Assembly: GCF_001280205.1 (NCBI RefSeq)
Contig: NZ_CP012573.1
Coordinates: forward strand, 806,001 to 870,000
Source: Clavibacter capsici
GTDB taxonomy: Bacteria > Actinomycetota > Actinomycetes > Actinomycetales > Microbacteriaceae
DNA: 64,000 nt
Reading direction: 5' to 3'
This document shows, piece after piece, positions 1 to 64,000 of the stretch. Both the position numbers and the translations under genes were made by a program. The stretch's first letter is position 1, and each line of letters begins with the position of its first letter. The notes beneath the pieces are model-generated. The model saw nothing but the letters and a program-made list of their open reading frames with translations, ran no database searches and was not told the origin of the DNA.

Positions 1-1
1 C

Positions 2-1360
2 GGCTCCTACGACGGCGACATCGTGCTCGAGGACCAGGTCGTCAAGTTCTCCAGCATCCGCGACAGCGAGAAGTCGGGCGTGGTGATCATCCACCAGGAG
101 CTCGCGCTGAGCCCCTTCCTCTCCATCGCGGAGAACATCTTCCTCGGCAACGAGATCTCCAAGGGCGGCTTCATCGACTGGAACGCCACCAACGTCGAGG
201 CCGCGAAGCTCCTCGCCCGCGTCGGGCTGAGCGACAACCCGGCCACGAAGATCGCCGACATCGGCGTGGGCAAGCAGCAGCTCGTGGAGATCGCGAAGGC
301 GCTCTCCAAGGAGGTGAAGCTCCTCATCCTCGACGAGCCCACCGCGGCGCTCAACGACGAGGACTCGGCCCACCTGCTCGACCTGATCAAGCACCTGAAG
401 GGCCAGGGCATCACGAGCATCATCATCAGCCACAAGCTGAACGAGATCAAGGCGATCGCCGACGCCGTCACGATCATCCGCGACGGCAAGACCATCGAGA
501 CCCTCGACCTCGGGCGCGACGCCATCAGCGAGGAGCGGATCATCAAGGGCATGGTGGGCCGCGACCTCCAGAGCCGCTACCCCGACCGCACCCCCGACAT
601 CGGCGAGGAGGTGCTGCGCATCGAGGACTGGACGGTCCACCACCCGCAGGAGCATTCCCGCGTCGTCGTCGACCACGCGAACCTCGACGTCCGCGCGGGC
701 GAGGTCGTCGGCATCGCCGGCCTCATGGGCGCCGGCCGCACCGAGCTCGCGATGAGCGTGTTCGGCCGCTCCTACGGCGCGAACATCTCCGGCAAGCTCT
801 ACAAGCGCGGCAAGGAGATCACCGCCCGCACGGTGGGGGAGGCCATCAAGAACGGCCTCGCGTACGCCACGGAGGACCGCAAGCACTACGGCCTGAACCT
901 CATCGACGACATCAAGCGCAACGTCTCCGGCGCCGCGCTCGACAAGCTGGCCAAGGCCGGCTGGGTCGACGCGAACCAGGAGTACGTGGTGGCCGACGGC
1001 TACCGCAAGTCGATGAACATCAAGGCCCCGAGCGTGGGCGCCATCACCGGGAAGCTCTCCGGCGGCAACCAGCAGAAGGTCGTCCTCTCCAAGTGGATGT
1101 TCTCCGACCCCGACGTGCTCATCCTCGACGAGCCGACCCGCGGCATCGACGTCGGAGCCAAGTACGAGATCTACACGATCATCAACGCGCTCGCCGCGCA
1201 GGGGAAGGCCGTCATCGTCATCTCCAGCGAGCTGCCCGAGCTGCTCGGCATCTGCGACCGGATCTACGCCCTCTCCGCCGGGCGGATCACGGGCCAGCTC
1301 CCGATCTCCGAGGCGACCCCCGAGAGCCTCATGACCTACATGACCAAGGAAAAGGAATAG
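2..1360 (+). CDS. Sugar ABC transporter ATP-binding protein (5' end outside window), probably xylose
   Basis: This is the double-ABC ATPase of a periplasmic-binding-protein-dependent sugar importer (RbsA/XylG/MmsA type), which powers uptake at the membrane. The open frame continues to the window edge, so the first Walker A is lost. The first domain shows the signature-like [14 protein letters not shown] and Walker [12 protein letters not shown]. The second domain has Walker A GLMGAGRT, signature [14 protein letters not shown] and Walker [13 protein letters not shown]. The stop lies 5 bases before the permease start, so the two are co-transcribed. The substrate is inferred: a xylose isomerase gene follows the permease in convergent orientation, which favours xylose, but ribose or another pentose is not excluded. 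Confidence 0.93.
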
Positions 1361-1365
1361 TCACC

Positions 1366-2553
1366 ATGTCCAGTCTCAGCAGTGTGGCGGGTTTCCTCGT
1401 CAGTCGCCTCAGGCAGATCGGCATCTTCATCGCGCTGATCGCGATCGTGGTGCTCTTCCAGATCCTCACCGACGGGACGCTCCTCGAGCCCCGCAACGTC
1501 ACGAGCATCGTCGTCCAGAACGCCTACATCCTGATCCTCGCGATCGGCATGGTGATGATCATCATCGCTGGCCACATCGACCTGTCGGTCGGATCCGTGG
1601 TCGCGCTCATCGGCGCCGTCTCGGGCGTGTTCGCCGTGAACTGGGGCTGGCCGTGGTGGGCGTCCATCCTCGTCAGCCTCGTGATCGGCGGCCTCATCGG
1701 CGCCTGGCAGGGCTTCTGGGTGGCGTACGTCGGCATCCCCGCGTTCATCGTGACGCTCGCCGGCATGCTCACCTTCCGCGGCCTCGCGCAGATCGTGCTG
1801 GAGAACCGCCCGATCACGCCGTTCCCGGACGAGTACGTGTCGGTCGGCGCGGGCTTCCTGCCCGACCCCTCGGGCGGCACCTCCTACCTCGAGTGGGTCA
1901 CGGTCACGCTCGGCGTCCTGGCCGCGGTCTTCCTCGTCGCGCAGCAGCTCCGCGAGCGTCGTGCCCGCGTGAAGCTGAACCTCGAGGACGAGCCCTTCGC
2001 CTGGTTCATCACGAAGCTCGCCACCATTGCGATCCTCGTGCTCGGCATCACGTACCTGCTCGCCAGCTACCAGGGCACCCCGATCGTGCTCGTGATCCTC
2101 GCGGTCCTCGTGCTCGTCTACACGGCGGTGATGGGCCGCAGCATCTTCGGCCGTCACATCTACGCCCGAGGCGGCAACCTGAACGCGGCGCAGCTGTCCG
2201 GCATCAACACGAAGCGCGTGGACTTCCTGCTCTTCGTGAACATGGGCTTCCTGGCCGCCCTCGCGGGCATCGCCTTCACGGCGCGCAGCAACTCGGCGCT
2301 CCCCGCGGCCGGCAACGGCTTCGAGCTCGACGCGATCGCCGCGGTGTTCATCGGCGGCGCGGCCGTCACGGGCGGCATCGGCACCGTCACCGGCGCGATG
2401 GTCGGTGGCCTGATCATGGGCGTGCTCAACAACGGCATGTCGCTGCTCGGCCTCGGCACGGAGTACCAGCAGCTCATCAAGGGCCTCGTGCTCCTGCTGG
2501 CCGTCGCGTTCGACGTGTTCAACAAGAGCCGCGGGTCCAAGTCCGCGACCTGA
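1366..2553 (+). CDS. Sugar ABC transporter permease, XylH/RbsC family, probably xylose
   Basis: This 395-residue polytopic membrane protein is the permease partner of the upstream ATPase. The family signature is visible as AGHIDLSVGSVVALIGAVSG near residue 65, and GGAAVTGGIGTVTGAMVGG near residue 330. It is longer than RbsC, as is usual for XylH/GguB-type permeases, because of an extra central segment containing a charged loop (RERRARVKLNLEDE). I chose the ATG at 1366 because it follows the ATPase stop closely and starts just before the first hydrophobic segment. A longer frame upstream only runs through the ATPase gene. It is the last gene of the operon and is followed by a hairpin terminator. 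Confidence 0.93.
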   Translation: MSSLSSVAGFLVSRLRQIGIFIALIAIVVLFQILTDGTLLEPRNVTSIVVQNAYILILAIGMVMIIIAGHIDLSVGSVVALIGAVSGVFAVNWGWPWWASILVSLVIGGLIGAWQGFWVAYVGIPAFIVTLAGMLTFRGLAQIVLENRPITPFPDEYVSVGAGFLPDPSGGTSYLEWVTVTLGVLAAVFLVAQQLRERRARVKLNLEDEPFAWFITKLATIAILVLGITYLLASYQGTPIVLVILAVLVLVYTAVMGRSIFGRHIYARGGNLNAAQLSGINTKRVDFLLFVNMGFLAALAGIAFTARSNSALPAAGNGFELDAIAAVFIGGAAVTGGIGTVTGAMVGGLIMGVLNNGMSLLGLGTEYQQLIKGLVLLLAVAFDVFNKSRGSKSAT

Positions 2554-2579
2554 TCCACCCGCGCTGACGCGCAGACGCG

Positions 2580-2611
2580 AGGGCCCGGCATCCGAGAGGA
2601 CGCCGGGCCCT
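2580..2611 (+). terminator. Hairpin terminator after the ABC permease
   Basis: The 10-bp stem AGGGCCCGGC/GCCGGGCCCT encloses a 12-base loop and lies 26 bases after the permease stop. There is no U tract, as is common in actinobacteria. The left arm shares GGGCCCGGCATCC with the xylA terminator about 130 bp further on. Confidence 0.7.
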
Positions 2612-2705
2612 CTCGTCGCATCCCGGGCACGGCGCACGGGGCACGGGGCACGGCGTCGCGCGCGGCATGGAGGACGCGGCGGACGCGCGCGATCGCCTGG
2701 GACGA

Positions 2706-2743
2706 CGGAGGGCCCGGCATCCACGTGGATGCCGGGCCCTCCG
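2706..2743 (-). terminator. Perfect 38-base palindrome acting as terminator of xylA
   Basis: A 19-bp perfect inverted repeat with no spacer (left arm begins CGGAGGGCCCGGCATCC) sits 18 bases beyond the xylA stop. It closes the tail-to-tail gap between the ABC operon and xylA and would work on either strand. Confidence 0.7.
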
Positions 2744-2761
2744 GTCGTGCGGGTGCGGGCT

Positions 2762-3955
2762 CTAGGAGCGCGCGCCCATCAGGTGCTCGAGCGCCAGCTG
2801 GTTGAGGCGGACGAATCCGAAGCCCTTCGCGTCGAAGTACTCGTCGGCCGCGAAGTCCTCGTAGGAGGAGCGGTCGGCGAGGATGTCGTCGTAGGACTCG
2901 CCCTCGTTCAGCGTCGGCGTGTAGATGTCCTGGACCTTGGCGGCGGCCAGCGCCTCCTGGACCTCGGGGTCGGCGCGGAAGGCCTGCGCGCGCTCCTTGA
3001 GGAGCAGGTACATGCGCATGTTCGCCGCGGCGGAGTCCCACACGCCCGTGATGTCCTCGGTGCGGCTGGGCTTGTAGTCGAAGTGACGGGGGCCGTCGTA
3101 GGAGCGGCCGCCGCCCACGCCGCCGTTCTCCAGCAGGTCGACGAGCGAGAACGCGTTCTGCAGGTCGCCGTGGCCGAAGACGAGGTCCTGGTCGTACTTG
3201 ATGCCGCGCTGGCCGTTGAGGTCGATGTGGAAGAGCTTTCCCTGGTACAGCGCCTGCATGATGCCGGCGGTGAAGTTGAGGCCCGCCATCTGCTCGTGGC
3301 CGACCTCGGGGTTCACGCCGACGAGCTCGGGGCGCTCGAGGGTCTCGATGAAGGCGAGGGCGTGGCCCAGGGTCGGCAGCAGGATGTCGCCGCGGGGCTC
3401 GTTGGGCTTCGGCTCGATGGCGAAGCGGATGTCGTAGCCCTTGTCGGTGACGTAGTCGCCGAGGAGGTTGACGGCCTCGCGGTAGCGCTCGAGCGCGCCG
3501 CGGACGTCCTTGGCGGAGTCGTACTCGGCGCCCTCGCGGCCGCCCCACATCACGAACGTCTGCGCGCCGAGCTCGGCGGCGAGGTCGATGTTGCGGAGCA
3601 CCTTGCGGATCGCGAACCGGCGGACGGCGCGGTCGTTGGAGGTGAAGCCGCCGTCCTTGAAGACGGGGGCCGAGAAGAGGTTCGTGGTGACCATCGGCAC
3701 GACGATGCCGGTGTCGCTCAGCGCGCCCTTGAGGCGGTCGATCTGCTTCTGGCGCTCCGCGTCGGTGGATCCGAAGGCGAAGAGGTCGTCGTCGTGGAAC
3801 GTGAGGCCGTAGGCGCCCAGCTCCGAGATGCGCTCCACGCCCTCGACCACGTCGAGGTCGGAGCGGGTCGGGCCGCCGAAGGGGTCGGCCCCCGTGTATC
3901 CGATGGTCCAGAGTCCGAACGAGAACTTGTCCTCGCGGGTGGGGGTGAGCGCCAT
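2762..3955 (-). CDS. xylA: Xylose isomerase
   Basis: This 397-residue enzyme interconverts D-xylose and D-xylulose in the cytoplasm and is full length for the actinobacterial class I family. The catalytic pair H54 and D57 lies in TFHDDD. Metal-site segments are visible: [33 protein letters not shown] and FGHGDLQ. The ATG at 3955 is preceded by a good AGGAGA site. The gene converges on the ABC transporter operon and is divergent from the beta-glucosidase gene. No xylulokinase or ROK-type regulator is in view, but the upstream region holds a GTTG-N7-CAAC repeat that could be an operator. Confidence 0.97.
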
Positions 3956-3985
3956 GGTGTCTCCTGTCAGCGTCGTCGGTGATTT

Positions 3986-4000
3986 GTTGCTAGCTACAAC
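3986..4000. promoter_or_regulatory. Possible sugar-repressor operator upstream of xylA
   Basis: GTTG-N7-CAAC lies in a small A/T-rich island within the 206-bp gap between xylA and the beta-glucosidase gene. Placement and the TTGTTG-like arms resemble ROK/XylR operators, but the match is short and only two half sites of four bases are exact. Confidence 0.3.
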
Positions 4001-4161
4001 CTAACCGGAGCGCGGCGGCGGCACAACGCCGACACGGCCGCGGCGACGGCTCGGGTGGACGCTCGCGTCGCGGCCCGGGCAGGATGGCGGGAGGCCGTGG
4101 CTGGACCCGCGCGAGCGCGGGTCGGGCGGCCGCCACCCCGACGGAGAGGTCCCCGAACGCC

Positions 4162-5667
4162 ATGACCGACGCATCGCCCACCGCAGCCGGCACGCCCGGG
4201 GATCCCGTTGACGACCGGGGCGCGGGGCTCGCCTTCCCGCCCGGCTTCCTGTTCGGATCCGCCACCGCCGCGTACCAGATCGAGGGTGCCGCCGACGAGG
4301 ACGGCCGGGGTGCCTCGATCTGGGACACGTTCAGCCGCACGCCGGGGAAGGTGCTGGGCGGCGACACGGGCGACGTCGCCGACGACCACTACCACCGGCT
4401 CGAGTCCGACCTCGACCTGATGCAGGCGCTCGGCCTCGAGGCGTACCGGTTCTCGATCGCGTGGCCGCGGATCCAGCCGACCGGGCGCGGCCCGGCGAAC
4501 CCGGCGGGGCTCGCGTTCTACGGGCGGCTCGTCGACGGCCTGGTGGCCCGCGGCATCACGCCCATCGCGACGCTCTACCACTGGGACCTCCCGCAGGCGC
4601 TCGAGGACGAGGGCGGCTGGACGAACCGGGACACCGCGTACGCCTTCGCCGACTACGCCCGGATCATGGGCGAGGCGCTCGGCGACCGCGTCGGCACGTG
4701 GACCACGCTCAACGAGCCGTGGTGCTCGGCCTACCTCGGCTACGCGGCCGGCGTGCACGCGCCGGGCCGCACCGACGCCGAGGCGTCGTTCCGTGCCGTC
4801 CACCACCTCAACCTCGCGCACGGGCTCGCCGTCCGGGCGCTCCAGGAGGTCGTGCCGGCGGACGCGCGCTTCTCCATCACGCTCAACCTGCACGTGATCC
4901 GCGGCGAGGGCGACACGGGCCCCGAGGCCGTGCGCCGCGTCGACGGCGTCGGCAACCGCGTGTTCCTCGGCCCGCTGCTGCACGGGGAGTACCCCGCCGA
5001 CGTGATCGAGGACACGGCGGCGATCACCGACTGGTCGTTCGTCCTCCCGGGCGACGCCGAGCTGATCCGCCAGCCGCTCGACCTGCTGGGCGTCAACTAC
5101 TACAACACCAGCCGCGTGCGGATGCGGGACGCGTCCTCCGCGGGCGGCGGCACCTCCATCCACGGCGACGTCGCCGCGACGCCCTTCCCCGGCACGGAGG
5201 ACGTCGAGTTCCTGGAGCAGCCGGGCCCGTACACGGCGATGGGCTGGAACATCGAGCCGCAGGGCCTCGAGGACCTCCTCGTGTCGCTGCACGAGGAGTT
5301 CCCCGACCTGCCGCTGATGGTCACGGAGAACGGCGCCGCCTTCGACGACGAGGTGACCGTGGGGGACGGCGGCGCGCGCGCCGTGCACGACGCCGAGCGG
5401 ATCGACTACCTCAGCCGGCACTTCGCGGCCGCCCACCGCGCCATCGAGCGCGGCGTCGACCTCCGCGGCTACCAGGTGTGGTCGCTCCTCGACAACTTCG
5501 AGTGGGCCTTCGGGTACTCGAAGCGCTTCGGGATCGTGCACGTCGACTACGCCACGCAGGAGCGCACGCCCAAGGACAGCGCGCTCTGGTACGCCCGGCT
5601 CATCGCCGACCGCGCCATCCCCGCCGCCGACGCGCGCCCCGAGCGCGACGTGCGTCCCGGGGCGTGA
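4162..5667 (+). CDS. Family 1 glycoside hydrolase, beta-glucosidase
   Basis: This 501-residue cytoplasmic glycosidase would release glucose from beta-linked disaccharides such as cellobiose or plant glucosides. The N-terminal family 1 signature is [19 protein letters not shown]. The acid/base is E185 in TLNEPW and the nucleophile E389 is in VTENGA. I chose the ATG at 4162 because GGAGAGGT precedes it by about 11 bases; the open frame extends further upstream without a ribosome site. The GTG of the next gene overlaps its stop (GTGA), so the two are translationally coupled. Exact substrate cannot be read from sequence. Confidence 0.94.
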
Positions 5668-6230
5668 GCGCCCCGCCGCCCGGCGCGGACGAGCGCGCGG
5701 AGCTCGCCGACGGCATCTGGATGCGGCCCGCGCGGATCACCGACGCGGTCGCGCTCGCCGAGGCGTACCGCGCGAACCGGGAGCACCTCCGCCCGTTCGA
5801 GCCGGCGCGCACCGACGCGTTCTTCACGTCGGCGGGGCAGCGCGCGCAGCTCGCGGGCCGGGTCGCCGAGCGGGCCGCCGGATCCGGGCTGCCGTACCTC
5901 GTCGTGGAGGGGGACCGGATCATCGGGCGCTGCGACCTCTTCGCGGTGAAGCGCGGGGCGGCGCAGAGCGCGAGCCTCGGCTACTGGATCGACCGCGACC
6001 GGCAGGGGATCGGCCTCGCCACGGCCGCCGCGCGGCACGCGGTCCGCATCGCACGGGCCGCCGGGCTGCACCGGCTGGAGGCGTCGACGCTCGTGGGGAA
6101 CGGCGGATCCGAGGAGGTGCTCCGGCGGGCCGGCTTCGTCGCGATCGGCGTCGCGCCCGCCTACCTGCGGATCGACGGCGCGTGGAGCGACCATACGCTC
6201 TGGCAGCGGGTGGTCGACGGCGCGCGCTGA
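5664..6230 (+). CDS. GNAT family acetyltransferase, RimJ/RimL type
   Basis: This 188-residue predicted N-acetyltransferase resembles the ribosomal-protein alanine acetyltransferase group. [10 protein letters not shown] begins the fold, and the acetyl-CoA loop is in [17 protein letters not shown] at about residues 110-127, followed by the typical [22 protein letters not shown]. The start GTG overlaps the stop of the beta-glucosidase gene by four bases, and no other start fits. Its substrate is unknown; being coupled to a glycosidase suggests an operon but not a shared pathway. It ends 25 bp from the converging MarR gene. Confidence 0.85.
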
Positions 6231-6255
6231 GCGAGGCCGCCCGCAGGCGTCCGCG

Positions 6256-6693
6256 TCAGGCGTCGAGCAGCAGGTCGGTCATGCTGCGCAGACGGGCCTG
6301 GGCGCTCGAGTCCGCGCCGCTGCGGTTCACGACGTCGTCGTGCACCTGCTCGGCGACGCGCAGGAGGTCGGGCAGGATGCCGCGGCCGCGCTCCGTCAGC
6401 GCGATGAGGAGGCGCCGCTCGTCGGCCTGGTCGCGCTGCCGCGTGATGTAGCCGAGGAGCTCGAGGCGCTTGAACAGCGGGGACAGCGTGCCCGGCGTCA
6501 GCTGCACGGCGTCGCTCAGGTCGCCGGCGCGACGGGGATCCTCCTCGTGGAGGGCGAGCATCACGAGGTACTGCGGATGCGTGAGGTGGTACGGCTTCAG
6601 CAACGGCCGGTAGAGCGAGATCACCGCTCGGGACGCCGCTGCGAGCAGCAGGCCCATGTCGCGGTCGAGCAGCGCTCCGTCATGGTCCGTCAT
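6256..6693 (-). CDS. MarR family transcriptional regulator
   Basis: This 145-residue winged-helix regulator would bind a short palindrome as a dimer. The hallmark segments are LTHPQYLVMLALHEE, then the recognition region LSDAVQLTPGTLSPLFKRLE and the wing ITRQRDQADERRLLIALT. The ATG at 6693 is chosen because AGGAGG sits seven bases upstream; a longer frame begins at 6720 without such a site. It lacks the N-terminal cysteine of OhrR peroxide sensors, so the signal is probably a ligand rather than thiol oxidation. No obvious target gene is divergent from it. Confidence 0.9.
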   Translation of the reverse strand: MTDHDGALLDRDMGLLLAAASRAVISLYRPLLKPYHLTHPQYLVMLALHEEDPRRAGDLSDAVQLTPGTLSPLFKRLELLGYITRQRDQADERRLLIALTERGRGILPDLLRVAEQVHDDVVNRSGADSSAQARLRSMTDLLLDA

Positions 6694-6817
6694 GTGTCCT
6701 CCTGGCCGTCCGCGGGACACGTCCCCCGACGGCCTGATCCCTTCGGACGCTACTCCCGAGATCGAGGAGCGTCGCGACCGGGCACGGCACGCACAGCGCG
6801 CGCGGAGGGTCGCGTCA

Positions 6818-7153
6818 TCACTCGGTGCCGGGCGGCATCCAGCCCTGCGCGATCTGGTGCCGGCGCACGGCCTCGACGGCGCTGTCGACGTCCACCGGGA
6901 CGGCGTCCCAGATGATGCCGGAGCCGTCCATCCAGCCGAGCGCGAGCATGGTGTCGGCCAGGTCCTCGACGAACATGGACACCGTCGTCCCGTGGGACCG
7001 GATGAGGTCGCCGTGCAGGCTCCAGCCGAAGTAGGCGGACAGGTACCTGGCCTGCTCCGAGTGGCTGCGCTGCAGGTGGCGGTTCAGGCGCTCCGTGGAT
7101 CCGCCGGATGCCTGGACCTCGTCCTGGAGCTCGTCGCCGTGCTGGTCCGACAT
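6818..7153 (-). CDS. Conserved-looking hypothetical protein, 111 residues
   Basis: I do not recognise this protein. It is acidic and soluble, with no signal peptide or membrane segment, and appears helical at the N-terminus (RLNRHLQRSHSEQARYLSAY). It contains a central FVEDLADTMLALGWMDG and ends in QGWMPPGTE. The start is supported by GGAGGAA nine bases upstream, and third-position G/C bias is strong in this frame. It stands alone between the MarR and LysR genes, all on the minus strand but separated by 124-127 bp, so co-transcription is uncertain. Confidence 0.7.
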   Translation of the reverse strand: MSDQHGDELQDEVQASGGSTERLNRHLQRSHSEQARYLSAYFGWSLHGDLIRSHGTTVSMFVEDLADTMLALGWMDGSGIIWDAVPVDVDSAVEAVRRHQIAQGWMPPGTE

Positions 7154-7280
7154 GCCGCTCGTTCCTCCGCGTCAGGGAGCCGCCGGCGGACGCCGGAGGC
7201 AGACCCCTCAGACATTACGGAGCACCACCGACATCGCGCCAGCGGCGGGGGCGCGACGCATCGGCGGACCGGGCCGGGCG

Positions 7281-8237
7281 TCAGGCGCGGCGCAGCTCCC
7301 AGTCGCCCACGCGCAGCCGGGTGAGCGCCGTCACCGCGGCGTGCACGGCGGCCGAGCGGGATCCGCCCGGCGCCGTCACGACGTGCACCACGCGCTCGCC
7401 GACCCCCGAGATCCGCCGACGGACGACGCCGCGGGGGAGGGGCGCGGTCGCGAGCGCGAGCGAGGGGAGGAGCGCCACCCCGAGGCCCGCGTGCACCATG
7501 CCGACGGCGGCGGCCGCGTTGTCGGTCTCGAACGAGGTCGCGGGCGCGAAGCCGCTGCGCGCGCACGCGCTCACCAGGTGCCGTCGGCAGCGCACGCAGC
7601 CGGCGATCCACCTGTCGTCCGCGAGGTCGCGGAGCGCGAGCGGGCCGCGGTGGCGCAGCGCCCGCGCCTCGGGGAGCACCGCCCAGAGCGTCTCGCGCCA
7701 CAGGGGCCGCACCTCGAGGCCGTCGAGGGCGCGCGCGGCGGGATCGTCGGGGTCGTCGGGGTAGGCGAAGGTCACCGCGACGTCCGCCTCTCGCGCGCGG
7801 ACCGCCGCCACGGCCTCGGGCGGCTCGGCCTCGAGGTACCCGAAGCCGAGGCCCGGATGCGCGGACGCGAGCCCGCCGAGGAGCCGCGGCACGACGGTGG
7901 ACGACGCGGACGGGAACGCGGCGACGCGCACCGTGCCGGCGCGGAGGCCGCGCAGGTCGTCGATCTCGTCGGCTGCCGCGTCGATCGCGTGCACCACGGT
8001 CTCCGCGTGCCGCGCCAGCACGCGGCCGGCCTCCGTGAGCACGACCCCGCGTCCGGCGCGCGCCGTCACGGGCACGCCGATCCGGGACTCGAGGCGGCGG
8101 AGCGTCTGGGAGAGGGCGGGCTGCGTGATGCCGAGGGATGCCGCCGCGGCCGTGATCGACCCGCGGACGGCGAGCGCGTGCACGGCCTGGAGCGCGGACG
8201 AGTCGAGGTCCCGGGCGGTGACCGGTGCATCCGTCAT
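7281..8237 (-). CDS. LysR family transcriptional regulator
   Basis: This 318-residue regulator has the N-terminal LysR helix-turn-helix at about residues 15-75 (ALAVRGSITAAAASLGITQ, then ALSQTLRRLESRIG) and a C-terminal effector-binding domain. Two or three cysteines occur in GCVRCRRHLVSAC. It is divergent from a PLP-dependent enzyme gene 81 bp away, with a clear T-N11-A palindrome between the two starts. That is the classic arrangement for a LysR protein that controls itself and its neighbour. Confidence 0.93.
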   Translation of the reverse strand: MTDAPVTARDLDSSALQAVHALAVRGSITAAAASLGITQPALSQTLRRLESRIGVPVTARAGRGVVLTEAGRVLARHAETVVHAIDAAADEIDDLRGLRAGTVRVAAFPSASSTVVPRLLGGLASAHPGLGFGYLEAEPPEAVAAVRAREADVAVTFAYPDDPDDPAARALDGLEVRPLWRETLWAVLPEARALRHRGPLALRDLADDRWIAGCVRCRRHLVSACARSGFAPATSFETDNAAAAVGMVHAGLGVALLPSLALATAPLPRGVVRRRISGVGERVVHVVTAPGGSRSAAVHAAVTALTRLRVGDWELRRA

Positions 8238-8244
8238 GCGCGGA

Positions 8245-8263
8245 GCATAACGCGCGCTTATGC
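8245..8263. promoter_or_regulatory. LysR-type operator, T-N11-A box
   Basis: GCATAA-N7-TTATGC is a perfect inverted repeat that meets the LysR consensus, with T at 8248 and A at 8260 separated by 11 bases. It starts eight bases upstream of the lysR start and about 55 bases upstream of the divergent gene. It is an A/T-rich island in GC-rich DNA. Confidence 0.7.
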
Positions 8264-8318
8264 GTCACATGCCGTGACCGGGCTTGCTCCGCCCTCCTGC
8301 GCTCGCCACGCTGGACGC

Positions 8319-9413
8319 ATGCCGACCCCGACCCCCGCCCCCGCCGCATCCGCGGACGACGCCTCCGCGCCGCTCCCCGCCGACCTGCGCGACCTGTTCG
8401 AGGCGGGCCCCGGCTACCTCTCCGCCTGCACCATGGGCCTGCCCACGCGCGCCACCGTCGCGCGGCTCCGGGACGACCTCACGACGTGGTCGGCCGGCGG
8501 ATCCACCGCGCACGGCTACGGCGGCGTCGTCGAGGGCGTGCGCGCGTCGTACGCGTCGCTCGTGGGCGTGCCGGTGGGATCCGTCGCGATCGGCTCGCAG
8601 ACCGCCTCCTTCGTGAGCGTGCTCGCCGCCGCCGTGCCCGCGGGCGCCGAGGTGCTGTGCGTCGCGGGCGACTTCAGCTCGCTCACCTACCCCTTCGTGG
8701 TGGCCCGGGCGCGCGGCGTGGTCGTGCGCCACGTGCCGCTCGAGGAGCTCGCGGCCGAGATCGGTCCGCGCACGCACCTCGTCGCCTTCTCGCTCGTGCA
8801 GTCCGCGGACGGGCGCGTGGCCGACGTCGCCGCCATCCGGGAGGCCGCGCGGATCCACGACGCCTTCACGCTGTGCGACACCACGCAGGCCGCCGGCGCG
8901 ATGCCCGTCGACGCGGGGCTCTTCGACGCGACCGCCTGCCACGCCTACAAGTGGCTGTGCGCGCCCCGCGGCGCCGCGTTCCTCACGCTGTCGGACCGCT
9001 ACCGGCGGACCCTCGTGCCCGTGCAGGCCAACTGGTACGCGGGCGCCGACGTGTGGGCCTCCTGCTACGGGCCCGCCATGGCGCTCGCCGAGGACGCCCG
9101 CGCCTTCGACGTGTCCCCGGCGTTCGGCGCCTGGGTCGGCGCGGCGCCCGCGATCGCCCTCTTCGCCCGCCTCGACCTCGACGCCGTGCACCGCAGGAAC
9201 GCGGAGCTCGGCGACCTCGTGAGCGCGGGGCTCGGGATCGAGCCGCGCGGGCAGGCCATCGTCACCTGGCCGGACGCGGACGGCGCCGACCTCGCGCGGC
9301 TGGGCGCCGCGGGGATCGTCGCCTCCGGTCGCGCGGGCCGGGCGCGCATCGCGTTCCACCTCTGGAACGACGAGGACGACGTCGAGCGCGTGGTGGCGGC
9401 GCTCCGCGGCTGA
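8319..9413 (+). CDS. Aminotransferase class V protein (cysteine desulfurase/selenocysteine lyase-like)
   Basis: This 364-residue PLP-dependent enzyme has fold type I, class V. The Schiff-base lysine is K211 in ACHAYKWLCAPRGAAF, and the preceding PLP-contact region is TLCDTTQAAGAMPVD. The C-terminal part ends with GRARIAFHLWNDEDDVERV, typical of this class. It could be a cysteine desulfurase, an isopenicillin-N-epimerase-like enzyme or another lyase; no iron-sulfur assembly genes are nearby, so a dedicated Fe-S role is not supported. Regulation by the divergent LysR protein is likely. There is no strong ribosome site before the ATG at 8319. Confidence 0.85.
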   Translation: MPTPTPAPAASADDASAPLPADLRDLFEAGPGYLSACTMGLPTRATVARLRDDLTTWSAGGSTAHGYGGVVEGVRASYASLVGVPVGSVAIGSQTASFVSVLAAAVPAGAEVLCVAGDFSSLTYPFVVARARGVVVRHVPLEELAAEIGPRTHLVAFSLVQSADGRVADVAAIREAARIHDAFTLCDTTQAAGAMPVDAGLFDATACHAYKWLCAPRGAAFLTLSDRYRRTLVPVQANWYAGADVWASCYGPAMALAEDARAFDVSPAFGAWVGAAPAIALFARLDLDAVHRRNAELGDLVSAGLGIEPRGQAIVTWPDADGADLARLGAAGIVASGRAGRARIAFHLWNDEDDVERVVAALRG

Positions 9414-9545
9414 CGCATCCGCTCGCGCGAAATTCTTCGACCTGGGAATACGCCGAGGGCGAGCCAGTTGGACATCGAGTCGGTCCACGCCGGCCGCCCC
9501 GTCCTGCGGCGCTCCGCGCCCCCACTCCTGCCGAAGGAACGCCCC

Positions 9546-10781
9546 GTGTCGTCTGCCGTCCTCCACCCCGGCGACGCGCTCTCCCGCAGGGAGCGCATCG
9601 TCTACATCATCGTGCTCGGCGCCCTCGTCGGCCTCGGGCCGTTCACGATCGACCTCTACCTGCCGGCCTTCCCCGTCCTCAAGGACGAGTTCGGCGTCAC
9701 GGACGCGGCGATCCAGCTCACCCTCACGGGCACGACCGTCGGGTTCGCGCTCGGCCAGCTCGTGGTCGGACCGTGGAGCGACCGGGTCGGCCGCCGGCTG
9801 CCGCTCATCGTCGCCTCCGTCGGGCACATCCTCGCGTCGCTCGGCGCCGCGCTGTCCACGGACGTCTCGATGCTGCTGGTCTTCCGCGTGCTCCAGGGCG
9901 CGGGCGCCGCGGCCGGCGCCGTCGTCGCCATGGCCATGGTGCGCGACCTCTTCGGCGGACGTCCCCTCGTGCGGATGCTCTCGCGGCTCGCGCTCGTGAC
10001 CGGCCTCGCGCCGATCCTCGCGCCCGTCATCGGGTCGCAGCTGCTCCGCATCGTCGACTGGCGCGGCGTCTTCTACGCGCTCGCCGCGTACGGCATCGCC
10101 GTGGTGGTCGCCGTGGTGTTCCTCATCGTCGAGACCCTGCCCCGCGAGGACGTGGTGGTCGAGGAGAAGGGCGCGTTGCTGCGCCGCTACCGCAACGTGC
10201 TCAGGGACCGCGTGTTCGTCGGCGTCGCGATCATCGGCGGCATGCAGTTCGCGGGGCTCTTCTCCTACCTCTCGAGCTCGTCGTTCCTGTTCCAGGACGT
10301 CTACGGGTTCGACGCGCAGCAGTTCGGGATCCTCTTCGGGGTCAACTCGCTCGGCATCGTGATCGGCAACCAGGTCGCCGCGCGCATGACCAAGGTCGTG
10401 GGCCCCCAGTGGATCCTCGCGGGCGTCGTCGTCGTGCAGTTCGTCTCGAGCGCCCTCATCGTGCTGCTCGGCACGTTCACCGACGCGGGGCTCCTCGGCA
10501 CGCTGATCCCGCTGTTCTTCTTCATCCTCGCCTGCGGCTTCGGCTTCCCGTGCGTGCAGGTCCTGGGACTCGTCAACCACGGGCACGAGGCGGGCACCGC
10601 GGCGTCGCTGCTGGGCGCCGTGAACTTCGGGCTCGCGGGCGCGATCTCGCCGATCGTGGGCGTGCTCGGCATCACCTCGGGCGTGCCGATGGCGGCGGTC
10701 ATGGGCACGTGCGCGCTGGTCTCCATCCTCGCGATGTGGCTCGTCGTGCAGCCGCGGACGGTGCCGGCGCTCACCAACTGA
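9546..10781 (+). CDS. MFS multidrug transporter, Bcr/CflA family
   Basis: This 411-residue inner-membrane antiporter is predicted to have twelve helices. The family hallmark FTIDLYLPAFP is in the first helix, motif A is GPWSDRVGRR after helix 2, and the RVLQGAGAAAGAV stretch lies in helix 4. These features place it in the drug:proton antiporter-1 (Bcr/CflA) group. I chose the GTG at 9546 because AAGGAA precedes it by seven bases; an in-frame ATG at 9468 gives 26 extra residues with no signal or ribosome site. It stands alone, with 132 bp upstream, and its substrates are unknown. Confidence 0.9.
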   Translation: MSSAVLHPGDALSRRERIVYIIVLGALVGLGPFTIDLYLPAFPVLKDEFGVTDAAIQLTLTGTTVGFALGQLVVGPWSDRVGRRLPLIVASVGHILASLGAALSTDVSMLLVFRVLQGAGAAAGAVVAMAMVRDLFGGRPLVRMLSRLALVTGLAPILAPVIGSQLLRIVDWRGVFYALAAYGIAVVVAVVFLIVETLPREDVVVEEKGALLRRYRNVLRDRVFVGVAIIGGMQFAGLFSYLSSSSFLFQDVYGFDAQQFGILFGVNSLGIVIGNQVAARMTKVVGPQWILAGVVVVQFVSSALIVLLGTFTDAGLLGTLIPLFFFILACGFGFPCVQVLGLVNHGHEAGTAASLLGAVNFGLAGAISPIVGVLGITSGVPMAAVMGTCALVSILAMWLVVQPRTVPALTN

Positions 10782-10809
10782 CGCCCGCGGATCCCGCCGG
10801 GCGGCTGGG

Positions 10810-10815
10810 TAGGGT
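10810..10815 (+). promoter_or_regulatory. -10 box of a leaderless promoter
   Basis: TAGGGT ends six bases before the ATG at 10822, so transcription should start at or next to the start codon. No ribosome-binding site precedes that ATG. Confidence 0.5.
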
Positions 10816-10821
10816 GAGGCC

Positions 10822-11901
10822 ATGAGCCCCGCCCGCGACCCGGCCCGCCTGCGGGGGATCGACGCCGCGCGGGGCCTGGCGGTCCTCGGGATGATGGCCG
10901 CGCACGTCGCCGTGCCGCGCACCCTCGAGGTCGGCGACCCGTCGACGTGGCTCGCGATCGCCGACGGCCGCTCCTCCATCCTGTTCGCGACGCTCGCCGG
11001 GCTCTCCATCGCGCTCATGTCGGGGCGCGAGCGGCCGGCCGACGGGAGCGACCTGGCCCGGGCGCGGCTGCGGATCCTCGTGCGCGCCGCGTGCGTGTTC
11101 CTCCTCGGCGGTCTGCTCGCGGCGCTGCAGACGTACGTCGCCGTGATCCTCGAGGTCTACGCGGTGCTGTTCGTCGCCCTCCTGCCGCTGCTGCGCTGGA
11201 GCGCGTCGCGGCTGCTGGCGCTCGCCGCGGTCGGCGCCGTGGCGCTGCCCGTCGCCACCACCGCGCTCGCCATCCACTTCGACGCCGCGCTCATGCGGCC
11301 CGACCCGCTCGTGATCCTCCTGGTCACCGGCCACTACCCGGCGCTGACCTGGGTGGTCTTCGCCGTCGCGGGGCTCGGCATCGGCCGGCTCGCGCTCGGG
11401 TCCGCGCGCGTCCAGCTGCTGCTCGTCACGGTCGGCGCGGGCCTCGCCGTGCTCGCGTACGGCGGCTCGGCGCTCGTGGAGGCGGCCCTGCCCGCGCCCC
11501 CGCCCGGGTGGGAGTACATCCTCTCGACGACGCCGCACGAGGGGTCGCCCTTCGAGGTCGTGGGATCCGGCGGGTTCGCCATCGCGGTCATCGGCCTGTG
11601 CCTGCGCGCGGCCGCGCTCCTGCCCGTCGTGCTCGCGCCGTTCGCGGCCGTGGGGCAGCTGGCGCTCACGGTGTACGCGGTGCACATCGTCGTCATCGAC
11701 CTGCTCGCGCCGGAGGGGGACCTCATCGCCGACGACGGCGCGTACCTCGCGTTCGTGGCGGTGACGGTCGTGCTCTGCCTGCTCTGGACGCGGACCCTCG
11801 GCCGCGGCCCGCTCGAGCGCGCGCTCGGGGCGGTCGCGGGACGGACGGCGGACCTCGCGCCGCGGGGGACGCGGGCGCGGGAAGGCGGGGGCGTGCGCTA
11901 G
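10822..11901 (+). CDS. Polytopic membrane protein of the DUF1624/DUF418 (HGSNAT-like) type
   Basis: This 359-residue membrane protein has about nine or ten hydrophobic helices. It opens with RLRGIDAARGLAVLGMMAAH, the conserved start of the DUF1624/DUF418 families that include heparan-alpha-glucosaminide acetyltransferase relatives. These proteins are thought to act in transmembrane acyl transfer to envelope sugars, but no substrate is established for this group. The start is the ATG at 10822, preceded by a -10 box rather than a ribosome site. It is a single gene, 40 bp after the efflux pump gene and converging on the following membrane protein gene. Confidence 0.75.
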   Translation: MSPARDPARLRGIDAARGLAVLGMMAAHVAVPRTLEVGDPSTWLAIADGRSSILFATLAGLSIALMSGRERPADGSDLARARLRILVRAACVFLLGGLLAALQTYVAVILEVYAVLFVALLPLLRWSASRLLALAAVGAVALPVATTALAIHFDAALMRPDPLVILLVTGHYPALTWVVFAVAGLGIGRLALGSARVQLLLVTVGAGLAVLAYGGSALVEAALPAPPPGWEYILSTTPHEGSPFEVVGSGGFAIAVIGLCLRAAALLPVVLAPFAAVGQLALTVYAVHIVVIDLLAPEGDLIADDGAYLAFVAVTVVLCLLWTRTLGRGPLERALGAVAGRTADLAPRGTRAREGGGVR

Positions 11902-11995
11902 GTCGCGCTGCTGCCGCCGCAGCCACGCCGGGCCGGGCCGTCCGGATCCCGGCCCCACCTCGCGCGGTGCGCGTCGAGCCCGGCGTCGGCGCCCG

Positions 11996-12646
11996 TCACA
12001 GCCGGACGGCCAGTGGCACGCCCGTGAGCGCCATGATGCCGATGACCGCGGCGATCACGACGACCCCGAGGAGCACGAGCACGGCGACCAGCGACAGGCG
12101 CGACCGCTCGTACCAGGGCAGGATCCCGCGGCGCGTCCCGCGGAGCTCGGCCATCGTGAGCACCCGCGCCTGCTCGGTGAGGGGCAGGTCGAGGTCGGCG
12201 GCCATCGCGCGCATGGTCCACAGGTCGTAGACGTGGCCGCTCAGGCGGAGGAGGAGGCGGCCCTCCGCGTCGAGCACGAACAGGCGCGGCTGCGTGTCGA
12301 GCGTGAGGCCCTGGTAGACGTGCACGACCAGGAGGCCGTGGACGGCGCTGCGGCGGACGCGCGTCCGCCGCCCGAGGAAGCGGGCCTCGACGTCGCCCGT
12401 CCCGTCCCAGATGCGCACGTAGGAGGTGAGGTACAGCGCGGCCAGCAGGGCGCCGAGCAGCACGACCACGACGACGCCGAGGATCACGGCCGCCGCGTTC
12501 CCCGTGGGGATCGCGAGCACCAGGAGCGCGGCGCCGAGCGGCACCACGAGCGCGAGCGCGGCGAGGGCGAGCTGCCGCAGGAGGGCCGGGCGGGGGCGGA
12601 TGAGCGTGCTCGGGCCGACCGGCAGCGCGTCGTCGTCGTGGTGCAC
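11996..12646 (-). CDS. Membrane protein with two N-terminal and one C-terminal helices, unknown function
   Basis: I do not recognise the family. The 216-residue protein has two adjacent transmembrane segments at about residues 24-75, a soluble middle of about 100 residues rich in beta-type sequence (YVRIWDGTGDVEARFLGRRT, then QPRLFVLDAEGRLLLRLSG), and one C-terminal helix at about 185-212. The middle looks like a PH-like domain of the kind found in small actinobacterial membrane proteins, which is inference only. The GTG start at 12646 has GGAGG seven bases upstream. It converges on the DUF418-like gene. Confidence 0.65.
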   Translation of the reverse strand: MHHDDDALPVGPSTLIRPRPALLRQLALAALALVVPLGAALLVLAIPTGNAAAVILGVVVVVLLGALLAALYLTSYVRIWDGTGDVEARFLGRRTRVRRSAVHGLLVVHVYQGLTLDTQPRLFVLDAEGRLLLRLSGHVYDLWTMRAMAADLDLPLTEQARVLTMAELRGTRRGILPWYERSRLSLVAVLVLLGVVVIAAVIGIMALTGVPLAVRL

Positions 12647-12875
12647 GTCGCCTCCGGTCGTCGCCTGACGCCGTCCACGCGCCCTCCGTCGCCCGCGTGC
12701 CGCGCGCGTCCGGGGACGGGCGGCGCCCGCGGGTGCGGGAGGGGCGACCGCTCCAGCCTAGGCGGGCGTCGATCCGGTCGTCAGGGGCGCTATGGGGGAC
12801 ACGTCGAGCCGGTCGGGGTACAGCGCTCCGCGGACGGGGCGGGGAGGCGCCTCCACGAGGATGCGCCGAGCACGA

Positions 12876-12914
12876 CGAGAGCCCCGCCGGACCGCTGGTC
12901 CGTCGGGGCTCTCG
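12876..12914 (-). terminator. Terminator of the tRNA-Ser transcript
   Basis: The 11-bp stem CGAGAGCCCCG/CGGGGCTCTCG, extended inside by GGACC/GGTCC pairing, lies six bases beyond the tRNA-Ser 3' end on the minus strand. It is followed by no clear T tract. Confidence 0.65.
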
Positions 12915-12920
12915 TGTGTC

Positions 12921-13008
12921 TGGCGGAGGATAGGGGATTCGAACCCCTGAGGGCTTTCACCCAACACACTTTCCAAGCGTGCGCCATAGGCCACTAGGCG
13001 AATCCTCC
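12921..13008 (-). tRNA. tRNA-Ser, anticodon GGA
   Basis: Read on the minus strand, the acceptor stem GGAGGAT pairs with ATCCTCC, with discriminator G and an encoded CCA at 12923-12921. The anticodon loop CTTGGAAAG carries GGA, reading UCC and UCU. The long variable arm (GTTGGGTGAAAGCCCTC) and GGTTCGAATCC T arm are as expected for a class II serine tRNA. Without CCA the molecule is 85 bases. Confidence 0.97.
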
Positions 13009-13053
13009 AGGACGCGTGCCACGGCGTCAGGAACGCGGCGGCACCCGTCGATA

Positions 13054-15846
13054 CTACCTGCCCGCGACGAGGCTCGATGCACCCGGGGTGTCGAGGAGCC
13101 CCGCGAGGGCCCGACGCGAGGGCGCGCCGAGCTTCGCGCGCGCCTGGTAGAGGTGCGACTCGACGGTGCGGACCGACAGGAACAGGCGTCCGGCGATCTC
13201 CCGGTTGCTCAGCCCCTGCGCCGCCAGCACGCCGATCTCCAGCTCCCGCCGCGTGAGCGTGCTCACGTCGAGGACCGGCGCCACGGGCGTGGCCGGGGTC
13301 GCGGGCGCACCCCGGTCGATGCGGGCCTGGATGCGCGCCAGGGCCGACCGGGCCTGCGTCAGCGCGGCGGTCGACTCGTCGCCCGCGAGCAGGCGGAGCA
13401 GGTCCTCGCAGGCGGTGCGGGCCTGGTGGTGCAGGCCGGCCTCCTCCAGCGTGCGGACGCCCCGCTCGACGAGCGCGGGATCACCCGTGCGGGATCCCTC
13501 CACCACCTCGGCCATGCCGTGCAGCGCCGGCACGTCGGTGCGCTCGCGGACGCGGCGCGCGCCGTCGACGAGGCGGGGGTCGGTGGATCCGAGCGCCCAG
13601 GCCCGGAACAGCATGCCGGCGCGCAGCGCGTGCGCCTCGCCGCTCAGGTCGCCGATGTCGAGCAGGAGCGTCGCCGCCTCGTCCGGCCGGCCGCGGGCCG
13701 CGAGGATCTCCACCCGCACGCCCTCGGCGAGCATCCGCTGGTACGGGTAGCGCGGGTCGGCACGATGCGCCATGGTCGCCGCGAGGCGCTCGGCGTCGTC
13801 CGTGCGTCCGCGGAGCGCGAGCACGCGGGCGCGCTGCATGCCGATCCACAGCCGCCAGGTGCCGATGTCCGGCCCGATGAGGCGGTCGTCGGCGAGGTTC
13901 AGCTCGGCCTCCGCGCGGTCGAGCCGGCCGAGGTCGAGGGCGACGCCGCCCGTGATGGCGCCGAGGACGGGGATGAACCACTGCGCGTCCTGCGCGATCG
14001 CCGACTCCACCCAGGCGTCGAGCTCCCGCTCGAGGTCCGGCAGGTCGAGCCGGCAGAGGCGCCGGCTGAACGCGCTCGCCGAGAGCAGCTCCAGGCGGGC
14101 CTCCTCGAGGAGGAGGTCGTCGTAGGTGCCGCGCCGGTCCGCGTGCTGGGAGACGAGCCCGAGCCCGGCGTCGATCTCGTCACCGAGCTCGGCGCCGCGG
14201 CCGAGGTGGCCGAGGGCGATGACGACCGACCGCTGCGCCCGGAGCCGCACGAGCGGGCTCGTGCTGAGCGCGGCGGCGTCGCGGGCGGCGGCCAGCGCGG
14301 CCTCCCACTCCATCAGGCCGAGCGACATGGTGGATCCGATGACGGCCGCCTGCGCGCGCACGTCGGGGTCGGCGTCGGGGCCGTGCAGGCTCCCGTCGAG
14401 CAGTCGGCGGACGCGGTCGGTGCCCGGCATCGCCGCGTGCGTCGAGAGGACGAGACGGTGCAGCACCTCCACGCGCTCGGCCGACGTGAGGAGCGCGGGA
14501 TCCAGCGCCTCCAGCACCTCCGTCGCGCGGGCCGGGTTGCCGAGCACCGTGAGCGCGCGCGCCCGCTCGCAGGCGGCGTACGCGGCGGATCCGCCGTCGT
14601 GGGCCACCTCCGCGAAGGCGAGCGCGTCGTGGGTCATGCCCACGTCGTTCGCGAGGCGCGCGGCGACCAGGTGCACGGCCGCGAGCGTGCCCGCGCCGTG
14701 GCGCTCCGCGGCCTCGCGTCGGCCGTCGTCGGTGAGCGTCCGCGCGATCAGCAGGCTCTCCTTGGGGTTCAGCGGCACGCCGTGCGCGGCCTCCTGCAGG
14801 AGCGAGCCGACGACGCGTCGCGTGAGGCCGTCGACCGCGTCCGGGTCGGTGCGGGCGAGCGCCGCCTCGGCCTCCAGGAGGTCGGCGCGGAGGATCATGT
14901 CGCCCTGCCCCTGCACGCGCGCGAGCCCGCGGGCGCCGAGCACCCGGAGGATCGTCTCGCCGAACAGGCGCGCGGCGCGCTGGTAGGGGACGCCGTCGAG
15001 GCGCGCCAGGAGGATGAGCGTGCTGCGCTCGTCGTCGCCCAGCATCGAGACGCGCGAGGAGACGAGGTCGAGGATGCGGGCGCGCGGCGCGTGCGGGCTC
15101 GGGAACGCGTAGCCCGTCACCGTGAGGGCCGTGCCGCCCGCCTCGAGCGCCTCGAGCGCCTCGAAGGCGAGCTCGCGGACGAGGAACGGCCGGCCGCCGC
15201 TGGTCCTCTGGATCTGCACGCGCGTGGCCTGGTCGAGCGCCACGGATCCCGTGATGGAGTCGATCATGGCGTCGACCTCGGCCGCGTCGAGGGGTGCGAG
15301 GTCGAGCCGCTCGGCGTAGCCGTTCCGCCAGAGGCCGAGGATCTCGTGGGCCGCCTGGGCCGTGCGCGCGGTCGCGGGGCCGCCCTCGACGTCGCGACCG
15401 CGGAGCTGGCGGGCGTCGCCCGCGGTGTCGTCGACCGTCACGAGCAGCGTGCAGCGCTCGCCCGTGCGCGCGTCCGCCAGGGCGGCGCGCAGCTCGGGCG
15501 GCATGAGGTGGGCGTCGTCGACCACGACGACGGGCTTCGCCGCGGTGACCGGGTGCGGCGCCCGGAGGCCGGGGAGCGGGTCGATCACGCGCCGGAGCAC
15601 GTCGGCGAGGTCGGGCGTGGACGCGTGCGCCCGGATCACCGTGTGCCCGGCGCGGGTGAGGGCGTCGGCGACGCGTCCCGCCACGTGGCTGCGACCGGAT
15701 CCCACGCTGCCGGTGACGACGGCGCTCGTCCCCGCCGTGAGCCAGCGCTCGAGCGTCTCCAGGTCACGGGCACGACCGCGGCGACCCGGAGGCGCGCTGT
15801 CGGATCGGGTGCTCGTCCTCGTGTGATCGCGCGTCATCTGCTTCAT
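13054..15846 (-). CDS. Large LuxR-type regulator with N-terminal ATPase (LAL-like)
   Basis: This 930-residue cytoplasmic regulator has the architecture of STAND/LAL transcription factors. An N-terminal NTPase has Walker A GSVGSGRS at residues 46-53 and Walker B VVVVDDAHL near 110. A long alpha-helical middle, probably TPR-like, follows, and a LuxR helix-turn-helix closes the protein at about residues 862-920 (LTRRELEIGVLAAQGLSNRE, then VRTVESHLYQARAKLG). The Walker A has S in place of the usual K-T/S pair (GRSH), so nucleotide hydrolysis may be impaired. It is monocistronic, with 398 bp of largely non-coding DNA upstream. The signal and targets are unknown. Confidence 0.9.
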   Translation of the reverse strand: MKQMTRDHTRTSTRSDSAPPGRRGRARDLETLERWLTAGTSAVVTGSVGSGRSHVAGRVADALTRAGHTVIRAHASTPDLADVLRRVIDPLPGLRAPHPVTAAKPVVVVDDAHLMPPELRAALADARTGERCTLLVTVDDTAGDARQLRGRDVEGGPATARTAQAAHEILGLWRNGYAERLDLAPLDAAEVDAMIDSITGSVALDQATRVQIQRTSGGRPFLVRELAFEALEALEAGGTALTVTGYAFPSPHAPRARILDLVSSRVSMLGDDERSTLILLARLDGVPYQRAARLFGETILRVLGARGLARVQGQGDMILRADLLEAEAALARTDPDAVDGLTRRVVGSLLQEAAHGVPLNPKESLLIARTLTDDGRREAAERHGAGTLAAVHLVAARLANDVGMTHDALAFAEVAHDGGSAAYAACERARALTVLGNPARATEVLEALDPALLTSAERVEVLHRLVLSTHAAMPGTDRVRRLLDGSLHGPDADPDVRAQAAVIGSTMSLGLMEWEAALAAARDAAALSTSPLVRLRAQRSVVIALGHLGRGAELGDEIDAGLGLVSQHADRRGTYDDLLLEEARLELLSASAFSRRLCRLDLPDLERELDAWVESAIAQDAQWFIPVLGAITGGVALDLGRLDRAEAELNLADDRLIGPDIGTWRLWIGMQRARVLALRGRTDDAERLAATMAHRADPRYPYQRMLAEGVRVEILAARGRPDEAATLLLDIGDLSGEAHALRAGMLFRAWALGSTDPRLVDGARRVRERTDVPALHGMAEVVEGSRTGDPALVERGVRTLEEAGLHHQARTACEDLLRLLAGDESTAALTQARSALARIQARIDRGAPATPATPVAPVLDVSTLTRRELEIGVLAAQGLSNREIAGRLFLSVRTVESHLYQARAKLGAPSRRALAGLLDTPGASSLVAGR

Positions 15847-16172
15847 GTGACCCCCGTCGCGGAAAGCGGTGGTCCGCGCGGCATCCCCCGAGGCTGCGCG
15901 GTCCTTATCCGTCCATCTTGCGCGGTTCCCGGCGGTCGGAACAGGGACACCGGCTGTTACTTATCCATTGCGTCGTGGAAATAAGTAGTCGGCACTGTGG
16001 GGGACACGATCGGACGCTCCTAGCGTGTCCTCCATGTCCGGGCATGGGGATGCTCCGGACTGGTGCGCTCCGGCGCACCATGCGGCGACGGTGGTCGACC
16101 GACGGCTTCGGGTGCCGTCGGCCTGATGCGTCGACCGCGGCACGACCCGGGTGCCACAGCGGCCCGGAAGCC
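15847..16172. other. Non-coding region upstream of the LuxR-type gene
   Basis: No convincing gene is present. The region contains an A/T-rich island with half sites ACTTAT (15959-15964) and ATAAGT (15981-15986), then GTGGGGGACACG ending at 16008 and a CGTGTCC arm at 16024-16030 that forms an inverted repeat with GGACACG at 16002. This probably holds the promoter and control sites of the LuxR-type gene. Confidence 0.4.
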
Positions 16173-16209
16173 GGTGACGGCCCCCTCCGGGGAGGAGGGG
16201 GCCGTCACC
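16173..16209 (-). terminator. Terminator of the NAD(P)-binding protein gene
   Basis: A perfect 16-bp stem (left arm GGTGACGGCCCCCTCC) with a five-base loop lies 36 bases beyond the stop of the minus-strand gene ending at 16245. Confidence 0.8.
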
Positions 16210-16244
16210 CGGATCGCGCGGCGCGGGCCGCGGGCCGCTCGCGC

Positions 16245-16898
16245 CTAGTAGCGGAGGCCCGCGATGGCCTCGGCGACGGGCTCCTCGCCCGAGATCGCCT
16301 CGAACTGGACGCGGACGCCCGTGCCGTCGATGAGCGCGGTCGCCACGATCTCGGCGACGTCGGCGCGGGGGATGGTGCCGCGACCCGTGGAGGTTCCGAC
16401 CTGGATCCGGCCGGTGCCGGGGTCGTCGGTGAGGCCGCCGGGGCGGACGATGGTCCAGTCGATGTCGCGGGCCCGGAGGTCGGCGTCCGCCTCGGACTTC
16501 GCGCGCTGGTAGATCTCGTAGGTGTCGTCGCTGTCGGGGTCGAAGCCGTCGACGGCCATGGCGGAGATCATCACGTAGCGGGTGACGCCCGCGCGCTCGG
16601 CGGCGTCGGCGAGCAGGATCGCGCCGTCGCGGTCGATGGTGAGCTTGCGCTCGGGGCCGGAGTCGGGTCCGCCGCCGGCGGCGAAGACCACGGCGTCGGC
16701 GCCCTGGAGCGCCTCGGCGACCTGGTCCACGTCGCTCTCCTCCAGGTCGAGCACGAGCGCCTCGGCGCCCGCGTCGGCGAGGTCGGACGCGTGGTCCGGG
16801 TTGCGGACGATGCCGACGGGCTGGTGACCCGCATCGGCGAGGCGTCGTTCGAGCAGGCGGGCGATCTGGCCGTGTCCTCCGGCGATGACTATGCGCAT
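16245..16898 (-). CDS. NAD(P)-binding protein, atypical short-chain dehydrogenase (NmrA/YwnB-like)
   Basis: This 217-residue Rossmann-fold protein starts with the dinucleotide-binding motif IAGGHGQIARLLERRL. VFAAGGG follows at about residue 75, and a TIVRPGGLTDDP segment is characteristic of atypical SDR proteins that bind NAD(P)H and often act as sensors or epimerase-like enzymes rather than dehydrogenases. The YxxxK-like motif is YQRAKSEAD. The ATG at 16898 has no ribosome site, but TAGCGT lies seven bases upstream, which suggests a leaderless transcript. Function cannot be narrowed further from context. Confidence 0.85.
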   Translation of the reverse strand: MRIVIAGGHGQIARLLERRLADAGHQPVGIVRNPDHASDLADAGAEALVLDLEESDVDQVAEALQGADAVVFAAGGGPDSGPERKLTIDRDGAILLADAAERAGVTRYVMISAMAVDGFDPDSDDTYEIYQRAKSEADADLRARDIDWTIVRPGGLTDDPGTGRIQVGTSTGRGTIPRADVAEIVATALIDGTGVRVQFEAISGEEPVAEAIAGLRY

Positions 16899-16905
16899 GC
16901 CGCCC

Positions 16906-16911
16906 ACGCTA
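16906..16911 (-). promoter_or_regulatory. -10 box of a leaderless promoter
   Basis: On the minus strand TAGCGT ends seven bases before the ATG at 16898. No Shine-Dalgarno sequence is present. Confidence 0.45.
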
Positions 16912-16986
16912 CGCGCGGATCGTGACCGGCTCCTGGGCGGGGCGCCGCCGACCGTCGGGCGTCCCGCGTCGGGTACACTCGGTGTC

Positions 16987-17084
16987 GGCTCCTCGCGTGG
17001 TGCCATCCAGGTGAACTCCCCCAGGGCGGAGACGCAGCAAGGGCAGCCGGGCTCTGGCAGGTGCGCGAGGGGTCTTCTCCTTTT
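16987..17084 (+). ncRNA. ffs: Signal recognition particle RNA, small bacterial type
   Basis: The conserved domain IV is seen around 17015-17045: CCCCCAGG, a GC stem, the loop GGAGAC, GC, then AGCAAGGGCA, preceded by GGTGAAC. The ends pair as CTCGCG/CGCGAG, giving a single long hairpin of about 90 bases, and a CTCCTTTT tract after 17076 marks termination. TACACT at about 16974 fits a -10 box. The RNA binds Ffh and directs membrane protein targeting. End points are approximate. Confidence 0.88.
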
Positions 17085-17116
17085 AACAGCAAGGGCCCGC
17101 GCGCAGGAGACGCCCA

Positions 17117-17122
17117 TAGGCT
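17117..17122 (+). promoter_or_regulatory. -10 box of the pta promoter, leaderless
   Basis: TAGGCT ends seven bases before the pta ATG at 17130, just past the SRP RNA terminator. No ribosome site intervenes. Confidence 0.45.
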
Positions 17123-17129
17123 TGCGGGC

Positions 17130-19247
17130 ATGGCTCGGAGCATCTACATCACGTCCGCCGAAGGGCACTCGGGCAAGTCGACGGTCGCGCTGGGCGTCCT
17201 CGACACCCTCACCCACCAGATCCAGCGCGTGGGCGTCTTCCGTCCCATCGCCCGCTCCATCGTCGAGCGCGACTACGTGCTCGAGGCGCTGCTCTCGCAC
17301 GACGGCGTCGACCTCGACTACGACGAGTGCGTGGGCGTCACCTACGACGACGTGCACGCGGATCCCGAGGCCGCGCTCTCCCGCATCGTCGAGCGCTACA
17401 AGGCCGTCGAGGCGAAGTGCGACGCGGTCGTCATCGTCGGCAGCGACTACACCGACGTCGGCAGCCCCACGGAGCTGTCGTTCAACGCCCGCATCGCCGC
17501 GAACCTCGGCGCACCCGTGCTCCTCGTGCTCACGGGCCGCCGCACCGACGAGTCGGGCGGACGCAGCCCCGACGAGATGCGCCAGATCGCCGACCTCGCC
17601 ATCCCCGAGCTCGTCACCGCGCACGCGGGCCTCCTCGGCGTCGTCGTGAACCGCGCCGACCCCGAGGCCCTCGACGCCATCACGGCCGCCATCCCCGCCG
17701 CCGTCCCCGCGTCGCTCCAGGCCCGGGCCCCGCACGTGCCGGTCTGGGCGATCCCCGAGGACGCGTTCCTCGTCGCGCCGACCGTCGCCGAGCTGCTCGA
17801 CGCCGTCGACGGCGAGCTCGTGAAGGGCGACCCGGCGCTCCTCAGCCGCGAGGCGCTCGGCGTCGTCGTCTCCGCCATGTCGATGGAGAACGTGCTCGCG
17901 CGCCTCACCGAGGGCGCCATCGTCGTGATCCCGGGCGACCGCAGCGAGGTCCTGCTCGGCGTGCTCACGGCGCACGCCTCCGAGACCTTCCCCACGGTCG
18001 CGGGCATCGTGCTGAACGGCGGGTTCGCGCTGTCGCCCACCATCGAGACGCTCGTCTCGGGCCTCGACCAGACCCTGCCGATCATCTCCACCGAGCTCGG
18101 CACCTACGAGACGGCGAAGCGGATCACCCAGACGCGCGGGCGCCTCTCGCCCGAGTCCGCCCGGAAGATGGACACGGCGCTCGCCGCGTTCGAGCAGCAC
18201 GTCGACACGGCGCGGCTGCTGGAGCTCCTGGACGTCAGCCGCTCCGACGTCGTCACACCGCTCATGTTCGAGTACGGGCTCATCGAGCGCGCCAGGAGGG
18301 CCGGGAAGCGGATCGTGCTGCCCGAGGGCACCGACGACCGCGTGCTGCGGGCCGCGGGCACGATCCTGAGCCGCGGCATCGCCGACGTCACGATCCTCGG
18401 CGAGGAGATCGAGGTGCGCTCGCGGGCCATCGGCCTCGGCATCGACATCGGGCGCGCCACCGTCCTCAGCCCGTTCGACGCGGTGCTCCGCGAGCGGTTC
18501 GCGGAGGAGTACGTGCGGCTCCGGGCGCACAAGGGCATGGTGCTCGACATCGCGCGCGAGACCGTGACCGACGTCTCCTACTTCGGCACGATGATGGTGC
18601 AGCTCGGCCTCGCCGACGGCATGGTCTCCGGCGCCGCGCACACGACGGCGCACACCATCCGGCCGGGCTTCGAGATCATCAAGACCACCGAGGGCGTGTC
18701 CGTCGTCTCGTCCGTGTTCCTCATGGCGCTCGCCGACCGGGTGCTCGTCTACGGCGACTGCGCCGTGAACCCGGATCCCACGGCCGACCAGCTCGCCGAC
18801 ATCGCCATCTCGTCGGCCGCGACCGCCGCGCAGTTCGGCATCGAGCCGCGCATCGCGATGCTGTCGTACTCGACGGGGGAGTCGGGCGCCGGCGCCGACG
18901 TGGAGAAGGTGCGCCGGGCGACGGCGCGCGTGCGGGAGCTGCGGCCGGACCTCGCGGTCGAGGGCCCCATCCAGTACGACGCGGCGGCGGACGCGGCGGT
19001 CGCGGCCGCGAAGATGCCCGGCTCCGAGGTCGCCGGCCGCGCGACCGTCTTCATCTTCCCGGACCTCAACACGGGCAACAACACCTACAAGGCCGTGCAG
19101 CGCTCGGCCGGTGCCGTCGCCATCGGGCCCGTGCTGCAGGGCCTCCGCAAGCCCATCAACGACCTATCGCGCGGCGCGCTCGTGCAGGACATCGTCAACA
19201 CCGTCGCCATCACCGCCATCCAGGCCGAGGGGATCCAGGCGGGCTGA
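17130..19247 (+). CDS. pta: Phosphate acetyltransferase, long form
   Basis: This 705-residue enzyme transfers acetyl between CoA and phosphate and works with acetate kinase in acetate overflow or uptake. It is the long form. An N-terminal P-loop dethiobiotin-synthase-like domain shows EGHSGKST at residues 11-18, a DRTGG-type middle follows at about 215-325, and the catalytic PTA domain covers about 385-700 (GTDDRVLRAAG; VNPDPTADQLADIAI; DLNTGNNTYKAVQRSA). The ATG at 17130 is chosen because it starts exactly at the P-loop domain; the longer frame upstream enters the SRP RNA. ackA follows after 68 bp. Confidence 0.96.
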   Translation: MARSIYITSAEGHSGKSTVALGVLDTLTHQIQRVGVFRPIARSIVERDYVLEALLSHDGVDLDYDECVGVTYDDVHADPEAALSRIVERYKAVEAKCDAVVIVGSDYTDVGSPTELSFNARIAANLGAPVLLVLTGRRTDESGGRSPDEMRQIADLAIPELVTAHAGLLGVVVNRADPEALDAITAAIPAAVPASLQARAPHVPVWAIPEDAFLVAPTVAELLDAVDGELVKGDPALLSREALGVVVSAMSMENVLARLTEGAIVVIPGDRSEVLLGVLTAHASETFPTVAGIVLNGGFALSPTIETLVSGLDQTLPIISTELGTYETAKRITQTRGRLSPESARKMDTALAAFEQHVDTARLLELLDVSRSDVVTPLMFEYGLIERARRAGKRIVLPEGTDDRVLRAAGTILSRGIADVTILGEEIEVRSRAIGLGIDIGRATVLSPFDAVLRERFAEEYVRLRAHKGMVLDIARETVTDVSYFGTMMVQLGLADGMVSGAAHTTAHTIRPGFEIIKTTEGVSVVSSVFLMALADRVLVYGDCAVNPDPTADQLADIAISSAATAAQFGIEPRIAMLSYSTGESGAGADVEKVRRATARVRELRPDLAVEGPIQYDAAADAAVAAAKMPGSEVAGRATVFIFPDLNTGNNTYKAVQRSAGAVAIGPVLQGLRKPINDLSRGALVQDIVNTVAITAIQAEGIQAG

Positions 19248-19315
19248 GCGCCCGCGCGTCCCGTCCGCCGTCCACCGTCCGACCTCCCGTCCCGCCCGCA
19301 CCCCAGGAGAGCACC

Positions 19316-20506
19316 GTGCCCGTCGTCCTCGTCGTCAACTCCGGATCGTCGTCCTTCAAGTACCAGCTCATCGAGATGGGCTCCGAGACCGTGCTCGCCT
19401 CCGGGCTCGTGGAGCGCATCGGGGAGGGAACCGGATCCACCCGCCACCGGGCGGGCGGCGACTCGTCGGAGCGCGAGCTGCCCATCGCCGACCACACCGC
19501 CGGGTTCCAGGCGATGCTCGACGCGTTCGCCGAGCACGGGCCGTCGCTGGACGACAACCCGCCCGTCGCGGTGGGGCACCGCGTGGTCCACGGCGGGGAC
19601 GTGTTCGTCGAGCCGACGGTGGTCACCGATCAGGTGAAGGCCGACATCGACGACCTCTCCGCGCTCGCGCCCCTGCACAACCCCGGTGCGCTGCAGGGGA
19701 TCGAGGCGGCGCAGCAGGCGTTCCCCGACGTGCCGCACGTGGCCGTGTTCGACACCGCGTTCCACCAGACGCTGCCGGCCGAGGCGTACACGTACGCGAT
19801 CGACCGGGAGCTCGCGGCGGCGCACCGCATCCGGCGGTACGGGTTCCACGGCACGAGCCACAAGTACGTGTCCGAGGCCGCGGCCCGGCTGCTCGGGAAG
19901 CCGCTCGAGGAGACGCGGATCATCGTGCTGCACCTCGGCAACGGCGCCTCGGCCGCCGCCGTGCAGGGCGGGCGCTCGATCGACACGTCCATGGGCCTCA
20001 CGCCGCTCGAGGGCCTCGTGATGGGGACCCGATCCGGCGACATCGACCCGGCGATCCTCTTCCACCTCGCCCGCCACACCGACCTCGGCCTCGACGAGCT
20101 CGAGACGCTGCTCAACCGGAAGAGCGGCCTGCTCGGCCTCACCGGGCTCGGCGACATGCGCGACGTGCAGCGCGCCGCGGCCGACGGCGACGAGGCCGCG
20201 CAGACGGCGCTCGGCGTGTACCGGCACCGGATCCGCCACTACGTGGGCGCGTACGCGGCGCAGCTCGGGGGAGTGGACGCGGTCGTCTTCACCGCGGGCG
20301 TGGGCGAGAACAACCCGCTCGTGCGCCGCCGCTCGCTCGCGGGGCTCGAGTTCATGGGGATCGGGATCGACGACGACCGCAACGAGCTGATCAGCTCCGA
20401 GGCGCGCTTCGTGAGCCCCGAGGGCTCGCCCGTCGCGGTGCTCGTGATCCCCACGGACGAGGAGCTCGAGATCGCCCGGCAGTCGCTGGAGGCGACCGCG
20501 GGCTGA
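19316..20506 (+). CDS. ackA: Acetate kinase
   Basis: This 396-residue cytoplasmic enzyme interconverts acetate plus ATP with acetyl phosphate. Family motifs run in order: VLVVNSGSSSFKYQL, GHRVVHGGD, FDTAFHQTLP, YGFHGTSHKYV, HLGNGAS, DTSMGLTPLEG and FTAGVGEN. The GTG at 19316 has AGGAGA six bases upstream. It is the second gene of the pta-ackA operon and ends in a strong terminator. Acs, the other acetate-activating route, is encoded at 53.9-56 kb. Confidence 0.98.
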   Translation: MPVVLVVNSGSSSFKYQLIEMGSETVLASGLVERIGEGTGSTRHRAGGDSSERELPIADHTAGFQAMLDAFAEHGPSLDDNPPVAVGHRVVHGGDVFVEPTVVTDQVKADIDDLSALAPLHNPGALQGIEAAQQAFPDVPHVAVFDTAFHQTLPAEAYTYAIDRELAAAHRIRRYGFHGTSHKYVSEAAARLLGKPLEETRIIVLHLGNGASAAAVQGGRSIDTSMGLTPLEGLVMGTRSGDIDPAILFHLARHTDLGLDELETLLNRKSGLLGLTGLGDMRDVQRAAADGDEAAQTALGVYRHRIRHYVGAYAAQLGGVDAVVFTAGVGENNPLVRRRSLAGLEFMGIGIDDDRNELISSEARFVSPEGSPVAVLVIPTDEELEIARQSLEATAG

Positions 20507-20523
20507 GGCGCGCGCACGACCCG

Positions 20524-20559
20524 CGAGGGGCCCGGATCCGGGAGGATCCGGGCCCCTCG
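20524..20559 (+). terminator. Terminator of pta-ackA
   Basis: A perfect 16-bp stem (left arm CGAGGGGCCCGGATCC) with a four-base loop lies 18 bases after the ackA stop. Flanking GCACGAC and GTCGTGC extend the pairing. Confidence 0.85.
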
Positions 20560-20775
20560 TCGTGCGCCGGCGCCCCGCCGCGCCCCCGCGCACCACTGGG
20601 ACGACTACTGACGCCGTCCTCCGCCGACACCGGGTGCGGATCAGTGGTCCGCAGTGTTGTCGGGTCCGGAGGCGGATGCGAGCCTTCGATGACCGTGGGT
20701 GTGGTGGGGGCCGCCCCGCGGGACGCACGGCCGCGCCCACGAACGCGGCCGGCCATGCAATCGAGGGGAACGCAC

Positions 20776-23700
20776 ATGGCTCTACACATGCCCAGGCGCA
20801 GAGGCAGCCTGGCGACCGCGACGGCCTTCGGGCTCGCCGCGGCCATCGTCGCGTTCGGGGGCACCGCGCCCGCGAACGCCGCACCGGGGGACACGGCGGA
20901 GGCCGAGGGCCGCTTCCTGACCCTGACGAACGTCCCGCAGGTGATCGCCGTCGACGGCGCGTACACCTCCTACGGGCCCGGCGATACCGCCGCCCAGGTG
21001 GAGAGCGCGCCGCTGGACGCGACCGTCCTCGGGGGGCTCGCGAACGCGCAGCTCGCCGCGGGTGTCACGCTCGGCTCGCTGCTCGACCTCGACCAGGCGG
21101 CCGCGGCCGGCGTGCTCCAGCAGTACGCGTCGAGCGGTCCCGCGGGTGCCACGGGTGCCGCCGGAGCCGTCTCGGACAGCGGCGCCATCCAGGTCGGACA
21201 GGGCGGCGGCCAGCAGACGGTCGTCGACCTCGGATCCACCATCGCGTCGATCGGCGCCCAGGGTGCGCTCTCCGACCTCTCGCTGCGCTTCGGCGCGATC
21301 TCCTCCACCATCACCTCGACGGGGACGGGGACGCCGACCTCGGACTACGACATCGCCTCGGCCGAGGCCGTGCTCACGAGCCCGCTGGTCGCGCAGATCA
21401 GCTCCCGCCTCACCACCGCCGTGAACGGGATCGCGCCCGGCATCGCCGGATCGGTCGACGTCTCGGCCGCGACGGGGCCGCTCCTCCAGAGCATCCTCGG
21501 GGAGAACGTGCTCACCGCGGCCCTCCAGGTCGGGACCCCCACGGTCACCGCCACGGCGAACGTGAACACGGCCGCCGTCGTGCAGGCCGCGCTCGCGCAG
21601 CCCCTGACGAACGATGACGGCACGGTCTCGATCGACGTGTCCGCCGGCACCATCACGGTGGACCTCGACCGGATCCAGACGCTCAACGACCGGACCCCCG
21701 GCGCGTCGATCCTGACCTCGGCGATCCTCGCGGACGTCGTGGACTCGGCGATCACGGACATCTTCACGGACGTGCTGCCGAACCGCCTGGTGACCGCTCT
21801 CCGAGCCTCCACCACGGTGAACGTCGCCGTCACCGCGCCGCTCACGACGAGGGTGCTGAACGCGAACGTGAACGCGGGCACGCTCGGCGTGGACGTGAAC
21901 CTGTCGCTCGACCGCCTCCTCGGCGGCACGACCGGCACGGCACCCACCATCAGCCTCGCCCGTACCGCGCTGTTGCCCCCGCTGAACGCGACGGTGAACC
22001 TGGCGCTGCTCACGCCGCTGTTCGACGACCTCGTCACCGGGCTCATCGGCGCGAACGCGGACACCGACCTGCTGCCGGCCGTGGGCACTGCGCTCACCGG
22101 TGTCAGCGAGGGCGTCATCACGGCGCTCGACCCGGCGTTCGACGTCGTCGACCGCGTGGTCCGCCTCACGGTCAACGAGCAGACCCCCGACGCGTTCGTC
22201 GACGGGGACGGCGTGGACGCCGGATCCGCGTCGGTCACCGCGCTGCGCGTCACGCTCCTCGGGAACGGGCCGACGATCGACCTGGCCCGCTCCACCGTGC
22301 GCGCCGTCCCGGCTCCCGCCGCCGACGACGTGACCATCGCGACGCCGACGCCGAACCAGGTGATCGAGCTGCCCGCCGGGCAGACGACCGCGGTCGTCCC
22401 CGTCACCGGCACCGCCGACCCCGACGCCGAGGTCACCCTGACCGTCGGCGGCCAGACGGTCGGTCCGGTCCCGGTCGGACCGGGGAACGCGTACACGCTC
22501 ACCCCGCCCGCCCTCCCGGCCGGCACCTACACCGCCGTCGTCACGCAGACGATCGACGGCCAGGCCGCGGGCTCCGAGTCGGTGACCTTCACCATCGCCG
22601 CCGCGGTAGTGGACGTCACGATCACGACGCCCGCCGATGACCAGCTCTTCCTGAGCACCGCGGCGGACCCGACGGTCGACGTGCCCGTGCAGGGCACGGC
22701 GGACGTGCGCGCCACGGTCGCCGTGACGATCCCCGGCCAGCCGACGCAGACCGAGGCCGTGGGCGCGGACGGCGTCTTCGACGTGGCCTTCGCCGACCTC
22801 CCGGTCGGCACGTACACGGCCACGGCGACGCAGACGGTCGACGGCGTGGTCCGGGGCACGGACTCCGTGGTCTTCACGGTCGGCGCCCCCGCCGCCGAGG
22901 TCACCATCACCTCGCCCGGTGCCGGCGACCTGATCCTGAGCGCCGGCACCGTGCCGACGGCCGACGTCCCCGTGACCGGCGCCGCCGACACGCGCGCCAC
23001 CGTCACGGTCACGATCCCCGGCCAGGACCCGCAGACGGAGCTCGTCGGCGACGACGGGACCTACGACGTGCTGTTCCCCGACCTCCCGGTCGGCGACTAC
23101 ACCGCGACGGCGACCCAGTCCATCGGCGGGAGCCCCGCCGGCACGGCGACGGTCACCTTCTCGGTGGTCGCGCCCGCCGTCGCCCCGGTCATCGACACCC
23201 CGACCGACGGACAGGACCTCACGGTCCCGGCCGGCGGCACCGCGGTGGACGTGACCGTCACCGGCAGCGCGGACCCGCGCGGCTCCGTGCTCATCGCGGT
23301 GACGGGGCAGACTCCCGTCACGCAGGTGGTCGGTGCCGACGGACGCTTCGAGGCGACGTTCCCGGGGCTCACGGCCGCGGGCTACACCGTCACGGTGACG
23401 CAGAGCATCGACGACGCCCCCGCGGGCTCGGACACGGCCGACTTCACCGTCTCCGTGGCCGGCGTCGAGCAGGTCGTCATCGAGACCCCGGGCGACGGCG
23501 AGTTCCTCCCTCTGCCCGACGGGGACACCACCATCGTGGTCCCCGTGACGGGTACCGCCGACCCCGGCGCCACCGTGACGCTCACGGTCGGCGGCACGAC
23601 GACGGGCCCCGTCGACGTGGACGACGACGGCGGCTTCGAGCTGACGACGCCCGCGCTGCCGTCCGGCACGTACACCGGGACGGTCACGCAGTCGATCGGC

Positions 23701-25482
23701 GGCACCGCCGTCGGCACCGACACGGTGACCTTCACGATCGGCGTGCCGGTCGTCATCGAGTCGCCGTTCGACTTCCAGGTCTTCCCGCTCACCGGCGGGG
23801 CGACGACCCGGGACGTGCCCATCAGCGGCACGGCCGACCCGCTGGGCACGGTCACGGTCTCGATCCTGGGGCTCGACCCGATCACCACCTCGGTGGATGA
23901 CGACGGCACGTGGTCCGTCACGTTCCTCGGCCTCGGTCGCGGCTCCTACACGGCGACCGCCGCCCAGACCATCGGCGGCGCCCCCGCGGGTGAGGACCTC
24001 GTCAACTTCGACGTCGGCATCACCGGCGAGGAGGGGACCGACTCCGACGCGACGGCCGCGGTCGACGTGGACGGCGGCGCGGACGTGGACGCGGACGGCG
24101 GAACGGACGCGGACGGCGGCACTGATGCTGCGGGTACGGACGCGACCGATGCGGCTGGTGCGGATGCGACGGATGCTGCGGGTACGGATGCGACGGATGC
24201 TGCGGGTACGGATGCGACGGATGCTGCTGGTACCGACGCGACGGATGCTGCGGGTACGGATGCGACGGATGCTGCTGGCACGGACGCGACGGATGCTGCC
24301 GGTGCTGACGCGGCCGACGCTGCTGGCACGGATGCGACGGATGCCGCTGGCGCCGACGCGACGGATGCTGCTGGCACGGATGCGACGGATGCCGCTGGTA
24401 CGGATGCGACGGATGCTGCGGGTACGGATGCGACGGATGCCGCTGGTACGGATGCGACGGATGCTGCGGGTACGGATGCGACGGACGCCGCTGGCACTGA
24501 TGCGACCGACGCTGCTGGTACCGACGCGACCGACGCTGCCGGTGCCGACGCGACCGACGCTGCTGGCACGGACGCGACGGATGCTGCCGGTACGGACGCG
24601 ACGGACGCTGCTGGCACCGACGCGACGGATGCTGCTGGTACCGACGCGACGGACGCCGCTGGCACCGACGCGACTGATGCTGCCGGTGCTGACGCGACCG
24701 ACGCTGCTGGTACGGATGCGACGGATGCTGCTGGCACCGACGCGACGGATGCTGCCGGTACGGATGCGACCGACGCCGCCGGTACGGACGCGACGGATGC
24801 CGCTGGCGCCGACGCGACGGATGCCGCTGGCACGGACGCGACGGATGCTGCTGGTACCGACGCGACCGACGCTGCTGGTACCGACGCGACCGACGCTGCT
24901 GGTGCTGACGCGACCGATGCTGCTGGCACGGACGCGACGGACGCCGCAGGTACGGACGCGGCCGATGCCGTCGATGCGACCGACGCCGCCGACGGATCCA
25001 CCGACGGCTCCGACGTCCCCACCCGGGCCGTCGTCCGCTTCACGGAGCTCGTCCGCGGCAGCGGCACCATGCAGATGGTCGACGCCGTGAACTTCATCCC
25101 CGGTGAGACGCTCAACGCGACGGTGTTCTCCACGCCGAAGCCGCTGGCGCCCATGGTCGCGGATGCCCAGGGTCGCGCGACCTTCGTCTTCGAGGTCGGC
25201 CCCGACTTCGAGCTCGGGGACCACCGGGTCGAGGTGATCGGAGCCCAGTCCGGCATGGCGCAGGAGATGATCACGCGGTTCCGCGTCGTGGGATCCACCG
25301 TCCCGGCGGGCCAGCCCGGCACGCCGATCGGCGGCGGGGGCTACGGCGGCGGATACGGCGGCGGGATCCTCCCGGTCACCGGCGGCGACGGCGACGGGAT
25401 GCTGCTGCTCGGCGGCATCGCGCTCCTGATGATGCTGACCGGCGCCGGTGCCCTGCACCGCGGCCGCAGCCGACGGGCGTGA
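20776..25482 (+). CDS. Large LPVTG-anchored repeat surface protein
   Basis: This 1568-residue secreted protein is predicted to be cell-wall linked by sortase. Signal peptide residues 1-35 end in APANA. Residues 36 to about 515 form a domain like the N-terminus of 'choice-of-anchor G' proteins (AEGRFLTLTNVPQVIAVDG). Six Ig-like repeats of about 90 residues fill about 518-1085, each with a variant of GTADPxAxVTLTVGGQ and GTYTATVTQTIDG. Residues 1116-1397 are about 35 copies of the octapeptide AAGTDATD. A further domain then leads to a Gly/Tyr hinge, LPVTG at 1532-1536, a hydrophobic helix and RGRSRRA. The ATG at 20776 has GAGGGGAA upstream. It is probably an adhesin or wall spacer; no sortase gene is in view. 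Confidence 0.92.
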   Translation: MALHMPRRRGSLATATAFGLAAAIVAFGGTAPANAAPGDTAEAEGRFLTLTNVPQVIAVDGAYTSYGPGDTAAQVESAPLDATVLGGLANAQLAAGVTLGSLLDLDQAAAAGVLQQYASSGPAGATGAAGAVSDSGAIQVGQGGGQQTVVDLGSTIASIGAQGALSDLSLRFGAISSTITSTGTGTPTSDYDIASAEAVLTSPLVAQISSRLTTAVNGIAPGIAGSVDVSAATGPLLQSILGENVLTAALQVGTPTVTATANVNTAAVVQAALAQPLTNDDGTVSIDVSAGTITVDLDRIQTLNDRTPGASILTSAILADVVDSAITDIFTDVLPNRLVTALRASTTVNVAVTAPLTTRVLNANVNAGTLGVDVNLSLDRLLGGTTGTAPTISLARTALLPPLNATVNLALLTPLFDDLVTGLIGANADTDLLPAVGTALTGVSEGVITALDPAFDVVDRVVRLTVNEQTPDAFVDGDGVDAGSASVTALRVTLLGNGPTIDLARSTVRAVPAPAADDVTIATPTPNQVIELPAGQTTAVVPVTGTADPDAEVTLTVGGQTVGPVPVGPGNAYTLTPPALPAGTYTAVVTQTIDGQAAGSESVTFTIAAAVVDVTITTPADDQLFLSTAADPTVDVPVQGTADVRATVAVTIPGQPTQTEAVGADGVFDVAFADLPVGTYTATATQTVDGVVRGTDSVVFTVGAPAAEVTITSPGAGDLILSAGTVPTADVPVTGAADTRATVTVTIPGQDPQTELVGDDGTYDVLFPDLPVGDYTATATQSIGGSPAGTATVTFSVVAPAVAPVIDTPTDGQDLTVPAGGTAVDVTVTGSADPRGSVLIAVTGQTPVTQVVGADGRFEATFPGLTAAGYTVTVTQSIDDAPAGSDTADFTVSVAGVEQVVIETPGDGEFLPLPDGDTTIVVPVTGTADPGATVTLTVGGTTTGPVDVDDDGGFELTTPALPSGTYTGTVTQSIGGTAVGTDTVTFTIGVPVVIESPFDFQVFPLTGGATTRDVPISGTADPLGTVTVSILGLDPITTSVDDDGTWSVTFLGLGRGSYTATAAQTIGGAPAGEDLVNFDVGITGEEGTDSDATAAVDVDGGADVDADGGTDADGGTDAAGTDATDAAGADATDAAGTDATDAAGTDATDAAGTDATDAAGTDATDAAGTDATDAAGADAADAAGTDATDAAGADATDAAGTDATDAAGTDATDAAGTDATDAAGTDATDAAGTDATDAAGTDATDAAGTDATDAAGADATDAAGTDATDAAGTDATDAAGTDATDAAGTDATDAAGTDATDAAGADATDAAGTDATDAAGTDATDAAGTDATDAAGTDATDAAGADATDAAGTDATDAAGTDATDAAGTDATDAAGADATDAAGTDATDAAGTDAADAVDATDAADGSTDGSDVPTRAVVRFTELVRGSGTMQMVDAVNFIPGETLNATVFSTPKPLAPMVADAQGRATFVFEVGPDFELGDHRVEVIGAQSGMAQEMITRFRVVGSTVPAGQPGTPIGGGGYGGGYGGGILPVTGGDGDGMLLLGGIALLMMLTGAGALHRGRSRRA
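24121..24966 (+). repeat. About 35 tandem copies of a 24-bp coding repeat
   Basis: The unit reads like GCTGCTGGTACGGATGCGAC plus GGAT and encodes AAGTDATD, with AAGADATD as the main variant. Copies differ mainly at silent third positions (ACG/ACC, GAT/GAC, GCT/GCG/GCC), so the array is not freshly amplified throughout. It lies inside the LPVTG surface protein gene and keeps the frame. Length variation between strains is likely. Confidence 0.95.
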
Positions 25483-25504
25483 TGCGCTCGAGCTGAGCGA
25501 GGAG

Positions 25505-25538
25505 GGCGGGCGGTCCGGCGAGAGCCGGGCCGCCCGCC
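25505..25538 (+). terminator. Terminator of the large surface protein gene
   Basis: A 15-bp stem with one G-U type mismatch (left arm GGCGGGCGGTCCGGC) and the tetraloop GAGA lies 23 bases beyond the stop. Confidence 0.75.
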
Positions 25539-25639
25539 GGATCCGTCCCCCCGCACGATCCGCATGACCCGCACCACCCGCCCGACAGCACCACCCGCAC
25601 CACGAGGACCCACCCGACGCACGAGGGGGACGGCGCACG

Positions 25640-26488
25640 ATGACCGACACGACCGAGGACCACGACGTCGAGCTCGACGCCCCCGCGTCCTCCCCGCCCC
25701 CGTCCGAGCCGGCGCCGACAGCGCCGCCCGCGGCCCCCGGCCTCACCCGCGGTGCCCGGATCGGCACGGCCGTCGCCGCTCTCGCGATCGCGGTCTACGT
25801 GGCCACCTCGATCCTCATGGTCGTCCCGCAGGGCGACGCCACCCGCGCCCTCACCTCCGCGGCGCGCCCCTACTTCAGCCAGCAGTGGAACGTGTTCGCG
25901 CCCTCGATCCAGAAGACGAACCGCTACCTCGAGATGCAGGCGCAGTGGCGCGACGGCTCCGGCGCCCTCGTGAAGAGCGAGTGGGCCGACATCACGCGCG
26001 TCGAGTACGAGGCGGGGGAGGGCCGGATCCAGGGATCGCGCACCGTCAAGCAGAGCGCGAACCTGCTGAAGACGTACACCTCGCGCTTCCAGGCGCTCAC
26101 GCCGGAGCAGCGCACCATCGTCCAGGACACCTTCATCCGCCGCGCCGACACCGACTCCGGCTTCGCGGCCAGGACCGCCGTGTCGCTCATCGACCAGCTC
26201 ACGGCGCTCGACGAGGGCAGCCGCGGACGCGTGATCACGATGCTCCGCGCCGACTACGTCATGAAGGAGTACACGACCTACTGGGCGACGGCCTGGTACG
26301 GCCGCGACATCGAGCGCGTCCGCTGGCGCGTCGTGACCGAGCGCCCCAACGACTTCGCCCACCGGTCCGACGACCGGCGGCAGTTCGACCCCGTCACGCG
26401 CACCTTCGGCTGGCGCGAGGCGGACGACGTGATCGACCCCCAGGCGCTCAGCGTCTATCAGGGGATCGTGGAGAGGTACGCGCGATGA
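25640..26488 (+). CDS. DUF5819 family membrane-anchored protein
   Basis: This 282-residue protein has a Pro/Ala-rich N-terminus, one transmembrane segment at about residues 43-64 and an extracytoplasmic domain. The domain begins SAARPYFSQQWNVFAPSIQKTNRYLEM and looks like DUF5819, a relative of the SdpA family. The ATG at 25640 has GAGGGGGA ten bases upstream. Its stop overlaps the ATG of the HTTM gene (ATGA), so the two are translationally coupled. In Bacillus, SdpA and SdpB together mature the SdpC toxin; a similar maturation role here is inference from family and gene order, and no obvious SdpC-like peptide gene follows. Confidence 0.8.
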   Translation: MTDTTEDHDVELDAPASSPPPSEPAPTAPPAAPGLTRGARIGTAVAALAIAVYVATSILMVVPQGDATRALTSAARPYFSQQWNVFAPSIQKTNRYLEMQAQWRDGSGALVKSEWADITRVEYEAGEGRIQGSRTVKQSANLLKTYTSRFQALTPEQRTIVQDTFIRRADTDSGFAARTAVSLIDQLTALDEGSRGRVITMLRADYVMKEYTTYWATAWYGRDIERVRWRVVTERPNDFAHRSDDRRQFDPVTRTFGWREADDVIDPQALSVYQGIVERYAR

Positions 26489-27687
26489 CCGCCAGGACGC
26501 ACGCGAGCACGCCGACCCCGAAGGCCGCGGCCGCGGGATCCTGGGCGGGCCGCAGCAGGGCCGTCCCGTCCGCCCGGGCCGCCCGCGTGCGCCGCCTGCT
26601 GCAGGACCGCGAGCTCCTCACGGCGCTGCGGCACCCGGCCGGCTGGCCCCGCGGCGTCGCCACCTGGATGACGGAGCCCGAGCACGCCACCTACAGCTTC
26701 GCCGCGCTGCGCATCACGCTCGGCGCGGTGATCCTGATGGTGCTCGTCACGTGCTTCGCCGACCGCCACTACCTCTGGGGCGTCGGATCCCGCTTCATCG
26801 ACCCCGAGGCGTCCCGCCGCGGCTGGCTCCCGGTCTTCACGGGCCTGTTCTCGAAGACCGACGCCACGCTCTTCGACCTGGCGTACCTCGCGCTCGTCGT
26901 GCTCGCCGCCCTGTTCACGCTCGGCTGGCGCACGCGCATCGTGACGCCGTTCCTCCTCCTTCTCTGGGTCGGCCTCTCGTCCAACAGCACGCTGCTCACC
27001 AACGGCGGCGACACGGTGCTGCGCCTCACCCTGTTCTTCGTCCTCTTCGCGGACCTCTCGCGGCACCTGTCGCTGGACGCGATCCGGCGCGGCCGGGGAC
27101 GCTGGGCCGGCGTTCCCGGTCGCACCCCGGGCCGCCACGTCGAGGCGGTGCGCACGCTCGTGCAGCGGATCCCGCGGTTCGTGCCCGTGCTGCTCCACAA
27201 CACCGCGCTGGTCCTCTGCGCGTACCAGATCATGCTCGTCTACGTGAACTCGGCCGTCCTGAAGCTCCAGGGGCCGGAGTGGCGCGACGGGACCGCGACC
27301 TACTACTCGCTGGTGATCGACGGCTACCGGCCCTGGCCGTGGCTGAGTGACCTGCTCGCCCAGGCGAGCGTCGGCGTGGTGCTCGCGAGCTTCCTGGCTG
27401 TCGCCTTCCAGGGCCTGTTCCCGCTGCTGATCCTGTGGCGGCCGACCCGCGTCGTCGCGCTCGTGGTGATCACGGGCATGCACGTCATGATCGGGATCCT
27501 GCTCGGGCTCTGGCCGTTCTCCCTCGCGATGATCGCCCTCGACTTCCTCTTCATCCGCGACGCCACCTGGCGCGAGGGGCTCGCGCTCGCGCGGCGCGTC
27601 CGCGGCGAGGCGGTCGCGCGTCTCCGCGCGCTGCGCGACCGCGACTCCTCCCCAGCCGACCGCGTCGAGGTCCCCGCCGAGGGCTGA
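26485..27687 (+). CDS. HTTM domain membrane protein (SdpB / vitamin K-dependent carboxylase-like)
   Basis: This 400-residue polytopic membrane protein has the HTTM fold shared by SdpB and vitamin-K-dependent gamma-carboxylases. After a basic cytoplasmic N-terminus, helix 1 begins TYSFAALRITLGAVILMVLV, and about six further helices follow. Conserved-looking loops include SSNSTLLTNGGDTVLRLTLF, and VNSAVLKLQGPEWRDGTATY lies before the last helix pairs. The start overlaps the DUF5819 gene stop by four bases. It probably forms a complex with that protein. No K/H catalytic pair can be assigned with confidence, so enzyme activity is uncertain. Confidence 0.82.
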   Translation: MTARTHASTPTPKAAAAGSWAGRSRAVPSARAARVRRLLQDRELLTALRHPAGWPRGVATWMTEPEHATYSFAALRITLGAVILMVLVTCFADRHYLWGVGSRFIDPEASRRGWLPVFTGLFSKTDATLFDLAYLALVVLAALFTLGWRTRIVTPFLLLLWVGLSSNSTLLTNGGDTVLRLTLFFVLFADLSRHLSLDAIRRGRGRWAGVPGRTPGRHVEAVRTLVQRIPRFVPVLLHNTALVLCAYQIMLVYVNSAVLKLQGPEWRDGTATYYSLVIDGYRPWPWLSDLLAQASVGVVLASFLAVAFQGLFPLLILWRPTRVVALVVITGMHVMIGILLGLWPFSLAMIALDFLFIRDATWREGLALARRVRGEAVARLRALRDRDSSPADRVEVPAEG

Positions 27688-27720
27688 CGCCCGGGCGGCG
27701 GGACGGTCGGGGGTGCCCGG

Positions 27721-27726
27721 TATCCT
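27721..27726 (+). promoter_or_regulatory. -10 box of the dnaX promoter, leaderless
   Basis: TATCCT ends seven bases before the GTG at 27734. There is no ribosome site, so dnaX mRNA probably starts at the start codon. Confidence 0.5.
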
Positions 27727-27733
27727 CGGGTTC

Positions 27734-30196
27734 GTGGTCACCGCCCTGTATCGCCGTTATCGGCCAGAGAACTTCGCCGAGCTCATCGGCCAGACGCAGG
27801 TGACGGATCCGCTGCGCACCGCCCTGCGCACCAACCGCGTCAACCACGCGTACCTCTTCAGCGGCCCGCGCGGCTGCGGCAAGACCACGTCGGCCCGCAT
27901 CCTCGCGCGCTGCCTCAACTGCGCGGAGGGCCCCACCGACACCCCGTGCGGCGTCTGCCCGAGCTGCGTGGAGCTCAGCCGCGACGGCAGCGGGTCGCTC
28001 GACGTGGTGGAGATCGACGCGGCCAGCCACAACGGCGTCGACGACGCGCGCGACATCCGCGAGCGCGCGGTCTTCGCGCCGGCGCGCGACCGCTACAAGA
28101 TCTTCATCCTCGACGAGGCGCACATGGTCACGCCGCAGGGCTTCAACGCGCTGCTGAAGATCGTGGAGGAGCCGCCGGAGCACGTGAAGTTCATCTTCGC
28201 CACCACCGAGCCCGACAAGGTCATCGGCACCATCCGCTCCCGCACGCACCACTACCCGTTCCGCCTCGTGCCGCCCGCGCAGATGCTCGACTACGTGGAG
28301 CACCTCGCGACGGAGGAGCACGTGGGTGTCGCCCCCGGCGTCCTGCCGCTCGTGGTCCGGGCCGGCGGCGGGTCGGTGCGCGACACCCTCTCCCTGCTCG
28401 ACCAGCTCATCGCCGGATCCGAGGACGAGAGCGTGGAGTACGAGCGCGCCGTCGCGCTCCTCGGCTACACGCACGCCGCCCTGCTCGACGAGGTCATCGA
28501 CGCGGTCGCCCGGCACGACGCCGCCGCCGCGTTCGCGGGGGTGGATCGCGTCATCCAGACCGGCCAGGATCCGCGCCGCTTCGTCGAGGACCTCCTCGAG
28601 CGCCTGCGCGACCTCATCATCGTGGGCGCCACGTCCGTCGAGGGCGCGGCCGCCGTGCTGCGCGGCACCCCGGAGGACGAGCTCGAGCGCATGCGCGCGC
28701 AGGCCGTCGCCTTCGGCGCCGTCGAGCTGTCGCGCGCTGCCGACGTGGTCAACGCCGCCCTCACCGAGATGACCGGCGCCACGTCGCCGCGCCTCCACCT
28801 CGAGCTCCTGGTCGCGCGCGTGCTCGTGCCCGCCAGCGACGACACGCACCGCGGCGCCCTCGCCCGCGTGGAGCGCCTCGAGCGCCGGGTCGGCGTGGCC
28901 GACGGGGGAGCGGATCCCGCGCCCGTGGCGCCCGCCGCCACGCTGGTGCCCGCTCCCGCCGCGCCGACGCCCGCGCTCGCTCCCGCCGAGGCCGCGCCGA
29001 AGGCCCCCGCTCGCGTCGAGGCCCCGGCCGACGTGGCGCGGCCCCAGCCCGCCGAGGCATCAGCCTCGCGCCCGGCCGTGCCGGAGGCGTCCGCGCCCGC
29101 CGCGCCGGCCGCTCCGTCGGCATCCGCCGCGCCCTCCGCGCCCGTCGGCCCCGTCACGTTCGAGCAGCTCCGCGACTCCTGGCCGTCGGTCGTCGAGGCC
29201 GTCGAGAAGGCCAAGCGGAGCGCGTGGCTCGTCGCCGTCACGGCCACACCCCGCGCGCTGGCCGGCGACGTGCTCACCCTGTCCTTCGTCAGCGCGAACG
29301 ACGCGGAGCGGTTCAAGGAGCGCGGCGCGCCCGGGCAGGGCGTCAGCGACATCCTGCGCACCGCCATCCTCGACGTGCTCGGCCTCCGCGTGAAGTTCAT
29401 CGCGCGCGTCGAGCCGCACGGCGGCAGCGCCGCTCCCTCGGGCGCCGCGGGCCCGCCGGGCGGCGGCTCGACCGCCCCCGCGACCGCCCCCGAGGCCTCC
29501 CGCCCGGCGTCCGCCGACGCGACGACGACGGCCAGGCCCACGACGTCCGCGGGCCCGGCGGCGTCGCGTCCCGTCGCGTCCTCCGCTCCCGCCGGCCCGT
29601 CGACCCCGGACGCCGCAGCTCCCGCCGCCCCGGCGGCGAAGACGACCCCGCCCGTGAAGACGAAGCCCGCAGGCGGCGGGTGGGCCACCGTGGCCATCCC
29701 CACGTCCGATCCCGGCGCCTCCGAGGCCCCGGCGGTCCGCGCGCCCGCCTCCCGGCCCGAGCGCACCGCGCCCACGACCTCGTCGGCCCCCGAGGCAGCC
29801 CGGACGGCTCCCGCACCGGCTACGCGCACCGCGGCCCCGAGCTCGCCCGCCCGCGGATCCTCCGTCGTCCCCGACGCGCACGTCCCCGACTTCGAGGAGC
29901 CCGAGCCCGACGAGTTCGGCCCCGCCGAGCCCGGCTGGGCCACGGGGGGCGCGTCGCCCGACTCGGCCCCGCCGGTGTCCCGACCGGCCCCCGCCCACGA
30001 GCCGCCTGCGTCCGCGTCCGCGACCGGGTCCGCGCCCCGGCCCGACGCGGCCCCCGCCGCGAAGGCCCCGCCCGCCGCCGCCCCGCAGCGCTACGGCGAG
30101 TCCGTCGTCCGCGAGATCCTCCAGGCGAGCTTCATCGAGGAGAAGCCCGTCGAGCGCAAGGCCCGCCCCACCATCCGCCCCACAGGTCAGGACTAG
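27734..30196 (+). CDS. dnaX: DNA polymerase III subunits gamma/tau
   Basis: This 820-residue clamp-loader ATPase has Walker [10 protein letters not shown] at residues 44-52, a zinc-type cysteine cluster ([19 protein letters not shown]) and Walker B FILDEAH ending at 130. The SRC-like [14 protein letters not shown] is present. Residues 1-370 are the conserved AAA+ part. The region from about 385 to 790 is Pro/Ala-rich low-complexity linker around one folded block ([20 protein letters not shown]), and the protein ends in [17 protein letters not shown]. The GTG at 27734 gives the usual [17 protein letters not shown] start. I see no slippery A/T heptamer for a gamma frameshift. recR follows after 6 bases. 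Confidence 0.96.
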
Positions 30197-30202
30197 CGCC
30201 GC

Positions 30203-30802
30203 ATGTACGAGGGAATCGTCCAGGAGCTGATCGACGAGCTCGGCCGCCTGCCGGGCATCGGCCCGAAGTCCGCCCAGCGCATCGCGTTCCACATCCTCCA
30301 GACGGAGACGTTCGACGTCTCGCGCCTCGCCGAGGTGCTCACCGTGGTGCGCGACAAGGTCCGCTTCTGCGCCATCTGCGGCAACGTCAGCGAGGAGGAG
30401 ACCTGCGGCATCTGCCGGGATCCCCGCCGCAGCCCCGCCACCATCTGCGTGGTCGAGGAGGCCAAGGACGTCGTCGCCATCGAGCGCACCCGCGAGTTCC
30501 GCGGGCTCTACCATGTCCTCGGCGGGGCCATCAGCCCCATCGACGGCATCGGACCGGACGACCTCCGCATCCGCCAGCTCATGCAGCGCCTCGCCGACGC
30601 CACGGTCACCGAGGTCATCATCGCCACGGATCCGAACCTGGAGGGCGAGGCGACCGCCACCTACCTCTCGCGGCTGCTCTCCACCTTCGACATCCGCGTC
30701 ACGCGCCTCGCCTCCGGCCTCCCCGTCGGCGGCGACCTCGAGTACGCCGACGAGGTCACCCTCGGCCGCGCCTTCGAGGGCCGGCGCCTCGTGGGGGAGT
30801 GA
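30203..30802 (+). CDS. recR: Recombination protein RecR
   Basis: This 199-residue DNA repair protein works with RecO and RecF to load RecA at gaps. It opens with an HhH region ([20 protein letters not shown]), followed by the four-cysteine zinc finger [16 protein letters not shown] and a Toprim domain starting [15 protein letters not shown]. The C-terminal [17 protein letters not shown] is the typical Walker-B-like tail. Length is normal. It sits directly behind dnaX, the order found in very many bacteria, and probably shares its promoter. Confidence 0.98.
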
Positions 30803-30845
30803 CCCGCACCCCGCGTCATGCGGCGGATCCGCGGAAGCCGCCCCC

Positions 30846-30851
30846 ATATGA
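30846..30851 (+). promoter_or_regulatory. -10 box upstream of lysC
   Basis: TATGAT lies 46 bases before the lysC GTG, leaving a leader of about 40 bases with a CAGGAG ribosome site. No clear -35 box is visible. Confidence 0.35.
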
Positions 30852-30857
30852 TCGTGA

Positions 30858-33290
<2,433 letters not shown>

Positions 33291-33364
33291 CCCCTCCCCA
33301 TGCCCGGCGCGTGAGGGTGCCCGTACCACTCCTCGCGGCCCGGAGGGGCTCCGAGGACCGGGCG

Positions 33365-33370
33365 TACACT
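33365..33370 (+). promoter_or_regulatory. -10 box of the mqo promoter, leaderless
   Basis: TACACT ends six bases before the mqo GTG at 33377, and there is no Shine-Dalgarno sequence between. Confidence 0.55.
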
Positions 33371-33376
33371 GGGCCG

Positions 33377-34855
33377 GTGAGCGATACAGCGGAACCGGTA
33401 GACGTCGTCCTCGTCGGCGGGGGCATCATGAGCGCCACGCTCGGCACCCTCATCAAGCAGCTCGAACCCGACTGGACCATCCAGATCTTCGAGCGCCTCG
33501 GCGAGGTCGCGATGGAGTCGAGCAACCCGTGGAACAACGCGGGCACGGGTCACGCGGCCCTCTGCGAGCTGAACTACACGCCGGAGAAGGACGGGAGGAT
33601 CGACATCGGGTCCGCGACCCGCATCAACGAGCAGTTCCAGCTCTCCCGCCAGTTCTGGGCCCACCTCGTCACGGCCGGTGCCGTGCCGGAGCCCAAGGAG
33701 TTCATCAACCCCACCCCGCACATGACCTTCGTGCGCGGCGAGGAGAACGTCGCGTACTTGCGCCGTCGCTTCGACGCCATGCGCGTGCACCCGCTCTTCG
33801 AGGCCATGGAGTACTCGGAGGACCCCGCGGTCATCCACTCGTGGGCCCCGCTCCTCGTGCTCCAGCGCGAGAAGGACGAGGTCATCGCGGCGACCCGCTT
33901 CGAGGGCGGCACCGACGTCGACTTCGGGGCCCTCACCAACAAGCTGATCGACTACCTCACCGAGCACGGCGCCGCCCTGCACCTCAACCACGAGGTCCGC
34001 GGCCTGTCGAAGAACGCGGACGGCAGCTGGCACCTCCGCATCCGCAACGACGTCGGCCGGTCGACCGTGCACGTGGATGCGAAGTTCGTCTTCATCGGTG
34101 CGGGCGGCGGCGCGCTGCACCTCCTGCAGAAGTCGGGCATCCCCGAGATCAAGGGCTTCGGCGGCTTCCCCATCAGCGGCGAGTGGTTCCGCACGGACGA
34201 CCCCGAGATCGTCGCGAGGCACCGGGCGAAGGTCTACGGCAAGGCGGCCATCGGATCCCCGCCCATGTCGGTGCCGCACCTCGACACGCGCGTGGTGGGA
34301 GGCGAGACCTCGCTCCTGTTCGGCCCCTACGCCGGCTTCAGCCCGCGCTTCCTCAAGAAGGGCTCGCTGCTCGACCTGTTCACGTCGATCCGCCCGCACA
34401 ACATCATCCCGATGCTCGCGGTCGCGAAGGACAACCTGAGCCTCATCAAGTACCTCGTCAGCCAGCTCATCGCCTCCAAGGAGACGAAGTTCGACTCGCT
34501 GCGCGAGTTCATGCCCACGGCCGACCCGAAGGACTGGTACCAGGTCACGGCCGGCCAGCGCGTGCAGGTCATGAAGAAGGACGCGGAGAAGGGCGGCGTG
34601 CTGCAGTTCGGCACGGAGGTCGTCGCGGCGGCCGACGGCAGCATCGCGGGCCTCCTCGGCGCCTCGCCGGGAGCGTCCACGGCCGTCCCGATCATGCTCG
34701 ACGTCCTCGGTCGCTGCTTCCCCGACCGCATCGCGGGGTGGAAGAAGCCGCTCACGCGGATGATCCCCAACTACGGCACACTCGTCGCCTCCGACCCGAA
34801 GAAGACGCCGAAGATCATCCAGGAGACCGCCGAGGTCCTCGAGCTCCAGCACTGA
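33377..34855 (+). CDS. mqo: Malate:quinone oxidoreductase
   Basis: This 492-residue peripheral membrane flavoprotein oxidises malate to oxaloacetate and passes electrons to the quinone pool. The FAD motif is [20 protein letters not shown]. The family hallmark [20 protein letters not shown] follows at about residues 50-70, and [19 protein letters not shown] and [10 protein letters not shown] lie centrally. The C-terminal half ends with MIPNYGTLV. The longer open frame upstream is out of keeping with the family, so the GTG at 33377 is taken as the start. A hairpin follows the stop. Confidence 0.97.
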
Positions 34856-34862
34856 CGATCCG

Positions 34863-34887
34863 GGTGGCCGCGGAATCCGCGGCCACC
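34863..34887 (+). terminator. Terminator of mqo
   Basis: The 11-bp stem GGTGGCCGCGG/CCGCGGCCACC with a three-base loop lies seven bases after the mqo stop. Confidence 0.7.
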
Positions 34888-34901
34888 GGGTGGCTGGGCG
34901 T

Positions 34902-34917
34902 TCGAATGTGTGTTCGA
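34902..34917. promoter_or_regulatory. SOS box (LexA operator)
   Basis: TCGAAT-GTGT-GTTCGA matches the mycobacterial-type SOS consensus TCGAAC-N4-GTTCGA at 11 of the 12 specified positions. It lies 8 bases upstream of the radical SAM start codon, in an otherwise GC-rich stretch just after the mqo terminator. Confidence 0.75.
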
Positions 34918-34925
34918 ATGGGCGC

Positions 34926-36103
34926 ATGAGATGGAGCGCACAGAGGCTGTCCGACGCGAGCGCCGACGCGCTGCCCGGGCTGGCCCGACTCAGCAACCTG
35001 GTGCAGAGCGTCCGCACCCCCGAGTTCCAGGGCGTCACGTTCCACGAGGTGCTCGCGAAGTCGGCGCTCAACCGGGTGCCGGGGGAGTCGAAGGTCATGC
35101 CGTACGGCTGGACCATCAACCCCTACCGCGGGTGCACCCACGCCTGCGTCTACTGCTTCGCGCGGCCGACGCACGCGTACCTCGACCTCGACGGCGGCCG
35201 CGACTTCGACGACCAGATCGTCGTGAAGGTCAACGTCGCCGAGGTGCTCGCGCGCGAGCTCGCGAAGCCCACGTGGACCCATGACGCGGTCGCCCTCGGC
35301 ACCAACACCGACCCGTACCAGAGGGCCGAGGGCCGCTACGCCCTCATGCCGGGCATCATCGCGGCGCTCGCGTCCTCGGGCACGCCGCTGTCGATCCTCA
35401 CGAAGGGAACCCTCCTCCGCCGCGACCTCCCGCTGCTGCAGGAGGCGTCGGGCAGCGTGCCGGTCGACCTCGCCATGAGCATCGCCGTCCTCGACGACGA
35501 CCTCCAGCAGTCGGTGGAGCCGGGCACGCCCACCACCGCGGCGCGCCTGGCCACCGTCACGGCCATCCGCGAGGCGGGCCTCGACTGCACCGTCTTCATG
35601 ATGCCGATCCTGCCGATGCTCACCGACTCGGTCGAGCACCTCGACCACGCCCTCGCGCGCATCCGCGAGGCCGGCGGCACCCGCGTCCTCTACTCCGCGC
35701 TCTACCTCAAGCCGGGCGTCAAGGAGTGGTACCTCGAGTGGCTCGAGCGCGAGCGCCCGGAGCTGGTGGGCCGCTACCTCGACCTCTACGCGCGCGGCGC
35801 GTACGCCCCGCAGGCGTACCGGTCGTGGTTGAAGGCGCGCATGGATCCGCTGGTCCGGCGGCACGGGCTCGGCGGCGGCCGGGTGGATCCGCGCACCGGC
35901 GGCGTCCTCTCCCGCGCGGACCTGCCCGGGGTCGAGGGCGTCCCCCGGCCGGCCGGGCCCGCCCCGGCTGGAGCCAGGAGGGCGCCGAGAGCCGCGCGGT
36001 CACGAGCCGCGGTCGCGGCAGCTGGACGCAGGCGCCCGCGCCGGGCCCGCTGGTCGCCGCGGCCCTGCCCGCGGGCCCGGCGACGCAGGCGACGCTCTTC
36101 TGA
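34926..36103 (+). pseudogene. Rv2578c-like radical SAM protein (SplB-related) with a 3' frameshift
   Basis: The N-terminal 320 residues are an intact radical SAM enzyme of the Rv2578c/spore-photoproduct-lyase-like group. The cluster motif is GCTHACVYCFARPTHAYL (CxxxCxxC), preceded by MPYGWTINPYRG, and later segments include LGTNTDPYQRAEG and SILTKGTLLRRD. From about 35940 the coding signal moves from the starting frame to another: the first frame runs on as Arg/Ala-rich sequence into the next gene, whereas the other frame reads GWSQEGAESRAVTSRGRGSW and ends ATQATLF at 36103. A one-base loss in the C5 run at 35942 or the nearby G run would explain it. The enzyme core is untouched, so it may still work. 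Confidence 0.8.
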
Positions 36104-36181
36104 CCTGTCCCGGATCCCGCCGGCCCGGGTGCCCGGTTGTCCGCGCACGCCCCGGGACGCGGGTGGCGGGGAGCGCCTGGC

Positions 36182-36187
36182 TACAGT
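36182..36187 (+). promoter_or_regulatory. -10 box of a leaderless promoter
   Basis: TACAGT ends six bases before the ATG at 36194. There is no ribosome site. Confidence 0.5.
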
Positions 36188-36193
36188 GCTGAC

Positions 36194-36901
36194 ATGGCCA
36201 CCCTGCGCGACCCCGGGGCGGGCTCGCGCGGCGTCCCCCGGCGCCAGGATCCGCGGCCCGTGCGCGTCGGCGTGCTCATGGGCCAGGAGTCCGCGTTGGA
36301 CGAGGTCTGCGCGATCCTCCGGGCCCGGGCGCCGGAGATCGACGTCGTGGTGAGCACCACGGGCTGGCTGCAGCTCGTCCGCTCCCCGCGCTTCCCGACC
36401 GACGTCGTCGTCATCGACCACGACCTGCCGGACCCGGTGAGCATCGAGGGCCGGATCCGGTCGTGCCGTGCCGCCGGCGCGACCGTGGTCGTCCTCTCGC
36501 GCTCCGCCGCCGAGGCCGTCCGGCGTCGCGTGCTCGACGCGGGCGCGGCCGCCCTGGTGGCGGGACAGGTGCCGGCGGGGGACATCGTCGCCGCGGTCCG
36601 CGGGGTCGCGGCCGGCACGCATCCGGATCCGCGCCGGGCGGAGGCCGGGGCCGACGACCGGGCGGCGGAGGTCCCGCGGACGTACGAGAGCCCGCGCCTC
36701 AGCCAGGGCGAGGAGCAGGCGCTCCGCCTCTACGTCACGGGCCGGTCGACGCAGGCCGTCGCCCAGGTGATGAACGTGCAGTACGAGACGGCGAAGACCT
36801 ACCTGCGTCGCGTCCGCGCGAAGTACCGCCTGGTCGGGCGCGTGGCCGGACGCCGGGCCGACCTGATCGAGAGGGCCGCCGAGGACGGCTACCTTCGGTA
36901 G
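36194..36901 (+). CDS. LuxR-type DNA-binding response-regulator-like protein
   Basis: This 235-residue cytoplasmic protein has a receiver-like N-terminal half (about residues 25-135: VRVGVLMGQESALDEVCAIL; VVVIDHDLPD) and a C-terminal LuxR-type helix-turn-helix at about 165-225 (LSQGEEQALRLYVTGRSTQA; YETAKTYLRRVRAKYRLVGR). The acceptor aspartate may be the D of DHDLPD, but the receiver lacks a clear acidic pair, so it may be phosphorylation independent. No histidine kinase gene is near. The tdk start codon directly abuts its stop. Confidence 0.85.
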   Translation: MATLRDPGAGSRGVPRRQDPRPVRVGVLMGQESALDEVCAILRARAPEIDVVVSTTGWLQLVRSPRFPTDVVVIDHDLPDPVSIEGRIRSCRAAGATVVVLSRSAAEAVRRRVLDAGAAALVAGQVPAGDIVAAVRGVAAGTHPDPRRAEAGADDRAAEVPRTYESPRLSQGEEQALRLYVTGRSTQAVAQVMNVQYETAKTYLRRVRAKYRLVGRVAGRRADLIERAAEDGYLR

Positions 36902-37576
36902 ATGGCCAAGCTCTACTTCCGTTTCGGCGCGATGAACAGCGGCAAGAGCACGTCGATGCTCCAGGCCGCCTACAACTACGAGGAGCGTGGGCAGCACGTG
37001 CTGCTCACGAAGCCCATGATCGACACCAAGGGCGACCGCGACATCGTCTCGCGCCTCGGCGTGCGCCGTCCCGTCGACTTCCTGCTCGAGCCGGAGGCCG
37101 ACGTCTGGCAGGAGTTCGGGATCCACCGCGAGCGCGTCCTGCAGGACCAGGGCGGCCCCACGGCGTGCCTCCTCGTGGACGAGGCGCAGTTCCTCCGCGA
37201 GTCCCAGGTCGACGACCTGCTGCGCATCGCGATCCTCCAGGACGTGCCGGTCATCGCCTACGGGATCCGCACGGACTTCCAGACGGTCGCGTTCCCCGGC
37301 AGCAGGCGCCTGCTGGAGATCGCGCACAGCCTCGAGGAGATGAAGACCATCTGCCGCTGCGGGCGCAAGGCCGTGTTCAACGCGCGCCAGGTCGGCGACC
37401 GGTTCATCTTCGACGGGGACCAGGTCGCGATCGACGGCGCGGACGTCACGTACATGTCGCTGTGCGGCGCGTGCTACCTCGCGGAGAGCGGGGGAGCGCT
37501 CTCGAGCGGGCGCCCCGTGGAGACGGGCGCGTCGGCATTCGGCTACCCCGCGGGACCGGACGCCGACTTCGCCTGA
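36902..37576 (+). CDS. tdk: Thymidine kinase
   Basis: This 224-residue salvage enzyme phosphorylates thymidine. Walker A is GAMNSGKST at residues 9-17, the catalytic base is E94 in LLVDEAQFL, and AYGIRTDFQ is the substrate lasso region. Zinc ligands are in CRCGRKA and CGACY. The ATG at 36902 starts on the base after the upstream stop codon, so expression depends on the LuxR-type gene transcript. The type II fold and length are standard. Confidence 0.97.
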   Translation: MAKLYFRFGAMNSGKSTSMLQAAYNYEERGQHVLLTKPMIDTKGDRDIVSRLGVRRPVDFLLEPEADVWQEFGIHRERVLQDQGGPTACLLVDEAQFLRESQVDDLLRIAILQDVPVIAYGIRTDFQTVAFPGSRRLLEIAHSLEEMKTICRCGRKAVFNARQVGDRFIFDGDQVAIDGADVTYMSLCGACYLAESGGALSSGRPVETGASAFGYPAGPDADFA

Positions 37577-37624
37577 CCGGCCGACCACCGAACGGCGGAC
37601 GCGACGCGCCCGGCCCGCCGGGCG

Positions 37625-37717
37625 TCAGTCGCGCAGGAAGCGGAGCCCCCAGGCGGTGAGCGCGCCCATGATCACCAGCGTGACGAGCGGGATGAGGGCG
37701 ACGCAGACGTCGGGCAT
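37625..37717 (-). CDS. Small membrane protein, 30 residues
   Basis: A short minus-strand frame encodes MPDVCVALIPLVTLVIMGAL followed by TAWGLRFLRD: one hydrophobic helix with a basic C-terminal end. The ATG is preceded at a suitable distance by GGACAGGA, and the stop is 48 bp from the tdk stop, tail to tail. I do not recognise it; size and shape resemble regulatory or structural microproteins. The case rests only on the ribosome site and the clean transmembrane segment. Confidence 0.45.
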   Translation of the reverse strand: MPDVCVALIPLVTLVIMGALTAWGLRFLRD

Positions 37718-37951
37718 CGGGGTCCTGTCCTTCTCTCCGGGTGAGCGTCCGGCAGGCGCGTGCGGGGGCGGTGGGCAGCCGTTCCCGCATTCACGCTAGC
37801 CCGTGCGCGAGGGCACGGTCCCGCCCCAGAAGCTGGGGCGTCGTCCGCGGGACGTCCATCCCCGCGCCGGAGGACGGGAGCGGGTCCGGGTCTGTGGGAG
37901 CATGGGCACGAGCGCCGCTGGGGGGCGCTCCATCGACGAGGGGGATCGCCT

Positions 37952-39346
37952 GTGGAACTACGTGAGTACATCCGGATCCTGCGGCGGTCCTGGATCCTGA
38001 TCCTGCTCGTCCTGCTGCTGGGCGTCGGCGCCGCGGCGGGCTACTCGCTGGTGCAGACGCCCGAGTACCGGGCGACGTCGAAGGTCTTCGTCTCCACGCA
38101 GTCGGCGGGCACCGTGCAGGACCTGAGCCAGGGCGGCGCGTTCACCCAGCAGGCGGTCAAGAGCTACGCGGACGTCGTGTCGACGCCCGTCGTCCTCGAG
38201 CCGGTCATCGCGGAGCTCGGCCTCGACGCGACCGCGGAGTCGCTGGCGCCGAAGATCACGGCGTCGGCCTCGGCGGACACCGTCATCATCGAGATCGCCG
38301 TCGAGGACGAGCAGGCCGAGTCGGCCGCGACCATCGCCAACGCGGTCGCGCAGAGCTTCACCGACGTCGTCGCCGAGCTCACGCCCGTCGACGCCAACGG
38401 GCAGGCGCAGGTGAAGATCACGACCCTGCAGGAGGCGCGCATCCCCGGAGCGCCCGTCTCCCCGAAGGTCCCGCTGAACCTGGCGCTCGGCGGGCTCGTC
38501 GGCCTGGCCCTGGGCGTCGGAGCTGCCGTGCTGCGCGCGACCCTCGACACCCGCATCCGGGGCGAGCGCGACCTGCGTCTCGTCACCGACGTGCCGATCC
38601 TCGGCGGCATCGCCTTCGACCCGAAGGCCAAGGAGCGCCCGCTCATCGTGCAGTCGGACCCGCGCAGCCCGCGCGCGGAGTCCTTCCGCAGCCTCCGCAC
38701 CAACCTGCAGTTCCTCGACTTCGGCGGTCGCGCGCGCAGCTTCGTCATCACCAGCGCCGTCGAGTCGGAGGGCAAGTCCACAACGAGCGCCAACCTGGCC
38801 ATCGCCCTGAGCGACGCGGGCGCCCGGGTCGCGGTCATCGACGCGGACCTCCGCCGTCCCAAGCTCGCGTCCTACCTCGGCCTCGAGGGCGCCGTCGGGC
38901 TCACCGACGTGCTCATCGGCCGCGCCCAGCTGAAGGACGTGATCCAGCCCTGGGGCAACCGGAACATGTTCGTGCTGCCGGCCGGGCAGATCCCGCCGAA
39001 CCCCAGCGAGCTGCTCGGGTCGCGCACCATGGTCATGCTCCTCAAGGAGCTCGAGGCCGAGTTCGACACCGTGCTCATCGACGCCCCGCCGCTGCTCCCC
39101 GTCACGGACAGCGCGGTGCTCTCCAAGAGCGCGGGCGGGGCGATCGTCGTGGTCTCCTCGGGCCGCGCCCACCGCGGGCAGGTCCACGCCGCCATCGAGT
39201 CGCTGAACAGCGTCGGAGCCGAGGTCCTCGGCGTCGTCCTGACGATGCTGCCCACGAAGGGCCCCGACGCCTACGGGTACGGCCAGTACGGCTACTCCTA
39301 CGAGCGAACCGACACCGTGGACAGCCCGAGCGCCGCCACGTCCTGA
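37952..39346 (+). CDS. Polysaccharide chain-length protein fused to tyrosine autokinase (Wzz/BY-kinase)
   Basis: This 464-residue inner-membrane protein controls capsule or exopolysaccharide polymerisation and export. A Wzz domain with transmembrane helices at about residues 14-33 and 176-196 flanks an extracytoplasmic loop. The cytoplasmic kinase has Walker A SAVESEGKST at 268-277 and Walker A' VAVIDADLRRPK at 293-304. LIDAPPLLPVTDSAVLSKS follows, and a tyrosine-rich tail (YGYGQYGYSY) provides the autophosphorylation sites. The GTG at 37952 has GAGGGGGA upstream and opens with the family motif ELREYIRILRRSW. No glycosyltransferases or flippase are in view. Confidence 0.94.
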   Translation: MELREYIRILRRSWILILLVLLLGVGAAAGYSLVQTPEYRATSKVFVSTQSAGTVQDLSQGGAFTQQAVKSYADVVSTPVVLEPVIAELGLDATAESLAPKITASASADTVIIEIAVEDEQAESAATIANAVAQSFTDVVAELTPVDANGQAQVKITTLQEARIPGAPVSPKVPLNLALGGLVGLALGVGAAVLRATLDTRIRGERDLRLVTDVPILGGIAFDPKAKERPLIVQSDPRSPRAESFRSLRTNLQFLDFGGRARSFVITSAVESEGKSTTSANLAIALSDAGARVAVIDADLRRPKLASYLGLEGAVGLTDVLIGRAQLKDVIQPWGNRNMFVLPAGQIPPNPSELLGSRTMVMLLKELEAEFDTVLIDAPPLLPVTDSAVLSKSAGGAIVVVSSGRAHRGQVHAAIESLNSVGAEVLGVVLTMLPTKGPDAYGYGQYGYSYERTDTVDSPSAATS

Positions 39347-39640
39347 CCCGTGTCGTCCCAGCCGTCGGCGCAGGGGCCTGTACGATCCGGGTGACACCAC
39401 CGCTCGACCCCGCATCTCCCGCTGCGCGGATCGCGGACCCGCGCTCCCCCGGAGGAGCGGGTCCCGGCCCGTCGTCGGCGGGCGGACCGGAACCGGCTGC
39501 CCGCGAGGGGACGCGGTCCGCGCGCCGCACGATGCCCGCCACACCGGGAGACACCATGTCGGCTCACGCCGAGGCGCGATCGCGCCGCTCCGGAGGACGC
39601 CCCTCCGACGACCGAGCCCCTCGATCCGCGGGGGCCGCGC
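39347..39640 (+). other. Intergenic region with a possible leaderless small ORF
   Basis: TACGAT at 39381-39386 lies four bases before a GTG at 39391 that opens an 85-codon frame to 39648, ending in MSAHAEARSRRSGGRPSDDR plus ten residues. Codon bias in that frame is weak and the product is disordered and basic. It may be a 5' leader rather than a gene. An ATG at 39556 within it has GGGAGA upstream. Confidence 0.3.
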
Positions 39641-40654
39641 GTGGCTAGCAGCGCGCCCGGCGGCCGGAAGCCGATGGCCGTCACGGGCAAGCCGAAGCGC
39701 CGCCGCCCGTCCCTCAGCCGCATCGTGCCCGGCGTCGGCGTGACCGCGGTCGTCGCGTTCCTCGTCGTCGACCTGATCCTCGTCTCCGCCGCCGTCACCC
39801 GCACCGGCGGCGGGTCGAGCTCGTCGGGGACGGCGGCCCCGGCGCCGTCCGCCAGCACCGCTCCCGCCGCGGAGGCACCCGCGCCGACACCCACGCCGAC
39901 GCCGACCGCGTCGCCCACGCCGAGCGCCGCCGCGAGCACCGCCGTCCAGGCGCCGACCGTCTTCCTGGCCGCCGGCAACGCGGAGGTCGCGTGGCGCACC
40001 ACCGCCGGCTCCTGCACGGGCGAGCCCGCCCGCATCCAGACGACGATCGACTCGGGCCGCACCTGGGACACCCGCTCCACGGGCACCTTCGACGCCCGTC
40101 GGATCCTGGCCCTCCAGGTCGAGAGCCCGGACGTCGGCAGCATCGTCGCGGACGTGACCGCCGCATGCTCCCGCACCACCCTGCAGAGCTTCACCGGCGG
40201 CGAGTTCTGGCGCGACGCGCCCGCGCAGACGGCGGGCACGGCGTACGTCGACCCGGCCGAGCCCCGCACGGTCCGGCTCGTCCAGGGCCAGCAGGACGCG
40301 CCGTGCGACGACGCGGTCCAGGTGGTCGACAGCGGCCAGGCGGCCGCGGTCCTCTGCGGCTCGGGCGCCCTCCACGTCCGCTCCGGCAGCGGCGACTTCC
40401 GCCGCGTCGAGGCTCCCGGCACCCTGGCCCTCGCGCTCGGCGCGGACGGGATCCTCACCGCGGGCACCTCCGGCTCCTGCGCGGGCACGAGCGTCGGCCG
40501 CATCGTCCCGGCCTCGGGCGCCGTCAGCGTCCTCGGCTGCGCGAAGGCCGTCCCCACGAGCGGATCCGTCGCGATCTCCGCCGCGGGCCGCGACGTCTGG
40601 CTCCTCACCGGCGACGCCGTGAGCATCTCCACCGACGGCGGGGCCACCTGGTGA
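39641..40654 (+). CDS. Membrane-anchored or secreted protein with BNR-like repeats, unknown function
   Basis: This 337-residue protein has a basic cytoplasmic start, one transmembrane segment at about residues 30-52, a disordered Ala/Pro/Thr linker (TPTPTPTASPTPS), and an extracytoplasmic beta-rich domain. The domain has Asp-box-like repeats (IDSGRTWDTRS at about 130; STDGGATW at the very end) as in sialidase/BNR propellers. Six or more cysteines could form disulfides. No catalytic residues can be named. The start GTG at 39641 is uncertain; ATG 39674 is an alternative with GGAAG upstream. The DUF4012 gene overlaps its stop by four bases, so the two are coupled. Confidence 0.75.
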   Translation: MASSAPGGRKPMAVTGKPKRRRPSLSRIVPGVGVTAVVAFLVVDLILVSAAVTRTGGGSSSSGTAAPAPSASTAPAAEAPAPTPTPTPTASPTPSAAASTAVQAPTVFLAAGNAEVAWRTTAGSCTGEPARIQTTIDSGRTWDTRSTGTFDARRILALQVESPDVGSIVADVTAACSRTTLQSFTGGEFWRDAPAQTAGTAYVDPAEPRTVRLVQGQQDAPCDDAVQVVDSGQAAAVLCGSGALHVRSGSGDFRRVEAPGTLALALGADGILTAGTSGSCAGTSVGRIVPASGAVSVLGCAKAVPTSGSVAISAAGRDVWLLTGDAVSISTDGGATW

Positions 40655-42471
40655 CGTCCGCAGCGCATCCCGGGCGCTCGTCCCGGCGCCGCTCGCGGCG
40701 TCGGCCCTGGACGCGGCGCCGCGTCCTCCGGGTCGCGGGGGTCGGGGTCGCCGTGCTCCTCCTCCTCTGGATCGTGTGGATCGCCGCCCGCGCGCTCCTC
40801 GCCCGCGGTGAGCTCGAGCAGGCCGTCCCGCTCGCGTCCTCGGTCCAGCGCGACCTCCTAGCGGGCGACTCGGCCGGTGCCGCCGCGAGCGTCGCCCAGC
40901 TCCGCGAGCACTCCGGGCGCGCGGCGTCGCTGACGGGCGACCCCGTCTGGGCCGTCACCGAGCACGTGCCGTTCGTCGGCCCGAACCTCCGTGCGTTCCG
41001 CGAGATCTCCGGCATCGTCGACCGCATCGGCGGCGACGCCCTGCAGCCGGTCGTCGGCATCGCGGGGTCGCTCGACATCGGCTCCCTCACCCCGAAGGCC
41101 GGGCGCCTCGACCTCGACCCGATCGTCGCCGCGCAGGAGCCCGTCCGCCAGGCCGACGACGCGCTCGACGCGGCGCTCACCGACGTGACGGCCATCGACA
41201 CCGGCAGCACGATCCGCCCCGTGGCCGACGCGGTCACGCGCCTCCGCGAGACGGTCGGCAAGGCGGCGGAGACCCTTGCGGTCGTGCGCCACGTCACCGA
41301 CCTCGCTCCCGCCATGCTCGGCGCGGACGGCGACCGCTCCTACCTGCTCATGTTCCAGAACAACGCCGAGGTGCGCTCGACGGGCGGCATCCCCGGAGCC
41401 CTGGCGCTGGTCCGCACGGGAGACGGCGCGTTCTCGCTCAGCGGCCAGGACTCGGCGCGCGCGTTCCCGCGGCTCGCGAAGCCGGCCCTGCCGCTCGATC
41501 CCCAGACCGCGGGCCTCTACGGCACGATCACGGGCCGCTACATGCAGGACGTCACGCTGACGCCGGAGTTCCCGCAGGCCGCGCCGCTCGCGGCCGAGAT
41601 GTGGCGGCTGAAGCACGGCGACCGGGTGGACGGCGTGATCAGCATCGATCCCGTCGCGCTCTCCTACCTGCTCGAGGCCACGGGACCCATCACGCTCGCC
41701 ACCGGCGACGTGCTCCGCTCCGACGACGCCGTCGACCTGCTCCTGCACGACGTCTACCTCCGCTACCCCGACCCGGACGTGCAGGACGCCGTGTTCGCGA
41801 GCGTCGCCGACTCCGTCTTCGCGAAGGTCTCCTCCGGCGACGTGGATCCGGCCGCCCTCGTCTCCGCGCTCGGTCGAGCGGCGGAGGAGCGGCGCATCCT
41901 CATCTGGAACTCCCGTGCCGACGAGCAGGCGACCCTGGCGGGCACGACGTTCGAGGGCTCGCTGCCCGCGGACAACTCCGAGTCCACGGTCTTCGGCGTG
42001 TTCCTGAACGACTCGACCGGCGCGAAGATGGACTACTTCCTGCAGCTGGCGACCACGCAGGGCATGGCCATGTGCCGCGACGACGGGCGTCCCGACTACC
42101 GCACGGAGGTCACGCTCCGATCGACCGCTCCCGCCGACGCCGCGTCGCTGCCGTTCGTGGTGACGGGCGGTGGGGTGTACGGCGTGCGACCCGGCGACAT
42201 CAAGACGCGCGTCGCGGTCTACGGGCCTCCCGGCACGGTGCCGCTGCGGGTCGACATCGACGGCGAGCCGACCCAGTTCCAGCCCGAGATCGTCGGCGGT
42301 CGCGCCGTGGCGCAGGTCGAGGTGACGCTCACGCCCGGCCAGGAGGTCCGCATCTCGGTGGACACGCTGGGGGACAAAAGGACCGACACGCCCCTCTCGA
42401 TCGTCACGACACCGGTCATTAACAGGATCGCAACACAATTCCGCTCGCTGTCCTGCGACAGCACCCGCTAG
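40651..42471 (+). CDS. DUF4012 domain membrane protein
   Basis: This 606-residue protein has an Arg-rich cytoplasmic start, a transmembrane helix at about residues 28-47 and a large extracytoplasmic part. The DUF4012 core includes YLLMFQNNAEVRSTGGIPGA, DVTLTPEFPQAAPLAAEMW, VDGVISIDPVALSYLLEATG and an FLNDSTGAKMDYFL segment. DUF4012 proteins occur in Gram-positive polysaccharide and cell-wall loci and resemble LytR-CpsA-Psr partners, but no reaction is established. The start GTG overlaps the previous stop. It lies downstream of the BY-kinase and upstream of two LPVTG proteins, which fits an envelope-polymer role. Confidence 0.88.
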   Translation: MTSAAHPGRSSRRRSRRRPWTRRRVLRVAGVGVAVLLLLWIVWIAARALLARGELEQAVPLASSVQRDLLAGDSAGAAASVAQLREHSGRAASLTGDPVWAVTEHVPFVGPNLRAFREISGIVDRIGGDALQPVVGIAGSLDIGSLTPKAGRLDLDPIVAAQEPVRQADDALDAALTDVTAIDTGSTIRPVADAVTRLRETVGKAAETLAVVRHVTDLAPAMLGADGDRSYLLMFQNNAEVRSTGGIPGALALVRTGDGAFSLSGQDSARAFPRLAKPALPLDPQTAGLYGTITGRYMQDVTLTPEFPQAAPLAAEMWRLKHGDRVDGVISIDPVALSYLLEATGPITLATGDVLRSDDAVDLLLHDVYLRYPDPDVQDAVFASVADSVFAKVSSGDVDPAALVSALGRAAEERRILIWNSRADEQATLAGTTFEGSLPADNSESTVFGVFLNDSTGAKMDYFLQLATTQGMAMCRDDGRPDYRTEVTLRSTAPADAASLPFVVTGGGVYGVRPGDIKTRVAVYGPPGTVPLRVDIDGEPTQFQPEIVGGRAVAQVEVTLTPGQEVRISVDTLGDKRTDTPLSIVTTPVINRIATQFRSLSCDSTR

Positions 42472-42557
42472 TCTCTCCCGTGGGGGAATGATCGACGGCG
42501 GACCCGAGTCCGCGGTGACCCCTGTGCACCACGTACGACTGACCCAGGGGGAACCAC

Positions 42558-43148
42558 ATGCTCAAGAAGATCATCGCCGGGGCGGCCATCGCCCTCGCCG
42601 CGACGTTCACCGTCGCCACCGCCGCCAACGCGGACCCGTACACGCCCGAGGGCGGCGTCTCCGTCAGCGACCCGACCGTCGCGCCCGGCCAGAGCACCGT
42701 CCTGTCCTTCGCGGACGGCTCCTTCGCTCCCTCCGTGCCCGTCACCATCACCATCACGGGTGAGGACGCGGCCAACGCCACGCTGGCCTCCTACCGCACG
42801 GCCCCCATGGCCGTGACGTCCAACTCCATCACCAAGAACTCGACCGCCGCGGGCGGCCTCCGCGTCACCGTGACGCTCCCGGCCGGCTCGGCCACGGGCT
42901 CCTACGCCCTCACCGGCACCGACACGCTCGGCAACACCGTCTCCACGACCATCTCGGTCGTCGCGGCCGCCGGCAACGGCACCGCGAACGGCGGCTCCGG
43001 CTCCGCCGCGGACGCCTCGGCGGGCCTGCCCGTCACGGGTGGCCAGCTGCCCGTCGTGCTGATCTGGACCGGCGGCGGCCTGCTGCTGCTCGGCGCCGCG
43101 CTCGTGGCCGTGCTCGCGACCGTCCGTCGCCAGCGCACCACGGTCTGA
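42558..43148 (+). CDS. Small LPVTG-anchored surface protein A
   Basis: This 196-residue protein has a signal peptide cleaved after residue 25 (ANA) and one Ig-like domain (VSVSDPTVAPGQSTVLSFAD; GSYALTGTDTLGNTVST). A Gly/Ser-rich hinge follows, then LPVTG at 157-161, a hydrophobic helix and RRQR. This is a complete cell-wall sorting signal. GGGGGAA lies before the ATG. The gene follows the DUF4012 gene by 86 bp and has its own TAGTCT box overlapping that gene's stop. Function is unknown; it could be a wall-linked structural or adhesion module. Confidence 0.9.
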   Translation: MLKKIIAGAAIALAATFTVATAANADPYTPEGGVSVSDPTVAPGQSTVLSFADGSFAPSVPVTITITGEDAANATLASYRTAPMAVTSNSITKNSTAAGGLRVTVTLPAGSATGSYALTGTDTLGNTVSTTISVVAAAGNGTANGGSGSAADASAGLPVTGGQLPVVLIWTGGGLLLLGAALVAVLATVRRQRTTV

Positions 43149-43194
43149 TCCGCATCACGACCCGCGTCGCCTGACTCCCTCCGGAGCGGTGCGA

Positions 43195-43230
43195 CGGAAG
43201 GCCCCGAGGCATCCGCCTCGGGGCCTTCCG
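43195..43230 (+). terminator. Terminator of LPVTG protein A gene
   Basis: A perfect 16-bp stem (left arm CGGAAGGCCCCGAGGC) with a four-base loop lies 46 bases after the stop. Confidence 0.85.
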
Positions 43231-43304
43231 CTGTCCCCGGCCGGCGGTGGCCCCAGTCCGGGGTCCATCCGGGGGTGAGGCCGCACCTGGGCTCCCGACG
43301 CGGC

Positions 43305-43310
43305 TAGCAT
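43305..43310 (+). promoter_or_regulatory. -10 box upstream of LPVTG protein B gene
   Basis: TAGCAT ends seven bases before GTG 43318, which opens a nine-codon frame (VGLPDPLSA). The transcript would carry a leader of about 135 bases before the LPVTG protein B start. Confidence 0.35.
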
Positions 43311-43452
43311 CTCGAACGTGGGTTTACCCGACCCGCTGTCCGCCTGATGGCGCCGACCCGAAATCGCGCGTCGCGGACACCACCGCCCCGAGGCGATACC
43401 CGTCGTGCCCCCGCACGTCCGTCTCGGGCGTATCAGTGAAGGCACACCCGAG

Positions 43453-43995
43453 ATGCTCGCCAAGACCCTGGCGGGCGCGTTCGTCGCGCTCGCGCTCACC
43501 GTTTCCGCCCCTCTCGCCGCCCAGGCGGAGAACTACGTCCCCAAGGACGCCGGCCTCGCCTGCGCCGGCATGACCGTCACCCCGGCGGCCGTCGCTCCCG
43601 GCGAGTCCGTCACGATCACCGGCCGCGCCGGCGCGTTCGAGCCGGGCGAGACCGTCGCCCTGCGCCTCTCCGCGACCGCCGGCGCCCCTGCCGCCGCGGG
43701 CGACCCCGCCGGGTCCGTCACCGCGGCCGCCGACGGCTCCGTCTCCGGGACGCTCGTCGTGCCCGCGTCCCCCACCGGCACGTGGCGTGCCAACGAGACC
43801 GCCGCGTCGGGCGACCACTGGTGCGGCCTCGTCTCCGTCGTGCCGGCCAGCGCGCGCACGGCCTCCGAGGGCGGCTCGCTCCCCGTGACGGGCGGCACGC
43901 TGCCGACCGGCCTGGCGATCACCGGCGGCGGCCTGCTCCTCGCCGGCGCCGCCGCGGCCGGCATCGCGACGGCCCGCCGTCGCCGCGCCTCCTGA
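43453..43995 (+). CDS. Small LPVTG-anchored surface protein B
   Basis: This 180-residue protein has a signal peptide ending AQA at residue 25 and one Ig-like domain (MTVTPAAVAPGESVTITGRA), with a cysteine pair C37/C124 that could form a disulfide. LPVTG at 143-147 is followed by a helix and ARRRRAS. Design and anchor (LPVTGGTLP) match protein A, which ends LPVTGGQLP, so the two are diverged paralogues. The ATG at 43453 begins the signal peptide; an in-frame GTG at 43405 adds 16 residues. GAAGG about ten bases upstream is a modest ribosome site. A bidirectional hairpin follows. Confidence 0.88.
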   Translation: MLAKTLAGAFVALALTVSAPLAAQAENYVPKDAGLACAGMTVTPAAVAPGESVTITGRAGAFEPGETVALRLSATAGAPAAAGDPAGSVTAAADGSVSGTLVVPASPTGTWRANETAASGDHWCGLVSVVPASARTASEGGSLPVTGGTLPTGLAITGGGLLLAGAAAAGIATARRRRAS

Positions 43996-44017
43996 CGCCC
44001 GGCACCGCATGACCCCC

Positions 44018-44057
44018 GACGCGGGCGGATCCGATCACGACCGGATCCGCCCGCGTC
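44018..44057. terminator. Bidirectional terminator between LPVTG protein B and VanZ genes
   Basis: A perfect 16-bp stem (left arm GACGCGGGCGGATCCG) with an eight-base loop lies 22 bases after the protein B stop. Its right side overlaps the last codons of the convergent VanZ gene. Confidence 0.75.
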
Positions 44058-44574
44058 GTCGCGTCCCGCGGGCCAGGAGCGTCGCCAGCACCGCTCCGAG
44101 GAGGGCGCCGAGGCCGTTGGTCGCCACGTCCCCGAGGGACGCGACGCGTCCCGGCAGGAAGGCGCCCTGCGCCAGCTCCACCGACGCCGACAGGGTCGTC
44201 CCCGCGACCGCGACGAGCCACCACCTGCGCCGGCCGAACGCCAGGACGCCGAGCATGCCGAGGGGCACGAAGAGGGCGACGTTCGCCGCCTCCTCGATCA
44301 TCGAGTAGCGGAACCCGGGGATCCCGTGGTGCTGCACGAAGACGACGCCCCGCATCAGGTACGGGTAGACGCCGCGGTCGACGCTGTCGGGCGTGAGCGT
44401 CACGAGCGCGATGAGGGCCACGTACGCCAGGAGGAGCATCGCGGCCTGTCGGCGGTGGACCCGCTTGCGCGCGCGGTCCTGCCGCGCGCCCCAGGCCGAC
44501 CGCCCCGGCGCGCCCGCCGTCGATCCGGCCTGGGCGTCGCCGCGGAGCGGGGGAGCGGGGGCGGCGGGGTCCAT
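44035..44574 (-). CDS. VanZ family membrane protein
   Basis: This 179-residue protein starts with about 45 disordered basic residues, followed by about four transmembrane helices. VanZ-family features include [35 protein letters not shown], and [20 protein letters not shown] followed by [11 protein letters not shown]. VanZ relatives are small membrane proteins linked in some organisms to teicoplanin resistance; the mechanism is unknown. It converges on the LPVTG protein B gene and is divergent from the monooxygenase gene, with 69 bp between the starts. Confidence 0.88.
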
Positions 44575-44643
44575 GAGGGCCGCAGCCTAGCAACGCCGCC
44601 CGGGCGCGGGAATGCGCCGCGGATCCGGCCCGTTCTCCCCGGG

Positions 44644-45675
44644 GTGACCCACCTCGCCCGCGTGCCCCTGGACGTCCTCGACCTCGCCCCGCGCCCGTTC
44701 GGCGGCACCAACGCGGACGCCGTCGCCGGCAGCATCCGCCTCGCCCAGGCGGCGGAGACCGCGGGCTACTCGCGCTTCTGGGTCGCCGAGCACCACGGGA
44801 TGCCGGGGATCGCGAGCTCCGCCCCGGCCGTCCTCCTCGCGGGCATCGCCGCCCGCACCTCCACGATCCGCGTCGGCAGCGGCGGCGTCATGCTGCCGAA
44901 CCACACGCCGCTCGTCGTGGCCGAGCAGTTCGGCACGCTCCGCGCCCTCTACGGCGACCGGATCGACCTCGGCATCGGCCGTGCTCCCGGCACGGACGGC
45001 GCGACCGCGATGGCGCTCCGCCGCAGCGAGGCCGGCCTCGGCGTTGACGACTTCCCGCAGCAGCTGGTCGACCTCGTCGGCTTCTTCACCGGCGGCATGG
45101 CCGACGACAACCCGCTGCGGGGGATCACGGCGGTGCCCGGGCTCGGCGACGTGCCGCAGATGTGGCTCCTCGGATCCAGCGGCTACTCCGCGCAGGTCGC
45201 GGCCGCCCTAGGGATCCGCTTCGCCTTCGCGCACCACTTCGCGGGCGACCGCACCGAGCAGGCGCTCGCGATGTACCGCGAGCGCTTCCAGCCGAGCGAC
45301 GACCTCGCGGAGCCGCACAGCGCCATCGCGGTGAGCGTCATCGCCGACGAGGACCCCGAGGTCGTCGAGCGGGAGGCGCGCGCCGGCCGCATCACGTGGC
45401 TCCGCATGCGCCAGGGCGGGAAGCCCCAGCCCGTGGATCCCGTCGAGGCCGCCGCCTACGAGTTCAGCGACCTCGAGCGCGAGATCATCGGCGCGCGCGA
45501 CCGGCGCCAGGCCATCGGCTCACCCCACGCCGTGCGCGTCGGCCTGGAGCGCCTGCTGACGAGCACGGGCGCGGACGAGCTCATCGTCGCGCCGTCCTCC
45601 ACCACGCTCGAGCACCGCATCGCGACCCTCCGGACCGTGCGCGAGCTGGCCTCCGCGGAGGCCAGCGCCGCCTGA
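44644..45675 (+). CDS. Luciferase-like flavin monooxygenase (MsnO8-like)
   Basis: This 343-residue TIM-barrel protein is predicted to use reduced FMN. Typical segments are [51 protein letters not shown] and [11 protein letters not shown], which fit the bacterial luciferase-like oxidoreductase group MsnO8. The physiological substrate is unknown. The GTG at 44644 has a preceding GGGG; a second GTG at 44662 is an alternative. It is probably monocistronic, since the penicillin-binding protein gene behind it has its own promoter. Confidence 0.87.
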
Positions 45676-45755
45676 TCGCGAGTGCACTCATCACATTTCG
45701 GCCACGGGGAGCTGAGACCCTCCCTGAGGCGGATGTGGTGCCCCCGAGCGCGGGT

Positions 45756-45761
45756 TAGATT
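45756..45761 (+). promoter_or_regulatory. -10 box of a leaderless promoter for the penicillin-binding protein
   Basis: TAGATT ends six bases before the ATG at 45768; no ribosome site is present. Confidence 0.5.
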
Positions 45762-45767
45762 CGTATC

Positions 45768-48014
45768 ATGAGGAAAACTGACCTGACCATCTCGACCCGG
45801 TTGGGCGCGTTCCTCGGACTCGTCGGCATGAGCACGATCGCCGGCGTCCTCGTCGCCGCCATGGTGACCCCTGCCATCGCCGTCTCGGGCATCGCGGCCA
45901 ACAGCACCATCGGCGTGTTCGAGGACATCCCGGACAACCTGCAGATCGACAACCTCGCGCAGAAGACGGTCCTCTACGCCAAGCAGGGCGACAACCAGGT
46001 GCCCTTCGCCGAGTTCTTCTCGCAGGACCGCGAGGAGGTCCCGTGGGACGCCGTGTCGCAGTACGCGAAGGACGCCGCCATCGCGACCGAGGACCCCCGC
46101 TACTACGAGCACGGCGGCGTCGACGTGCTGTCGGCGGCCCGTGCGCTGGCGCAGAACGTCCTCAACGACGAGGTGCAGTCCGGTGCCTCCACCATCACGA
46201 TGCAGTACGTCCGCAACGTCCTGGTCCAGAAGGCCCAGAACATGGTCGACTCCTCCGACAAGGCCACGCAGGCCGAGGGCCGCAAGGCCTTCACCGAGGC
46301 CACCCAGCCCGACATGCCCCGCAAGCTCAAGGAGATGCGGATGGCGATCGGGGTGGAGAAGAAGTACTCGAAGAACGAGATCCTCCTCGCCTACCTCAAC
46401 ATCGCGAACTTCGGCAGCCGCGTGTACGGCATCGAGTCGGCTGCCCGCTACTACTTCAACGTCTCCGCCGCCGACCTCACGCTCGAGCAGGCCGCGAGCC
46501 TCATCGCGACCGTCAACGCGCCGGAGATCTACAAGATCGACAACGAGGACAACCTCGAGCGCAACAAGGCGCGTCGCGACCTCCTGCTGAGGAACATGCT
46601 CAAGGAGCAGAAGATCACGCAGGAGCAGTACGACACCGCTGCCGCCGCGCCGATCACGCCGACGATCACGCCCTCCACGAGCGGCTGCATCCAGGCCAAC
46701 CCGATCTCGGCCGCGTACTTCTGTGACTACGTGAAGAACGAGATCCTCACGAACCCGGAGTTCGGATCGACGCCGGCCGAGCGCGACGCGGTGCTCAAGC
46801 GCGGCGGCATGCAGGTCTACACGACGCTCGACCTCGACATCCAGGCGAACGCGGCCGACCAGATGCGCAAGCAGGTGCCGACGACCGCGCGCTTCACGAA
46901 GATCGGCGGATCCGTGGTCTCCCGTGAGGTGAAGACCGGCCGCATCATCGCGATGGCGCAGAACACCGACTACGGCGTGGCGCAGGACCAGCCCGGGGTC
47001 ACGGAGATCAACTACTCGGCCGACAAGGCGCACGGCGGCTCCGCCGGCTTCCAGGTCGGGTCGACGTACAAGATCTTCACCCTGGTCGACTGGCTGAACA
47101 GCGGCAAGTCGATCTACCAGACGGTGAACGCCTCGAAGACCACGTGGTCGGCCAGCGAGTTCACGCGGTGCGGGGACAACCTCGCCGGCTCCCCGGACTA
47201 CAAGGTCACGAACGACACGAACACCGGAGCCACGTCGAACCAGAACGTGCTCGCCGCGACGGTCGCGTCCGTGAACTCGGCCTTCGTCGCGATGGCGAGT
47301 CAGCTGGACCTGTGCGACATCAGCAAGACGGCGACCGACATGGGCGCGTACAACGCGGACAAGCGGGAGCTGTCGAGCTTCCCGTCCGACGTCGTCGGCT
47401 CGGGCGGCAACACCGTCGCCCCGCTCCAGATGGCGACCGCCTTCTCCTCCGTCGCGAACCAGGGCAACATGTGCCCGCCCATCGCGATCGACAAGGTCGT
47501 CCTCCCGGACGAGTCCGAGCTCGTGACGCCCAAGAGCCAGTGCGCGCAGGCGATGAGCCCCGAGGTCGCCAACACGGCCGCCTTCACGCTCAAGGCCGTC
47601 ATGGGCGGCACGGGAGCCGCGTCGAACCCCCGCGACGGGACTGAGATCATGGGCAAGACGGGGACGACCGACCGCTCGAAGGACACCTGGTTCGTCGGAT
47701 CCTCCACCGAGGTCACGACGGCCGTCTGGGTGGGCAACGTCGAGGGCTTCGCATCCATGCGCCGCAACGTCCTCAACGGGTCGGCCGCGGACAGCGCGCG
47801 TCACCGGATCTTCAAGCCGCTGCAGACGTTCATCGACGACCGCTACCCGGCGGAGGACTTCCCCTCGCCGAGCAGCTCCCTCACGAAGCGGCCCTACGTG
47901 GCGCCGAAGCCCCAGCCCACCCGGTCGGCGGCGCCCACGGCACCCGAGGCGCCCGCCGAGCCGGCGCCCGCTCAGCCGGCGCCCGCTCAGCCTGCTCCTC
48001 CCGCGGAGGGGTGA
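45768..48014 (+). CDS. Bifunctional class A penicillin-binding protein without PASTA domains
   Basis: This 748-residue membrane-anchored enzyme polymerises and cross-links peptidoglycan. The signal-anchor helix is at about residues 13-38. The glycosyltransferase (GT51) domain has its catalytic E108 in IATEDPRYYEHGG and GASTITMQYVRN. The transpeptidase has S432 in GSTYK, SVN at 501-503 and KTG at 630-632. The C-terminal 50 residues are Pro/Ala-rich and disordered (PAQPAPAQPAPP). It is a close paralogue of the protein encoded at 50.6-53.1 kb but has no PASTA repeats. It is probably transcribed alone from a leaderless promoter. Confidence 0.96.
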   Translation: MRKTDLTISTRLGAFLGLVGMSTIAGVLVAAMVTPAIAVSGIAANSTIGVFEDIPDNLQIDNLAQKTVLYAKQGDNQVPFAEFFSQDREEVPWDAVSQYAKDAAIATEDPRYYEHGGVDVLSAARALAQNVLNDEVQSGASTITMQYVRNVLVQKAQNMVDSSDKATQAEGRKAFTEATQPDMPRKLKEMRMAIGVEKKYSKNEILLAYLNIANFGSRVYGIESAARYYFNVSAADLTLEQAASLIATVNAPEIYKIDNEDNLERNKARRDLLLRNMLKEQKITQEQYDTAAAAPITPTITPSTSGCIQANPISAAYFCDYVKNEILTNPEFGSTPAERDAVLKRGGMQVYTTLDLDIQANAADQMRKQVPTTARFTKIGGSVVSREVKTGRIIAMAQNTDYGVAQDQPGVTEINYSADKAHGGSAGFQVGSTYKIFTLVDWLNSGKSIYQTVNASKTTWSASEFTRCGDNLAGSPDYKVTNDTNTGATSNQNVLAATVASVNSAFVAMASQLDLCDISKTATDMGAYNADKRELSSFPSDVVGSGGNTVAPLQMATAFSSVANQGNMCPPIAIDKVVLPDESELVTPKSQCAQAMSPEVANTAAFTLKAVMGGTGAASNPRDGTEIMGKTGTTDRSKDTWFVGSSTEVTTAVWVGNVEGFASMRRNVLNGSAADSARHRIFKPLQTFIDDRYPAEDFPSPSSSLTKRPYVAPKPQPTRSAAPTAPEAPAEPAPAQPAPAQPAPPAEG

Positions 48015-48117
48015 GCCCGCGCTCGATGGGGAGCGCGCGCCGACGGCCGTCGCCTCCGGGCGGCGGCCGTCGTGCTGTGCGCCGCCTCGTCCCGGGTGCC
48101 TCGGATCGGGCACCTCG

Positions 48118-48123
48118 TAGACT
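48118..48123 (+). promoter_or_regulatory. -10 box upstream of the acyltransferase gene
   Basis: TAGACT lies 36 bases before the ATG at 48160, leaving a short leader with a GGGAAGG ribosome site. Confidence 0.4.
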
Positions 48124-48159
48124 GGACGACCGCCGCTCCACCGACCCGGGAAGGCCCTC

Positions 48160-49365
48160 ATGACCGGGACCCCGACGTCCGCACCCGCCCGCGTGCGCAC
48201 GCTCCTGCCCGGCATCGAGGGGCTCCGCGGGGTCGCGGCCGTCGCCGTGCTGCTGTACCACGTGCAGCGCCAGCTGGCCCGTCCCACGACCGACGTCCCC
48301 CTCATCGGCGAGGTCGCCTTCTTCAGCCACGGCGTCACGCTCTTCTTCGTGCTGAGCGGCTTCCTGCTGTTCCTGCCGTTCGCGCGCGGCCTCGTCGACG
48401 GCGGGGCGATGCCGCGCCTCGGCCGCTACGCCGCCAACCGCGCCCTCCGCGTCTTCCCGGGGTACATCGTGGTGCTCCTGCTCGTGAGCCTCGTGCTGCG
48501 CGTGGCGGTCCTGCCGCGCGAGACCCGCGAGGCCGGGATCTCGGTGGGCACGCTCGGGCCGGTCGACACCGTGCTCAACGCGCTGCTGCTCCAGGGGTAC
48601 GTCCCGCGCACGCTCCGGAGCGGCATCGAGGTCGCCTGGACCCTGGCGGTCGAGGTGTCCTTCTACGTGGTGCTGCCGGTCGTGGCGCTCCTCGCAGCGC
48701 GTGTGCTGCGGGGGAGGGCCACGTGGATCCGGGCCCTCGCCCCCGCGGCGGCCCTCCTGCTGGTCGGCGTGGCCGGCAAGGTCTGGTCGATGATCGCGCA
48801 GGCACCGCTCGGTCACCGAGGCCGCCTCGCGAGCGAGTGGGGCGTCACGTGGGAGGCGGTCGCGAACCGCAGCATCCTCGTGCACGCGGACCTCTTCGCC
48901 TACGGCATGGCCGCGGCCGTGGTCCTGCTCACCCTGTCCGCGGACGAGGGACTGCGCGACCGCGTAACGGCCTGGCGCGTGCCCGCGGGGATCGTCGCCG
49001 CCGCGCTCATCGTCGTGGCCTCCGAGGCGCCTGTGGGCGCGTTCGAGGAGAGCATCGTGGCCGCCTCCTGCGCGACGCTGCTGCTCCTCGTGGCGCTGCC
49101 GCGGCGCGGGGGATCCCTCGGCCTGGTCACGCGGTTCCTCGAGCTGCGCTGGATCGCCTGGCTCGGCACGATCTCGTTCAGCGTCTACCTGTGGCACCTG
49201 CCGGTCATCCGCTTCCTCCGCCGTGCGGGCCTCGTGCTCCCCGACACGCTCGCGGGCTTCGCCCTCAACGCCCTCTTCGTCGGGGCGGTGACGCTGGCGC
49301 TCTCCGCGGCGACGTACTACGCGATCGAGCGGCCGGCGCTGCGGCTGAAGCCCGGCTCGCGCTAG
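48160..49365 (+). CDS. Acyltransferase 3 family membrane protein (OafA/YrhL-like)
   Basis: This 401-residue polytopic protein probably transfers acetyl or other acyl groups to an extracytoplasmic sugar polymer or peptidoglycan. The family signature LPGIEGLRGVAAVAVLLYH is at the N-terminus, with the histidine thought to be catalytic, followed by HGVTLFFVLSGFLLFLPFAR and, near the end, FSVYLWHLPVIRFLR. About ten helices are predicted. GGGAAGG lies before the ATG. It sits between the two penicillin-binding protein genes, which suggests a wall or surface-glycan substrate. No SGNH domain is attached. Confidence 0.92.
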   Translation: MTGTPTSAPARVRTLLPGIEGLRGVAAVAVLLYHVQRQLARPTTDVPLIGEVAFFSHGVTLFFVLSGFLLFLPFARGLVDGGAMPRLGRYAANRALRVFPGYIVVLLLVSLVLRVAVLPRETREAGISVGTLGPVDTVLNALLLQGYVPRTLRSGIEVAWTLAVEVSFYVVLPVVALLAARVLRGRATWIRALAPAAALLLVGVAGKVWSMIAQAPLGHRGRLASEWGVTWEAVANRSILVHADLFAYGMAAAVVLLTLSADEGLRDRVTAWRVPAGIVAAALIVVASEAPVGAFEESIVAASCATLLLLVALPRRGGSLGLVTRFLELRWIAWLGTISFSVYLWHLPVIRFLRRAGLVLPDTLAGFALNALFVGAVTLALSAATYYAIERPALRLKPGSR

Positions 49366-49408
49366 TCGAGGCGGAGTTCATGGGACCGGCCGGGGCCGGG
49401 GGAGCGGG

Positions 49409-49448
49409 ACGACGAAGGGCCGCTCCCGGAGGAGCGGCCCTTCGTCGT
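49409..49448 (+). terminator. Terminator of the acyltransferase gene
   Basis: A perfect 18-bp stem (left arm ACGACGAAGGGCCGCTCC) with a four-base loop lies 43 bases after the stop and before the convergent tRNA. Confidence 0.85.
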
Positions 49449-49487
49449 GCTGCCTGTCGTGCTGTGCCTCCCGGAGGAGGCGGTGTG

Positions 49488-49561
<74 letters not shown>

Positions 49562-49624
49562 ATGGCCCGAGGGCCGGGATCTACGATACCCGATGTTCCG
49601 GGCTCCCGAGTACGCGTCGGCGGG

Positions 49625-50569
49625 TCAGACCGCCGTGAGCGTGAGCAGCGTCGCCTCGGGGTAGCAGGCGAAGCGCACGGGCGCGTAGATCGAGGTGCCG
49701 AGGCCGGCGCTCACGTGCAGGAACGACGCCCGGTCGGCGTGCGGCCACACGCTGAGGCCCTTCACCTGGCGGCGCGGGATGTCGCAGTTGGTGACGAGCG
49801 CGCCGTAGCCGGGCACGCAGACCTGGCCGCCGTGCGTGTGCCCGGCGAAGATCATGCGGGCGCCGTTGGTGACGAACGAGTCGAGGACCCGGCGGTACGG
49901 GGCGTGCGCGACGCCGACCGACACGACCGGCGCGTCCGAGGCGCCCTGGTACGCGTCCCCGTCCTCGCGGAGCGCGTCGAGGGCGCCGGGGAGCGCCTCG
50001 AGGTGGTCGAAGTCGCGGTGCGGGTCGTCGACGCCGAAGAACTCGAGCAGCGTGCCGTTGACCTCGATCGCGCCGGCCGCGTTGTTGAGGTCGACCCAGC
50101 CGAGCGAGGCGTAGAGCCGCTCGAGGCGCGGGAGGTCGAGGTCCGCGGGGCGCTGCGTGGCGTGCGTGTTCGCGGTGAAGTACTTGAACGGGTTCTTCAT
50201 CATCGGCCCGTAGTAGTCGTTCGAGCCGTGCACGAAGACGCCGGGGATCCCGCGGAATGCCTCGAGCGTCTCCTCTACGGCGACGATGCCCTGCTCGTGG
50301 CCCGTGTTGTCGCCCGTGTCGACGACGAGGTCGGGCTCGAGGTCCGCGAGCTCGCGCACCCACCGCTGCTTCTTGTGCTGCCACGGCGCCATGTGCATGT
50401 CGGAGAGGTGCAGCACGCGGATGGGGTCGGCGCCGACCGGGAGCACCGGCACCGTCACCTCGCGGAGCGTGAAGCGGCGCCGCTCGTAGAAGGAGGCGTA
50501 GGCGAAGACGGCGGCCCCGGCCGCGACGACGCCGCCCGCGGTGCGGGCGACGGTGCCGATCACGCCCAT
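49625..50569 (-). CDS. Metallophosphoesterase, YkuE-like
   Basis: This 314-residue calcineurin-like phosphoesterase has one N-terminal membrane segment at about residues 6-26. Metal-binding motifs run in order: [23 protein letters not shown] and [12 protein letters not shown]. It belongs to the membrane-proximal phosphoesterase group with YkuE; the physiological substrate is not known. Its ATG overlaps the stop of the upstream penicillin-binding protein gene by one base (TGATG), a tight coupling that suggests a shared role at the cell envelope. Confidence 0.93.
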
Positions 50570-53109
50570 CAGCTGCGTCCGATGAAGAGCGTCACGGCGC
50601 CGTTGCTCGGCTGCCCGGCCGCGGGATCCGTGCGGGTCGCCTTGCCGATCTGCGAGTTGTCCTGCACCTGCTCCTGCGCCATGGTCACGTCGAAGCCGGC
50701 CGCGCGGAGGGTCTGGCGGGCGCTCGTCATGTCCTGCCCGCGCACGTCCGGCACGGTGCCCGGAGCGCCCTGCTGCTGGCTCTGGTCGGGACCGCTGCTG
50801 GTGAACACCGTGACGGTGGACCCGCGCGCGGCGTTGGCGCCGGCGCCGGGGTCGGATCCGACGACCTGGCCGGCGGGGACGTTCGAGGACGGACGCGCGC
50901 CACCCTGGGCGAAGCCCAGGCCCGCGCCCTCGATGGCCGACTGGGCGTCGGCGGGCGACATGCCGGAGACGTCCGGCACCTGGACCGTCGGCGTGCGGGT
51001 GAGGTCCGCTGCCGGGCCGGGGAACGCCGACCCCTTGTAGACCGCGTTGACGGACTGCATGAACGGCTTCCACACGGCGAACCGGGCGGTGGACATGAGC
51101 TGCCCGCTCGGGAGCTTCGTCTTGCGCTGCTGGATCTGCTGACCCGAGGCGCTGCCGACCCAGATGGCCGTGGTGACCTCGGTGCTGGAGCCGACGAACC
51201 AGGTGTCCTTCGCCAGGTCCGTCGTACCCGTCTTGCCGATGAGCGGAGTGCCGTCACCCGTGTTGGCTGCGGCGCCGGTGGCACCCATGACGCCCGCGAG
51301 CGCGTAGGCGGCGGTGTGCGCGACGTCGGGGCTCACGGCCTCACGGCAGTTCGCGGACGGCGGGGTGATCTCGGTGTTGTCGGGGAGGACCACCTTGTCG
51401 ATCAGGATCGAGTCGCACGTGGTGCCGTTGTTCGCGACGGTCGCGTAGGCCTGGGCCATGGTGAGCGGCGCGATGTTGTTGCCGCCCGAGCCGATGATGT
51501 CGGAGACGTAGTTGGACAGGGGCTTGCCCGGGACCGCCTGGTGGATGCCGATGTCCTTCGCGGTCTGGCCGATGCCGCACATGTCGAGCTCGCTGGCCAT
51601 GGCCATGAACGCCGTGTTGGTGGAGTTCGCCGTGCCCGACATGACCGTGCGGTTCGAGCCCGGGGCCGCGCCGTCGTTGGTGACCTTGAGGACGTCGGAG
51701 CCGAGGTTGCCGCCTGTGCAGGAGTCCTGGAAGTCGCGTCCGCTCCAGGTCCCCTTCGAGGACTGGACGACCTCGTTCACGGAGTGCCCCTCCTTCAGCC
51801 ACTCGAGGAGGGTGACGAGCTTGTACGTCGATCCGACCTGGAATCCGCCGGAGCTGCCCATGTTCTGATCGGTGTTGTAGTTGACGCTGGTGGTGCCGCG
51901 CTGGTCGCCGTTGCCGTAGTCGGTGTTCTGCACCATGGCGATCACGCGACCGGTCTTGGCCTCGACGCTCGTCATGGCGGATCCCACGTTGATGCTGTTC
52001 ATCGTCGTGGGGATCTGCTTGCGCATGTCCTCCGTGGCCTTGGCCTGCAGGTCGAGGTTGAGGGTCGTGTAGATCTTGTAGCCGTTGCGGTTGAGGTTGC
52101 GGCGCGCCTCGTCGGGGTTCGCGCCGAACTCCTTCGAGTTCTCGACCGTGTACTTGACCGCGTCGCAGAAGTAGGCGGCGCTGGCGGGCTGCGCCGCGTT
52201 GCAGCCACTGATGGACGGCGTGATGGCCGGGGTGACGGGGGTCGCGATCGCCTCGTCGTGCTGCTGCTGCGTGATGCTGTGGTGCTTGAGCATGTTGTCG
52301 ATCAGGACGTCGCGGCGCTCCTGGTTCGCCTTGACGTTCTCGGCCTTGTCGATGCGGAGCGCCGTGGGGTAGTTGACGGTGGCCACGAGGCTCGCGGCCT
52401 GCGCGATGCTGAGGTCCTTGGCGTCCACGTCGTAGTAGTACCTCGCGGCGGACTGGATCCCGTAGACGCTGCCGCCGTAGTTCGCGATGTTGAGGTAGCC
52501 GAGCAGGATGTCGTTCTTCGAGAACTTCTTCTCCAGGCCGATCGCGAGCCGCATCTCCTTGAGCTTGCGGGCGGTCGACTCCTGGGTCGCCTCCTTGTAG
52601 GCCTTCTTGCCCGCGTCGGGATCCGTCTCCGCGAGCGTCTCCGCCTTCTGCACGAGCACGTTCTTCACGTACTGCATGGTGATCGTGCTCGCGCCCGACT
52701 CGACGCCGCCGCCGATGACGTTCTGCGCGAGCGCCCGGAACGTGGACTGGACGTCGACGCCGCCGTGCTCGTAGAAGCGGGGGTCCTCCGTGTCGACGGC
52801 CGCGGCCTTCGCGTTGTCGGAGACCTCGTCCCAGCTCACCTCCTGGCGGTTCTGGGCGTAGAACTCCGCGAACTTGACCGGCTGCCCGCCCTGCGTCGCG
52901 TACAGCTCGGTCTTCTGGGCGAGGTTGTCGATCTGCAGGTAGTCCGGCAGGTCCTCGAAGAGGCCGATCGTGTTGTTGGCGGCGAGGCTCGTGACGGCGA
53001 TGGCCGGGGTGACCATCGCGGCGACCAGCACGCCCGCCACGGCGCTCATGCCGAGGACGCCCGTGAGCGCGGCGGCGACGCGGCCGGGCGTGTTCTTGGA
53101 AGCAGACAT
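50569..53109 (-). CDS. Bifunctional class A penicillin-binding protein with two PASTA domains
   Basis: This 846-residue peptidoglycan polymerase and transpeptidase has a signal anchor at about residues 12-39. GT51 E108 lies in VDTEDPRFYEHGG. The transpeptidase has S427 in GSTYK, STN at 496-498 and KTG at 626-628. Two C-terminal PASTA domains cover about 709-772 and 784-846 (VQVPDVSGMSPADAQSAI; GTVPDVRGQDMTSARQTL). This is the PonA-like arrangement of actinobacteria, where PASTA domains bind muropeptides or beta-lactams. It is paralogous to the 45.8-48.0 kb gene (same order of motifs, TWFVGSSTEVTTAIWVG). Transcription is probably leaderless. Confidence 0.96.
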   Translation of the reverse strand: MSASKNTPGRVAAALTGVLGMSAVAGVLVAAMVTPAIAVTSLAANNTIGLFEDLPDYLQIDNLAQKTELYATQGGQPVKFAEFYAQNRQEVSWDEVSDNAKAAAVDTEDPRFYEHGGVDVQSTFRALAQNVIGGGVESGASTITMQYVKNVLVQKAETLAETDPDAGKKAYKEATQESTARKLKEMRLAIGLEKKFSKNDILLGYLNIANYGGSVYGIQSAARYYYDVDAKDLSIAQAASLVATVNYPTALRIDKAENVKANQERRDVLIDNMLKHHSITQQQHDEAIATPVTPAITPSISGCNAAQPASAAYFCDAVKYTVENSKEFGANPDEARRNLNRNGYKIYTTLNLDLQAKATEDMRKQIPTTMNSINVGSAMTSVEAKTGRVIAMVQNTDYGNGDQRGTTSVNYNTDQNMGSSGGFQVGSTYKLVTLLEWLKEGHSVNEVVQSSKGTWSGRDFQDSCTGGNLGSDVLKVTNDGAAPGSNRTVMSGTANSTNTAFMAMASELDMCGIGQTAKDIGIHQAVPGKPLSNYVSDIIGSGGNNIAPLTMAQAYATVANNGTTCDSILIDKVVLPDNTEITPPSANCREAVSPDVAHTAAYALAGVMGATGAAANTGDGTPLIGKTGTTDLAKDTWFVGSSTEVTTAIWVGSASGQQIQQRKTKLPSGQLMSTARFAVWKPFMQSVNAVYKGSAFPGPAADLTRTPTVQVPDVSGMSPADAQSAIEGAGLGFAQGGARPSSNVPAGQVVGSDPGAGANAARGSTVTVFTSSGPDQSQQQGAPGTVPDVRGQDMTSARQTLRAAGFDVTMAQEQVQDNSQIGKATRTDPAAGQPSNGAVTLFIGRS

Positions 53110-53116
53110 AGACTCC

Positions 53117-53122
53117 AGAGTA
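53117..53122 (-). promoter_or_regulatory. -10 box of a leaderless promoter for the PASTA penicillin-binding protein
   Basis: On the minus strand TACTCT ends seven bases before the ATG at 53109. Confidence 0.5.
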
Positions 53123-53215
53123 CGGGAAGGGTGTATGGGAACCCGTGAGACCTGTGCGCCGGCCGCCCCGCGCCCGTCCCGTCATGCATCCAGACCCGAC
53201 CGGCAAGGAGCCGAG

Positions 53216-53395
53216 ATGACCGCAACGCCCGGGCAGTGGGAGTACCTCACCACGCCGCTGATGATCCACAACACCGCCGCCATCCTGAACACGTGGGGGG
53301 CGCAGGGCTGGGAGCTCGTGCAGGTCGTCACCGGCCCCGAGGGCGGGCTCGTCGCGTACATGAAGCGCCCGCTCGCCGGCGAGCACGGCGCCTGA
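53216..53395 (+). CDS. DUF4177-like small protein
   Basis: This 59-residue protein, with WEYLTTPLMIHNTAAILNTW followed by GAQGWELVQVV, matches the DUF4177 pattern of small actinobacterial proteins. Function is unknown. The ATG at 53216 has AAGGAG seven bases upstream. Its TGA overlaps the next ATG (TGATG), so it is coupled to the RidA-like gene. It is divergent from the PASTA penicillin-binding protein gene, 106 bp away. Confidence 0.8.
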   Translation: MTATPGQWEYLTTPLMIHNTAAILNTWGAQGWELVQVVTGPEGGLVAYMKRPLAGEHGA

Positions 53396-53859
53396 TGGGC
53401 GCGATCTCCGCGCGACTGACCGAGCTCGGCATCGAGCTGCCCGCGGTCGCGGCGCCCGTCGCCGCCTACGTCCCCGCCGTCGTGCACGGCGGCCTCGTCT
53501 ACACGAGCGGCCAGCTGCCCTTCGTCGACGGCGCGCTCGCCGCGACCGGCAAGGTCGGCGCCGAGGTCTCGGCCGAGGACGCCAAGGCGCACGCGCGCAC
53601 GTGCGCGCTCAACGGCCTGGCGGCGGCGGCCGACGCGGCCGGCGGCATCGACCGCATCGCCCGCGTCCTCAAGGTCACGGGCTTCGTCGCGTCGGCCGAG
53701 GGGTTCACCGGCCAGCCCGGTGTGATCAACGGGGCCAGCGAGGTGCTGGGCGAGATCCTCGGCGATGCCGGGATCCACGCGCGCTCCGCCGTGGGCGTCG
53801 CGGAGCTGCCGCTCGGATCGCCCGTCGAGGTCGAGCTCGTGGTCGCGCTCGTCGACTAG
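53395..53859 (+). CDS. RidA family protein
   Basis: This 154-residue protein is of the YjgF/YER057c/UK114 fold, likely a trimeric deaminase of reactive enamine or imine intermediates. Recognisable parts are GGLVYTSGQLPFVDG, GKVGAEVSAEDAKAHARTCA and RVLKVTGFVASAEGF. It is longer than the core RidA and belongs to the TdcF-like extended group often found in actinobacteria; I cannot name catalytic residues with certainty. It is coupled to the DUF4177-like gene and ends before a strong bidirectional terminator shared with acs. Confidence 0.9.
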   Translation: MGAISARLTELGIELPAVAAPVAAYVPAVVHGGLVYTSGQLPFVDGALAATGKVGAEVSAEDAKAHARTCALNGLAAAADAAGGIDRIARVLKVTGFVASAEGFTGQPGVINGASEVLGEILGDAGIHARSAVGVAELPLGSPVEVELVVALVD

Positions 53860-53876
53860 CGCGCCTGCCGCACGAC

Positions 53877-53918
53877 AGGGGAGGAGGGCCGGGTGCACGC
53901 ACCCGGCCCTCCTCCCCT
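53877..53918. terminator. Bidirectional terminator between ridA-like gene and acs
   Basis: A 20-bp stem (left arm AGGGGAGGAGGGCCGGGTGC) with a two-base centre lies 18 bases from either stop. A CCCCTT tract follows on the plus strand. Confidence 0.85.
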
Positions 53919-53935
53919 TCCCTGTCCGGCGTGGA

Positions 53936-55975
53936 TCAGCCCGCGCTCATGCGGTCGGAGATGACCTGCATCACCTGCGTGTCCGCGAGCGTGGTCGTGT
54001 CGCCGACCGCCCGGCCCTCCGCGACGTCGCGCAGCAGCCGGCGCATGATCTTGCCGGAGCGCGTCTTCGGCAGCTCCTGCACCACGAAGACGCGCCGCGG
54101 CTTCGCGATGGCGCCGATCTGCTCCGCGACGTGCTTCCGGAGCACCTCGTCCGGGTCCTCACCGCCGAGGGCGCTGGCCTCCGCGGTGCGCAGGATCACG
54201 AACGCCACGACGGCCTGGCCCGTCGCCTCGTCGGACGCGCCCACGACGGCGGCCTCGGCCACGTACGGGTGCGCGACGAGCGACGACTCGATCTCCGCCG
54301 TCGAGAGGCGGTGGCCGGAGACGTTCATCACGTCGTCCACCCGGCCGAGCAGCCAGATGTCGCCGTCCTCGTCGAGGCGGGCGCCGTCGCCCGCGAAGTA
54401 GCGGTCGCCGAAGCGGTCCCAGTAGGTCTCGCGGTAGCGCTCCGGGTCGCCCCAGATCCCGCGGAGCATGCCCGGCCACGGCTCCGTCACGACCAGGAGC
54501 CCGCTCTCGCCGCGCGCCACGGGCTCGCCGGCGTCGTCGACGACCGCGACGGAGACGCCGGGCACGGGCGTCTGGGCGGATCCCGGCTTCGTGGCGGTGA
54601 CGCCGGGGAGCGCGGAGATCATGATGCCGCCGGTCTCCGTCTGCCACCACGTGTCGACGACGGGGACGTCGCCGCCCCCGATCACGTCGCGGTACCAGCG
54701 CCACGCCTCCGGGTTGATGGGTTCGCCGACGGAGCCGAGCAGGCGGATGGAGGAGAGGTCGCGGGCGTCCGGGATCTCGCGCCCCGTCTTCATGAAGGAG
54801 CGGATCGCGGTGGGTGCCGCGTACAGGATCGTCACGCCGTGCTTCTCGACGATGTCCCACCAGCGGCCCGGGGCGGGCGCGTCGGGGGTTCCCTCGTAGA
54901 CGACCTGCGTGGCGCCGTTCGCGAGCGGTCCGTAGACGACGTAGCTGTGGCCGGTGATCCAGCCGACGTCGGCCGTGCACCAGTAGACGTCGGTCTCGGG
55001 GTGCAGGTCGAAGACGTTCCGGTGCGTGTAGGCGACGTGGGTGAGGTACCCGCCCGAGGTGTGCAGGATGCCCTTCGGCTTCCCGGTCGTGCCGCTCGTG
55101 TACAGGATGAAGAGGGGGTGCTCGGCCTCGAACGCCTCCGCCTCGTGCTCCGCGTCGGCTGCGGCGACGCGTTCGTGCCACCAGAGGTCGCGGGTCTCGT
55201 CCCATGCCACCTCGTTCTCGCCGCGCCGCACCACGAGGACGTGCTCGACGGATCCGGCCGAGCCGACCAGCGCCGCGTCCACCGCGGGCTTGAGCGGGAA
55301 GACCTTGCCCTTCCGCCAGCCGCCGTCCGCGGTGATCACGACCCGGGCCGCGGCGTCGTCGATGCGGGCCCGGAGGCTCTCCGCGCTGAAGCCGCCGAAC
55401 ACGACGGAGTGGACGGCGCCGATGCGCGCGACGGCGAGCATCGCGACGACGGCCTCGGGGATCATCGGCAGGTAGATCGCGACGCGGTCTCCCGCGACGA
55501 CGCCGAGGTCCTGCAGGGCGTTCGCGGCCCGCTTCACCTCCGCCGTGAGCTCGGCGTAGGTGAGGTCGCGGGTGTCGCCCGGCTCGCCCTCCCAGTGCAG
55601 GGCGACGCGGTCGCCGTGGCCGGCGAGCACGTGGCGGTCGAGGCAGTTGTAGGCGACGTTGAGGCGCCCGTCCGGGAACCAGCGGGCGACGGGCGCGTCC
55701 GACCAGTCCAGCACCGTCGTGAACGGCGTCTCCCAGGTCACGAGCTCGCGCGCCCGGTCGGCCCAGAAGCCGAGGCGGTCGGCGGCGGCGTCGGCGGCCA
55801 GGGACTCGTCGGCGACGCGGGTGGCGCGGAACGCCTCCGACGGCGGATGGACGGGTCCGGGCGCAGGGGCCTCGGGCGAGGGGGAGGTGGTCGTCGACCC
55901 CTCCTCGTCCTGATCGCGCGGGGCGGTCCTCGGGGTTCCGGGGTCGGTCGATTCGGGGTTCTGGGACATCGTCAT
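53936..55975 (-). CDS. acs: Acetyl-CoA synthetase
   Basis: This 679-residue enzyme activates acetate to acetyl-CoA through acetyl-AMP. The AMP-binding core is visible: [32 protein letters not shown] and [10 protein letters not shown]. The C-terminal lysine target of protein acetylation is in [14 protein letters not shown]. An N-terminal Pro/Ser-rich stretch of about 45 residues precedes the fold. The start is either ATG 55975 or ATG 55969; GGAGAGG lies immediately upstream of the first. Together with pta-ackA it gives the cell both high- and low-affinity acetate routes. Confidence 0.97.
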
Positions 55976-56362
55976 CCTCTCCGCGACCCACGTTAGCGGG
56001 TGGTCCGCGCGGCGCGAGGGACGGCGCCGCGCCGGCCGTGCGGCGCTCGCGGCCGGGAGTCCGATGGGGGAACGGCCAGAACACGCACAACCCTCCCGGC
56101 GCGGCAGGCATGCGGCGTATGCTCATCCCGTCGGGCCGAGCCCGACGTGTGGCGAGTCCTGGATTCCCCCGATCCATCGTCACGTGGCGGCGCCCGTTCC
56201 CCCGATGGGCGCCGCCCCTCTCTCCTCCGGGAGCTCCCCTGCCCGAGCGCTCTCCTGGTCCGCCCGCCCGCTGTCCTCCTCCCCAGGTGGATCCCGCTCA
56301 GCTGCCTCCCCGGGTTCTCGTCCGCGCGTCGGGCGGGCCGACCGGGTCCCTAGCCTCCGCGC
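55976..56362. other. Non-coding region between acs and the Tad cluster
   Basis: This 387-bp divergent gap shows no credible gene; frames crossing it have poor codon bias. It should hold the promoters of acs (TAACGT upstream of its start on the minus strand) and of the Tad ATPase gene. The CpaE-like gene often found here in other actinobacteria is absent. Confidence 0.5.
56351..56356 (+). promoter_or_regulatory. -10 box of the Tad cluster promoter, leaderless
   Basis: TAGCCT ends six bases before the ATG at 56363, with no ribosome site. Confidence 0.5.
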
Positions 56363-57622
56363 ATGATCGAGTGGCAGGCATCCGTCGTCGGTCGCGGCGT
56401 CCGCTCCGGCGAGGCGTCGCGGCATCCGCCCACCGGCCGAGCGGGACCGGCGGAGGGCGCGCCCTCGCGTGCGCCCGGCCCCGTGGCGTTCGTCCCCCGT
56501 GCGCGTGCGGCCGGACGGCCCGGTGCGGTCGAGGTCCGGCACGCCATGGCTGCGCCGGTCGCGGATGGCGCCCGGGCGTGCGCTGTCCCGGTCGTGCCTC
56601 CGCGGTTCGCGCCCGCGGCCCTCGGGGCCCTCGCGGCGCTGGTCCGGGATCCGCGGGCGACCGACGTGTTCGTCAACGGCGACGGCGAGGTGTGGGTCGA
56701 CCGCGGCTCGGGCGCCGAGCGGAGGCCCGACGTCGACCTCGGCGGGGAGGCGGAGGTGCGTGCGCTCGCCGTGCGCCTCGCGGCGGAGGGCGGACGCCAC
56801 CTCGACGAGGCCGCGCCGTGCGTCGACGTGCGGCTGGGAGACGGGATGCGCGTGCACGCGGTGCTGCCGCCGGTCTCGACCCGCGGCACGCTGCTGTCCA
56901 TCCGCCTTCCGTCGAGGGCGCGGCCGACCCTGGACGCGCTCGACGCCGCGGGCGCGTTCCCGCCCGGCTGCCGGGCGCTGCTCGAGGAGGCCGTGCGCCG
57001 GCGCACGAACCTGCTCATCACGGGTGCGGGCGGCAGCGGCAAGACCACGCTGCTCGGCGCGCTGCTCGCCCGCGCGGATCCCCGGGAGCGCATCGTGCTC
57101 GTCGAGGACGTGTCGGAGCTCCGCGTGCGGCACCCGCATGTGGTGTCGCTCGAGGCGCGGCAGCCGAACATCGAGGGGGCCGGCGAGCTGTCGCTGCCGC
57201 GGCTCGTGCGCGAGGCGCTGCGGATGCGACCCGACCGACTGGTCGTCGGGGAGTGCCGGGGCAGCGAGATCCGCGAGCTGCTGGGAGCGCTGAACACGGG
57301 GCACGACGGCGGGGCGGGGACCCTCCACGCCAACGGCGTCGCCGACGTGCCGGCCCGGCTCGAGGCGCTCGGCGCGCTCGCCGGCCTGGACGCCGTCACG
57401 ACCGCGCGGCAGGCCGTGAGCGCGATCGGCCTCGTGGTCCATCTCGCCCGGACCCCGGAGGGGCGGCGGGTCCAGGCGGCCGGGCGCTTGGTCACGGGCG
57501 ACGGAGGACGGCTGCGCGTCCTGCCCGTGCGCTGGGTGCCGCCGGCCGTCCGGGGCGATCGCCCCGCGGTGGAGGCATCGGGCGGGGCATCGGTCCGGGG
57601 CGGCGCCGGGGGACGCGCGTGA
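56363..57622 (+). CDS. Type II/IV secretion ATPase of the Tad system (TadA/CpaF-like)
   Basis: This 419-residue hexameric ATPase drives assembly of Flp-type pili or a related secretion apparatus. After about 75 disordered residues comes the secretion-ATPase fold, with Walker A GAGGSGKTT near 221-229, the Asp box region VLVEDVSELRV, PDRLVVGECRGSEIRELLGA as Walker B, and the His box region GTLHANG. The TadB/TadC-like gene overlaps its stop (GTGA). The five-gene order matches the actinobacterial Tad-like cluster that lies beside topA, as in mycobacteria. Confidence 0.92.
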   Translation: MIEWQASVVGRGVRSGEASRHPPTGRAGPAEGAPSRAPGPVAFVPRARAAGRPGAVEVRHAMAAPVADGARACAVPVVPPRFAPAALGALAALVRDPRATDVFVNGDGEVWVDRGSGAERRPDVDLGGEAEVRALAVRLAAEGGRHLDEAAPCVDVRLGDGMRVHAVLPPVSTRGTLLSIRLPSRARPTLDALDAAGAFPPGCRALLEEAVRRRTNLLITGAGGSGKTTLLGALLARADPRERIVLVEDVSELRVRHPHVVSLEARQPNIEGAGELSLPRLVREALRMRPDRLVVGECRGSEIRELLGALNTGHDGGAGTLHANGVADVPARLEALGALAGLDAVTTARQAVSAIGLVVHLARTPEGRRVQAAGRLVTGDGGRLRVLPVRWVPPAVRGDRPAVEASGGASVRGGAGGRA

Positions 57623-58623
57623 TCGGGGGAGCGCTTCCGACGAGCAGGCGGCGTCGTGGCCGGGCCGAGGATCCCGTCGAGCAGGCCGAGGAGGTCGCGT
57701 CGCTCGTCCGTCGCCTGGCCGTGCTGCTGGGGGCGGGGCTGGATCCCGAGCGCGCGTGGACGCAGCTCGCTCCGCCGGGTGGGCGCGCGCGTCGCGCCGA
57801 GGACCCCGTGCCCGCGGTGATCCGGAGGGTCGCCGCGGGCACCGGGACGGCTCCCCTCGCCGCCCGCGTGGCGGCTGCCGGCGGGACCGCGTCAGGAGGT
57901 CGGGAGGACGGGGACGCCGGGGCATCGTGGCGCGCGCTCGCCGTCGGGATCGAGGTGGCCGACCGCACCGGGGCGCCGCTCGCGCGCTCGCTCGACCGTC
58001 TCGCGCAGACCCTGGTTGACGTCGCGCGGTTCCGTCGCGATGCCGGGACGGCGCTCGCGGGTCCGGTGGCGACGGCGCGCACCGTCCTCCTCATGCCCGG
58101 GGCGGGGCTGCTCCTCGCGGCGGGTCTCGGCTTCGACCCGCTGCGGGTGCTGACCACCACCGTCCCCGGCGCCGCCTGCCTCGTCGTCGGCATCGCCCTC
58201 GTCGCGGTCGGATGGCGCTGGAACCTGCGGCTGGTGCGCCAGGCCATGCCGCGGGATCCGGCGCCGGGGCTCGTCCTCGACCTCGTGGCGACGGCGATGA
58301 CGGGAGGCGCGTCCGTGCCGCGGGCCGTCGCCGTCGTGCGCCGGGCGTGCGAGCGCGCGGGGGTGCCGGCGGGAGAGGAGCTCGAGGCCGCCGCCCGCAT
58401 CGTCGAAGTCGCGGCGCGGACGGGCGCCCCCGTCGCCGTGCTCCTGCGCAGCGAGGCCGAACGGGGACGACGCGATGCCGCCACGTGGGCCGAGCGCGCC
58501 GCCGCGCGCCTCGCCGCGCGCCTGATGCTGCCGCTCGGTGCGTGCATCCTGCCGGCGTTCCTGGCGGTCGGGGTCGTCCCGATGATGCTGGCCGTCCTGT
58601 CCTCAACACTCGGCCGAGGGTGA
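57619..58623 (+). CDS. Type II secretion F-domain protein, TadB-TadC fusion
   Basis: This 334-residue membrane platform protein is likely recruited by the upstream ATPase. It carries two T2SSF-like units: residues about 25-140 (EEVASLVRRLAVLLGAGLDP; VADRTGAPLARSLDRLAQ) and about 215-310 (LVLDLVATAMTGGASVPRAV; VEVAARTGAPVAVLLRSEAE). A pair of helices follows the first unit near 155-200 and the second at the C-terminus. In other actinobacteria these are separate TadB and TadC proteins; here both are in one frame. The GTG start overlaps the ATPase stop. Confidence 0.85.
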   Translation: MIGGALPTSRRRRGRAEDPVEQAEEVASLVRRLAVLLGAGLDPERAWTQLAPPGGRARRAEDPVPAVIRRVAAGTGTAPLAARVAAAGGTASGGREDGDAGASWRALAVGIEVADRTGAPLARSLDRLAQTLVDVARFRRDAGTALAGPVATARTVLLMPGAGLLLAAGLGFDPLRVLTTTVPGAACLVVGIALVAVGWRWNLRLVRQAMPRDPAPGLVLDLVATAMTGGASVPRAVAVVRRACERAGVPAGEELEAAARIVEVAARTGAPVAVLLRSEAERGRRDAATWAERAAARLAARLMLPLGACILPAFLAVGVVPMMLAVLSSTLGRG

Positions 58624-58748
58624 CGGCCTCCACCGGTCGCGGACCGCAAGGTGCCCGGGCCCTGCGGCACGGGCATGGTGACCTCCTGGCCGACGGTCGG
58701 CCGGGGACAGGACGGCGGGAGCACCCGCCACGGGAAGAGGACGAGGAC

Positions 58749-59216
58749 ATGGACAGGATCCAGGAGAGGACGGACGCGATGGACGGGCGAGGAGAGGAGA
58801 GGGCGTCGACCCGCGGGACGGCGGCTGAGCAGGGCGGGGCTGCGCAGGGCGGGGCCGCGGTGGCGATGGAGGGGCGCGCGGTCTGGCCGCTCGCGGCCGC
58901 ACGGACAGCCCCCGAGCGGTCGGCCGGGTCGTGCGGGGGCGCAGGGCCCATCCGGGGGAGCGTCGCCTCCGTGAGCTGCGTCCGTTCCGTGCGCTCCCGG
59001 GTCGCGCCGTCCCGTCCGCTGCGTGCCGCACGGGCGGTCCGCCGAGCGCTCGTCCACCGAGGTCCGGGGGACGGCGGCGCGGCGACGGCGGAGTACGCCA
59101 TCGCGACCATGGCCGCGGTCGCGTTCGCGGGCCTGCTCGTGGTGATCCTGCAGAGCGACGAGGTACGGGGCATGCTGCTCGACCTCGTGCGGCGCGCCCT
59201 CACCTACGACCGGTGA
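58749..59216 (+). CDS. DUF4244 protein, pilin-like
   Basis: This 155-residue protein has a C-terminal 60 residues matching DUF4244: DGGAATAEYAIATMAAVAFA followed by GLLVVILQSDEVRGML. The segment resembles a Flp pilin, with a charged residue ahead of one hydrophobic helix (TAEYA). The N-terminal 95 residues are disordered and basic, longer than usual, so a later start is possible (ATG 58779 with GGAGAGG upstream). It follows the TadB/C gene by 125 bp, and its stop overlaps the next gene. It is the likely filament subunit of the cluster. Confidence 0.8.
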   Translation: MDRIQERTDAMDGRGEERASTRGTAAEQGGAAQGGAAVAMEGRAVWPLAAARTAPERSAGSCGGAGPIRGSVASVSCVRSVRSRVAPSRPLRAARAVRRALVHRGPGDGGAATAEYAIATMAAVAFAGLLVVILQSDEVRGMLLDLVRRALTYDR

Positions 59217-59626
59217 TCGGGGTGCGTCCCGCACGGCGAGGCGCGTCGGGGTCGGCGTCCGCCAGCCCGGTCGCGCCTCCGTCGGCGGACGCGGGAGCGG
59301 CCGCCGCGGAGCTCGCCGTCGTGCTGCCCGCGGTCGTCCTCGTGCTCGGCCTGTGCCTGGGCGCGGTGCAGACGGTGGGGCAGCAGGTCATGCTGACGTC
59401 CGCGGCGGCTGAGGCAGCCCGCAGCCTCGGCCGCGGGGAGGCCCCCGGCACGGCGTCCGCGCGCATCGGGGGTGCCGCGGGAGGCGCGAGCATGGCGGTG
59501 GATCGGTCGGGGCACGCCGTGTGCGTCCAGCTCACCGAGCCGGACGGCTTCGGACCCGCGGCGGCAGCGGGCCTCCGCGTCTCGGCACGCGGCTGCGCGT
59601 GGCAGGAGGACCCGGATGCGGGCTGA
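59213..59626 (+). CDS. TadE-like minor pilin
   Basis: This 137-residue protein has a short Ala/Ser-rich start, one hydrophobic helix (AAAAELAVVLPAVVLVLGLC at about residues 31-50) and an extracytoplasmic domain. Glu in the AAELA motif is the usual TadE processing-site residue. Two cysteines near the C-terminus may pair. The start GTG overlaps the DUF4244 stop by four bases, and its 3' end overlaps the next gene by 11 bases. Confidence 0.85.
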   Translation: MIGVRPARRGASGSASASPVAPPSADAGAAAAELAVVLPAVVLVLGLCLGAVQTVGQQVMLTSAAAEAARSLGRGEAPGTASARIGGAAGGASMAVDRSGHAVCVQLTEPDGFGPAAAAGLRVSARGCAWQEDPDAG

Positions 59627-59975
59627 GCCGGACTCCGGATCGGGGACGGTGCTCGCGGTCGGGCTCGTCGGGGCGATCGCGTCCCTGGCGCTGGCGACGG
59701 TGATCGCGTCGACGGCGCTCGTCGAGCGGGCTGCGGTGGCGGGCGCGGCGGACTCGGCCGCGCTCGCCGCCGCGGACGTCGCGGCGGGCTTCGGCACCGG
59801 CCCGCCCTGCACGGCGGCCGAGGAGGTCGTCGTCGCGGCGAGGGCGACGCTCGTCGCCTGCGACGTCAGCGGCACGACGGCGGCCGTGCGGGTCGCCGGT
59901 CGGGACGCGCCCCTCGGCCTGGAGGTGACCGCCCGGGCGCGAGCCGGCCAGCCACCGGATCCCCCGGCGGGGTGA
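59616..59975 (+). CDS. Rv3654c/TadG-like secreted protein of the Tad cluster
   Basis: This 119-residue protein begins MRAEPDSGSGTVLAVGLVGA, the Gly-Ser-Gly-rich entry to a single helix seen in the TadE/G-like proteins of actinobacterial clusters, then ADSAALAAADVAAGF. Two cysteines (PPC, VAC) may form a disulfide. CAGGAGGA precedes the ATG at 59616. It is the last gene of the cluster, and no prepilin peptidase or RcpA-like outer component is present in this window. Confidence 0.82.
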   Translation: MRAEPDSGSGTVLAVGLVGAIASLALATVIASTALVERAAVAGAADSAALAAADVAAGFGTGPPCTAAEEVVVAARATLVACDVSGTTAAVRVAGRDAPLGLEVTARARAGQPPDPPAG

Positions 59976-60057
59976 GCGGGACGACGGCTGCCGGGAGGTC
60001 CTCTCCGCTCCGCATCCGGGCGGCAGCGCGATTAGGTGGCCGGTCGGTGCGCGTGTG

Positions 60058-60063
60058 TATGGT
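60058..60063 (+). promoter_or_regulatory. -10 box upstream of topA
   Basis: TATGGT lies 112 bases before the topA GTG, implying a leader of about 105 bases. Nearer the start, GCATATATAAGGAGTCAC supplies an AAGGAG ribosome site in an A/T-rich patch. Confidence 0.35.
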
Positions 60064-60175
60064 GTGCCTTGTCGGGGACCCCGCCGCACATCGCCCCGGA
60101 GCGCATCCGAGCGGGCACGCCTCCCGGACACCGGGCCGGCCTCCGGCCCCCATGAACGCATATATAAGGAGTCAC

Positions 60176-63136
60176 GTGCCCGGCACGAAGAAGTTGGTCA
60201 TCGTCGAGTCGCCGGCCAAGGCCAAGACGATCGCCCAGTACCTGGGCAGCGGATACGAGGTGCAGGCGTCCGTCGGCCACATCCGCGACCTCATCGAGCC
60301 GAAGAACCTGCCGCCCGAGCTCAAGAAGGGCACGCTCGGCAAGTTCTCCGTCGACGTCGAGAACGGCTTCGAGCCGTACTACGTCGTCAGCGACCAGAAG
60401 AAGAAGACGGTCGCCGACCTCAAGCGGGCCCTCAAGGACGCCGACGAGCTCTTCCTCGCGACGGATGAGGACCGCGAGGGCGAGGCCATCGCGTGGCACC
60501 TCCTCCAGGTGCTGAAGCCGAAGGTGCCGGTCAAGCGCATGGTGTTCCACGAGATCACCAAGGAGGCCATCGAGCGCGCACGCGACAGCACGCGCGACAT
60601 CGACACGGCCCTCGTCGATGCGCAGGAGACGCGACGCATCCTCGACCGCCTCTACGGCTACGAGGTGTCGCCCGTCCTCTGGCGCAAGGTCGGCCCGGGC
60701 CTGTCCGCGGGTCGCGTGCAGTCCGCCGCCACCCGGCTCGTGGTGGACCGGGAGCGCGAGCGCCTGGCGTTCGTCACCGCCACCTACTGGGACCTCACCG
60801 CGTCGCTCTCGCCGCTCGAGCAGGAGCTGCCCTTCGACGCGCGCCTGGTGCGGATCGACGGCGCCCGGATCGCCACGGGTCGCGACTTCGACGACAAGGG
60901 CGCGCTCAAGAACGACTCGCGTCCGCTCGACGCGAGCACCGCGGAGTCGCTCGCCGAGGCGCTGCGCGACCCGTCCGTGCCGCTGAAGGTGCAGAGCGTC
61001 GAGTCCAAGCCGTACACGCGGCGACCGGCCGCCCCGTTCACCACGTCGACCCTGCAGCAGGAGGCGGCGCGCAAGCTCCGGTTCTCCGCCCGGCAGACCA
61101 TGAGCGTCGCCCAGTCGCTGTACGAGAACGGCTACATCACCTACATGCGCACGGACTCGCCCTCGCTCTCGCAGCAGGCGATCAACGCGGCGCGCAAGCA
61201 GGCGGCCGAGCTCTACGGTCCGGAGACCGTCCCCGACAAGCCGCGCCTCTACGCCGGCAAGAGTAAGAACGCGCAGGAGGCCCACGAGGCCGTCCGCCCC
61301 GCCGGGGAGACGTTCCGCACCCCGCAGCAGCTCGCCTCGACGCTGCGCGGCAACGACCACAAGCTCTACGACCTCATCTGGAAGCGCACCATCGCGTCGC
61401 AGATGGCGGACGCGAAGGGATCCACCGCATCGGTCGTCATCGCCGCGGGGCCCACGTCCTCCGGCGAGGTGGCCGAGTTCGCGGTCTCGGGCACCGTCAT
61501 CACGTTCCGCGGCTTCCTGGCCGCGTACGAGGAGGGCCGCGACGAGGAGCGCCACGGCGCCGCCGAGCCGCGCGAGGCCAAGCTGCCCGACCTCAAGAAG
61601 GGCCAGGACCTGCGCCTCGTCGACGTCGACGCGAAGGGCCACGAGACCAGCCCGCCGCCGCGCTACACGGAGGCGAGCCTCGTGAAGACGCTCGAGGAGC
61701 TCGGCATCGGGCGCCCGTCCACGTACGCCGCCATCATCTCGACCATCGTCGACCGCGGCTACGTCACGCCGCGCGGCACCGCGCTGGTGCCGAACTGGAT
61801 CGCGTTCTCCGTGGTCCGGCTGCTCGAGGAGTTCTTCACGGAGCTGGTGCAGTACGACTTCACCGCCGGCATGGAGAACGACCTCGACCGCATCGCGGAC
61901 GGGTCGGCCGAGCGGGTCGACTGGCTGAAGGGCTTCTACTACGGGAACCAGGCCCACAAGGGCCTGCGTCCCACCATCGACAACCTCGGCGAGATCGACG
62001 CCAAGGAGATCAACTCGCTGCGGATCGCGGACGACATCACGCTCCGCATCGGCAAGTACGGGCCGTACCTCGAGGTGCACGAGGAGGGAGCCGCGGAGGA
62101 CGCGACCCCCCGCCGCGTGAACCTCCCGGAGGACCTCGCGCCCGACGAGCTCACGTCGGCGAAGGCGCGGGAGCTCATCGACGCCCCGGTCGTCACCGAC
62201 CGCGTCATCGGGATCAACCCCGACAACGGCAAGCGCATCGTCGCCAAGGACGGGCGCTACGGCCCCTACGTCACCGAGCTCGACCCCGAGCCCGAGGAGG
62301 CGCCGGCTGCCGTCGACACGGCGACGGGCGAGGTGCTCGAGAGCGCCCCCGCGACGACCACGGCGGCACCCGCGAAGAAGGCGCCGGCGAAGAAGACCGC
62401 CGCGAAGAAGGCGGCGGCGGTCAAGCCCCGCACGGCCTCCATCTTCAAGTCGATGGACCTCGCGACGGTCGACCTCGAGACGGCGCTGCGACTGCTCGAC
62501 CTCCCGCGCGTCGTGGGGGAGGACCCCGAGACGTCCACGCCCATCACCGCGCAGAACGGCAAGTACGGGCCGTACCTCAAGAAGGGGACGGACTCGCGCT
62601 CGCTCACGAGCGAGGAGCAGATCTTCGAGATCGACCTCCCCGGGGCCCTCGAGGTGTTCGCGCAGCCGAAGTACGGAGCCCGCCGTCCCTCCAGCGCGCT
62701 CAAGGAGTTCGACGCGGATCCGGTGAGCGGCAAGGGCATCAAGGTCAAGGACGGCCGCTTCGGTCCCTACGTCACCGACGGCGAGACCAACGCCACGATC
62801 CCGAAGAGCGAGTCCGTCGAGGACATCGACTTCGACCGGGCCGTCGAGCTCCTCGCCGACAAGCGCGCCAAGGGACCCGCCAAGCCCAGGGGCAAGGCCC
62901 CGGCCAAGGCGAAGGCCAAGGCGCCCGCGAAGGCGAAGGCCCCGGCGAAGCCGCGCGCCGGCGCGGCCGCCAAGACGACCACCGCGAAGACGACGGCGGC
63001 GAAGACGACCACGGCGAAGACGGCGACTGCCGCGACGCCGTCCGCCAGGTCGGTCGCCGCCACGAAGGCCGCCGCCACGCGGGCCGCCAACAGGGCCGCA
63101 GCCGCTGCCGCCATGACGGCGTCCGACGCGACGTGA
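60176..63136 (+). CDS. topA: DNA topoisomerase I
   Basis: This 986-residue type IA enzyme relaxes negative supercoils. The Toprim start is KLVIVESPAKAKTIAQYLG, with FLATDEDREGEAIAWHL following. The active-site tyrosine is at about residue 323 in YITYMRTDSPSLSQ. It has no zinc-finger cysteines. Instead, the C-terminal third has four repeats of the GRYGPYVT/KYGPYLK/RFGPYVT type and ends in a long Lys/Ala/Thr tail, as in mycobacterial TopA. GTG 60176 has AAGGAG seven bases upstream. tmk overlaps its stop. Confidence 0.97.
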   Translation: MPGTKKLVIVESPAKAKTIAQYLGSGYEVQASVGHIRDLIEPKNLPPELKKGTLGKFSVDVENGFEPYYVVSDQKKKTVADLKRALKDADELFLATDEDREGEAIAWHLLQVLKPKVPVKRMVFHEITKEAIERARDSTRDIDTALVDAQETRRILDRLYGYEVSPVLWRKVGPGLSAGRVQSAATRLVVDRERERLAFVTATYWDLTASLSPLEQELPFDARLVRIDGARIATGRDFDDKGALKNDSRPLDASTAESLAEALRDPSVPLKVQSVESKPYTRRPAAPFTTSTLQQEAARKLRFSARQTMSVAQSLYENGYITYMRTDSPSLSQQAINAARKQAAELYGPETVPDKPRLYAGKSKNAQEAHEAVRPAGETFRTPQQLASTLRGNDHKLYDLIWKRTIASQMADAKGSTASVVIAAGPTSSGEVAEFAVSGTVITFRGFLAAYEEGRDEERHGAAEPREAKLPDLKKGQDLRLVDVDAKGHETSPPPRYTEASLVKTLEELGIGRPSTYAAIISTIVDRGYVTPRGTALVPNWIAFSVVRLLEEFFTELVQYDFTAGMENDLDRIADGSAERVDWLKGFYYGNQAHKGLRPTIDNLGEIDAKEINSLRIADDITLRIGKYGPYLEVHEEGAAEDATPRRVNLPEDLAPDELTSAKARELIDAPVVTDRVIGINPDNGKRIVAKDGRYGPYVTELDPEPEEAPAAVDTATGEVLESAPATTTAAPAKKAPAKKTAAKKAAAVKPRTASIFKSMDLATVDLETALRLLDLPRVVGEDPETSTPITAQNGKYGPYLKKGTDSRSLTSEEQIFEIDLPGALEVFAQPKYGARRPSSALKEFDADPVSGKGIKVKDGRFGPYVTDGETNATIPKSESVEDIDFDRAVELLADKRAKGPAKPRGKAPAKAKAKAPAKAKAPAKPRAGAAAKTTTAKTTAAKTTTAKTATAATPSARSVAATKAAATRAANRAAAAAAMTASDAT

Positions 63137-63768
63137 CCGGCGTCTTCATCACGCTGGAGGGCGGCGACGGCGTGGGGAAGTCCACGCAGTCGGCGCTCCT
63201 CCGGGAGTGGTTGGAGGGCCAGGGCCGGGAGGTCGTCGTCACCCGCGAGCCGGGAGGCAGCGAGCTGGGGGCGGAGATCCGCGAGATCGTGCTGCACCGT
63301 CGAGGCCACATCGCCCCTCGCGCGGAGGCCCTGCTCTACGCGGCCGACCGCGCGCACCACATCGAGACGGTCGTCCGGCCCGCCCTCGAGCGGGGCGCCG
63401 TGGTCCTGCAGGACCGCTACCTCGACTCGTCCGTCGCCTACCAGGGAGCCGGGCGGGTGCTCGACGCCGGCGAGATCTGCGAGCTGTCGCTCTGGGCGGC
63501 CGAGGGGCTCCTGCCCGACCTCACCGTCCTGCTGGACCTCGACCAGGCGGCCGCCCGGATCCGGCTCGACGCCGCCCGGACCCGTTTCGACCGGCTCGAG
63601 GCCGAGCGCGGGGAGTTCCACGAGCGCGTCCGCCACGCGTTCCTCGGGCTCGCCGAGGCCGAGCCCGACCGCTTCCTCGTCGTCGACGCCGCGCGTCCCC
63701 GCGAGGAGATCGCCGACGTGATCCGCACGCGGGCCGCCGCGCTCCTCGAGGCGGGGGCGCGCGCATGA
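63133..63768 (+). CDS. tmk: Thymidylate kinase
   Basis: This 211-residue enzyme phosphorylates dTMP to dTDP. The P-loop is GGDGVGKST at residues 10-18, the DR(Y/H) motif is VLQDRYLDSSVAYQGAGR, and TREPGGSELG carries the conserved Arg. The start GTG overlaps the topA stop by four bases, and the next gene's ATG overlaps its own stop, so topA-tmk-holB is one operon. This order is typical of actinobacteria. Confidence 0.97.
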   Translation: MTGVFITLEGGDGVGKSTQSALLREWLEGQGREVVVTREPGGSELGAEIREIVLHRRGHIAPRAEALLYAADRAHHIETVVRPALERGAVVLQDRYLDSSVAYQGAGRVLDAGEICELSLWAAEGLLPDLTVLLDLDQAAARIRLDAARTRFDRLEAERGEFHERVRHAFLGLAEAEPDRFLVVDAARPREEIADVIRTRAAALLEAGARA

Positions 63769-64000
63769 GCGACGAGGCGACGGATCCGGCCGTGGCGACG
63801 CCCGCCAGCCCGGACGGGCGCGCCATCTGGGACGAGCTCACGGGCCAGTCCGAGGCCGTCGCGCTCCTCGCCGCGGCCAGCAGCCCGCGGGCCACCGCCC
63901 GCGACGCCAGCGGCACCGCGCTCGCGCACTCCTGGCTCATCACCGGTCCTCCGGGATCCGGCCGTTCGAACCTGGCCTACGCGTTCGCGACCGCGCTGCT
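63765..64000 (+). CDS. holB: DNA polymerase III subunit delta' (3' end outside window)
   Basis: Only the first 78 codons are present. After a short acidic leader comes WDELTGQSEAVALLAAAS and the Walker A region LITGPPGSGRSNLAYAFATA. Here the P-loop lysine is replaced by R-S, as in delta' subunits, which do not hydrolyse ATP in the clamp loader. The start ATG overlaps the tmk stop (ATGA). The identity rests on this motif and on the topA-tmk-holB order. Confidence 0.9.
   Translation, partial: MSDEATDPAVATPASPDGRAIWDELTGQSEAVALLAAASSPRATARDASGTALAHSWLITGPPGSGRSNLAYAFATAL

What the first reader, a model, noticed from the sequence alone, without database searches (positions are those of the whole stretch)
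1591..63960. The palindrome GGATCC is strongly over-represented across the whole window
Reading through, I hand-counted about 100 GGATCC sites in 64 kb. At about 72% GC the composition-only expectation is about 21. Many sites use codons these genes otherwise avoid: Asp-Pro is written GAT-CC instead of GAC (for example near 17360, 18770, 28912, 32426, 41850, 45433), and Gly-Ser is written GGA-TCC instead of GGC (8499, 19431, 31356, 34255). At 41850 the reading is Asp-Val-Asp-Pro with GAC, then GAT only inside GGATCC. This looks like selection for the DNA word itself, comparable to highly iterated palindromes such as HIP1 in cyanobacteria, and could reflect chromosome organisation, methylation, repair or uptake.
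Basis: partly seen in the sequence, partly recalled or inferred. Interest (0 to 1): 0.75.

Follow-up and report, generated by a model that had tools for sequence, protein, structure and literature searches.

The report
Repeated DNA word with switching dialects
This bacterium's chromosome carries the six-letter DNA word GGATCC about five times more often than its proteins and codon habits require, and related bacteria have switched several times between this word and a second one, GGATGCC, which points to an unidentified system that reads short words across whole genomes.

Summary
With proteins and codon usage fixed, coding GGATCC is 735 against 139 ± 9; all three frames and noncoding DNA share the excess. 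Of 788 Gly-Ser pairs 289 are written GGATCC; codon usage predicts 2%.

The new part is comparative. In 22 of 33 other Microbacteriaceae loci a different word, GGATGCC, is at least twofold over its null. GGATCC takes its place in Clavibacter, two Microbacterium clades and a few single genomes. In one genus 15 of 247 genomes are GGATCC-rich, with a clear gap.

It behaves like cyanobacterial HIP words. But no methyltransferase of five families is common to the GGATCC genomes, and MutS was found in 2 of 22, so the published HIP explanation does not fit unchanged. GGATGCC shows no strand polarity, against Chi/KOPS. My leading mechanism is a DNA-uptake-type dialect drive, at 0.4. The reader protein is not identified; ComEA does not covary consistently.

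The parts
1591..63959 (.). 107 copies of GGATCC (palindrome), 1.67 per kb, the local part of 5,909 in the genome
   Evidence: all coordinates listed there
8499..8504 (.).
17360..17365 (.).
18773..18778 (.). GGATCC quoted as 'near 18770'
19433..19438 (.). GGATCC quoted as 19431
28912..28917 (.). GGATCC quoted as 28912
31354..31359 (.). GGATCC quoted as 31356
32423..32428 (.). GGATCC quoted as 32426
34253..34258 (.). GGATCC quoted as 34255
41844..41849 (.). GGATCC quoted as 41850
45435..45440 (.). GGATCC quoted as 45433

Best explanation
SHOWN: GGATCC is a genome-wide highly iterated word of Clavibacter, kept by a strong sequence-specific fixation bias on double-stranded DNA that acts in all frames and between genes. 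It is one dialect of a family-wide word with a GGAT core. The commonest form in the Microbacteriaceae sampled is GGATGCC/GGCATCC; GGATCC takes its place on several separate lineages; Curtobacterium seems to use CAGGATC. INFERRED: something in the cell reads the word and favours DNA that carries it. I think the most likely reader is the natural-transformation apparatus. DNA pieces carrying the current word would be imported or processed better and recombined into the chromosome, so every chance mutation that makes the word gains a small transmission advantage (molecular drive). This is how DNA-uptake-sequence dialects work in Neisseriaceae.
For: Word-level pressure: codon-shuffle null. Gly-Ser 289/788 and nnG-Asp-Pro 208/543 are written GGATCC, while GGA is 6.2% of Gly codons and GAT 5.9% of Asp codons. 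The A of GGA inside GGATCC is kept in 26/38, 26/36 and 25/35 comparisons with three congeners, against 21/72, 17/78 and 28/77 elsewhere; the T of GAT 14/19, 15/20, 13/17 against 25/62, 16/52, 22/54. Dialects: GGATGCC is 2.3-5.4x its null in 8 of 8 named Microbacterium loci other than M. azadirachtae, which has GGATCC 47/10.2 and GGATGCC 7/6.7. In 15 loci named as organisms of other families GGATGCC totals 116 against a null of 109 (sums by hand, family by name). G106, G057 and G179 have GGATGCC at 3.4, 4.6 and 3.0x; G000 and G164 have GGATCC at 5.2 and 4.5x with GGATGCC at 0.8 and 0.4x; G126 has both, 2.9 and 3.5x. State is close to two-valued: 15 of 247 genomes of one genus have 3,610-8,244 sites, the other 232 have 341-1,979. 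The tree needs 5 changes. Graded flanks: CGGATCCG 207/19.6, CGGATCCC 180/23.5, but AGGATCCA 18/18.5 and TGGATCCA 2/2.2; graded importance of bases round a short core is also described for DUS (PMC3630211, passages). No polarity: GGATGCC + 461, - 469 over 31 loci, p 0.82. ComEC in 22 of 22 genomes. ComEA in 29 of 30 (the tool counts 30, but the only match in G299 is 21.7 bits inside a 1,750-codon frame). Acquired DNA is poorer in the word: plasmids 70/28 = 2.5x; Clavibacter phages CMP1 23 vs 12.5 (sd 3.0) and CN1A 12 vs 10.8.
Against: ComEC is present whatever the word, so its presence does not discriminate. ComEA's helix-hairpin-helix part is altered in Microbacterium clade A but ordinary in clade B, so it does not covary consistently. 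No uptake word is known to me in Gram-positive bacteria (recalled). The words are shorter (6-8 bp) and denser than DUS or USS. Polarised changes in the window alignment give 28 losses and 10 gains of GGATCC: that could mean decay in this genus, though parsimony overstates losses of common words. One 20-kb sample of a 'high' genome, G414, shows no excess (7/8.7), and exclusion of the two words is not perfect: for GGATCC and GGATGCC, G126 has 2.9x and 3.5x, G398 3.6x and 1.8x, G151 4.6x and 1.9x, G217 2.0x and 1.9x.
Confidence: 0.4

Rival explanations
1. A HIP-type methylation/repair mechanism. A methyltransferase marks the word, and a repair system that uses the mark resolves mismatches in favour of the word, as Elhai proposed for cyanobacteria.
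For: Density, GC-rich palindrome, replacement by another word, outer positions tolerated and central AT mostly protected (GGGTCC/GGACCC 0.59, 0.31 and 0.40x in three data sets): the pattern Elhai reports for HIP1 and GGGATCCC (PMC4390886, sections read). m6A at GGATCC exists in an actinobacterium, Arthrobacter sp. U41 (PMC5356067, whole text).
Against: PF01555, PF00145 and PF02086 were searched in 24 genomes, PF02384 and PF07669 in 15. The window's genome has one PF01555 and one PF02384 match; its congener G109 has no PF02384 match, so the PF01555 enzyme is the only one they have in common. That enzyme occurs in GGATCC and GGATGCC genomes with no separating residue (6 against 21 sequences) and is missing from G151, which has GGATCC at 4.6x. 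MutS (PF00488) was found in 2 of 22 genomes only. Other methyltransferase families were not searched.
Confidence: 0.27
2. A chromosome-binding or nucleoid protein reads the word, and each site gives a tiny selective advantage (DNA packing, replication or recombination), like codon bias for a DNA signal.
For: Strand-symmetric word in all frames and between genes. Graded flanks. Sites spread along the whole chromosome, 1.05-3.45 per kb in 19 stretches. Plasmids and phages poorer.
Against: Repeated switching of thousands of sites between two fixed words is hard for a function that needs every site. Position along the chromosome matters little: rho -0.49, p 0.03 with distance from dnaA, while GC content correlates more strongly, rho 0.70.
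Confidence: 0.2
3. A codon, codon-pair or composition artefact.
For: One of the three frames, nGG-ATC-C, is partly favoured by ordinary codon usage (null 106 of the 139 expected).
Against: Excess in all frames and in noncoding DNA. Genomes of one genus differ several-fold in count. GGATCC ranks first or second among 6-mers only in the GGATCC-type genomes and G004.
Confidence: 0.02
4. A Chi-like or KOPS-like polar signal for recombination or segregation.
For: Short, GC-rich and abundant, like Chi in Firmicutes (recalled).
Against: GGATCC is palindromic. The sister word GGATGCC, which is not, shows no strand preference: 461 vs 469, chi-square p 0.82 over 31 loci, and is balanced relative to transcription in G106 (95 vs 100 copies).
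Confidence: 0.05

Closest known systems
Highly iterated palindromes (HIP1 GCGATCGC and alternates such as GGGATCCC) of cyanobacteria
   Same: Density near 1,800 per Mb; GC-rich palindrome with a central GATC; replaced by other words in relatives; deviations tolerated at the outer positions and mostly depleted at the central AT (against PMC4390886).
   Different: Actinobacteria; the sister word GGATGCC is not a palindrome; no cognate methyltransferase found in five families; MutS not found in 20 of 22 genomes examined; the same two words recur in several separate switches.
DNA-uptake-sequence dialects of Neisseriaceae and uptake signal sequences of Pasteurellaceae
   Same: Thousands of copies, a conserved short core (GGAT here, CTG in DUS), dialects that follow phylogeny, no strand polarity seen for GGATGCC, poorer in the plasmids and phages examined.
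   Different: 6-8 bp instead of 9-12 bp, Gram-positive hosts, no receptor or uptake bias shown; ComEA, the receptor-like protein examined, does not covary consistently.
BamHI-type restriction-modification sites (GGATCC)
   Same: Same recognition word.
   Different: Massive over-representation instead of avoidance, the only PF01555 enzyme of the genome is CcrM/RsrI-like and not tied to the word across genomes, and two Clavibacter phages do not avoid the word.
Chi and KOPS
   Same: Short abundant GC-rich words in the genome.
   Different: No strand polarity.

Membership tests
HIP (highly iterated palindrome) | Palindromic, about 1,000-2,000 copies per Mb | tested here: met
   5,909 in 3.24 Mb; range from PMC4390886
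HIP (highly iterated palindrome) | At least 75% GC, as Elhai notes for the alternates | tested here: inconclusive
   GGATCC is 67% GC, its most enriched 8-mer CGGATCCG 75%
HIP (highly iterated palindrome) | Deviations concentrate at outer positions, central AT protected | tested here: met
   Outer 1.04-1.49x; central GGGTCC 0.59/0.31/0.40x and GGCTCC 0.72/0.53/0.60x in three data sets; GGTTCC is 0.81/1.30/1.19x and does not follow
HIP (highly iterated palindrome) | Alternate words in relatives, not together with the first | tested here: met
   exceptions: G126 has both, and G398, G151 and G217 show weaker overlap
HIP (highly iterated palindrome) | A methyltransferase able to modify the word in every genome that has it | tested here: not met
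   five Pfam families only, other methyltransferase families not searched
HIP (highly iterated palindrome) | MutS-type mismatch repair available (needed by Elhai's model) | tested here: not met
   PF00488 in 2 of 22 genomes, not in the window's genome
DNA uptake sequence (DUS/USS) | Thousands of copies with lineage-specific dialects sharing a core | tested here: met
DNA uptake sequence (DUS/USS) | Competence apparatus present | tested here: met
   ComEC 22 of 22, ComEA 29 of 30; necessary, not sufficient
DNA uptake sequence (DUS/USS) | A DNA receptor that changes with the dialect (ComP in Neisseria) | tested here: inconclusive
   ComEA HhH changes in clade A but not in clade B; pilins not examined
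DNA uptake sequence (DUS/USS) | Word raises uptake or transformation | not testable with these tools
   needs a transformation assay
BamHI-type restriction-modification target | Cognate methyltransferase of the BamHI kind | tested here: not met
   single PF01555 enzyme in the genome, nearest solved structures RsrI and CcrM
Chi / KOPS | Strand polarity | tested here: not met

The most novel reading that the evidence does not exclude
Microbacteriaceae carry 'self' words written across the whole genome by a sequence-reading DNA-import or repair machine. The machine has two alternative specificities, GGATGCC and GGATCC, and has flipped between them several times independently. This would be the first dialect system of self-DNA words in Gram-positive bacteria (as far as I recall) and a HIP phenomenon without MutS or a cognate methyltransferase.
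Probability: 0.35. Interest if true: 0.9.

Novelty: new variant of a known kind. Interest (0 to 1): 0.75.

Why it matters
Why short words flood some genomes has been open since HIP1. The published explanation that I read leans on methyltransferases and mismatch repair. Here is a second group of bacteria with the same signature in which the parts of that explanation that I could search for are missing. Nature has also repeated the experiment: many species of one genus in either of two nearly discrete states. That makes the cause findable by gene-content or sequence comparison over the switches.

Tried and rejected
Cognate methyltransferase: five Pfam families searched, no enzyme common to the GGATCC genomes; the conserved PF01555 enzyme has no column that separates 6 GGATCC from 21 GGATGCC sequences. 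A type I HsdM is 78-82% identical between two GGATCC genomes (G166, G151) and the GGATGCC genome G106, so it does not follow the word either.

Short-range repulsion of sites: in G000 pairs under 60 bp are 33 against 74 expected, but G164 has 40 against 35, and a control word (CGGCCG) also dips below 40 bp, so I dropped it.

Periodicity or even spacing: spacing close to Poisson, cv 0.98.

Replichore effect: weak, and confounded with GC.

Site-by-site conservation of the whole 6-mer: GGATCC 0.60/0.61/0.53 in three congeners, no better than average 6-mers. Only the comparison with the same rare codons elsewhere shows protection.

Chi/KOPS: no polarity.

Rows dropped: G088 gave no called genes; L144 too few; L205's methyltransferase was not extracted.

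Literature: searches, 89 of an open-licence library; none of the listed titles or beginnings of abstracts describes these words as abundant in Microbacteriaceae. The 2018 NAR study of HIP1 selection and periodicity is recalled only; it is not held.
Full report
WHERE IT IS. The window is positions 806001-870000 of a 3,056,296-bp chromosome in a genome of 3,241,713 bases in three contigs. The genus is Clavibacter (Microbacteriaceae). Its PF01555 methyltransferase is 98% identical over 196 residues to Clavibacter lycopersici CFBP 8615, while the other 79 loci reach 54-68%; lineage. The species is not established. The first called gene of the chromosome reads as DnaA and the second as DnaN (recognised by eye).

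THE COUNT. GGATCC occurs 107 times in the window, against 32.8 (sd 5.7) in dinucleotide shuffles. It occurs 5,909 times in the genome, against 162 for the reversed word. In a 420-kb sample of the chromosome (window plus 18 stretches) it is the 6-mer with the highest maximal-order Markov z.

THE RIGHT NULL. I called genes with a script of my own (384 genes, 88% coding) and shuffled synonymous codons over all genes, so proteins and codon usage stay fixed. Coding GGATCC is 735 against 139 (sd 9): frame GGA-TCC 289 vs 17, frame nGG-ATC-Cnn 238 vs 106, frame nnG-GAT-CCn 208 vs 16. Noncoding DNA has 88 against 16 expected from composition. Of 788 Gly-Ser pairs 289 are written GGATCC; codon usage predicts 2.2%. 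Of 543 Asp-Pro pairs with a possible G before them 208 are, though GAT is 5.9% of Asp codons. By my arithmetic the Gly-Ser figures correspond to a scaled fixation bias near 3, comparable to strong codon bias.

SHAPE OF THE WORD. Flanks matter: CGGATCCG 207/19.6, CGGATCCC 180/23.5, GGGATCCC 45/9.7, but AGGATCCA 18/18.5, TGGATCCA 2/2.2 and AGGATCCT 0/1.3. Among one-letter neighbours, changes at the outer base are at or above their null (1.04-1.49x). Changes of the central AT to GGGTCC/GGACCC (0.59, 0.31, 0.40x) and GGCTCC/GGAGCC (0.72, 0.53, 0.60x) are depleted in three data sets; the third class, GGTTCC/GGAACC, is not consistently so (0.81, 1.30, 1.19x). The third data set pools seven Microbacterium stretches in one shuffle.

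CONSERVATION. Homologous regions of three congeners were aligned to the window. Whole GGATCC sites are kept no better than average 6-mers. Against the fair control they are protected: the A of GGA codons inside GGATCC is kept in 26/38, 26/36 and 25/35 comparisons, elsewhere in 21/72, 17/78 and 28/77; the T of GAT 14/19, 15/20, 13/17 inside and 25/62, 16/52, 22/54 elsewhere. Against a steady state, polarised single changes were 28 losses and 10 gains. I cannot tell real decay from the known bias of parsimony against common words.

THE COMPARATIVE RESULT. In 199 genomes of the family the counts of the own genus are 5,368-6,148 (4 of 4). Only four others exceed 2,500: G164, G126, G004 and G151. 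The codon null then showed that another word takes the place of GGATCC elsewhere. GGATGCC/GGCATCC is 3.4x in G106, 4.6x in G057 and 3.0x in G179. In one search, 48 loci were analysed of 80 fetched. Of the 33 not named as organisms of other families (one of them only as 'Micrococcales bacterium'), 22 have GGATCGCC's relative GGATGCC at 2x or more: 8 of 8 Microbacterium other than M. azadirachtae (2.3-5.4x), both Agromyces, Salinibacterium, two of three Leifsonia, three of four Cryobacterium and others. It is not clearly raised in the Plantibacter, Labedella, Frigoribacterium, Rathayibacter or Curtobacterium loci. In 15 loci named as organisms of other families it totals 116 against 109. Curtobacterium loci instead show CAGGATC, 9/1.5 and 8/2.9. 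M. azadirachtae has GGATCC 47/10.2 and GGATGCC 7/6.7. (In the phrase above only the word GGATGCC is meant; no other word was tested there.)

TWO STATES. In the genus of G164, whose methyltransferase sequences place it near Microbacterium, 15 of 247 genomes have 3,610-8,244 GGATCC and 232 have 341-1,979; these are raw counts, and genome sizes run from 1.7 to 4.8 Mb. Samples agree in 7 of 8 'high' genomes (GGATCC 2.6-6.1x, GGATGCC 0.1-1.8x) and, less sharply in two of them, in 7 'low' genomes (GGATGCC 1.5-4.2x, GGATCC 0.4-2.0x). The exception is G414, whose one 20-kb stretch has no excess although the genome count is 7,272. G126 has both words.

SEVERAL SWITCHES. A tree of ComEA plus part of ComEC for 42 genomes needs five changes of the GGATCC label; the well-supported branches force five. 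Within Microbacterium, without G398, two: clade A (8 genomes) and clade B (5 genomes). Clavibacter, G398 and G151 are the others. Caveats: the tree is unrooted and includes ComEA, the protein tested below; G151 is a long branch; G398 is intermediate and has 8% contamination; 7 of 15 'low' Microbacterium rows (G199, G206, G257, G275, G306, G317, G360) were labelled by low GGATCC alone, and 5 of 14 'high' rows (G260, G371, G391, G409, G437) by genome count alone.

WHAT COULD READ IT. Methyltransferases: PF01555, PF00145 and PF02086 were searched in 24 genomes and PF02384 and PF07669 in 15. The window's genome has one PF01555 and one PF02384 match and none of the others; G109, a congener with the word, has no PF02384 match, so the PF01555 enzyme is the only one these two share. 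It is a class-beta, RsrI/CcrM-like protein, found across loci named as Microbacteriaceae and Micrococcaceae, with no column separating 6 GGATCC from 21 GGATGCC sequences. It is missing from G151, whose two PF01555 matches are of other kinds. Not every PF02384/PF07669 match had a locus to compare (one search compared 17). Other methyltransferase families were not searched. MutS was found in 2 of 22 genomes, G126 and G179, as partial matches. So the model of Elhai (PMC4390886: abstract, part 1 of 3 of section 3, sections 2.5.3 and 2.6 and passages read) does not fit without change.

POLARITY. GGATGCC is balanced between strands, 461 to 469 over 31 loci, p 0.82, and between sense and antisense in G106, 95 to 100. 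This disfavours Chi- and KOPS-like functions.

UPTAKE. ComEC was found in 22 of 22 genomes and ComEA in 29 of 30 Microbacterium. The pattern of a fixed core with dialects that follow phylogeny is that of DUS in Neisseriaceae (PMC3630211: abstract and passages). Plasmids carry the word at 2.5x, Clavibacter phages at 1.8x (CMP1) and 1.1x (CN1A). Microbacterium phage Cassita has GGATCC 0 vs 13.9 and GGATGCC 14 vs 8.7 (phage genes taken as longest open frames).

JUDGEMENT. The phenomenon is beyond doubt. It works like HIP words and like DUS dialects; it is a proven member of neither. I put the uptake-dialect drive first at 0.4, a methylation/repair mechanism at 0.27 and a chromosome-binding reader at 0.2. 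GGATCC with m6A has been reported in Arthrobacter sp. U41 (PMC5356067, whole text) and, partly methylated, in Sulfolobus acidocaldarius (PMC5809426, passages), so methylation of this word exists in nature; whether it does here needs a methylome.

Noticed in passing
L001 (chromosome 1-20000) 1869-1872 and 1885-1888: The only two TTAA words in the first 20 kb lie 16 bases apart between the genes that read as dnaA and dnaN, as described for the orphan TTAA methyltransferase of Arthrobacter (PMC4752239, passages). The conserved PF01555 enzyme may be that TTAA methyltransferase.
   Followed up: partly
L142, L155; G004, G087, G150 stretches: Curtobacterium loci over-use CAGGATC; G004 has AGGATCC 28/2.2 and CAGGATCC 17/0.8, perhaps a third dialect.
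   Followed up: partly
L137, L143, L135: Gryllotalpicola and two Cryobacterium loci over-use ACGGATG (16/1, 14/1 and 12/2), perhaps a further extension of the GGATGCC word.
   Followed up: no
L210, L211, L212: Phages of Clavibacter and Microbacterium are poor in GTCGAC, CTCGAG and CGATCG (Cassita 0, 0 and 2 against 19, 16 and 22 expected), and Cassita has no GGATCC against 13.9 expected.
   Followed up: no
G264:C1:30366-30451: Six GGATCC at a strict 16-base spacing, a short tandem array in a genome of the genus of G164 (listing).
   Followed up: no
G209:C1: GGATCC positions recur with an offset of 43,859 bases (1667/45526, 10586/54445, 40079/83938, 44097/87956): a large tandem duplication or assembly doubling (listing).
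   Followed up: no
G000:C1:2314123-2314815, L108: A lone 621-codon open frame with an N6-methyltransferase domain, at most 28% identical to the other PF02384/PF07669 proteins compared.
   Followed up: partly
L001-L017, L050, window: The share of possible GGATCC sites in use falls weakly towards the side of the chromosome opposite dnaA (rho -0.49, p 0.03), but GC content explains more.
   Followed up: partly
G126 and G179: Partial MutS_V matches (62-74 bits) in two of three genomes examined of one genus.
   Followed up: no
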